Origin: Trebouxia sp. TZW2008
Taxonomy: Eukaryota; Chlorophyta; Trebouxiophyceae; Trebouxiales; Trebouxiaceae
Assembly (NCBI GenBank): GCA_002118135.1
Contig: BDIU01000147.1
Coordinates: forward strand, 1 to 64,000
Direction of reading: 5' to 3'
Length of the DNA: 64,000 nucleotides
Below, piece by piece: positions 1 to 64,000 of the stretch. The notes beneath the pieces are model-generated. The model did not search any database and was not told where the DNA came from. It worked only from the letters and a program-made list of their open reading frames with translations. How positions within the stretch are numbered: the stretch's first letter is position 1; each line of letters starts with the position of its first letter. The translations under genes were made by a program, and so were the position numbers.

Positions 1-4
1 AGGG

Positions 5-44
5 CGAAAGCTTTCGGCCCCTTTCGCTGCCGAAAGCTTTCGGC
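5..44. promoter_or_regulatory. Two nested GAAAGCTTTC palindromes upstream of the bZIP gene
   Basis: A perfect 12-bp palindrome lies at 5-16 and a perfect 16-bp palindrome (GCCGAAAGCTTTCGGC) at 29-44. They share the core CGAAAGCTTTCG, spaced 26 bp start to start, with an extra CTTTCGC half site at 21-27. They sit 146-185 bp before the bZIP start codon. A dimeric DNA-binding protein site, possibly autoregulatory, is an inference from symmetry and position only. The spacing GAA-4-TTC does not fit a heat-shock element. Confidence 0.4.
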
Positions 45-189
45 TACCTGCCCGCTCACTGGCCCATTGAGGCATGCCTGGGTCATGCTTTAGTCATACA
101 AGCGATGTAAGCCTTGATGTCTAGCTTTTGAAACAATCGCTGAGTTGCACGTACAAGCAAGCGCGCAATGTGTAAGCCTTGCTTGCTCG

Positions 190-2944
190 ATGACTGCTGA
201 GAAGAGCATGTCTAACGCGCAGGATTCTTTCGGTCCCGAGTTCTGGGAAGACTTGGGCTTTGCAGATCTTCCCGACTTGCAAGCAGGCAACTTCCGTCAC
301 TCACTGGGAGCACTTGAAAGCTTCGGGTCGTACATGGATCTGACTCCGAATGCCTCGACTGAGAGCTTCGCAGCGCATGGCTTTGCACAGTCAGCCACAC
401 CTCCCCAAGCGGTCGCTGCTGCCGAGCCTGAAGTTGCATGTCCGAGCTCGGCCGGCAGAGGGGTCCGGACAAGGGATGAGCGCAAGCAGTTCAGCAACAG
501 GATGTCACAGAAACGATTCCGACAGCGTCAAAAGGTATGTGCTTCACAAGTACACTTCTTCACAAAGCAACTCTAGTCGACAAGCTAGCCACTCCTCCTT
601 TGGCACTGCAGGATCGTACAGCAGCTCTGGAATATGAGCTGGCCAAGACGTCTGCTCAGCTCAAACACCTGCAGAATATGCAGTCAGCCATCACTGCCAA
701 AAATCAGCTGCTTGAGAAGTTGCTGCAGCTGAACAAGCAAGCAAGCCCCAGGACACCTTCTGACGCGACAAACACAGTTGCGGTGGGTCTCAGCAGCCTG
801 CGTGATACATGACTGGGTTGCAAATCAGAACGCACGTTGCCTGACTTTCCTGAGACACCCACAGCTGTCCCCAGCAGTCACAACAGTAAAAAGATAACCA
901 TTTTAAACCAGTGCCAGCTCTAGGTTTCCTAAATGTATGTGTGTCAAGTTCATCTGCAAGTTCTGTCCTGAGCGCCCCTTTTGTTGCAGACTGTGCAAGA
1001 CTTGTACAAGCAGCGTGGCTTTAAGACTGTGCCAGATCCCATGTTTGCAGCAAGCCAGACAGTGCCAGCGTTGCGGCTGTCAGTCTGGGACCAAGGGGAG
1101 CAGCTGCTACCAATTCAGAAGATTGGACAGCTAGGCTTGAAAGAGTTTGCTCAGATATACACAGTGAGTTTTCCCTCTTGGTTGCAAGCGTCATGTTGAC
1201 ATGGCTTCAAAGCGATTATCAGCATTGTCTACAGTACAAGCACAAAAGCAAAACAATGCAAATGATCAGCAGTGTTGTAACTCACTGCACAATGGCACTG
1301 GCTGCTTAGTAGATAGCTTGAACTTAGCATCCCACAAAGCTGCTTCTACCACATGCATCTCACAGCATTTTGTTCTTCGCTGAATGATCTCATGCTCATA
1401 ACTGTCAAGATGCGCAATGCCAAGATAGTGCTGTTGTGCTTTGCAGGCATATGTGCATCAGATGGCATCAGCCCTTGCTCAGCTAACAGAGAAAGACCCT
1501 GCAGAACGTGAATCTTGCTCAGCCATGCAACATGTGCAAGAGCTTGTGATTGAATGCTGCTCATTGCTGGTCATTGCCTTAATGAGCAATCCTAGCCTTT
1601 ACAGAGACCTGCAACACTGCAATTTTGAAGACGGCAAAACCTCACCTGATGAGCAGTCACCCACACCCTACTACGATATCATGGTGAGCAAACAAATTCT
1701 GGCATTTCTTCAGCGTTTGTTGGGACATTCAACACTGCTAGTCATTGCAATCTAGCTTGCTGCAGCCCTTACTGCAAGCCGGCTCTGTATTTGTCTGGTG
1801 CTTGCAGCATGTTTGCATCGGTCTAAACTTGACAAGTATGTAGCGCTGCTTCACCTTCTGCTGCACACATTGATGCAGCCAAGTGCAAAGTTTGGTACCC
1901 TTGTCATGTGCATCACAGAGCAAGCGGTTCAATGGTGCGCTGCAGGCGGCCATGCAGTATACTGAAAGCCAGATTCAGGATTTACTACACCTCAGGCGTC
2001 TTTTCATCCACAGAATTGGACAGCTAGCACGTGAGCGCAAAACCCTGCTTGACAGCATGGCACAATGTAAAACGAACATGAGTCATGTATGTGACAAGGT
2101 GTGTGAGGTGAGCAAGTGGTCAGACCTGCTCAGAGAGAACGGTGATGAAGAGCACCGGAGCTACATGCAGATAATCACAGCCTCGTGCAGAGGGGTCAGT
2201 CTTCTTCTCAAAAGCATGCTAATTGGCAAGAGGCCAATAAGACTTCTGCCCGCTGCATGTGCACGTGCATGTCAGACAACCAGTCTACAGTGCAGGATAA
2301 GTGCAACGCTTAGCTCCTGTTACACATTTGCTGCTGCATGTCATGAGCATGTTTGAACTGAGCAGCATATCTGTCTGCTGCACTGCTGAATAAGCAACTC
2401 AATACAAGATACCCTTTGAGAGGTCCACAGTGCCAACCCTTCAATCAACATCATACAATTGCACACAGTACAGCGCAATATAGCAAAGCACAACAGAGCA
2501 TAGCACAGCACAGCTCAGCTCAGCCCAGCTCAGCCCAGAGCAACATCCAGTGCTGCAAACGCAGAATACACCTCAACCTGTCGCTCTAGCAGCTAGGCAA
2601 TGCTTTGATTTTGGAATGTGTAGGTGAGCACTCGTTACCAGCTGGCCACTGGTCTGGTCTGTGCATTCCCTTGGCTGTTCCGCATGAGTGAACTGGTGAA
2701 GGCAGAGGCCATCAGAAGGGGCTTGCCCTCTCATCAGGACATCATAGAGGACACCAGCATGAGCGACCTACAGCATTCAGCCAACTGGGCTGAGCTGGTA
2801 CTGTACTTGGAGGGCATCACAGAGCGTGATTTGGATGTGCATGTGCCCTTTTTGAGGCCTGCTGCACATGAAGTGGTGTGCAATGACCCACGGTGCAGCA
2901 CATGCTATAGCACTTGGCGCAAGGTGAAGCGGCCCATGTTGTAG
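190..2944 (+). CDS. bZIP transcription factor, six exons
   Basis: Predicted nuclear DNA-binding regulator of about 507 aa. Exons: 190-534, 612-782, 990-1163, 1447-1683, 1919-2194, 2624-2944; all junctions are GT-AG and phase 0, and the stop is TAG. Residues about 95-115 form a basic region with the bZIP signature N-x7-R (SNRMSQKRFRQRQ), split from the zipper by intron 1. Exon 2 continues as an amphipathic helix with heptad-spaced leucines (LEYEL, LKHLQN, LLEKLLQL). The remaining 330 residues match no domain I recognise; the last exon has a Cys-rich patch (CNDPRCSTC). The start is the first ATG in the open frame; it follows 45 bases open without ATG. The basic region and zipper are seen directly; DNA target and pathway are unknown. 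Exon 5 end and exon 6 start are the least certain junctions. Confidence 0.8.
2463..2545. repeat. Low-complexity AGCACA/CAGCTCAGC tract in bZIP intron 5
   Basis: Imperfect short repeats of agcaca type grade into cagctcagc and cagcccagc within the last intron of the bZIP gene. This is simple-sequence slippage; no coding potential is seen. Confidence 0.6.
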
Positions 2945-4159
2945 CTCATGCTACACTACATGGAAGAGTCTGAACTTGCCTGCGCTACAGCACATGGTAC
3001 AGCACAATAGAGGGTTGTGCATCAACAAACTTGCAGGGCATGTCTCTGCTCAATCTTGAGCTTCACCAACAGCGGTGTTCATCAAACTCAATCAATGGAG
3101 CACCTTGCTGCAACACCCAAGAATCATCAGCTCCACCTCTGCATACAACAGGTCTTGCGATTCTTTCTTTTGCACCACAGCTTTTGCGGCCTGAGCCTGT
3201 GTGCTCTGCCCTTGAAGATTTTGCAGGTTGATTTCAACCTACAGTCGCTGTATTGCAAAGGCTAAGCTACACATTGTTTCTGGGTTTAGTCAGCATTTGT
3301 ATGCCCATAGCATTGGAGAAAGCGGTGTGCTCCATTTCCAATGACAAGCACTTGACCTTGCTGTATGTATACTTGACTTTGGAATTGTTTGTGTGAACTT
3401 CAAAGGCATGAGACATTTGACGACAGAAGTGGCTGTTTTGTGAAGTAACGTACAATGTGCTGCTGGTGCTTGTTGCACGTAACTTTTGGGACTCTTGCTC
3501 TGCAGATTTTGCCCTCAGAACGTGTGTCATGTAGCGTCTATTGTCAACGGTGTGTTGCCAGTATTGTCTGTCACTACAAGGTTGTAGACTTGATAACAAA
3601 CCATTTCGGTCAATGCAAACATGAACTGCAGAAGTCACAAGCCTAGAACAGTTCGCAATCAGTATGGTAGTAGCTGGCGACAATGCAGTGTGCATGAATG
3701 TGCTATGCATTGCAATTCATCCAATGACTTTTGCTTTGACAGGACATGTGGTGTGCCATGTAGGCAACAGCTGGCTTGTGTGGCAGGTTTGCTTCTGCTA
3801 GTCTCGAGCCCATGCATGATTATCCAGCCCAGCATCCCTCTAGCGCAGGCTTACAGCAGCATTTGGCTTTGCTAGTCGTGGGCCTCTCATGGGCAAGCCC
3901 TGATCAGAAATCAGTAAAACTGATAGCCCACATGACCCACACTGAAGCCGAGCCAGATTCCGCTTTGACGTGGTCTGGCAAAACATCGGCAAGCCTTTTG
4001 TGTCGAGAGTCTAAACGCTCTGCATCGGTCTCACATACTCACATCGCAATCCGTATAAGAGGCAGTGGCAATTGATTCTGGCTTAGAAGATACTCTGCAG
4101 TCCTTGACCCTCTCTCTGCAACCTTGGAACTGTTTGCTTTGCTTCTGTCTTTAAGCAAG
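2945..4159. other. Intergenic, bZIP 3' flank to CHRD 5' flank; no gene seen
   Basis: Short open frames occur on both strands but none has consistent splice partners or a recognisable motif. The first 80 bases contain further agcaca-type repeats resembling the end of the bZIP gene. It presumably holds the bZIP 3' UTR and the CHRD promoter. Confidence 0.5.
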
Positions 4160-5393
4160 ATGCAAAAGTTTCTTGCAACCCTCATCAGCTTGTGCGCACT
4201 GTCTGCGGTTTGCGCACAAAGTGGGACCGCCACATACAGCCTGACTCTAGTAGGTGGGTATCGAGCTCACAAGTTTAGGCAACATGCATGTCTTGATCAC
4301 TTTCATGCTTGATATTTCCAGCGCTTGCTTGTTGGTACGCACAAGGGACAAATTGCAATATTGTCACGAAACTGTCTGCATTGCGCATCTTCATCTGTGC
4401 AGCGTTTCCGACGCTCTGCAGTCTGAAGTTGTTCGCATGCACATCCCTGCCAAACGCTGCAGTTGAGTCGGACCGCGCTGCGTTGCTGTCCAATCTGACT
4501 TGACAGTTGCCTGCGAAGCGTTTCGTCATCGTTGATGTTGATGATCTGCCGTGGTGACAGGTAGTCAGATCCTGCCTCCCGTCAACGACCCAAGCGTGGG
4601 AAATGCTGACCTGTTAGTCAGCTTCAACCCTCAGAGCAACAACATCACATATCAACTGGTGGCACATGGCGTCACTGAGTTGCTGGTGGCTCACATCCAC
4701 CTTCCCGCCACAAGCAGCATGAATGGCTCTGTGGCCATCCCATTGTTCCAGGCCCAGTTTGACCCTATTCCAGGAGGGCAGACTTCTGGTCTGATTGCAG
4801 CTGCAACTGTGACTCCTGCTGAGTTTGTTGGGCCATTGGAGGTGCTGCCAGACTTCAACAACATCAATGTGGCAACAGTGCTGAGTGAGTACGTTCAGAC
4901 TGGACGTGCTTATGCTCAGGTAAGGACAGCTGCAGATGTTGTGCATCCCAATTGCAATATGCTACATTTTGGTCGTGCTTGCATACACAGTGACAATGCG
5001 CAATAAGACAAGCAAAGAAACAGTTCTGGCAGTTCCTTGTTAGCAGTACTTGTGCATTCCAGATGCAATGAGCTTCAAATTTTGCAGTCCTAATTGCATG
5101 TTGTGTCACCACTTTCATCTATGCATGACTCAAACAGCTTACGGCCAAGCTGACTGGCGTTCACATGGCTGCAATTGTCTCAACACTTGATGAGTTACTT
5201 GCATCGGATGGGCTGAGGAACGCGTGCATGTTGGCAATCCTAAGCACCATACACGTAACAGTCAACAATTGTGATGCAGATTCACACTATGCCTTACCCA
5301 GATGGAGCTCTTCGTGCTGAGTTCTCTGAGTCCCTGAGGGTCTCTGGCAACCCGCCCACTCCAACTTTGGAAGCCCCAATCCTCACTGCCTGA
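4160..5393 (+). CDS. Secreted CHRD-domain protein, three exons
   Basis: Predicted secreted protein of 188 aa. Exons: 4160-4253, 4561-4919, 5280-5393 (TGA). Residues 1-20 are a signal peptide (MQKFLATLISLCALSAVCAQ). The rest is a single CHRD domain (a domain named from chordin, common in small secreted proteins of bacteria and algae): an entry strand leading to QILPPVNDPSVGNADL, the AHIHLPA metal-ligand-like motif near residue 75, the G-SGLI turn, and the closing block GRAYAQIHTMPYPDGALRAEF created by joining exons 2 and 3. The frame is kept at both introns and the domain is complete, which supports the splice choices. Function of CHRD proteins is poorly known; a cell-surface or extracellular matrix role is inferred from the signal peptide only. 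Length is typical of single-CHRD proteins. Confidence 0.85.
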
Positions 5394-6708
5394 AACTAAA
5401 CAGAAATTGTGATGAGAAAGATATGAGGCAAAAGCTTTCATGCTCACAGTAGTCAAGCTATGAGCAATGCAGTATTGTTTGCAACAGTAAGACAGCTCAG
5501 CAAGCCAAGCAATAATGTGAGCATCTTTGCACGCTCAATGAACTGCTGTGCTATCATTTGTTTGATTGCAGCCTGCATGACTGCGCATGCTTTTCCACTG
5601 GCCATATGCAGTGGTTTGTACATCTACATCAGTGATGTTTGTGTATTGGCCATTGCAGGCATGATTCCCCATGACACCCACTTTTAACTACATTGTAGCA
5701 TTGCTAGGCTTAGTCCAATTTTGACTCAATCCTTCAATTGATTGTCATTCCTTTGAATTACTATGCTAGCTGCTTTGCATGATCTGAAGGTCTTGTTTCA
5801 TGTCAGGAACAATGTGATGTAAAATTTGTTGGGCAGAATCGCTTGATGTTGTGGCGCTGCGTATGATCATGATATCAGTACACTCATGCACAGCACAAAT
5901 CCTGTGGATGCTACGTCTGTATTCTGACTCCTGATCGCCATTGGGAGTTGCTTGGCATTGTGCATTGATGTCATCATCAGCTCGATATGGATTTTTCTGG
6001 CACCGGGTGGATGCGCATCGATCGATCGCTTCTTGTTTCAAATTTATGTTTTGTGTACATCACAATGGTCTGGCAGATCTTACATAGCACTGTTGAACAC
6101 TGCTTGAGCATGGGTGAGACCTCTCATGTGAAAGAGGGTCACCACACAGCTCACAATTGACCTTAACCTCAGCATGTGTTGTCATGCATTCGTCATATGA
6201 TCTGCATCGTACAACAATGAACTCTTTGGGCATGCATGCGTACCCAACTTGAAAAAGCTGGTGCACATATGTGCAAGGCACACACATCTGACACGTACGC
6301 GTGTTGGCGTGATTCAGCTGGGTGTACTCAGGCATACCATCAGCAGGACGGGGTTTTGAGTCTGAGTGAGCAGTGATGGTCCATCTTGCCAATTGCTAAT
6401 GACATAACAGTTCATCTGAAGCAGCTGCCGCATCCCTGATTCAGCAGTCCTTCCCAGCATCAGATGCACAAACAGCATAGCTCCATCTGCACTGCTGCAG
6501 CTCAGCAAGTGCTGCAAGATTTGTGCAATTCAAGCTGCTGAGAACAATTTCAGTGCAGTTCAGGTCGCGCGTCGCGCACATTACCTACCGGCTCATGACT
6601 AAGGTCAGGAGGAACGTCGCTTCGCCCTCAACTGCTGAGCAAGCTCTTGAGCCAGGTCTTCGGCTTCGAGATTGCACCGCGGATTGCTAGCAGTACTTAT
6701 CGCGATAA
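5394..6708. other. Intergenic; no supported gene
   Basis: This holds the CHRD 3' flank and unexplained sequence. A GCATCGATCGATCGCTTC stretch near 6014 and several short open frames on both strands were examined; none joins into a credible exon chain. The missing first exon of the next gene may lie here or just right of it. Confidence 0.45.
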
Positions 6709-7563
6709 TGCAAAATTCCTAGACTTGCTTGCATCGACGCTGAGCAGAAGCCAGGACTTGACGAAGTCACAGCTGTCGGTCTGCAGATATGCGGCGAGCT
6801 CCTCACCAGCAACATCAACAAACACTCCTTAGCACCAACATTCACGAGTCTTATCGCAAACCATATTCCGCTTGCAAGCAACAGCAGCGCCGGTAAGCCC
6901 GAGCGTTCTGCGCTTGCATGGTCAAGACTTGTGACCAAATATAGTGCTATGCATATGTGTCTGCTCCTGCACTAATTATAAGGCACGCACCCGCAGCGAT
7001 GCCGCCTGAGCGAACGAGACGAAGCTGGCACAAAGCTTGTTGCCAATGCTGCCGGCGTTGCATCACTTTTTTGCCTGCATGCTTGCAAGGTTTCGTGAGC
7101 CTGAACTTATCGCTGTTTTCCAGGTCGCTGCGTCACGGGCGGAAACGTCAGCGTCCTGAACGCAACCGCACACCCGCTGACTATCAGCCTAGGCCAAGTC
7201 GGACCGTGGTATTACGACTTGGTCCAGCCAGGAGAGACCTTTTCCCGAAACACAGGAGCAGTGCACATCACGATCAAAGCCCATATAAACTTGTCAGGCA
7301 AATGCGATATCAATGACTGGAGTTGTGCTTTGCCAATCATCACCACTACTGGGGCTTTTGCCTTTGCTGGTGGGCCCTTGGGTATGACTGTAGCTGGAGG
7401 TCAGGCAATCATGCATGGCATCAGCAAGGACAGAGGGGTGCTGACTTCTCCTGGATGGTACATGGGTCACAAGCACAACCTCAAGATTGTTGGAGGTTAT
7501 GCAAGGGATGCAAACGGCAGACTTTGTGAACCTTCTGAGGCTTTGCGAATAGAGCACTGCTGA
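6709..7563 (+). CDS. Unrecognised protein, two exons seen, 5' end missing
   Basis: Two exons join in phase across a GT-AG intron: about 6709-6892 and 7124-7563 (TGA). The joined frame reads about 207 aa. Exon A carries GLDEVTAVGLQICGELLTSN; exon B carries GGNVSVLNATAHPLTISLGQ, then VGPWYYDLVQPGETF and NTGAVHITIKAHI, and ends with a Gly-rich hydrophobic stretch and CEPSEALRIEHC. The pattern 'VxNxT..PLT....VGPxYY..VxPGE' looks like a beta-rich domain, but I cannot name a family. No ATG lies in frame in exon A before its upstream stop (6706-6708), so at least one 5' exon or a different start is missing. Reality of exon B is well supported by its length, conserved-looking motif and splice; exon A is less certain. 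Confidence 0.5.
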
Positions 7564-8441
7564 AAGGGCATGGCATCTGTCTTGTCTTTCACTGGCTTCC
7601 ACCTAAGCCTTGTGGCTTTCCTGCCTGCAAACTACAACCGGAAGAGCCTTGGTGCTGAATTTGTACAACATGTTGTATAGTACTTGAAGCACTGCGCAAG
7701 TTGGGGAGCGGCTGCGTTGAGAAGGCATCAGTCAACTTGCACTGTGTTTGTGCAAATGCTTTGCAATAGAGGCATGGTAGCAAGCAGGCACCGTATGTAT
7801 CGTTAAAGGCTTAGTTTCCAGCTTAAAGCTCTAGCTTTGAGTTGCAGGTAGTCAGCAGCTGAAGTGCTGCAAGCTGCAGAATCGTATTGTGCATGCTGCA
7901 GTATGTTGCCGACAGATTATATTTCACATGCTGATTAACAAGGCTTGAGACTAATAGTCTACGATTGCATTCCTTTCAAATTGACGGTATCTATACATGT
8001 CACACATGTGCCAGGTGGCAGACTGCACAGCAGAAATCATGAGTATCACAATGACCCAGCAAGCATGTCATAGTCAGACGGGTCCCCCTCTAGCTTTTGC
8101 CAAGAAGCATGCGGCATACTGCCTCATAAGTGGCTGCATGATATTTGGCACCGCATCATGCGCATATCCTCTTCAGTGATCAGTCCAGGCACGAGGTCAT
8201 ATGCCACCTCTAACTCAATGCGGGTACTCAGGCGCTGGTACTCAATTGGGCACAACTGATCGTGCATGTGCCCTGCAACGTCAAGCAAGTCAGACTTCTC
8301 AGATTGCAAGTTGGTAAAAATGCAAAAAGCTGTAGCTTTGAGTCTGTAGCTTCTGATCTGTCTGTGCCTCAAATGTTGGTGCATGCTGGGCACAACACAG
8401 CACCTGTGGGTAGGAAGCAAGGCTTCAAGTCCTCTGAGGCT
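7564..8441. other. Intergenic; nothing recognisable
   Basis: 3' flank of the preceding gene. No exon chain, RNA gene or mobile element is evident on either strand. Confidence 0.45.
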
Positions 8442-8593
8442 CCCTACATCGGTCAGTGAATGCTTCATTATGCTTGCTAGTTGTGGTTGGGCCCTACATC
8501 GGTCAGTGAAATTCAATGCTTCATTATGCTTGCACGTTGTGGTTGGGCCCTACATCGGTGAATGTTTCAGTTTGCTTGCACCTTGTGGTTGGG
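8442..8593. repeat. Three-copy tandem repeat, about 50-56 bp per unit
   Basis: Units begin with CCCTACATCGGT at 8442, 8492 and 8548 and share TGCTTCATTATGCTTGC and TTGTGGTTGG blocks. They lie about 200-360 bp upstream of the ClpB start codon, next to the heat-shock elements. Confidence 0.75.
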
Positions 8594-8632
8594 ATGAGTA
8601 GCTGGGGACGGTCCTTGCCCCAGCCATTTCTG

Positions 8633-8751
8633 GAAAGTTCAGCTTCCGGAAGAGTGTCGAGACTGCAGTGGCATAGCTACTTGTTGTCAGCGGTACGAAT
8701 CGCAGATATCGTCGGGCCAGGCGTAACAGAAAGTTCCTGAAGGTTCTTGAG
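8633..8751 (+). promoter_or_regulatory. Two heat-shock element clusters before ClpB
   Basis: At 8729-8751 four perfect alternating heat-shock units occur in a row (GAA-nn-TTC-nn-GAA-nn-TTC), followed by an imperfect fifth (GAG), ending 49 bp before the ClpB ATG. A second cluster at 8633-8651 has GAA-nn-TTC, a 3-bp gap, then TTC-nn-GAA. Trimers of this module are the established binding site of heat-shock factor, and ClpB/Hsp100 genes are classic targets. Regulation by heat stress is therefore a strong inference. Confidence 0.85.
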
Positions 8752-8799
8752 GCACTGGACATAAGTAAGAGGTTGCCAGCTGTTCATACTGTTGCGTGC

Positions 8800-11700
8800 A
8801 TGCAGCGTGCAGCACTTGTTACTACTTCTCTTGTCGCTAGACCAGGCATTGCCCGCTCTACATTCTACAGAAGCATGCAGACCACGATAGGTGAGTTTCC
8901 TGCATCTCGCATTGCTTCAGCCTTAGAGACTGCTTGTACGTTCAAGGTCACAGTGATCATAGAAGTGGACGCCTGTCTCGACCCGTTGTGCTCGATGCAG
9001 GACGCATCTCGGCACCACAAGGGGTTTCTCTCCGCAACTTCAACGGACCTAGACACGCGCCCAAGGCGTGTCCTGCCCGTGCCGGCCTCATCAGACACTG
9101 CCCAAGGCATCTCTCACCTGCGGCTACTCCATCATTCAGCTCGTCGTTCCTTGGCTCGACCTCTGTGATCAGCAGTGGGCTTCACGCACAGACAACGTTG
9201 CTTGGTCAGAACAGTGTATCGAGGTAAGCTGTCATGACGGTGTTTCACAGCAGGTATGCTTGTGCATCACGCTTTCTAAGCAAAGGCGGCAGGGCAGTTC
9301 CATGCGCAGTCTGCAATATTGTGCGATGTGTCCAGCTTGTTGCATTGGTCCTATTGTCATTGCAGTGTTGCTGCAGCGAGATTGCATGAATTGGTCAGTT
9401 CACGCCTTATGAACTGTGTGACAGGAGTAGGCGGAGCCTGGCAACCAGAGCGCAAGCAGCAGGCGGCAAGCGAATCAGCCAGAATGAGTTCACAGAAAAG
9501 GCATGGCAGAGCATTGTGGCTGCCCCTGACATAGCACAAAATGCCAGCCAGCAGATTGTGGACACAGAGCACTTGCTGAAAGTGTTGCTAGAGCAGCCAA
9601 ATGGGTTGGCTAGGCGCATTGTGTCCAAGGCTGGCAGCAATCCAACACTGCTTCTGGAGAGAACAGACCAGTACATACGCCAGCAGCCCCGTGTGACTGG
9701 CGACTCGTCTCAGGTGAGCTCCTTGCAGCATTTAGGCACAACTTGCAGCATTCAGTCAGACCTTGCGGCACTTAGGCACTAGTGACCTGTTGCACTCAGC
9801 CACATGCAGTGACCTGTTGCATTCAGGCACATGCAGTGACCTCTCAGGCGCTGCTTGTTGCAGCGTTTGGGCACAACTTGCAGCGTTCAGGACTAGTGAC
9901 CTGTTGAATCCAGGCACATGCAGTGACCTCTCAGGTGCTGCCTGTCGCAGCGTAAAGGCACAACTTGCAGCATTCAGGCTCATGCAGTGACCTGTTGCAT
10001 TCAGGCACTAATGACCTGTTGCATTCAGGCACATGCAGTGAGCTGTTGATTTCAGACACATGCCATGATTTGTTGCATTTGGGCACACGCAGTGACCTCG
10101 CATGTCGTGCTTCTTGCAGTCATGCAGTGACTTGTTGCATCCAGGCAGATGCAGTGAGCTCTCAGGTGCCGCCTGTCGCAGTGTAAAGGCACAACTTGTA
10201 GCATACAGCCTCATGCAGTGACCTGTTGCAGTCAGGCACATGCAGTGACCTGTTGCATTCAGGCACATGCGGTGAGCTGTTCAGTCCATACACTTGCCGT
10301 GATTTGTTGCATTCAGGCACATACAGTGACCTGCTGGTCATCATCAAGCGTGCCTGCGTGTGCGCATCTGACAGGATTGTGTGCTAGTCTGCATCACAGG
10401 CAGATTTGGGCTTCATCTGGCCCTCAGCAGAACATGTTGTGTGCTGCCGTTTCCTGATCAGGCATAACTTGCTACTGAAGTATAAAGTGCAATGTGCAGT
10501 TGGTGTGCTGCATCCAAGACACACAGTTGTCTGTTTGCAACTCGTGGGTCGTTTGTCACAGAGACCAGTAGCAATTGTGTTGATAGTCGTCATCATGTTG
10601 ATGCAGGTGCTGGGGCGCAATCTTGAAGCCCTTGTGAGCAGGGCTCAAGAGATCAAGGCAGAATGGAAGGATGAATATGTGTCAGTAGAGCACATGCTGC
10701 TGGCCTTCCTAGATGATGCCAAGTTTGGCACAAAGCTGCTGAAAGACGCCAATCTGGACAAGGCTAAGCTAGATGCAGCTATCAAGGAGATCAGAGGCAG
10801 CAACAGGGTCACTGATCAGGTACTTTGCAGCCCTCCTTTTGTCAGGTCATCTCGCGTCAAACTTCTGGCAGCCTGGTAGTTGGCATGCTGCATCTCGCCA
10901 TCCCAGAATTGCTGAATAGTATACGCCTTGCTGCCTTCCTTCCGTCATGTTGTCACAAGTGGACGTCGGGTAGCTTGTTGATTAGCATGCAGTGTTTCAT
11001 GATCCCAAAATCGACTTGCAGGTACATGACTGCACCACAGATGGAAGCTGTGTTGCATATCTCTCGTGCATTGTGTTTTGACAAGGACTGTGGCAGCATT
11101 GCTGTTAGCATGTGATGAACTGACACTGTATGCCATGCTGGAGTGTCAGTCATCTTGTTTCTGTCTCCTTTTGGCCAACGACCACAATTCACCACCATTC
11201 ATATGTGCAGGATCCAGAGGGCAAGTATGAGGCCCTGTCCAAGTATGCAAGGGACCTAACAGCAGCCGCCAGGGACGGCAAACTAGACCCTGTCATTGGG
11301 CGTGACGATGAGATCAGGCGTGCAATTCAGATCCTGTCTCGTAGGACCAAGAACAACCCTGTACTGATTGGTGAGCCTGGAGTGGGCAAGACCGCTGTTG
11401 CTGAGGGGCTAGCACAGAGAATTGTCACTGGAGATGTACCTTCAGCGCTACAGGTCAGACTACGACTACTCATCTTACAATGAGGACACCACAATAACTC
11501 CAAGGCCATTCAAACATGACGACATAGACTTTTCTTCTTGCGCTTCTCTATTGCCCACATGTGTTGCTGGAGTCAGCTTTAATGGGATGTTCATCTGCTG
11601 AATATGTGTTAGAACTGCAGGTCAGACTGCAAGCGCTCGCCTCTGTTGTGGGTTTGCCTGGCATGTCTGTCTGCTGCATTTGCTTTAGCACTGCAGGTCA

Positions 11701-14700
11701 AGACTGCAAATGCCTGTCACTTTGCGATTGTCAGCTGCACTCGCAGGTTTGTTTGCTGCACGTGCTTAGCACTGCAGGTCACCCTGCAATTGCTCCTCTT
11801 GGCTGCTGCTGTCAGCTTTACTGGCAGGTATGCCTGCTGCATGACTTGTGCAGATGCAAGCCAGCTTTACTAGCATGCATGTTTGCTGCATGTGGCATAC
11901 AGATGCAGTTTGGCATGGCCTTGCAGCATCTGCTCATGCAAAGTGCGAGGCAGGGCGTCAGGGTGTCTTTGCTGTGAGGCTTGCTCTGTCTTGAGGCTCT
12001 GCTCCAAAGTCTGCCAGTCTGGCAGCCTGTGAAGCAGGCGTCACAACGGGCAGGAGTCTCAGCAAACACTGCCTGAGCGCTGTGCAGAAGCTCATCATCT
12101 TCAGTTGAACAACTCCTGTGGCAAATGCTTCACGTCGGTGTTTCATATCGGTGGTTCATATCAGTGGTCAATATCAGGTTGAACAGTTCACAATGGTAGA
12201 AGCATCTGCTGTTGCTGCTGCTCACAGACAACCGTCAAATCGCCTTTGCTGTGAGTCCTTCCTTGTCATGTCGCTTTTTCAAAAGCCATGGCAGGGCAGG
12301 ACCCTCAGCAAAGTCTCGCTGGGCGCTGTGCAGAAGGGGCAAATTTGCAGTGCACCAGTTGGTTGATTGAAGAACTTGTATCACTGGTCAATGCTTGTTT
12401 GCATGATTCATAACAGTTGTCCGCGTCTACAGCACCAACGGCTGCCATGATCGGTGCTACAGACAAGGTAGCGCAGAGACTGAGTGCAGTGTCAGCCTGC
12501 GGCACACAGCACTTTATCAACGCACGCTCATATTTAATGTTATGCATCATTGTGCAACATTTGGGTGTAACATTATTCCTGTGTTGTGATCTATGAACTG
12601 TGCTGCAGGACCGTACTCTGATGTCGCTGGACCTAGGAGCCCTCATAGCAGGCGCCAAGTACAGGGGAGAGTTTGAGGATCGTCTGAAGGCTGTCATCAA
12701 GGAGGTTACAGCCAGCAATGGGCGCATTGTGCTGTTCATTGATGAGATTCACACTGTTGTTGGGGCAGGCGCTACTTCAGGCTCAATGGATGCAGGTATG
12801 CTTTCATTGCAGCCGTTTCTTAGTTGTATCCAAAAGCAAACCTTTCCCACTGTCTATTGATATGCTCAGTAATGGCTGCATTGTGCTGTTCGTTGATGAG
12901 ATCGTTAATGAGAATCACTGTTGTTGGGGCAGGCGTATCTACAGGCTCCATAAATGCAGGTATGCTTTTGAGCACCTGCCCCTGCGCCAGCAGGGCATCT
13001 GGTCTATGCATGGCCTTCCACCCTGTCTGATAACATGCTCAGCAATGGCTGCATTGAGCTGTCCTTGACAGGACCCACACTATTGTGGGGGGCAGATGCC
13101 ACTCCAAGCTCAGTGGATGCAGGTGTGCTTTTGCAGTATGTTTACTTTTAACCACCTTTTCATCTGTTTAGCAACATGTTCAGCAGTGGGACAGCAGGTG
13201 CTGTCCATTGGTGACATATCATGGGATGTGGATGCAGTAGCCACACCATAGGTCTCAAGGGCAAATCTCGTACAGTCCACTTGTGCACAATGAAGACCCT
13301 CATGGCCTGTTGGTTTGCTGCAGGCAATCGGTTGAAGCCCATGCTGGGACGAGGCCAGCTGCGGTGTATTGGCGCCACCACTGTGGATGAGTACTGCAAG
13401 TACATAGAGAAGGACCCGGCCTTGGAGCGCCGCTTTTGATGCACACAATCATGGACCCCACCAACTGTATGTTTACTGCAGGCAACTTGTTGAAGCCCAT
13501 GCTGGGACGGGGCGAGCTGCGGTGTATTGGCGCCACTACTCTGGATGAGTACTGCAAATACATACAGAAGGACTCCGCCCTGGAACAGCGCTTTCGATGC
13601 ATACAATCATGACCATCACCAAATGTATGTTTACTGCAGGCAACTTGTTGAAGCCCATGCTGGGGCGAGGTGAGCTGCGGTGTATTGGCGCCACCACTCT
13701 GGATGAGTACCGCAAGTATATAGAGAAGGACCCGGCCCTGGAGCGCCGCTTCCAGCAGGTGTACGTGGACCAGCCCACTGTCACCTCCACCATTGCCATC
13801 CTGAGAGGCCTAAGGGAAAGGTACAGGCAGCATTTCTGCAATCACCTTATCCTTTAAACTGCCCTTCCTCAAGGCAGCCGTATGGAGTCGCATCTTTGTT
13901 GTGCCTTTTTCCTGTATCCCAAATCAACATTGCGTTTTATGGATCAGGGCACCTTAATCCATCCCGGTGAGCGCATCACCGATGCGCACTCAACAAAGTG
14001 CATATCAGATGTACAGTCAGAAGCCTCGCCTGTCTCTATCACCAATTAGTAGGCTGTGCATATGGCTGCAGATATGAGCTGCATCGTGAAGTGCAAATTA
14101 ATGACACAGCCTTAGTAAGGCAGCCATCACGTGAGACACGCACATTGCTGATCGTTCTCACTGCAACAACAAATTTGCTCTCGGCTGCAGATACGAGCTG
14201 CATTATGGAGTGCACATCAATGTCACAGCTCTAGTAGAGGCGGGCCATTATGTCAGACCGCTACATTGCTGATTGCTGGCAGTGTAACAACAGGCTGTGC
14301 ATGTGGCTGCAGGTATGAGCTGCACCACGGAGTGCGCATTAATGACACCGCCTTGGTTGAGGCAGCCATCATGTCAGATAGGTACATTGCAGACCGCTTT
14401 CTGCCAGACAAGGCCATTGACCTCATCGACGAGGCTGCTGCCAAGCTCAAGATGGAGATCACCTCCAAGCCTCTCCACCTTGATGAAATAGACCGCAAGG
14501 TAGGGCAGCGTCTTGGCTGTTTGAAGCTTGCTCAGTGCTGAAAGTGCTTTGGGTCTGATTGCAGGCTGTGGGAGCTTGGGGATGTTTGGTGCTTAGCCTT
14601 GCTCAGTGATTGGAGTGTGTTTGGTCTGTTGACATGTGTACAAGCATCTGCATCTCGACAAAAATGCCTGCATGCTTTGCTGCTGGCTGTCTCGTCTTGC

Positions 14701-17700
14701 AGCAACACAGCAGTCCTCTAGGGCATTTGCATTGAGGCTCCCTGTGAGAACGTACCAGCATGCTGCTTGCTGCAGTCTCATGTTGCCACCTACTATTGAG
14801 CATGCCAAATGTTTGTGCCCAGATTGTGTCAGCATTTCACAGGGCACTTTGTCTGGCTGGAGACAGTAGACAGTATGTAGTGAGTGTATGTTGCGCTGCA
14901 GATTCTGCAACTAGAGATGGAGCGGCTGTCATTAGCCAAGGCTGTGTCAGATCGCGCCTCCAAGCAGCGCCTGCAGGCCCTGGATAGCCAGCTCAAAAAG
15001 CTCAAGAATGAACAGGTCAGTCCCCCTCCGCCTACCCAAACCTGTGGTGCACCCTACAATTGCAGTGCTGCAAGACAGAGCGCTGTGCTGTTTTGTAGCA
15101 CTACTGGTTTGAGAGAGCACATTGCTCTCTTATTCACCAGGAGCCATGCATTCCAATGTGCTTTGCTTTGTGCAGTGGCTTGCTGCAGTCAATCAGTCGG
15201 TCTTGTCATGCCAGGCTGCAAGCACGGTTTGCATGCAAAAAAGCCGCGTGTGTTGCAATCAGTTCACAGTCCTGCATTAAGTTGCACATGAGCTTCCCCG
15301 GCACTGCAGCTGCTGTTTAAGATTGGCTTTACTATATGATCAATTTGAAATCTGGTTGCAGGAAGACCTGACAAAGCAGTGGCGTGGTGAGAAGGATGAT
15401 ATGGAGCGGCTGCAAAGCGTGAAGGAGGAGATTGATCGGGTCAACCTGGAGATCCAGGGGGCTGAGCGTGACTATGATTTGAACAGGGCTGCTGAGCTCA
15501 AGTACGGCACCCTGTTGGACCTGCAGAAGCAGCTCAAGGATGCTGAAGTGGCCCTTGAACATCAGGTTTGTTGCAAGTGTTGCTGATGCTGCTGCTGCAC
15601 AAGAGCAACATGGCAAGTATGTAGGCATTGGATGCTGAGACTGCTGTTGTCCAGCAACGCTGCTGCTGCTGCTGCACAAAAGGGGCATGGCAACCAGCTG
15701 TCAAAGTGGCCCTTGAATGACATTTTTGCTGCGCCTTTTGTGACGTCATAAAGCAACTAGCTGTTGGTGTTGGTGTCATGCAAAAGCTTTGCAAACAGCA
15801 CTCTGCCCTACTGATGCTCGCTATAGTTCTGTCTCAAATTGTGCTCTGGCTGCAGACATCAGGTGCTTCCAGAATGCTGAGGGAAGAAGTGACAGAGTCA
15901 GATGTAGCAGAGATCATCAGCAAATGGACCGGCATTCCTGTAGAGTCTTTGGCCGCCACAGAGCGTGAAAAGCTGCTGAACTTGGCTGATGAGCTACGCA
16001 AGCGAGTCATCAACCAAGACGAAGCAGTTGAGGCAGTTGCTGATGCCATCCAGCGGTCTAGGGCTGGCATGTCTGACCCTAACCGCCCCATAGCCAGCTT
16101 CATGTTCCTTGGCCCAACAGGTGTTGGCAAGACAGAGCTGGCCAAGGCCTTGGCGAACTACTTGTTCAACACAGATGTGAGTGCAACGCACATCTAGCAT
16201 AGCAATGTCGCCCAGCCACCTGTTGCATGTCCACTTGGCTAGAAAGTGCTTGAATGTGCTCACTCCTGGCATACTTCACCTGCTCAAGGCACGCTGCTTT
16301 GTGATGTTGCATTGGCACCCTGTGCTGCTGTGCTTCCACACATTCTCACATACAACTGGGCTTTAGCTGCACACAGCCAAAGTCTTGCTTTGCAGTGCTC
16401 TGTGTCTGCATACATACCAAAGGCATATGATGCCTCAAAAAGTGAGGGCGCATGCTGCCTGTGAGACTCCTCGTGTGCAAAGCTGACTGTGCTAAGCTGT
16501 TGCGTGCAGGACGCGATGGTCAGGATAGACATGTCAGAGTACATGGAGAAGCATGCCGTGAGCCGGCTGGTGGGGGCGCCTCCAGGCTATGTGGGCTACG
16601 AGGAGGGGGGCCAGCTCACTGAGCATGTCAGGTTAGCCCAGCTCACCACAATCAGCATCTCTTTCCCTGTGCTACCAATACGGAGTATGTTATCATTGCT
16701 TGCTGCAGGCAATGCCATCCTGCTGGTTTTGTGTGCCTTGCTTTAGAACGCCTAGAGTATGGTTTGTATATGCTCAATGCAAGTATTATGCTGTCATGAT
16801 CCTTGTGCAATTTCCTTCAAAATTGCTGAGTTTGATTTCTGGTTTTGCTGCAAGCAGTGTTCCTATGCTGTCATTCTGTTTGACCGGGTGGAGGAGGCCC
16901 ACACAGATGTGTTTGACATGCTGCTCATTCCATTTCCATGCTGTGACATAGGCACACCAGACAAGCACAATCACAGCACAGATGTGCCTTGCCTAGACTT
17001 CTGGGTAACGCATGTCATGAGAATACTGAGTGTGGTTTTTTGCGCTGCAGGCGGCGGCCCTATGCAGTCATCCTGTTTGACGAGGTGGAGAAGGCCCACG
17101 CAGACGTGTTCAACATCCTGCTACAGATCCTAGACGATGGTCATGTCACAGACAGCCAAGGCCGTAAGGTCTCCTTCAAGAACGCCATCCTAATCATGAC
17201 CTCCAACATGGGCTCCCAGTACATTGTGGATGGCATGCAGAGAGACCCTGAAGGTGTCAGGGAAATGGTCATGGGACAGGTCAGCTCTCCCGCCTTTGTT
17301 TTATGTCTTTGTTGCTCTGTCACGGCAGTTCATCTTGTCGGCTGCTGTAGCCATGTACATTTGTCATTTGAAGAAGTGTAATCCGCTTGGAGCATGACGT
17401 TGTTTGACCCATGCTCTGCAAGATGTGCTAGGCACCAAATGCATCTGCTCTTTCTCTTGTCTGGTTTACAGCATCTTGTGCTGTCCTATGGGTTGCATGT
17501 GGTCATGTAGAGGCATTTGAGGTCCAGTATGCTGCCATGTTGTCTTCACATTGTCTGTCAGTCTGTCTCCTGAATGTGCAGCAATGTTGCAACAGGGCTA
17601 ATACTAGCGCTCCTCCTGTCTGCCAAGCTGTCTTTTATTTTCATAGCACATGTTACGGCAAGCCTACTCATCTGATGTGCTTGACTGCAGGTCCGCTCCC

Positions 17701-18670
17701 ACTTCAGGCCAGAGTTTGTCAACAGAATTGATGAGTTCACAGTGTTCAACCCGCTCGCCAGGGCAGACATCAAGCGCATCGTGAAGCTGCAAGCCAAGCG
17801 TGTTGAGGAGCGCTTGACAGCCAAGAAGATGAAGATGAGGCTGACAGACAATGCCATGGAGTTCCTTGCGGTGCGTTTTGCTGTTTTGCAATGACAAGGC
17901 TCACACACGCTCTTGCTGTGTGTTTTTCTGCTGTGTGGTATTATAAGGCTTGTGTGCGCCTCTGCTTTGTGCTTGAAAACACTTGTGTGGCATCCCTGTT
18001 TGTCAAGCAGGTTGTGCTTCTTTGTATTGCTCTGTCATTGATGAAGGTGAGGCTGACAGACAATGCCATGGAGGTCCTTGCGGTGCGTTCTTGCTTTTTG
18101 CAATGACAAGGCTCGTATGCGCTTTTGCTGTGTGCCCTTCTGCTGTGTGGTATCAGAAGGCTTGTGTGCGCCTCTGCTTTGTGCTTGGAAAGACTTGTGA
18201 TATGTACATGGTCAATCAAGCAGGTTGCGATTCTTTGTGTTGCCACGTCATTGATGTGAGCAGGCTCATCATGGTTTGAGAGCTGTTACTGGAGGTTGTC
18301 ACATTTCTCCTGGACACCTTTGTTATTGCTGGTGAATGTCGCTTGTTACTGGAGGCTATTGTGGTTATTGGATAGCGCAATTGAAATGTCTGTGCACCTC
18401 ATTCTGCAGGAGAAGGGCTATGACCCAGTGTATGGTGCTAGACCTGTCAAGAGGGCTGTTCAGCGTGAGCTGGAAACAGCCCTAGCTAAGGCACTGTTGA
18501 GGGGTGACTTTGGGGAGGATGATACTGTAGTTGTAGACGCTCCTGGAGCTGCAAAATCAGATGGGCTAGTGCTGACAAGGGAGGGTGGGTACAGAAGTAA
18601 TGGGGCATCAGCGTCATTCTCTTCCATGGATGACCCATCACCTACTTTGCCCATAGAAGTGCAGCGTTGA
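8800..18670 (+). CDS. CLPB: ClpB/Hsp100 disaggregase, organelle-targeted, 15 exons
   Basis: AAA+ hexameric disaggregase that, with Hsp70, resolubilises aggregated proteins; 1014 aa. Exons: 8800-8890, 9001-9223, 9425-9713, 10607-10819, 11211-11453, 12609-12795, 13640-13820, 14313-14499, 14902-15015, 15362-15565, 15856-16176, 16510-16631, 17051-17279, 17691-17870, 18410-18670. All phases close. Residues 1 to about 115 are a Ser/Arg-rich, acid-poor leader typical of chloroplast or mitochondrial import. Then: Clp N-domain (exons 3-4), NBD1 with Walker A GEPGVGKT and pore loop KYRG, Walker B LFIDEIHT, coiled M-domain (exons 9-10), NBD2 with GPTGVGKT, pore loop GYVGYEEGG and Walker [11 protein letters not shown], and the small C domain. 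Sequence resembles the plastid/mitochondrial ClpB3/ClpB4 group rather than cytosolic Hsp101; which organelle is not decidable. Introns carry many degraded copies of adjacent exon edges. Heat-shock elements precede it. Confidence 0.95.
9720..10345. repeat. Minisatellite in ClpB intron 3
   Basis: Irregular tandem units based on GTGACCTGTTGCATTCAGGCACATGCA and variants, about 30 bp, with longer interspersed blocks containing CTCAGGTGCTGCCTGTCGCAG. The block immediately after the exon 3 donor (CTCAG-GTGAGC) resembles several unit boundaries, so it may have grown from the exon 3 edge. Confidence 0.75.
11570..11885. repeat. Repeats in ClpB intron 5 seeded from the exon 5 donor
   Basis: Four or more units of roughly 60-75 bp each contain CTGCAGGTCAGACTGCAA-like cores and TGTTTGCTGCATG segments. 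The core resembles the genuine exon 5 end and donor (GCTACAG-GTCAGACTA) at 11447-11461, consistent with repeated duplication of that splice boundary. Confidence 0.5.
12870..13124 (+). pseudogene. Two degenerate copies of ClpB exon 6 3' end
   Basis: The exon 6 end around the Walker B codons (about 12713-12795, donor at 12796) recurs with donors at 12960 and 13123, spacing 164 and 163 bp. Copy 1 keeps GGCTGCATTGTGCTGTTC and GATGAGAT but has an inserted piece where the histidine codon should be; copy 2 is more decayed. Both retain GCAG-GT at the exon/intron edge. Neither can replace the exon because upstream coding is absent. Confidence 0.85.
13324..13599 (+). pseudogene. Two truncated copies of ClpB exon 7 start
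   Basis: Acceptor plus about 115 bp of exon 7 start are repeated at 13324 and 13482 ahead of the genuine exon at 13640; the period is exactly 158 bp twice. Both copies still translate to nearly the normal peptide ([18 protein letters not shown]) but run into TGA just after the arginine-finger region, and have no matching donor in phase. They are recent, still well conserved pseudo-exons with working-looking acceptors. Confidence 0.9.
14072..14290 (+). pseudogene. Two degraded copies of ClpB exon 8 start
   Basis: Copies begin after GGCTGCAG at 14072 and 14191; the genuine exon begins at 14313 (spacings 119 and 122 bp). Each keeps a YELH-like start and NDTALV-like codons, then decays. Confidence 0.85.
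16850..16945 (+). pseudogene. Degraded copy of ClpB exon 13 start
   Basis: The block encoding YAVILFD-VE-AH-DVF is repeated here, about 198 bp before the real exon at 17051. Its acceptor is altered (CAAGCAG) and the Walker B acidic pair is changed to D-R, so it could not replace the exon. Confidence 0.85.
18030..18110 (+). pseudogene. Copy of ClpB exon 14 end with its donor
   Basis: The end of exon 14 ([10 protein letters not shown] then GTGCGTT) at 17841-17876 recurs with a donor at 18083, 212 bp downstream. The following intron text (TTTTGCAATGACAAGGCTC) is repeated too. Confidence 0.85.
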
Positions 18671-18674
18671 TGTG

Positions 18675-18795
18675 CCAAATTAGATTGCTTAGTTTCTGAC
18701 AAGGGAGGTGGATTCAGACGTGACAGTGCATCAGCTTTGTTTTCTTCCATGGACGACCCATCACCTACACTGCCCATAGAAGTTCAGCATTGTTT
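18675..18795 (+). pseudogene. Copy of the ClpB terminal exon end in the 3' flank
   Basis: Sequence from the ACAAGGGAGG block through TTCCATGGATGACCCATCACC to GCCCATAGAAGTGCAGC of the last exon is repeated downstream of the TGA at 18668-18670. Edge duplication therefore also affects the 3' UTR side and is not limited to introns. Confidence 0.8.
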
Positions 18796-19803
18796 TGTTG
18801 ACTCCAACTCGTCCTTCACTTATCTTCCGTAGAAAAGCAGTGTTCGTTCGTCAGTGTTTTTTTGTCAGTTTAGTTGCAGACGGTGTGTTGTCACTGTGCG
18901 TGATGTGAGTGGGTAGTGTGCTAGTAGTGCGTGATGTCGGTTGGTGTTGCAGTGGTCAGTTATGTTGTCGCAGTGTTATTGTGCAGAAGTCCTGTCGTGC
19001 AGTAGTTCCAATTTTGCAGAATAGGCTTACTGATAGATGCAAAAACAGAATATCTTTGCTGCATGATGTTGTGTTGAGTTGCTGTATGGTACAGGCTTAT
19101 CATTTGGCAGCATTCAAATCAACTGCTACGTAGTGTACACAGTGCACAAAGCCATGTTGTCGAGTATCGAATGCAATGGCTAAAACTGCTATTGGAACGC
19201 TGCATGGCCCTGTCGTTCTACCCTTGCATGCGCATGTGTTGCATTCAGCACATGATGACGTGCGTGCAATTCCGTTGCTTGAGTGCTAGCAGCAAGAGAC
19301 TGTCAGATATGGTTGACAAGCTGACTTGACACCAGCTCAAACATCCCAGGGCAGCAAAACAAGATCGTGCCTTCAAAGCATTACACTATACATGCCCCCA
19401 TTGGCAAATAAACTGAACGCTCAAAATTGGCATTGGCGGAAAAACAATGTGCTTGCAGAGGTGACGAGGCATATATGCCAAATTCACAGTCAATGCACAA
19501 CATACAAAATAGCTTCGGGCCAAAACTCCAGCCATCTTCATGCTCTTGAGTTTTGCCTTCCGGTTTCTTGAAAAGACTTCTGTGTCAACAATCTCTTGTA
19601 CAGGAGTATTGCCAATGCATTCACGGATTTCATGCGCAAAGCTGTTATGTTGCATTGTGTATTGTACCATACAGCATGCATCCCCTGATCTGCAACATCA
19701 TACGCTAATATTGCTGCTATCAGTTGCTAGGGGTATGCCACGAGTCCTCAGATTTGCGGACGCACGGTCCACAGCACTTCAATTTGCTGTTGCAGTAATC
19801 TTT
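18796..19803. other. Convergent intergenic region; no gene seen
   Basis: This lies between the 3' ends of ClpB (+) and the acetamidase gene (-). It has GTGTTGT-rich text at 18840-18990 and nothing that forms exons. Confidence 0.5.
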
Positions 19804-19864
19804 GCTTTTAAGGCAGCCCCCACAGGCTTTGTTTCATTGAGCAAAGTGCTGCTGCCGCTGATGT
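19804..19864 (-). pseudogene. Copy of the acetamidase terminal exon 3' part
   Basis: The stretch CTTTGTTTCATTGAGCAAAGTGCTGCTGCC here repeats CATAGTTTCATTCAGCAGAGTGCTGCTGCC of the genuine last exon (19899-19930), placed just after the stop codon on the minus strand. Confidence 0.7.
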
Positions 19865-22800
19865 TCAACCTGCTGTTGCAACAGAGGCAGGCACCAAAGG
19901 CATAGTTTCATTCAGCAGAGTGCTGCTGCCACTGATAGTAACTGGGACATATGGGGTACTGGTGTCATTGACATCGATGAATGGCCATTTGGGGATGACT
20001 GCATGCACGCCCCAGTTGCCTGCAACACCAAGCCATGTAATGCTGCATGGCAGCAAAAGCTTGACCCTCTATCGCATCTATACATGCGGAACATGAAGGC
20101 ATCTGGGTGTCAATTACTATCAGAGCTACATCAGTACACCTCCGTGGGGGAAAAAAGACGCAACTAATTGGGTTTGAACATGTGAGAATAATGGAATGGC
20201 AGCTTGCTCTGCAATTGAGTGCGAACCCCAGCCTGAGGGCTTGGCATCAAGATGTGAACTGCTTCAAACAGAGGCGATGCTCATAGACGTGATACCTGTG
20301 CTCATTCGGTCAAGACAGACTTGTGCAAGCACAACAGTTAAGAGCGCGAAGAATACAGGAACCTGCTGTCGGCAATCTCAACGCACACAGCTGCCATTGA
20401 TACTAAGGTTGTTGCCAAACCCTGCTTTGCATATTGCTGCATGGTCACACATGGTTTGTGCCAACATGTTGACCTACCTAATGGCGTGCATGCAAACATA
20501 TTTGATGGATTACAATGTGGTTGAAACAATGGACATTATGATCACTGTGGTATTCAGCAAGTTTGGCTTACCGTCCACTACTTGGGTGACCCCAAAGTCT
20601 ACAACAGTGGTGATGGCTGTGATGGCCTGGTCTTCTGTCAGGTTGTAGGTACGCATGACAAAGTCTCTGGTGTTGTTGTATGCTACAGTAAAAGCTGGGT
20701 CCAGACTAGACATCTGGTAGATCTGGGTGCGATCAGCCAAAGTCAAGTAGTCCTGTAATAACAGGCAACAACCTTGGACATCAATTTGACATCTGGAATA
20801 TCTGAGCGCATTCATCTAACATCAAATAGTCTTCCAACAGCAAGCAGCAAACTAAACATCTGGTTCAGCTTGAGGCAATCAGTCAAAGTCGAACAGCCCT
20901 GAAACAGCAGGCAACAAACTTCATAGTTGGCTTTATGTGCTGTGACAGCAGGCATCAGATTCTGGATTATTGCATGGCTTGTGTGTTGTAACAGGAGGCA
21001 GCAAGCTTCATGTGACTGCATGGCTGCAATGGAGCAGCAGACTTGGGTTTTACTGGCGGATGTGACTGGTGTTGGACTTGTACGGTGTGATGCAGTCACA
21101 GAGGTGACAAAAAGCTGAGATTCAGGGTTTTCTCACTGGCACATGCAACTGGTAGCACATGCACAGAACATGATATAGCCCATGAGAAGACAGAGAGGTA
21201 AAGGGTGATGTGCATTGCCTTTCAGCTGTACTACTGACAAGTGGATGCCAAAAGGGCCCTGTTATAATGCTCTGCAGCATAGAGTTCTGTACTTTGTACA
21301 AAATACCCTGTACCGTTTGCTGCACGGCCTTTAAGCATAGCATCTGTACTTGCTGGCTGAGCACCTGGCTGTGCAGCAGCAGCCAATATTAGGGCTCTTT
21401 CTACTCTTTCAGGATCTCTTCTTTGAGATGTTTACGTGGATAAGCTTTTCAGGACCAAAAAAAAGGGTGTGAAAACCAGAAGTAACCAAGAAACAGGTAA
21501 GAAAGCTATGCTCAAGGAGAACTTTCCTCTTTCTCTGAGAGAGGTTTTGGGAATCATACCTTGAGAGTGTATCCATGCACCACATACTCATTGGCGTTTT
21601 CCAGCAAAGGGAAATCTAGGTTTTGGAGCGTGGGTGGTAAAGTGGCGTTCTTGCGCACTGTGATTCTGAATTTGCCGTTGATATTGGTCTCTATAGCAGT
21701 GCCTGCAAGCCACACAGCCTTGAGGACAACATGTAAACTTTGTCTTGCAACAGCACACATCACTGCTGTCAATTTACAGTTATGATCTTTGGGCTTGGCG
21801 AGTCATGTTTTTACTAGGCAGTCAGTTTTGGATGCCAAAAAAAGCTTGTGCACAGAATTGCACAAAACAGTTAGGTAAATGGAAGCTGTCTTGGCTTGTG
21901 TCAGTACACATCATTGCTGTCAATGAAGTTGCAGTTGCAGTCTTGGAGCTTTGGCAGTCACGTGCATGTGGCATTTACTTTTGTGTGGCCCCAACAGTCG
22001 TTGTCTGCGTACATGAATGCACAGAATAATTAGGCAAGCAAACAATGTTAGCTTACCATCAAATTCAGAGTCGCCTTGGGCAGTGTGCGCATCTCCCATA
22101 GACAGCAATGCTCCTTCAACAGCCACAGGGTAATACATTGTTGCCCCAATGCCCATGCGCCTGTCATCAACATTTCCACCTGCACAAATGGCATAGACTC
22201 AGCTGGAACAGCACATTTTTGGAAGCATTTCTGGCTTTGTTTGTGTCATTGATATGCGTAGACCCACCTCTGATGTATCATTCCAAATGTGACAGACATA
22301 GCCAGAGCAGGCGGAGTGTACAGTCGACGCTCATGCAAGTCCCAGCACATGCACATGGCACCAGCATCATAGATGCACATTAAGCTGGCTGAAGGGACCG
22401 CAGCTGAGGCAAGGTACACAGCAGTGTTGCAAGGGACAGCTGACCTCCCATCATGGGCACCAAGAGTCACTGTGACATTGGTGGCTTTGTTTTCACACCC
22501 ATGACACACAAATGCAGCTGAGACAACACAGACAGCGGAGTTAACACGTCAACTGTTCTTTATGCAACTGTGCAAAGCTAATGTGAGAGATGATGGCAGA
22601 AACGAAGGATCGCTGACCTCCCATCATGGGCACCACAGAGTCAATAGTCACATTGGTGGCTTGTGCTAGGCCCATGCTCCCCACATGGAAGTTGATGGGC
22701 ACCTTGAACTTGTGATCTCAACTTGACACTGAAAGCTTCGACAAACAGACACAATCAAGACCAGGCATACAGCAGGGATGAAGGGGAGTGCTGACCTCCC

Positions 22801-25800
22801 ATCATGGGTACCACAGAGTCAATGGTGACATTGGTGGCTTGTGCTAGGCCCATGCTGCCCACGTGGAAGTTGATGGGCACCTTGAACTTTCCCCTGATGC
22901 TGTAGTCCTCTGTTCCAGTGGGATGCTGCGTGATCACACCCTGCACAGGAACCCAATCGACACCAAGTCAGCAAACTCAAGGAAGCAATGCTGGGCTGAG
23001 GACTGCCTGTAAAGCATGACAAAGTGAAGCAGGCATGCATGCAGGCAGGCAGACAGGCATGGCTTCATGCTGCAGTCCTCTGTGCTTGTGGGGTGCTGAG
23101 TGATGCCACATGCACAGGAACCCATTTGACAATCAAACAGCAACCTGAAGGAGACAATACTGCGACACAGACTTGCTGTGGAAGCAGAAATTTGTTCCGA
23201 GCAAGAAAGATGTTCTTGAGGCAATTTCAAAGACACATGCTGTGGTCTGATGCTGTAGTCCTTCGTGCCCGTCGTAACAATGAATAAGCAGCCTCTGAGC
23301 AGAATGACGTTGTTGAATTTCAAGGGCCAATCCCTTGCAACATAAGTTGACACGATGTGCAACAGATTCCGGACCGCAGTCAGTCAGAGCTGACAGGACC
23401 ATTTGATACAACGTGCAGTAGGCAGGAGAGTGGACAAGGAGCGTACGGGGTAGTAGAGCCCCTCCCAATGCTGAGTGTTGTCATCAAGACATGGCACTTT
23501 CAACATGCCTGCATCAAAGTCGAGCTCATGTTTGACAGGACTCTCAAATTTAAAACTCATGAGAAGTATATGAGTGCACATGAATGGCATGGGCAGCAGC
23601 AGAATGTTGAGCACACACCGGGCAAAATGACTACCATCAGTTTGAAATAGGCTGAAAGTAGACGCACATGCTGTGTCAAATGCAGAAGCCTTGGCGACCA
23701 GTCACGTACAGAACTCAAGTGCATTGTCCTGGAAGTCTGAGCATGATTGCTTTTGGCAAGCAATCATGTACAGCAAATGTGTCTCAAATTCACACTTCTG
23801 AAGGTCTGGGCGCTGTTGTTGAAGGCAGGGTAGATGAGGTTCTGTGCCAGCTCAGGCATGGCCGCAGAGAAGGCTGTGCAGTTGCTGACTGGACCATCAT
23901 ACGAGTTGGGCGACTGGGGTTGCCCATATGACCCATACCTGCCACAACACTGCCTTGTCAGACGACAGTGATGGCATACACTTTCTGGCAAGGCATTAGA
24001 GGTTTGTGGCCCACGTCCTGTCTTGCCACAGCATGACTGTAACAGGAACATTATTGTCAGATGCTAGTTTGGCTAATGTCAACTGCTGACTGGCCCATCA
24101 TGCGAGTTGGGCGGCTGGGTTTGCCCGTATGACTCATACCTGCTACAGCACTGCCATGTCAGACATCATGAAAGCAATCATCAGTTACACATCTGAGCAC
24201 AAGGGCTAAGTGAGTATGGGCCAAGTCACGTCTTGGCAGGCTGAGCTGTTTAGAGCACTATGTCAAGGTTCAGAGGTTGTTTGTCAAGCGCTGAGAAGTC
24301 CACTGCAGTTGCTGATTGCAACTGCCTGAGCTGTTGGCAAAGCCAGACAGTACTGTGTTCTGCTACGAAATCTTGACATGAGGTATGATGGTTTTGGTCA
24401 GTCATCATGACGACCTCTTGTATTCCAGCCGCAGGCCCAATGGGCAGGCAGGAGCTCCTGCTCTCTCACAGGACTCTTCTTTTTGTGACAAAAGAAGGAG
24501 ATACATGTGCGCAATGGCCCAAGCCAGCAATGAACTTTACGTCACCCAATCAAGCCAGGTTGGATTTGCACAGAATACTCACTTGAATTGGTAGTCAGGT
24601 ACAGCAACATAGCTCTTGCCGCTTGCTGACTTGATGAGCTCATAGATAGTCACCACTTCCCGCTTGATACCGTCCAAGAAACCAGCACGGAACTGGTAAC
24701 CCCAAGAGGCAGCAGCGTTGGAACCATACGTGCGATTGTTGTTGCCCGGATTAGGTCGTGGCTCCAAGTCAAGAATGTCCACCTGTTCAAGCAATGACTT
24801 GTCTGTTTGCAGCAATGTACAACCTTATTGCTAGACTGCACAGATGCTAGACTGCACGGATGCTAGACGGACCAGCATGAGCTGTACTTTATCTTTAGCT
24901 GTAATTCGCTGATGGCACACACAGCTGGCAATGGCATTTGGGCAATTGTGTGTCCGATGCATTGCAAACAAACTGCACTATTGAGCTTGAAACAAGTGGT
25001 GAAACACATATCTTCTGCAAACTCAGACGCTTGCGAGTACAGAAAATTTGGAACTATACTGACACCTGAACACTGAAAACTGATAGCAACCCATACATGT
25101 TCTCTAAGCTCAAAGTGCTTTCAATCACAGGCAGTATTGGGCCATCCTTCACTGTACTTGAGGCATGTCATTGTCATCATCACAAGGCATCAACAAGCTT
25201 GAATGTTGAAACAAAGAACCTAATTGTAAACCCTAAATAACCCTAAACACGAACACTAAACACTAATGACCCAAACCCTAAACCCTAAACCCTACATAAC
25301 CCTAAACAAAGAATGTGAATGTACCTGAAGAACATCTCCAGGCTCTGCACCACACACATAGATGGGACCTGCAATGCAGGCACATGTCAGGCAATAAGCT
25401 TTCAGCTTGTTCCACTTCAATATACAACAAGGCAAACTGCAGAGCACAAGCTGCAATACATGTGGCAGGACTTCGGCGGGCACAACAATCGTTGATGAGC
25501 GCTGCATGGACAGCAGACCTGAGAGCACATGGACGCCATCACCCTTGCCAGTGGCGCCTCGCCATGATACTGATGGCCCAGACTTAGTCCAATTGTAGAT
25601 GCTCTCGATTCCTGGGTCACCTCTGACAATCTTGTCATAGTCATCTCCACCATGCTGTGTGCACTGCAATGCACAGGAAGCCGACGACACTGAATCAGAG
25701 ACAGGACAATGTGCATATGCTTTGTGACACAACCAATCTCTTTGATTGCTTGCATCTGCTGACAGTGGCGGTGCAAAGGGGGTAATTGCGTACAACACAC

Positions 25801-26519
25801 TGTGACACTTGCAACACCAAAAAGTGAGCTTACCATCTCTACGTTGACTGTGTCTCCAGAGTTGATGACCAAATTGGGCGTTGAGCCAGCGTAGTAATAG
25901 CCCCTACAAAGCGCATTACAACAGCAGATGAGCAGTTGCTGATGCCAGCTTGGGTCCACTTGCTTGAGTCACTGATCAGCCCTCACACAGTGCTTACCAG
26001 TGTACTGTCGAAGCGTTGGCCATCAGGGTCAATGTTGACGGCACGGCAGCGCTTGACGCCGAGCATGTTGCTGGAGGGCTCTGCAATGGTCCAGATAAGG
26101 GGTCGTGCGCGTACCGTGGTCCAGCGCCTCTGCAACAGCATGACTGTGCTAAGATCGCTGCATGCACGGTCTCTTGGGGATACGCGACATGACGCACTCA
26201 TTGCTCAAAGAACCGCTGTGTTGCTTATCGGCAGTACTACAAGATTCTGGTGGGTTGCAATGGCTGTCGAATACATACGAGACAACGCCGACCAAACAAT
26301 GGCTATGCAACCGCCGGTCAAGGTGAAGATCAGAAGAGCAAGTTGAGAAAGCCGTCAGGTTGACTCGTCCGGACAAGTGAATTCAGCATATATTTACCTT
26401 GACGCCGTTGTGTTTGCGCTTTGCGCTTGAGCAAAGTAAGCAGTGTCGGTACTGCAAGCCAACACCATGATCAGCGCGGCTACAAATCGCAGCGCTGCGT
26501 GACCCTTCCTTGAGTCCAT
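19865..26519 (-). CDS. Secreted acetamidase/formamidase family protein, 12 exons
   Basis: FmdA/AmdA-family amidohydrolase, expected to hydrolyse formamide or short amides to ammonia plus acid; 534 aa. Exons in transcript order: 26519-26398, 26129-25998, 25903-25834, 25663-25519, 25368-25325, 24782-24583, 23938-23794, 22940-22796, 22179-22057, 21702-21560, 20752-20572, 20019-19865. Residues 1-36 form a signal peptide (RFVAALIMVLACSTDTAYF). Family landmarks follow: TVHWGYYYAGSTPNLVINSG, the GGDDYD and GDPGIES block, GPIYVCGAEPGDVLQV, YGSNAAASWGYQFR, VPINFHVGSMG, ATMYYPVAVEGALLSMGD and the catalytic-region AHTAQGDSE, then FGVTQVVDG and the terminal NWGVHAVIP. Total coding length divides by three, and all junctions fit GT-AG, but the exon 7 donor (GTGAAT at 23793) is weak. 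Export suggests nitrogen scavenging outside the cell or in a vacuole; substrate is not predictable. Confidence 0.9.
22441..22740 (-). pseudogene. Two copies of acetamidase exon 8 3' end
   Basis: The exon end encoding VDSVVPMMGG with its donor (real donor at 22795-22794) recurs near 22616 and near 22446. The nearer copy covers about 95 bp of exon and keeps LAQATNVTID; the farther one is short and decayed. Confidence 0.85.
23060..23295 (-). pseudogene. Two copies of acetamidase exon 8 5' end
   Basis: The exon start encoding QHPTGTEDYSIR with its acceptor (real first base 22940) recurs near 23110 and near 23270 on the plus-strand scale. Text such as TGTAGTCCT(C/T) and GGAACCCA(A/T)T in the flanking intron is repeated too. 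Both edges of one exon are thus triplicated. Confidence 0.75.
24070..24150 (-). pseudogene. Copy of acetamidase exon 7 start
   Basis: Plus-strand GACTGGCCCATCATGCGAGT at 24089 repeats GACTGGACCATCATACGAGT of the real exon, including the acceptor region CATACCTGC(T/C)ACA, about 190 bp upstream in transcript order. Confidence 0.8.
25228..25307. repeat. Interstitial plant-type telomere repeat (CCCTAAA)n
   Basis: Perfect and one-off CCCTAAA heptamers occur in a degenerate block inside intron 5 of the acetamidase gene, including three perfect tandem copies near 25272-25293 (AAACCCTAAACCCTAAACCC). CCCTAAA/TTTAGGG is the telomere unit of land plants and many green algae. Confidence 0.85.
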
Positions 26520-27101
26520 GCTGACGTTAAAATCAGCTTGCGGATGACTCTCAGCGGCTCCGAAAGGACTGTCTCTTTGGCATTGCACGGCAAACATTTG
26601 TGACCCTCGACGACATAGCAGGAATTCAAAATTCACAGAAGAAGAGCAGTGACGCCCAGGCCATGTCAGCTAGGTTTACATAACATTAGTCACAACACGT
26701 ACATTTTTGTGCCTGCTAGCCGGCAACTCAGCTCCAACTTGTGGTCGACCTGACGTGGGAGCAACGACAGGCCCTTTTGCCGTGGCTGCATGTATCCTGT
26801 CCTACCTATGGGCAATGACCACTTTGCAGACTGAAAGTACCAAATGTAGTCTGAACACATTTTACTGACTCAACATGGTCGATCTACGTATTCAATATTG
26901 CTGGGATCAATTGGCAATTTCATTTTGTGCCTATTGAGTAGCTGACCTAAAATGGCAAGACATCTTTAGGGATGAGTCACCCAGATATGAGATTTCTTCT
27001 GCAACACCAGCCCATACCGGAGTCATACAAGTCTCGACAAACAGAGCATATTATTAACTTTAAAGAAGACAGCTTCAGGGACAAGACTATCTCAGTCGAC
27101 A
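26520..27101. other. Intergenic between two minus-strand genes
   Basis: Promoter region of the acetamidase gene and 3' flank of the ATP12 gene. No further gene or clear motif is seen. Confidence 0.5.
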
Positions 27102-29789
27102 TTACAACTTTTGTCTTTGATCACTGGATCTTTGCAGCAAGCGCAGGAACACGGCAGGCCCTGCAATGCGGACTTGCATGTCAGCAATGTCAATGTCATG
27201 CCCGCCCTCCACCAGTCCCCATTCATCCATTTGATATGTTTCTTCCAGCCTTGCCGCCGCTATGGCTGCTTGTACATCCAACTGCCCCTGCAGACCCACA
27301 ACTCAAGTGAACAATGGAAGCTGTAATGGACTATACTCTGTGCAGTATTGTGCGGCATATGCAGCAGCTTGGGTGTGAGTGGTGTCACAGATACTGTCAT
27401 GCCAAAGTGACCTTTGAGTCTTCAAGTAACAACTTAAGTAAACAACAAAACACTGTGCTGTTTCTGCTTTGTTCAACATAAGCAATGGAGCGCTGACGCA
27501 TGCGCTTGTGATCAGGTATGTGAGGCCATGAAAAGGTACTGCATTTTGCAAACGGACTGCATTTTGACTGCATTTGACGAAAGAATTGCGTTTTGCGCAT
27601 ATTAGCATGCAAAGCAAGGCTTGCAGGAGAACACTGGCAAACATTGCCAGGTCGCTGGGTAAAGTGCATCACTGCATCCCAGATTGAGTTTGCATGCATG
27701 ATGGACAGCTGACTCCACAGATCTGCAGGAATTGGCAGGTGAAAGCTGGCAAAGAGGGCAAGGGCGTTCACATGCATACAAGCCACACAAAAAGTGCATG
27801 CCGACTTGTACTCATATGCATCATGGCCGCATCAAGTGCATGCAAAACATCAAGTCACATCAATTGCATGAATGCGCACTGAATTAGGCTCACATGCATA
27901 ATGGCAACATCAAGGGCATGCAAACCTCAAGCGATGCACACATCAAGTGCATGCACACATCAAGCAATGTCAATCATACCAATGCACACTAAATCATGCT
28001 CACATGCATGTTGGCAACAGGCAGCACCCCAGATGCAGGAGCTAGCAGGAAGAAGCTGGCAAAGGGTGCCAGCATGAACACATGTCACATAGCACACGCT
28101 TGGACATGCCACATTGAGCTCACATGATGGCCACATCGAATGCATGCAAGCGGAATGCACACTGAAATGAGCTTACATGCATGATGGCCACAGCTAGCAC
28201 CACGGATCTGCAGGAACTAGCCAAGCTCTCTATCGAAGCCAAGTGCCAACTGTCTAGGCCTGCATATACAACCATGCCATAAGAGACTAGTCTTATAGGG
28301 TCAAGTGTGAGATTTGTAGAACATCATTATCTCACTTGCAACGCTCCATTATATAAAGTCTCATAAGGACAAGTCTTACAAGGACAAGTCTCAGAGGGAC
28401 AAGTCTCACAGAGACAGGGCTCATAGAAAGCAGCTGCTTCTGCATTAAGCGAAAGTGGTTGCACCTGTTACAGACAGCTTAGCATTACCTTTGCACTCAC
28501 ATTCATGCCAAAATCAAGTTGGGCTATGAGCTAACATATGGGCGTAAGGCAGTCAAGGGTACAGTATCTTCTCTTTGTGAGGACACTCGATGTAAGGACA
28601 TTCTCAGTGTGAGGACATGCAAAGAGTAATCAATCACGTCATTCTGACTGCAGTGCACCTCTAAGTAGGGACGACTTGATATCAGGACACATGTCGTGAA
28701 AACCAAAGCAGTTGTTAAAAAGAGAAGTCACTGTAGCAGGCTGTGCTGAGCAGACAGCAATCCTACCTTGCAGAAAGTCTTTCACCACCCGATGGGTTTC
28801 TGCTGATTGGTGCGCACCAAAGATGCTGTCATTGACAGTGAATTTGACATCAAAGTGTTGATTTGCCCATGCCAGGATTGGATTGTAAAGCTGCACACAC
28901 AAACAAGGCTATCTTGAAGACACTTGATGCCTTGCGGTTTGCAAAGTCTGTGGCAGCTCAGCCGACAGCACAGTGCAGCTTAGAACAGTGCAGTTGTAGA
29001 CAGCTTCCGATCTACTTAATGTGACTGGACTCATTTGCTGAGGCGTAGATCTTTTGTGGTGGGACATAACCAGTCTCAGTAGCTCAATTTGACTTGACTC
29101 ATTTGCTGAGGTACAGATTGTTTGTTGTGAGACATGAACAAACTCAGCAGCAACAGCTGTTCACCTTGGCTTGCAGATCAGCAAGCTTGCCAGGTTCTTC
29201 TCTACAGCAAATAGCATCTGTGTCTAAATATCGCAGCATGGTGTCAATCACTTTGTCTCGCGACTTTGGCTGATCTATCGCTGTGGCTGCCAAGGACATG
29301 AGAGGCATAGTAAAGGGACGTATTCGGTTGTCCTGCATCAGATTATTTGCAGATGAGCTGTCTAGGCCATGTGACCAAACTTTCACATCTGCTGGCAGCA
29401 TGCACCTGCCACTCCCATTCTGCAGCGATTGCAAGAGCCAGAGGATAGCTAGGAACGATGAGTGGCTGCCTTGCAGGTGTTTTGAGGGCTCTGTCATTCA
29501 GAGTGATCTGCCAACCGTCAACCTGAACAGAATCAAGTAGTCAAGAGGGGTTCCTGTAGTTGCATGTGATGCCGTCTTGACTTACTTCAGAGGACGCAGG
29601 TGTTACGCCAACGTATTTGTAAAACCTTGGAGCCGTTCCCTCAGCTTTGCTGCTGCTTCCGGCGCGGCCTGGCGCTGGTGCCGCAGTCGACAGCTCGCGC
29701 AAAGAATGCAGCAAACAGTTGCCTTGCAAATTCGTGAGCTGCTGCAGCAGATTTGGGGTCCTGGCCAGCTTCTGCAAAAGCAGCGCCAT
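27102..29789 (-). CDS. ATP12: ATP12-type F1-ATP synthase assembly chaperone, six exons
   Basis: Mitochondrial chaperone that binds the free F1 alpha subunit during ATP synthase assembly; 293 aa. Exons in transcript order: 29789-29586, 29522-29406, 29332-29165, 28890-28767, 28259-28177, 27287-27102 (TAA). All phases close. Residues 1-45 are Leu/Ser/Arg-rich and acid-poor, as expected of a mitochondrial presequence (LLLQKLARTPNLLQQL). Family landmarks: RFYKYVGV entry, LNDRALKTPARQPLIVPS, AIAAEWEWQ, the MPLMSLAATAID block, RYLDTDAICCR, LYNPILAWANQHFDV, LDSWHLASIESLASSCRS, and RLEETYQMDEWGLVEGGHD near the C terminus. Exon 5 is only 83 bp and was found by family order plus splice signals. Gene 5' end faces L-galactose dehydrogenase. 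Confidence 0.92.
27690..28085 (-). pseudogene. Two degraded copies of ATP12 exon 5 3' end
   Basis: Real exon 5 edge at 28177 has plus-strand text CATGCATGATGGCCACAGCT followed by GATCTGCAGGAACTAGCCAA. Versions recur at about 28005-28065 and 27695-27755 with the same order (CATGCATG, CAGCT/CAGGCAG, TGCAGGA, TGGCAAAG). They fill much of the 890-bp intron 5. The intervening 27780-28000 is rich in CACATCAAGTGCATGC-like repeats. Confidence 0.75.
28356..28422. repeat. Short GGACAAGTCTCA tandem repeat
   Basis: Four to five imperfect units of about 15 bp (AAGTCTCATAAGGAC, AAGTCTTACAAGGAC, AAGTCTCAGAGGGAC, AAGTCTCACAGAGAC) lie in ATP12 intron 4. Confidence 0.8.
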
Positions 29790-30163
29790 TTGCCCTTGAT
29801 CGAAAGGCGTCTAAAAGTTGCTGCGCTCTATCGATGGCGACGAACGCAGGTGAATTCGCATACAAACGAACAAAGCGTGACCCATAATTGCGTCATATTA
29901 GTATTGTTTAGTAACAACAGCATGACCGAGCTCTTGGCATGCATCTGCAGCATCGCATATCAGCTTGAGCCAAAGCTGAAGCAATTTGACATTTGCACCC
30001 ATTAGCTGAAGACTGCATCTCGCAAACGTCGAACTCACCTCCTGCTGCCGCCGCCGCCAGCCAGGTGAATCTGCCAAGACTCGTCCATCTTGTCTTTGCG
30101 AGCCTCTGCGTATTGTAGCGGCTGCTATCGATCGCTTGTCGTACCTAGAGGTTCAAGGCAAAC
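29790..30163. promoter_or_regulatory. Divergent promoter region, ATP12 and L-galactose dehydrogenase
   Basis: 374 bp separate the two divergent start codons, so both promoters must lie here or extend into the genes. No clear TATA box or repeated motif is visible. Sharing of control is possible but not shown. Confidence 0.5.
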
Positions 30164-33100
30164 ATGTCGGCTCAAGTCGCAATCCCCAAAAGAAAGCTTG
30201 GCAAGACCGGCTTGGAGGTGACTGTGCTGGGCATGGGAGGAGCTCCGCTGGGCGGTCTATTCCAGGTCTGGCAGCTCATCTTTGTTGTGTCATTGCAATA
30301 AGGACTTATGAAGTTCTGGCATTCACGACCGCAGCTATGTGTGATCGTGGCTGTCGACAGCCCTGTGCATGACTGCACGTGTGCAACTTGCATGCCTTTG
30401 CTGACCCTCTGTGCGTCCTTTGCACTCAGCACGTTTTTCACATGGGCATGCACTCTTGAGTTTTGTGACATGTGCTAGTGTGTTATGTTGCAGGAACTGA
30501 GTGATCAGCAAGGAGCAGAAGTTGTTAGGGAGGGCTTCAGGCAAGGCATCAACTTCTATGACACATCACCTTACTATGGTGTCACACGCTCAGAGACGGT
30601 ATGGCTTCTAATTGCCTTTCTTTCTGCTGACCTTGCTGATAATGCTGATGTCCTTTTTGGGGACCAGAAGGTTGGAGACTACAGTGCTTCTTGTCATGCT
30701 GTAGGACCTTTTTGCTCATGTCATGCCATTACAATGCTTGCATACTCTGCTTTATAGGTTATGGGTCATGGCCTAAAGGGATTGCCCAGGGATCAGATTA
30801 TTCTAGCCACAAAGGTTGGCAGATACGACAAGGCAAAGTTTGACTTCAGCGCAGCAACCGTGACTCAAAGCGTGCATGACAGCCTCAAGAGGCTGCAAGT
30901 AGACTACATTGACCTGATCCAAACTCATGACATTGAGTTTGGAGATCTTGACCAGGTCAGCAAGCGGCCCATTTTGAAATTTGCATCACAGCATTGGTCT
31001 CACTTGCTTGGCAATTGTGAATCAGAGCTATTGTCGGCGTTGCCGCAGTTTATGCTGTACAGCAACTCCTAATACGAGTTGTGCTTATATTGTCAGCACA
31101 TCTCCTTGAGAATCACCTGCAACACTTTCTCCTCAAATCCAGCACACAAGCTGCTACAAATCCCACGCCATAGCATGCGCGTCTCTGTGCCACAGCAACA
31201 TCACCACCTCACTTGAATGCGCCCAGCGGCTCAAACACCAGCTCGAATACCTGAAAGCTGTCCTACCCAATGTTCTTCTGAGCTCAGCTGTTGCAACTAT
31301 GTCAGCTGCCATTGTGCAGGTGGTGAATGAAACTTTGCCAGCGTTGGTGAAGCTAAGGGATCAGGGGCTAGTCAGGTTCATTGGCATCACTGGTCTGCCT
31401 CTCAAGATCTTCCCATACATCCTGGACAGGTAAGGCTTCGCGTCAAGGGTCTTGAGGCAACATCAGAACTCAGCAACCTCACAAACGTTGCTTACTTTCT
31501 GCTGCTTAGGCTTCAAAGCAGAAGGGCTTGAGATGGTTAGCACAAGCAACAGGTGTCGTACGCAGCATAAGTTGCCAACTGACTGTGGTCATGTCAGCAG
31601 GCGGTGTGTCTTTAGCGGCCGCCCATCTGCACAAAGCATTGGGCAAAAGCCTCAAATGATATTCCATTACCTTTCATGCTGGCATACCACGGCGCTGCTT
31701 TGAATGGCTGCTGATGCTAAAATTTTCAAGTGTAGAGCGAAGTTGACCTTTGAGTGTACACGACAGGCAAGCACTGCGCCACACCAGACAGACTTTTGTC
31801 TCAACTGTGGTCATACATGATCCAGACTGCTGCCTCACATCTCTGCACTGTTGGCTATGCACAAGTCAAGCAGACTGACTGTCACCAGTTGCACAGGGTC
31901 CTGCTGGGATGGTCGACACTGTGCTGCCCTACCGCCACTACTGTCTGAATGAACAGACCTTGGCAGACATGTTTTCATACTTCCAGCAGCAAGGCATAGG
32001 CATTGTCAGTGCTGAGAACTCCTCAACAAGTCTGCTGTGCATTGTTACTGACTGTTCACACCTGCACAGGGTGCCTGCTGGGATGGTCGACACTGTGCTG
32101 CCCTACCGCCACTACTGTCTGAAGAAACAGACCTTGGCAGACATGTTTTCATACTTCCAGCAGCAAGGCATAGGCATTGTCAGTGCTGAGAACTCCTCAA
32201 CAAGTCTGCTGTGCATTGTTATTGACTGTTCACACCTGCACAGGGTGCCTACGGGGACAGTCGACACTGTGCTGTCCTACTGCCCCCACTCCCTGAACGA
32301 CCGGACGCTGGCAGGCACCAGTGCTGAGAAATCTTCAATGAGTCTGCTGTGCATTGTTACTGACTGTTCACGTTTGCACAGGGTGCCTGCTGGGACAGTG
32401 GATGCTGTTCTGTCTTATTGCCACTACTCCTCGAATGACAAGACCTTGGCAGACATAGTTTCATATCTCCAGCAGCAAGACACAGGCATCATCAGTGCTG
32501 GAAGTGCTCGTATGAGTCTGCTGTGCGTTGTTACTGACAGTTCACATCTGTGCACAGGGTGCCTGCTGGGACAGTGGATACTGTGCTGTCCTACTGCCAC
32601 TACTCTCTGAACGACCAGACCCTGGCAGACATGATTCCATACCTCGAGCAGAAGGGTGTGGGCATCATCAATGCCTCTGCGCTGTCTATGGGCCTGCTCA
32701 CTGATCAGGCAAGCTCCTTTTCATTGTGTCTGCTAGTGCACTCAAAGATCACAATTGTGTCTGGCGCCTCATTCAGCACAATGGTGGGGGTGTTACTGAT
32801 GTTGAGACTTATCAGACCATGTGCTGTAAACGTCCGGCAGATTAAAGTTTAGGGAGTAATGTGCTGTGACAAGACAACATTGGTCTCTGGCATGGCAAGT
32901 CATTGTTTTGGAGCTCAAGGCCTTGTCGAAGCACTCATGTGTGTCCCACATAAGATGTCTGCTGCTGCATGCAGGGTCCCTACGACTGGCACCCAGCACC
33001 TCAAAAATTGAAGGAGGCGTGCCGCAAGGCTGCCAAGAGCTGTGCTGATGAGGGCGTCAGCCTGCGCCGCCTTGCCTTGCAAGAATCTGTGAAGAACCCC

Positions 33101-34213
33101 AAAATGGCCACCCAGCTTGTGGGCATGGGCTCTGTGCAGGAGGTATGCACCCTGTCCTGCATTGAAATATGGTCATGAGACTCACACACTGCAGCTGATG
33201 TGACGTAAATGCGTAACTGCAGTCGCCATTCATACTGCAGCTGTCATAGGAGTGCTCCTTGCCCACAAGGGCTGTAAGCTGTGTCATCTCAGTGCAGCGA
33301 CTTGAGTTGTTGTGAGCATTGCTGTACCTCATAGGGAACTAGTCTATTGCAATAGATCACTGCTTGTACCATGATCCTGTACTTTTGTTGATATGTGACA
33401 CACTGCCTTGCATATGTGTTTCAGTGAATCTCGAATCATGCTGCAATTCTGCCTCCTGAGTTTGCCGTCTGTCATTGCTACATTGACTGCTTTGATGACA
33501 CACACATGGTCATGTAAGGCAGAGTTGGGTATGCCTGACAGAGAGCACTGCAGCTGATCTGTTTGCAATGGTCATTGGACAGTCGCAGCATATTGTCTTG
33601 ATGATGAGCGTGGTGTTGCCTTTGCTGAGCTACCATCTGTGTGTGACAGGTACAAGCAAATGTGCAAACTGTGCTAGAGGCGTTGGGTTTGGTCGACAAC
33701 AAGACTGCCCAGAAAGACGCAGCAGCCTTGAAACAGGTATGTTTCTGAGATGTTACCGCACTAGAGCGCTATGACAACTTGCATGTTGCTACGCTATACG
33801 TACCTCATCCTGGCAGTTTTGATAAGCTTGCTCGCCAGTGCAGTTCTTGGAACTGCTCTGGATACCAGTCAAGTGACATGATAGTGACCTCACTGCAATA
33901 CCACATGCAAGTACGACTGCTGTATGTGCCACCCTTGTCTTGCTTGCTGCCATGTCATTGCTAAGCGCACACTGTCAGTCAGAATAGCTTCAGCGAGAAG
34001 AAACATGAGTCTACGCCGCTAGGCGTCATAACGGGAGCCGCTGCTTAGAGAGGCAGCCCGAGCTGCCACTACTCTTCAGCTTCACTATTCAATCTGGAGT
34101 CATGCCACATGTTGCAGGTACAGTCATGCTTGAAGGACACACAGGGCGTGACTTGGCCATCTGGCAAGCCTGAAAATGAGGGTGGCTATGGCGCCATCTT
34201 TCTAGAGGAGTAA
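30164..34213 (+). CDS. L-galactose dehydrogenase (ascorbate pathway), eight exons
   Basis: Aldo-keto reductase family enzyme oxidising L-galactose to L-galactono-1,4-lactone with NAD, the penultimate step of plant-type ascorbate synthesis; cytosolic; 338 aa. Exons: 30164-30265, 30494-30598, 30758-30955, 31320-31429, 32558-32708, 32975-33142, 33650-33736, 34118-34213 (TAA). Landmarks: LGKTGLEVTVLGMGGAPLG, catalytic-site INFYDTSPYYG, ATKVGRYDKAKFDFSA, THDIEFGDLDQ, FIGITGLPLKIFPYILDR, GTVDTVLSYCHYSLND, ASALSMGLLTDQGPYDWHPA, LVGMGSVQ and a C-terminal VTWPSGKPE. The order and wording match plant L-GalDH closely, with no domain missing. Intron 5 uses a GC donor (CAG-GCAAGC at 32709). Four pseudo-copies of exon 5 precede it. 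Ends of exons 1-3 and 5-8 are phase 0; exon 4 to 5 splits an Arg codon. Confidence 0.93.
31897..32557 (+). pseudogene. Four tandem pseudo-copies of L-GalDH exon 5 start
   Basis: Copies with acceptor-like CACAG start at 31897, 32070, 32244 and 32382; the genuine exon starts at 32558. Spacings are 173, 174, 138 and 176 bp. Copy 1 lacks one base after the acceptor; copy 3 has an internal deletion. A single frame stays open from about 31909 to 32610 through copies, intervening intron text and splice sites, because most units differ by multiples of three. The frame is lost by a small change at the last acceptor (TCTGTGCACAG), so read-through cannot rejoin exon 5 in frame. Confidence 0.88.
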
Positions 34214-35204
34214 GGCACCTAGACAGTAGCTGTCAGCAGAGGCATGAAGCTCTGTTATAGCCCAATGCACATGCTTGAAGAAGCTTCAAGCTTGAAAATG
34301 GCGTTGCAGACATGCTGCATCCGCCATGAGGTGCCATCAATACCTCATTGCACATTAGCAGAACTTACTGTGACCCAGCTTCAAATGCTGACAAGAGTCT
34401 AGCATGGTGGCAGGCAGTGTATTTGATTCATTTCATGTGGACACGTAAAGCTTCATGCGTTGTCAACATCATTTATGTTTGACGCCTTTGAGGAAGTGCG
34501 CTGCCCTGAATGCTGGCTGCGTGACAAGTTCAGCAGAAATTCACCTCTCTGATCTGCGCTCCTCCTGTTCTTCTAGCTCCACTGTTAACTCCACGTCTCT
34601 AGTCATCGTGCTCAAGTCTTGGCACTCGACATCAGCGACAGTGTAACCACGCTTGTCGTCAGGCGAGACCTCACCGCGTCCAAGCAATCGTGTGGGCAGA
34701 AAGCTTCAGCATTGCCAGAATTCCATGCGTGCCAAATGTTAATGTGCCCATTAAGATGGCGGCTATGGGGACCCCCACTGTCCACTAGGGAGTGACCCCT
34801 AGTGAGGGTCTGGCAGCTTGAGCGTCAACGTGTAAAAAGGCCGCGAACGGGCGTGCGGGATCGCGTGTCTTGCTGCAGGGTGGGGAGTGCTCAACTCCAA
34901 ACGAACGTCGGTAGCCTACTGCCATTTGGCATCCGATCATGCTGGGAAAGCTGTCGGTCTCGGTGGAAGCTTGCATGCTTTGCATCATGCTGCTGTGATC
35001 ACGTGCCTAACCATACATCAGCTGTGAAGATCCTGTCTGCCCCTGACATGGGTAAGGCATATAAGTACCTATTTTAGCACTGAGTGTGTGAACCTTGTAT
35101 GTTGTGTGCAGTGAGATCAGCTATCAGGTTGTCAGTCTTGCTGACATGGACCAAGCGTGACATGCCAGGCAGTGTAAAAGATTCCGGATGGTCATCTGCT
35201 GTTC

Positions 35205-35345
35205 ATTCTGTTCTGACATATTCCAAGAGTCACAGCAGCTGAGCACAGGCCTCTTTTCTGTTGTGACCCAGCGACCTTTCTGCTTGGAGATCTGCAGCCC
35301 ATCGTTTTTGAGACCAGCCTTGCTGAACACAGCCCTCGCGTAGAG
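35205..35345 (-). other. Possible exon-like stretch, unassigned
   Basis: The minus strand reads ARAVFSKAGLKNDGLQISKQ and continues with a Lys/Arg-rich piece for about 45 codons. Composition looks coding, but no family is recognised, no ATG or splice partner is identifiable, and it may be a gene remnant. Confidence 0.2.
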
Positions 35346-35942
35346 TCCTACAATGCCAGTTCTGCCTCATGCAGCCCATGTCAACTGGCCTGAGCAGACA
35401 CTCCCAATGCAGCTAGCCTGAAAAGCCAGTGTGGTGTGATGCAGCTCAACATCAACAGGCTTGCGCAATGTGGGCTTCCTCCCACGCTTTCAACAGGCCA
35501 GCTCTGTTTCACGCAGCCATAGCTGCATGTCCCAAATGGCAGTTTCTGCTCAAAACCCCCAACAGCCAGCCTTGCCAAATGCAGGCCCAAGACCAGCAAT
35601 CTCAGTGTTGCAAGCTTCAATTGGTGTCAATGCCATGCCCAAATCCCTCAGAAGATCAAGTGATGCACTTGTTGTCAAAGCTCCTGAAAGCCTCACTTGC
35701 TGCAGCGTTTGCTCACAGCTGCAATGATCAGACTTGCCTAGCGCAGCTCTTAGCTCATGCTCACGGGCCTGTCAGTGAAAGTCAACCTTGCCTTTGCCCA
35801 GCCTAAGTCTGCCAGATGAAACTCTAGATTTTGAGATCATGCTTTGATTACCTCCAGCCATGCTGGACTCCAATGTCAGCATAAGGACCAGTGCAACAGA
35901 AGTCCCCACAAGCTACAGCCTGCAGTGCTCGTAAAGTAATAT

Positions 35943-36168
35943 TGTGACTCACACAAGTATACAAGTGCACTGCACGTGGAGTGCCTAGACAATCATGCTG
36001 GTAATGCTCAAAAGCAAGCGCGGCACTACCTCATGCAAGGAGCAGATGCGCCGCCTGAGATTGCCGACGATGAAGGTAATCTGGACAAAACCTGTATGTG
36101 CGTTAGTACAGCTTTGCATTGATGCAACGCATATGTGTTTGCATGCTTGTAATTTAGACTGTGCATGC

Positions 36169-36234
<66 letters not shown>

Positions 36235-36419
36235 TGTTCAGTGGAACAACACGCACCTAGTGCATTGTTGGCTTCTTGTTGTCATACGTGCAGTGAGATG
36301 TCTGAGGTCAGAGCTAAATTTGCTGCTGCTGGAAGGTGATTTGATGCTATCACCCCTGCAATTTCAGCAAATGGGAGCAGCGGGCATGCGAGTCTGTGGC
36401 TCAGTGCTGTGGCTTTGAC
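35943..36419 (+). other. Possible small two-exon gene end, unassigned
   Basis: An open stretch to 36075 ending HYLMQGADAPPEIADDE could splice (GTAATC at 36076) over the AT tract to an acceptor near 36294, continuing VRCLRSELNLLLLEGD to a TGA near 36417. The phases match, but no start codon or homology is recognised. It could instead be an upstream part of the transporter gene or chance. Confidence 0.18.
36172..36231. repeat. (AT)30 dinucleotide microsatellite
   Basis: An uninterrupted AT/TA run of about 60 bases, followed directly by GCATG. Likely length-variable. Confidence 0.97.
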
Positions 36420-36564
36420 TGACCGAGGCAGCCACGTGCTGCTCGTACCCATCTCTGCACGTGCAGGCACCTGCATGTTGGCACATGCTCAGGCAGTTTG
36501 GATATACAACAGTCTTTTGAGCCTGGATCGCTAACGACTCTTGTGTCGCGGTGTCGGCGCAAAC

Positions 36565-39500
36565 ATGGCAGACAAAGCGCCAGCATCAGGTATTCAAGCG
36601 CGTTCGTCGGCAGGTCAGCGTCAGGGCTGTCGGAAGGACGGCCGAGCGCAGGGCAGAACTTCGTTCGGGTGTCAGTCACAGGCGACAACAAGTACACCGT
36701 GCTACCGGAAGACGTTGCCAAGGTTACAGGCAATGCAGACCTCATCAAACCACTGCCAGGTAAACGCGCAGGGCGGTGAAGCCAAGGCTGGCAGCTTTCG
36801 TCTCGCAAGATTTGCTTGATCACAACATCTGCAGACCCGTATTCGAGCTTTGCTTATGCTTAGCGATTGTCGATACTGCATGCAATGATGCCCTCGAATT
36901 GCAGGGCCCTCTGCATCTGGCTACAAGCGACAATCGGCGCTTTTCTTGCAAGCTATACGTGTAAACCTATCGGACTATGCATATATGGTGCAGGCAAGCC
37001 TTTGAACAGTGATGTCGAAGGTGGCGTCCAAGGGGCCGTCGGAGGGATTATCATAGAGCCACTGCGGTGGCATCATTTGCTGACGCCGAAGGGCTGGAAA
37101 CGCCTGACTTCGGAAGGGCACACCTTCGCCGATGCCATACTGACAGTCGCCATGGCTCAGATAGGTATGGCTGTCTGTCTGACGCCAAAAGGTTGTGCAG
37201 ACAGTCAGAACGCAACAGGGCAGGGCACAAAAAGATCTTCCTAACTGAAGGCTTTTGCATCCAGCAGCTGCTGCATCAGCTGCACAGCATACCATAACAG
37301 ATTGGCAGGGTGACCCAAGATTTGACGCAACAAGTCTGTTAAAATTTGAGCATTTGGTTGAGTACAGGGCAAGTCATGCTGGCATGGCCGCATCAGATGT
37401 ATCTCACCGGCATCACCGCTGGTGCTGTATTGATGATCTCAGCTGGATTCTTCAACATATGGAGCATGTGGATTTTGGTCATCTTCTACATGGAGCGCAA
37501 GAATGCAATGGTACAGCCCTATTCTTATTGAAGTTTGCTGTTGATCAATGCTCCCGCAGCTATTACAACTTGTTGGTGCTTGCAATGCCCAGACATAGAT
37601 TTGACACAGTCAGTGAATTGCGATGATATTTCATCTTGCAAGCTCATCAAAACCTTATGCCAGTGGTCATGCATGGTAGCCACTACAGGTGATGTCGAAT
37701 ATAACGCAGTGACATCACCAATCAAAGTCAGTCCTGCTAGACGGTGTTCAAACAGCCAGCATGATCACATGTACAGTGACAGGGTGTATAAGTCACACAT
37801 GACATCATGTCCAGTTGACAATTGCTGACAGGACAAGTCAAGCAGTAGGAGTATGGCACCAGCATCATGATGTTGTGACCATGACTAGGTCAGTGATGGT
37901 GATGATGATGACTGTACTGTACAAAACAAACACTAGCCGATGCTCAGCATGTAGGTGTATGGCATAAGGTGTCATCACCCAAATTATGCGCGATAAAAGG
38001 CAGGACCGCAGAAATCGCCATCATTTTGAATGTGCATGCTGCAGATTAAAGAAGGTACTTGGTGGGAGGAAGGCGGCGTAAGAAGAACAGTCACCCAGCT
38101 ACATGAGGTCATTGGTTTCTTTGGTGGCAAATGGTTGCAGCTACTCACCCAGTTCCTGGTGGCAATTAGCCTGTTGGGCACCTGCATTGCCCAGGTTGTA
38201 GCATCAGCAGGCAACCTATACTCCATTGACAACAGTCACTCCAAGAGGTGAGCCACAGATGAAGCTAACTGCACCTACTCACACATTTCCTGGTGGCAAT
38301 CAGCTCATTTGAAACCTGCATTGCCTAAATTGTTGCGTCAGCTGACAACCTGTATTCCATTCACAACAGTGACTCCAAGAGACGGGCCACAAATCAAAGA
38401 TGCCTGTTTGCTTGACGTGTGGCATGAACTGACATTACAGCAATGGGACTTCACCTTATGAGCACTATGTCACAAGTTTTGCCCAAATACATGTTGACTG
38501 GGCACATGCTTCCACGAGCTGCTGCTACAGGTAGTCTGTGGAGCTTTCATTGTCCAGCAAGTCTGAGCCCAAATGACACCAAAAAGTGGCACTTTGTGCT
38601 TCTGGTGGTCATTGTGTCAGATTTGCTTAGCGTGACTGTGTATATCATCTTAAGCCTGATACAGTCACTGCTGTGTTGCAGAACTTATGAGCTGGCCTTT
38701 GGAGCGGCATTGGTGTGCTTCTCCTTTGTGCCAACATTCAAGCATTTTCGCATGCTCAACGTGGTTGGCATCATTGGTACCACATTTACAGAATGGAAAA
38801 CTTTTGGACTTTGCATGTCAATGATTTGTGACCCCACCTGACAGACCATGATTTCCTTTGGCACATGATTGTGTCAGGCTGTCATCCAGCACATGGACAG
38901 GCTATGATGACTGTTGCAGATTGCAAAGCTGTGTATCATTTGTGTAGTTGTGCACATGTACTGACACCATTCTGATTTGCAACCAACAAAACCTCTCAGA
39001 GTGCATGCGCATCACAGGTACATCTTTGCAGCAGCCCTTCAGCATGGCATCAAGCCAGGCTACCACAACGGCAGCCCCCCCAGCAGGGAGGGCTTCTTCA
39101 TCGGAACAGCCACGCTTGCCAGTGGCGGTCACTCCAACTGTTTGTATGTACTCCCTTTGCCTGCTTCCCTGTGTGCGTGCCAGTCTGCCTGCCTGCCTAT
39201 GCTTCCTGTGCATCTGGTGGTCGGTTGGTCCAACTGTTTGTCTGTCTGTATGTCTGTCTGTGCGCCCGTCTGTCTGTTTGTGATATGCACATTCATGTGA
39301 TGGTTCCCCAATCCAACTGTGTGACCAAGAGATGAATGCACTCCCACACTTCCCGCCTAATACTCTCTGCGCTGCTGTGTAGTTGAGCACTGTGCTATTT
39401 GCAGAGAAATGATGGACGTGATGCAAAACTCTAGGCAGTATGACTGGGCATTTGGCTTGGGGTATTTGTACAGCTACATCTTGACAGTGCCCCACAGCAT

Positions 39501-41709
39501 TGCTATCAACTTGGCTTTTCCAACAGAGATTGCCAAGCAAGGTTAGACGTTACACCTGCTGCAAGCATATGTCCATGCACGCTGTATGAATGGCTGTCGT
39601 GTCAGTTGCAGCGCCAGAACGTCATGCATGTTGCTGTCAAGGCACAAATCAGCCACGTCACACAATCAGATTTGTACCCCACACGTGTAGCCCGTGCTGC
39701 CTCATGCTCTTGCTAACAGTACTGTTTACCACTTTTGCACAGATCTGCATCAAGTTTTGTTGCGTGTAATAACAACAGCATGCAATGCACGGTCTGCCCA
39801 TATAGCCATATGTGGCACGCACTTGCACAGTCACAATACATGCTGCGAGTATGTCTGTGTATGTATGCTGTACCTATGCTGGACATATAGTGCTTCTGCC
39901 ACCTGACTTCCTGGTGATTTGCAGACAATGTAGTCACTATACATGCCACATATACATGATGCTGCTGCTTGTCTGACTTCCTGATGCACAGCAGACAATA
40001 TATATGGGGTCCTGCGGTCACCAAAGCCAAGAAGATCAGTGTTTGGCGCATGAACACTTGCCACATCACTGCCTGGAAACGCTCATACAGTCAAAATAAA
40101 TGCCGCATGTACATGATTGTCTGACTTCCTGATGCACTGCAGACAACGTATACGGCGTCCTGCCGGTGACCACAGCCAAGAAGATTAGTGTGTGGCTCAT
40201 GATCATCCATCAGTTCATTGCCTGGAGTCTGTATTGCAACCCACTTCTCTACATGTAAGCCCTTTGCTTAAGCTACTGCCAATGTTGCCAATGTCAACCA
40301 CTGAACTCAGCATCTTTGCTATGTATCTATCTAAGAGCACCCTGACTGCAGCTGATTGTTTGACAGGCTGATATTCTAGTGTGTGAGGCCTCCAGTGCGC
40401 ACTGCTGCAGTCATGCAGAGGTTTGCTGACAGCTTCAGTGATCGAGATGAGTCATTTGACCTGTTAGATAGTAGATGAGCTGATTTGTAAAACTTGCTGC
40501 ACCTGAGTCAAGTGTTGCAGCCCTCAATTTACTGCTGGTTCCAGATCACACAAAAAGCATACATGGGCTTGTACAAAAAGGCGAGGCTGGTATTTGTTTG
40601 TATCATATACTGCAACAAGTGGTGGGTGGTTGTACCTTCACTGCTCTCAGCTTGTTGCAGGTGGGAAAAAGTGATCCACACCCACACAAAGCCCTACTAC
40701 ATCCGCTTGCCCTCCCGCTTGCCAGCAGGTCAGCTCTCATGCTCTGCTACCAAGTCTGCATCTCTTGGCCTGCAAGCCAGCAAGCCATGTCTGTAGTGCT
40801 GCTGCGCCTCTGCATGCTCAGCACATTGTGCATGGTCTGAAGTGCTGCTGCAGCTCTACGTGCTCAGCACATTGTGCATGGTCTGAAGCTCATACTTTGT
40901 TGTGGCTCACGTGTGTACCAACAGCAACACTATGCATGAACTGTGATGTACACAATACAGCATGCGACCCTTCAGCAGAGCACTGACATGTGACATTCCA
41001 GCAATTGATTGGCATGCGACTCATGAGGACAGCATTGATAAGCAACATAGCCCAGACATCCCTCTCACATAGCTGTGTGCTTGCAGCTCTTCTGATATGG
41101 TTCATCGGGGTGTTGTTCCCCTTCTACTCCATCATCAACTCATTCTTTGCAGCCATCACTGGGCCCTTCATTGGCTTTGCCATCCCCCTGCTGCTGTTCA
41201 ATTGGTACTACCGCACTGCAGAACGCCGCAGGAACTGCCCAGTCCAGCCTTCCAAGTAAGCTGATTGCAGTTAGTTTTTTCTGGATGCTGCAACTGCACT
41301 TTTCCAGTAGAACGGCTCTTGATCACTTCACCTTGTAAGGCAGAACTTTGCAAGCAGCAATCTAGCAAGCAATGAGCAATCTTCAACCATCTCTGGACCT
41401 GCAGATATGTCTGCTTAACAAGCACAGCTTGCTCATGCAGTGATGTGCTCGCTCTGAAAAGCATTCTTGCAGTCCAAATGATGTGTAATGCAACATTTCT
41501 GTTGTGCGTACAGGTTTTGGGGCGCTTACGGTTGGACTCCACTGTTTGGGATCAACATTGCAATGACATTGCTTTACCTGGTGGCCAAGTTTGGTTTTGG
41601 TGTGGTATACAACATCAGGTCTATCAAGCGGAATGTGAAGACCTTTGGCGTCTTTGCTGAATGCTACCAATGCCCTGCAAACTACAAGCAGCACCTCAAG
41701 CACTCATAA
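36565..41709 (+). CDS. AUX1/LAX-like amino-acid/auxin permease, about 12 exons
   Basis: Multi-pass proton-coupled permease of the AAAP family, most like plant AUX1/LAX auxin influx carriers; about 523-530 aa, plasma-membrane by inference. Exons: 36565-36589, 36652-36759, 36994-37164, 37368-37510, 38045-38247, 38682-38816 (or to 38795), 39018-39143, 39405-39541, 40143-40254, 40661-40728, 41087-41255, 41514-41709. Landmarks in AUX1 order: HTFADAILTVAMAQIGQVML, GGKWLQLLTQFLVAISLLG, RTYELAFGAALVCFSFVPTF, GGHSNCLEMMDVMQ (AUX1 GGHAVTVEIMHAM), LMIIHQFIAWSLYCNPLLYM, WEKVIHTHTKPYYIR, FIGVLFPFYSIINSFF, and the diagnostic C-terminal NVKTFGVFAECYQC. Roughly ten membrane spans are visible. Weak points: the 62-bp first intron and start, and the exon 6 donor, where family alignment favours a GA donor over a GT 21 bases later. 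Auxin transport is not proven; amino-acid transport is possible. Confidence 0.88.
38270..38395 (+). pseudogene. Copy of transporter exon 5 3' end
   Basis: Text from TTCCTGGTGGCAAT through CCATTGACAACAGTCACTCC of exon 5 recurs about 125 bp downstream with altered CTGCATTGCCTAAATTG (an in-frame stop in the exon frame) and AGAGACGGG in place of the AGAGGTGAG donor, so the donor is lost. Confidence 0.88.
39190..39283. repeat. CTGT/TGCC-rich low-complexity tract
   Basis: (TGCC)n at 39186-39200 and CTGTCTGTATGTCTGTCTGT at about 39240-39262 lie in transporter intron 7. Confidence 0.8.
39924..40080 (+). pseudogene. Two copies of transporter exon 9 start
   Basis: Acceptor plus start GCAGACAA(T/C) recurs at about 39924 (short) and 39991, ahead of the genuine start at 40143. 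The second copy keeps GTCCTGC-GGT-ACCA-AGCCAAGAAGAT and CACTGCCTGGA, with frame damage. Confidence 0.85.
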
Positions 41710-43035
41710 GCTTGTGCATTTTTTGTACATTCTATGATTTATGCCTTCAGTAACCAGGCAGATGAGCTTCAAAGAAGTCTGATGAAAAGAATTTTGAGAT
41801 GAAATGTGGTACTGAATGGAAGCGCAATGTTACTGAAAGCAAGCGGATGAAGTAGATATAAGCATCATGACAGCAGCTTCTGTATGTGGCAGCAGACTCA
41901 CCTCTGCCTGAAGAAGCCTGACTGATTTTAGACAGTTGTTGTACATAGTCTGTGGGTGCAAAGTTTGTCTATTTTGCAGCGCCACAGTATTGCGCCACAT
42001 CTAGAATGTGCAGCATATGATTTGCCATCGTACAGAGGCAAGGACACGCTGCAAATTGTGAAGACATGTACTGTACAGTTGAACTGTAAATGTCTATCAC
42101 AGGGTAGCGCTAGCTTTGATCTGCACCAACAGTTGATTCTACAGTGCCTGCTGTAGCTTCCGATCTAAACATCAGGGTGTGCGAAAGTTCTGTTGTAAAC
42201 AGGCTTGGCATGTTCTTGTACACATGCATGTTGCAAGCTGTTGTCTCACACAGCTGAGTATCAACACCGCTTGGGCTTTCATCATCATTGCTGGCAGCTG
42301 CATGCTGTTGTGACACACGGACTTTTCACCCGTCAAGAAGCCTGATCATGTCTGATTATGGACTCTGTTCATCCTTTCATACTTTGTTTGATCCCACAAA
42401 ATGTCTCGATCAACCTTGACTTACAAGGGCCAGCAGATGCAATGTGAAATTGTTGCATTCACCTGCCATGCGGCATGCACTACTGTCTAAAAATTGCTTG
42501 GAAGGCGCGCTGTGTTGTCTGACTCGACAACGCTGCCGACAGATGCGTTGTGTATGCCAGCATCGTCAAGCATTCAAAAGAATGGTTTGCTCCGTCAAGC
42601 AGTGACACTGATCTGACAAAGCAGCTTAAGTAGTGCACCTCATGATTTGCGCCAATCATCAGCATGATGATACTGATGCTAAATCTTCTGATTTTTTGTT
42701 TCTGGGACGTGGTCAAGTCCAAGAATGCTAACTTGAGGCTAGTCTGTTTGATACACACTATGCTTTTAACCTGCAGCACCTGCTTACTACAGGACTCTGA
42801 AACATGAAGTCAAGGCATTATGCCCCGCTATATACTGAAGGACACAAAACAGGCAGCAGAGCAGGGTGCATTTCCTGTCCTGAACATACTGAGTTTGATC
42901 AACAGCACTCGACACAACCACTCATATGGTACACAAGACAAACACAAAGCAGACTGGCGACATTGGACTTCGGCCACACACCCCTAGTCCATGTGCTGGA
43001 AAGTGTGACCAGTTACAAACACAAAACAAGACCAG
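41710..43035. other. Convergent intergenic region; no gene seen
   Basis: This lies between the stop codons of the transporter (+) and GCN2 (-). It presumably contains both 3' UTRs. Open frames here are short and without motif. Confidence 0.5.
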
Positions 43036-59081
<16,046 letters not shown>

Positions 59082-59976
59082 GATCACATCCGACAGAACC
59101 TATCTGACGCGACAAATCTGCACCGCGATGGCGATGGTCAGCGCAAGCTTAGAGCAATTGCGCAATGACTGAGAGCGTTTCGAACGTCGGAACGACCCCG
59201 TTGAAGACCAAGAAGAGTTACGGCTGCAAAACTGTTTTATGACTTTTGGACAAAATTCCATATACAACAAAATATCATGATAAACTGGTGATGTAACAAC
59301 ATCATGCAGTGAGGTGCGGAATCTGCCCATACGCTTTGATCAAGCAGTGCAATTCTGCTATAGCACTTTTGAAACACTGATGAGCAGGGCAAAGAATGCA
59401 GCACAATTTGCATATGCCATAATGTGATAGCATACAGCATTGCACAGGAGGGCCGTACCTGTGTTGAGGCCTTGCTGGCCGCAAGCAGAGGAAGGCCTCT
59501 CAGACAGCTTGCTGCTGTTGAGCGATCCCTGACCCTCAACACCACTGGTGTAGGATGCTGTTGGGCTAGAAGCCGCAGACTCCCCAGACAGTGCAGTGTA
59601 CAACTCCAATGCACCAGTCGTGTTGGCTTCTTACAAACAACCTTATAGTTACAAGCCAATCTTACAAAACTGGCAAGTGCTATGCTATAATGACCTACAC
59701 ACCCAAGAGGCGAGCCTACCCTACTGCAGGCACCCTGCTTGTGTTCACGTATACTTCATATGATCATCTAACAATCACCATCATTGCAATTGTTCATCAC
59801 GTGCACAACACTTCACGTCACATCTTGACTGCAAGGAGTCTGCACAATCACGCATGCATCATATGATCAACTAAGCCTCTACAGAGCCCAGATCGCTTAT
59901 ACCAACCATATCGACCTTGACATCAACTACCAACCAAATCTTGATAGGCTTGAAACATTCAAGTGTCTTGTAATCA
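59082..59976. other. GCN2 5' flank; no confident gene
   Basis: The first 150 bp likely hold the GCN2 5' UTR and promoter. At 59457-59610 the minus strand has a 50-codon open piece (LYTALSGESAASSPTASY) with a GTACGG donor but no start or partner; it may be an untranslated or chance stretch. Confidence 0.4.
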
Positions 59977-62900
59977 CTACTTTTGAACGGCATTACCAGC
60001 TGACATGGCAATTTCTTGACCTGAAGTCAACATGTTTTGCAGGACTTGTTTGTGCTCATCAAGCCATTTGTACACATGGCTGGTTGACACCACCAGCTGA
60101 CTTGCAACTGCAGGATCCTTGCTCTTGTCTTGAGTGCCAGTTGCCAGGTCTCGCACCTCTTGTGCTGGCAGCTTGAACAGCCTCAAGAGAGCTGTGTGCA
60201 ATGGCTTTGGGTTGCGCTGACCATCCTGACCGCCTGTACAGCCAAACTGCTGATGCTATAGTGGAAGTCATGATCAGTGCGTTTGTAGTGTATACAGACT
60301 ACATGTGTATGTAGACTACATGTTGCACACTCACGTGTAGTCTGTATACATGTGTGTGTACAACATGTATACAGACTGGCTTGCTGAAAGACAGCTACTT
60401 GGTGACGACTGTCGGTACCTAGCAAGACCTTTGAGCCCAATCAGCCTGCGATCTTATAGATAGATAGACAGACACACAAGCGCAACGCAAAGTGACCCTC
60501 TATCAAGCGAGCAACACCGCTTGCCTAGAGTGAATGCCGAGTTGCTGATGCTTGAGGCAGCATATGCAAGCAATGGCAAGCAGGACTTGCCTGGGCAAAC
60601 GCATGAGGCAGCATATGCAAGCACAAGCCAGCAGGACTTGCCTACGCTGAATGTGATGCTATCAACCCCAATGACTACTGCTGTGTCCTGCAGCCCCACT
60701 AACTGTGCAGCCCAGCTCAGCATCAGCACAAAGCAGCTTGCCACAAGTGCGCAAGCATTGCAAGTTGCGGCAGTTATGGCACCTGTGTTTGCTCCAAAGC
60801 TGCTGACGCATGAGGCAGCACATGCAAGCACAGGCGAGCAGGACTTGCCTAGGCTGAATGCGACGCTGTCACCCTGAACGACTGCTGCTGCATCCTGCAG
60901 CCCTACCAACTGTGCAGCCCAGCTCAGCACCACCACAATGCCCAAATCCACTGACAGCCCAGTCAGCTCAACCATATCCACTGCGCCAATCTCAAACCCC
61001 CCTGCAGGGGCAGTCTCCAAACCCCCGGCAATCTCAAACCCCCCTGCAGTCTTGCCATCTTTGCTGTTGGCCACAGCACTGCTACCACCATGCATGGTGT
61101 CACGACCTCCATTCCCTGTCATGCTTGCGTTGCTGCTAGCACGCATGCTGCCATGCCCACCACTGCCTGCCATGTCTGCAGGGTCTGTGCCTGCTTTCAG
61201 ACTTGCTACCATACTTGTGGGATCTGTCCCTGGTCTCAGACTTTCTGCCGTGTTTGTGTAATCTGTGCTTGGTTCTGGGCTTGCTGCCATACTTGTGGGA
61301 GGTGTGCTTGGTTTTGGGCTTGCTGTCATGCGGGTTGGATCTGTGCTTGATTTTGGGCTTGCTGTCATGTGTGTATGGTCTGTTCTTGACTGCAGGCCTG
61401 CTGGTGCTATGGGACTATGGCTGAAGATGGAAGGCTTGGCGGGTAGCACGTAAAAATGGATGGCTTCTGCTTGGTGTAGCTGCACCAGAAGCCACACTGT
61501 TGCTGCCATGCCAAAGAGGCTCAGAGCTTTCTCGGTCAGGCTGACATAGTCCTGTAAGCGTAGCTTGATGGATGGTACAGCCTGCAAAGAGGTCATGTCT
61601 TAGTCACAACTCATATTGCAGTCAGGATGACATGGTCTTGTAGGCGTAGCTTGACGAATGGTACAGAATGCAGATTGTGAAGGGTGGGCAGAACTCATAT
61701 CTCTGTCAGGCTGACATATTCCTGTAGGCGTAGCTTGTGGGCGGTATAGCCTGCAAAGGATAGACAGCGTTCATTTTGCAGTCAGGCTGACAAGTCCTGT
61801 AGGCACAGCTTGGTAGATGGTACAGCCTGCAGGATAGACAAATTTGGTCATACGCGTTTCTCAAAGCTTGAGCATTGCAACAGCTGGGAGGATTCTCTGA
61901 AATTGCAGGTGCGTATGTGGCAATCTGCCTGATTGAACAGGCATCTTTTGTGTGCGCAACCACCATATGCACAGAGATGTGTGGCACGCATGGGTATTGT
62001 CTGAAAAGGCCTGAGCAAGCGTCCAGCCAGTGCATCAGAGCGGCTACTCTCGTCTGTTATTGACCATTATACACCACTTTCATAAAAAGCTCTCCAACAT
62101 CATGCAGTTGTCATTCAGGCTTAAGGCACCTGACCAAGGCAAGCTTCACCAGATCTGGCCTTCAAAACCTCACCTGGTTGTGCCAATTTGCATGCCACTG
62201 CGTTTCATGACAGTGACAAAGTGCAAGATGCTGAGATCAGCTTGCTTGATGGACGCTCTTGATCATGTGTCCGTGTGCACATCATTGTGGCTGGTGACTG
62301 TGCCATTGTTCCAAGTCGCAGGGATTGCATGCTACTATGGTTGATCAGTGCGGCATTGCGCAAGATGCTGAAATGCATGCCGCTGTGTTTGATGACAGTG
62401 ACAAAGTGCAGGATGTTGGGGTACACTTACTTGGTGGATGTTCCTGATCAGTTGTAGTGCTGTCCAGACTTGGCCTTCATCCTTGAGCGCATGAACCAGA
62501 TGAGCACAGATCTGCTGGTCAGGCGTCTGGGAGTGTGCCAGCATGCCCTACATCAATGGGTAAGAATTTCTTGCTCAGTATAACATTGGCCATTCCAAGT
62601 CTCAACATCAGATCATCCTGAAGTGCGAGGCAAAGCAGCTCACTATCATCAGAGCACTTCTGTTCAGCATCAGGATAAGTCAAGTCAAGAACATTACAAC
62701 GCTTAGCACGCCACAACAGTGATGCATGGGGGCATCGTTTAGAACTAGGAACATCATCCCACATGTTGGTTGTTAGGTAAAGCCTCCTGCAGGTGACATT
62801 GCTCATTTTGGACAATTTGGGACAGCTCTGCATATGTATGTATAGAGATCAGCAGCTCACCTGTATGACATGAATTCCTGCATCCAGCTGGTTGCTTGAC

Positions 62901-63052
62901 AGCAGCTGTGCCACCAGGTGATTGCAGCTGCCATCCTCCACAGGCCGGCCTTGACCCCTCATGTCGCTCATCACAGTGAAGCTGGCCTGCACTTGTCCAC
63001 CTTCCAGCAATGCTGCTAGAACAGTGCCATACGCATTGGTGTCTGGCTGCAC
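59977..63052 (-). CDS. PPR-like repeat protein, 3' part, at least four exons
   Basis: Fragmentary helical-repeat protein resembling pentatricopeptide repeat (PPR) proteins, which bind organellar RNA. Exons seen: 63052-62861, 62547-62431, 61581 to roughly 60873, and terminal 60246-59977 (TAG). Exon A reads VQPDTNAYGTVLAALLEGGQ then a second repeat-like unit with PVEDGSCNHLVAQLLSSNQL; exon B reads TPDQQICA-LV-ALKDEGQVW-ALQLI. These have the PD-x-AY-x-LL-AL-GQV rhythm of PPRs. Exon C begins AVPSIKLRLQDYVSLTEKAL, has a hydrophobic helix (FGMAATVWLLVQL) and then low-complexity 13-residue repeats. The terminal exon (SHVYKWLDEHKQVLQNML) is coding-like but its junction with exon C does not have a settled phase, so it could belong to another gene. 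The 5' end lies beyond 63052 and maybe outside the window. Confidence 0.55.
60290..60349. repeat. Imperfect hairpin, 18-bp arms
   Basis: GTATACAGACTACATGTG at 60290-60307 pairs with CACGTGTAGTCTGTATAC at 60332-60349 with one mismatch (loop 24 bases). A further direct copy of ATGTATACAGACT follows at about 60365. Possible miniature inverted element or cruciform; no target-site duplication was recognised. Confidence 0.7.
60545..60905 (-). repeat. Duplicated 3' portion of the PPR gene exon C
   Basis: GGCAGCATATGCAAGC and AGGACTTGCCT occur at about 60557, 60607 and 60817, and CCTGCAGCCC-ACTAA/CCAACTGTGCAGCCCAGCTCAGCA at about 60689 and 60894. The minus frame remains open through these copies, giving the protein-like repeat LSWAAQLVGLQD twice, but they are better explained as exon-edge and intron echoes. 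Confidence 0.7.
61170..61383 (-). repeat. 39-bp coding repeats, five or more 13-residue units
   Basis: Units TDHTHMTASPKSS, TDPTRMTASPKPS, TPPTSMAASPEPS, TDYTNTAESLRPG and TDPTSMVASLKAG follow one another in one open frame. A disordered Ser/Thr/Pro linker or an in-frame minisatellite. Confidence 0.8.
61600..61850 (-). pseudogene. Three copies of PPR gene exon C start
   Basis: The exon C start (AVPSIKLRLQDYVSLTEK, first base 61581) recurs with similar text near 61665, 61752 and 61830: TGTACCAT or TATACCGC, CAAGCTACGCCTACA and TGTCAGCCTGAC. Two of them keep GCAG-GCTGTACC-like acceptors; all run into stops. Confidence 0.85.
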
Positions 63053-64000
63053 CTACAAAGTGCAGTCTTGGTTCAGGTGATTGCAGCTAGCATCCTCAAC
63101 AGGTCTGCCTTGACCCTTCATGTCGCTCATTACACTGCTTAGCTGGCCTGCACTTGTCCACCTTCCAGCAGTGCTGTTGAAACAATGCAGCAATGTCTGG
63201 CTGCAACTGCAAAGCGCAGTCTGGGTTCAGGTGATTGCAGCTAGCATCCTCAACAGGTCCGCCTTGACCCCTCATGTCACTCATTACACTGTGGCTGGCC
63301 TGCACTTGTCCACCTTCCTGCAGTGCTGTTAGAACAATGCAGCAATGTGTGGCTGCAACTGCGAAGCGCACTCATGGTTCAGATGATTACAGCAAGCACC
63401 CTGTGAAAACAGGTGTTACCCGCGTAGGTCTCTCATCACACTGAAGCTGGCCTGCACTTTCCCAGTAGTGCTGCTGGAACAGTGGCATATGCAGTGGTGT
63501 CTGGCTGCAGCTGCAATGGGGTTGCACGTGTCATACCTACTCTATCAGCAAACAATCAGCAAGGACCTCCGGGCAGGACAGCCTACCTTTGCCCTTCTCT
63601 GCGTGATTCTGGCTGCCTGACAACACCGTACCACCGTACCAAGCAAGCATGCAGATGCCGTATTCAATGACGGAAGGCGCAGTTGTGCACAATGCCTCAC
63701 CTTGAGTACAAATCTGAGTCAACAGCTGAGCTTATGCGGCGTTGCTGCCAACAGAGGGTTCAAGTTCAAATGTACGTGTCAAAGTGCACACATGGGGTGC
63801 CTGGCTTTGACAGCTAGCCTGGGAGACTCTGACGGTATGCTGCGACCGCATAGCCCCTCTCAGAACCTCAAGCAGAGCATTGAAGCACTGCTGCATGCAG
63901 AGGATACACAATGCAGCATCATCTTGCAAAGCTGAAATGATTGGAGATCTGACTTTGCCTGGCGGTCTTCTGAACTTGACAGCATCACAACAACAACAAT
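63053..64000 (-). other. Copies of PPR exon A and right edge of window
   Basis: Three decayed copies of exon A (GGQVQAS-TVMSDMRGQG-PVED-SCNHL) lie at about 63070-63215, 63228-63370 and 63381-63525, steps near 155-160 bp. At 63591-63690 the minus strand reads VIEYGICMLAWYGG and ends at GTAGGC; it may be the previous exon. The last 260 bp have open frames on both strands without a recognisable motif. Confidence 0.6.

Follow-up and report, generated by a model that had tools for sequence, protein, structure and literature searches.

Long introns are usually ascribed to transposons, and small tandem duplications were reportedly derived from break repair by Schiml et al. in 2016. In a potato RdRp gene, a tandem genomic duplication across an intron-exon boundary made a new intron (PMC4974935), introns are also described as gained by tandem duplication of coding pieces (PMC2891723), and small tandem duplications are a known outcome of break repair (PMC8355091), each according to the available part of the source. 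A search of the literature, judged by titles and covering few subscription journals, returned no description of intronic copies of exon edges on a genome scale, and the word "tandem" is absent from the available part of the Asterochloris genome paper (PMC6652019). Here, such copies are described in the window, i.e., the whole stretch of DNA that was analysed (64,000 nucleotides of Trebouxia sp. TZW2008), which lies on contig C143 of the assembly searched (68.5 Mb, 527 contigs). Direct copies that span an exon boundary, as proposed in a first-pass annotation, are present in the adjacent intron at 25 of 100 splice edges in the genes for ClpB, acetamidase, L-galactose dehydrogenase (L-GalDH), and GCN2. 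They are probably the product of past local tandem duplication across the genome, with selection on coding sequence acting as a filter.

Gene models and direct repeats in the window

Genes were modelled with a spliced aligner written for this analysis, with Trebouxia proteins or the chain of a solved structure as references. None of the four models has a stop in its reading frame, and the modelled introns have GT-AG ends, apart from a few with GC-AG:

8800-18664, + strand: ClpB gene, 15 exons, spliced alignment with a Trebouxia sp. C0005 protein (P0001)
20570-26408, - strand: acetamidase gene, 12 exons modelled, spliced alignment with P0241, a further 3' exon near 19880-20026
30500-33145, + strand: L-GalDH gene, 5 exons, a 244-residue chain fragment as reference
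43231-59081, - strand: GCN2 gene, 24 exons (two doubtful), spliced alignment with a Trebouxia sp. C0006 protein (P0121), with a kinase match

ClpB has its best protein match in Trebouxia sp. C0005 (94%), and GCN2 and acetamidase have theirs in Trebouxia sp. C0006. Nearly the full reference is covered in the ClpB and GCN2 models; the acetamidase model omits about the last 45 residues, the exon for which (19880-20026) lies beyond the aligned stretch. The two doubtful GCN2 exons (53135-53164 and 53225-53349) are inside an array of 171-bp units and were dropped from the splice-edge counts, which come from 50 introns and 100 edges in the four genes. Pfam named none of the five open reading frames (ORFs) tried in the presumed ATP12 (two) and AUX1-like (three) stretches, and it named nothing for ORF 60457-61599. 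Tandem repeats are present in the ATP12 and AUX1-like stretches and at 62915-63516. A CHRD domain is found in ORF 4545-5003, and the window as a whole is depleted in CpG (observed/expected = 0.41).

Self-comparison of the window identified 82 pairs of direct repeats separated by less than 3 kb, none with a wider separation, and 5 inverted pairs. Within 700 bp there were 78 pairs, compared to 0 in each of three dinucleotide-shuffled windows (run with slightly different settings). Only two distant relations were detected, namely an inverted pair 15 kb apart (28561-28676 and 43766-43883; 119 columns, 76% identical) and a match between 28991-29058 and 58304-58371. The copies at the edges of modelled exons are as follows:

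12713-13131, + strand: tail of ClpB exon 6 (donor 12796) and two downstream copies, offsets 154 and 327
13287-13751, + strand: head of ClpB exon 7 (start 13640) and two upstream copies, period 158, contiguous tandem
14051-14396, + strand: head of ClpB exon 8 and two upstream copies, period about 120
16840-17122, + strand: head of ClpB exon 13 and one upstream copy, offset 193, the AG of the copy being AA
17828-18256, + strand: tail of ClpB exon 14 and one downstream copy, contiguous, unit 212
18550-18792, + strand: last exon of ClpB, with a copy of its tail and stop codon in the 3' flank, unit 123
20702-20921, - strand: head of acetamidase exon 20570-20752 and an upstream copy, offset 146
22412-22889, - strand: tail of acetamidase exon 22796-22940 and two downstream copies
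22897-23162, - strand: head of the same acetamidase exon and an upstream copy, offset 170
23883-24164, - strand: head of acetamidase exon 23796-23938 and an upstream copy, offset 201
31874-32674, + strand: array in L-GalDH, unit about 174 bp, with the head of exon 32558-32708 at its end
43578-48006, - strand: copies at seven splice edges of GCN2 (43889, 44791, 46179, 46354, 47173, 47376, 47980)
49831-50334, - strand: GCN2 exon 50013-50152, flanked by copies of its tail and its head, one on each side, offset 179 for each
51836-52029, - strand: head of GCN2 exon 51734-51890 and an upstream copy, offset 133
52553-54010, - strand: array in GCN2, about seven units of 171 bp consisting of an exon head and its intron flank
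55446-58146, - strand: copies at four more edges of GCN2 (55593, 55723, 57154, 58049)

In ClpB, copies thus occur at the edges of exons 6, 7, 8, 13, and 14, a further one includes the stop codon of exon 15, and those of the exon 7 head were also detected as partial protein matches. The nearer tail copy of acetamidase exon 22796-22940 is 95% identical over 94 exon bases. Several other features of these genes were observed. The copy of the ClpB coding end and stop in the 3' flank (18550-18792) retains a protein match and an open frame of 53 aa, and intron 3 of ClpB contains, at 9708-10336, a minisatellite with units of about 27 bp within longer units of 87 and 231 bp. A repeat with a 74-bp offset (19811-19936) adjoins the 3' exon of acetamidase (19880-20026), and inverted matches to the GCN2 array unit are found at 53753-53854, beside the direct array (52556-53854).

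Geometry, decay, and distribution of the copies

The geometry of the repeats was counted for all repeat sides with 20 or more bases in an exon, with the GCN2 array left out (n = 36). A splice edge is touched by 35 of these sides and a stop codon by the other one; none is internal to an exon, and none is on the wrong side under the rule, formulated in the first-pass annotation, that copies of exon starts lie upstream and copies of exon ends downstream. The 24 edges with copies outside the GCN2 array comprise 14 exon heads and 10 exon tails, and in blastn tables no repeat outside that array includes more than one exon edge. Exon edges are duplicated far above chance and are more repeated than exon interiors: local repeats cover 27% of internal-exon bases that lie at most 15 nt from an edge, compared to 3% at 90-104 nt and 0% beyond. 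The constant periods that had been noted are likewise present (158 bp at ClpB exon 7, 171 bp in the GCN2 array). The nearest copies at the 24 edges have offsets of 98-308, with 19 of the 24 between 119 and 212. The window and 23 further nuclear loci together have 134 non-redundant pairs with offsets of at most 700, and the median of these offsets is 156 (quartiles 119 and 194). One part of the earlier description has to be given up, namely that the unit is centred on the splice boundary: the footprint is mostly exonic, and the intron overhang of exon-overlapping repeats has a median of only 18 nt (range 2-511, n = 35). Finally, 3 of the 24 nearest offsets are divisible by three, whereas 8 would be expected, as though selection had acted against splicing in frame at a spare site.

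A sequence motif at the repeat ends was considered and rejected: TGCA-type words are enriched there, yet these are the commonest words of the sample and both orientations are alike. TGCA and TGCTGC-type words exceed expectation about three- to tenfold in the genome sample. A link between the 150-180 bp mode and nucleosome size was also considered and dropped.

Introns with copies are longer (median 610 nt, n = 22) than those without (324 nt, n = 28; p = 9.6e-6). When the duplicated length, taken on each side as the distance to the farthest copy, is subtracted from the intron length, this difference is gone (294 versus 324 nt, p = 1.0). The extra length of the affected introns is therefore fully accounted for by duplicated length, and the suggestion that such copying is a mode of intron growth is upheld. 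Duplicated length amounts to 7436 of the 25098 intron bases in the four genes (1320 of the 7436 being the GCN2 array), such that duplicated exon ends and their flanks make up about 30% of intron bases there. It should be noted that the possible confounding of these comparisons by longer introns offering more room hardly applies to edges, because the number of edges per intron is fixed.

The exon parts of the copies are 73-96% identical to their exons, each with its own changes, and overall identity is 0.846 over 2702 positions. Identity at codon positions 1, 2, and 3 is 0.864, 0.910, and 0.763. These values are close to the expectation for a freely changing copy of an exon that itself changes only silently, but the inequality of positions 1 and 2 goes against the prediction for a wholly free copy. 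Similarly, 208 nonsynonymous and 207 synonymous differences were counted where simple weights predict a ratio of 1.38 for a free copy; this slight shortage of protein changes may be due to a higher transition bias (265:152). CpG sites are changed more often (54 of 155, 35%) than others (363 of 2547, 14%). The damage that had been ascribed to the copies is real as far as stops are concerned, if sparse (6 in 868 codons); the loss of splice dinucleotides turned out to be rare, with GT retained in 12 of 12 tail copies and AG in 19 of 21 head copies, including CAG in both copies at an HSP70 locus outside the window (L026). On these comparisons, the copies decay about neutrally and are probably remnants. 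Among 278 nuclear near pairs, none is more than 97.5% identical and 7 are 95-97.5% identical, and the duplication activity therefore seems to be past.

Copying of exon edges goes beyond this locus. Near pairs number 7.8 per 10 kb in 23 other nuclear loci (226,735 bases), compared to 12.2 in the window. This sample leaves out an AT-rich locus, L008 (C17:20001-30000), which has a GC content of 0.39 and 267 direct plus 267 inverted repeat pairs, unlike all other loci, and is perhaps organellar. In protein-family searches, second and shorter matches on the same strand, beside an exon but apart from the exon match, were counted by eye. Such partial matches, lying on other contigs, were seen in 7 of 67 rows for HSP70 genes, in 1 of 25 rows for HSP90 genes, and in 4 among the matches listed for kinesin genes (of 152), three of these not being clearly at an exon end; in chaperonin genes, none was clear in 80 rows. 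Where neighbouring exon matches overlapped by 20-31 profile positions (e.g., on C142, C47, C193, C144, and C170), the overlap was left uncounted because matches can run past exon ends, as in ClpB at 13627-13920, and some of these overlaps may hide further copies. Sequence was taken from parts of two HSP70 loci. In the one termed L026, two copies lie upstream of an exon, at 174 and 346 bp, of which the nearer matches over the whole unit and the farther only from the acceptor inward. The HSP70 gene on C150 holds a contiguous full-unit tandem in which the intron part is homologous too.

Origin of the copies

Local tandem duplication filtered by coding selection, the most probable explanation, would have operated as follows. 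During a past period, stretches of about 100-210 bp would have been duplicated in tandem and in place, the likely source, going by known mechanisms, being fill-in and joining repair of staggered breaks or nicks, or polymerase slippage. A duplication wholly inside an exon, or one read as coding, would break the protein and be lost. One that crosses a splice edge could survive provided that splicing takes place at the copy still attached to the remainder of the exon; its counterpart would then become intron and decay freely, and repeated events would yield one to seven copies. Under such a scheme only the outermost copy is expected to be a full exon, and old events would look like copies of exon edges because the exon side stays recognisable, one of the two copies being held constant. 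Tandem duplication with selection explains the location and side of the copies, the constant period within each set, the partial exons, and the intron lengths. The duplications are, however, read from the sequence of a single genome. Moreover, the loss of flank homology and the excess of edge-spanning sets do not follow so easily from tandem duplication, and the rather good preservation of splice dinucleotides in the copies is a point against it.

Homology of the intron flanks was assessed in an anchored test over at most 75 nt, a span that runs into the next copy in close tandems. It was significant in 17 of 33 pairs (p < 0.05 each) and not in the other 16, which when combined gave p = 0.038. 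Pairs without significant flank homology include some with exon identities of 0.95, 0.93, and 0.91 (89-95% range). Contiguous full-unit tandems with intron homology are found at ClpB exons 7, 8, and 14, in L-GalDH, and in the HSP70 gene on C150. Turnover of the intron flank by insertions and deletions would be the plainest cause of the missing homology.

The second difficulty is numerical. Edge-spanning sets outnumber intron-only sets by 26 to 5 (the 26 include one stop codon set and the GCN2 array), and random placement of units would make 44% of sets edge-spanning. At the decay rate inferred from the copies, 118 of 124 simulated intron-only pairs of the same ages were found, compared to 73 of 124 at 1.5 times and 54 of 124 at 2 times that rate; the p-value of the edge excess (25 splice edges versus 5 intron-only sets) is about 1e-5 to 4e-5, 0.002, and 0.008-0.03 at these three rates. 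Faster fading of intron-only pairs goes far as an explanation only if introns decay at about twice the inferred rate, and the exon edge itself may have been preferred on top of the coding filter.

A rather unlikely reading is that a lineage-specific process worked on segments defined by the exon, in that an exon end and its splice site, but no neighbouring intron, were copied into the adjacent intron or refreshed there. If it were true, splice edges and not random breakpoints would set the ends of the duplications, DNA duplication would be tied to exon structure, for example through transcription, R-loops, exon nucleosomes, or recombination limited to conserved exons, and exon-anchored copying or refreshing would be a distinct route of intron growth. 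In its copying form, which we consider unlikely, the exon end and splice site are duplicated by template switching or templated insertion and placed tens of bases into the intron, leaving original intron between the copies. The 16 pairs without significant flank homology and the retention of GT in all tail copies are as expected from it. Further, when spacers were compared with the corresponding position next to the copy, homology gave z <= 2 in 18 of 22 cases (z > 2 in 4), and four spacers searched genome-wide, with very common words skipped by the search, gave no second copy. Pairs at other loci that leave a spacer are also GC-rich, as exons are (0.544 versus 0.501, n = 50), and contiguous ones are not (0.501, n = 42), GC being all that differs; this agrees with an exon origin of such spaced pairs. 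Against exon-anchored copying, random templated insertion should hit exon interiors and either side of the exon, which none of the 36 repeat sides does, and flank homology is present in 17 pairs. The codon score at other loci is also not significant (z = 1.1 and z = 0.1); differences outside the window, tested for codon periodicity, likewise gave no coding signal, with low power, in that known exon pairs of the window reached only 75.9 versus 56.9 +- 10.0.

Alternatively, the copies might be old tandem ones in which gene conversion, with the intact exon as donor, renewed the exon part and the intron part drifted to saturation. The acetamidase pair at 22612-22711, in which the exon part is 95% identical and flank homology is not significant, has this appearance, and flank homology shows no relation to exon identity (Spearman -0.04, from a flawed flank test with free end gaps). 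An ongoing process of this type should, however, leave near-identical pairs, and none of the 278 exceeds 97.5%; the copies of ClpB exon 6, judged by eye, seem to differ from each other like independent lines. Gene conversion is accordingly regarded as improbable.

It is more doubtful still that the copies serve as functional alternative exon ends or cassette exons. Their splice dinucleotides are mostly kept, and in complete codons the best-preserved acetamidase copy differs at five silent sites only; the copies are nevertheless partial, and the ratio of nonsynonymous to synonymous differences allows at most slight constraint. In addition, 21 of the 24 nearest offsets are not multiples of three, and use of the copy would therefore shift the frame. 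Introner-like mobile elements or target-site duplications would account for the layout of the pairs with a spacer, in which an insertion would separate two direct copies, but with four spacers lacking a second copy in a genome-wide search that passes over very common words, and no far direct pairs in the window, they are hardly credible, and an assembly artefact is close to negligible, given copies that have decayed with changes of their own and that lie on several contigs.

With about 30% of intron bases in the four genes made up of duplicated exon ends and their flanks, intron growth by small in-place duplication becomes measurable, in that where a copy came from, its side, its size, and roughly its age can be read from the copy itself. 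Spare splice sites, many of which are retained, also offer natural material for testing how the spliceosome chooses among near-identical sites.

Relation to described systems

The first-pass annotation knew of no named process that would match the pattern. That no such process is known is not supported, since both boundary-crossing duplication in potato RdRp (PMC4974935) and duplication during break repair (PMC8355091) are known, as far as the available text of these sources goes. Introners likewise add intron sequence to a eukaryote genome, but they are described in the accessible part of the source as multi-copy mobile elements (PMC9860276), whereas every copy found here is local; many genome-wide copies were not seen, the four spacers searched being single copy and the window having no far direct pairs. 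Outside the GCN2 array, no copy is a complete exon with both splice sites and an open frame, as mutually exclusive or cassette exons would be.

There is also a resemblance to the AGGT intron gain of Rogers and Hellsten, in which tandem-duplicated pieces of a gene supply intron sequence, as is the case here. In that model, to the extent that it is set out in the parts of the sources at hand (PMC4974935, PMC2891723), the start of the intron resembles the start of the next exon and its end resembles the end of the previous exon. Such pairing of donor and acceptor of the same intron was absent from the blastn tables outside the GCN2 array, a comparison that weaker similarity would escape. With break-repair duplications, as covered by the available text (PMC8355091), the copies have in common that they are short, direct, in tandem, in place, and indifferent to the gene in which they occur; here they are about 100-210 bp and include no very young pairs, and the mechanism would be the same only by inference.

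Closest of all is the potato RdRp gene (PMC4974935). In both cases, judging from the part of that paper that was available, one boundary is crossed, the surplus copy is partly intronic, and splice signals come from the parent boundary. The potato duplication made a new intron and the event is visible in relatives, whereas in Trebouxia existing introns were lengthened, at about a quarter of the edges tested. The best reading of the Trebouxia case is that it represents boundary-crossing tandem duplication of the potato type on a large scale, with the lengthening of introns as its outcome.
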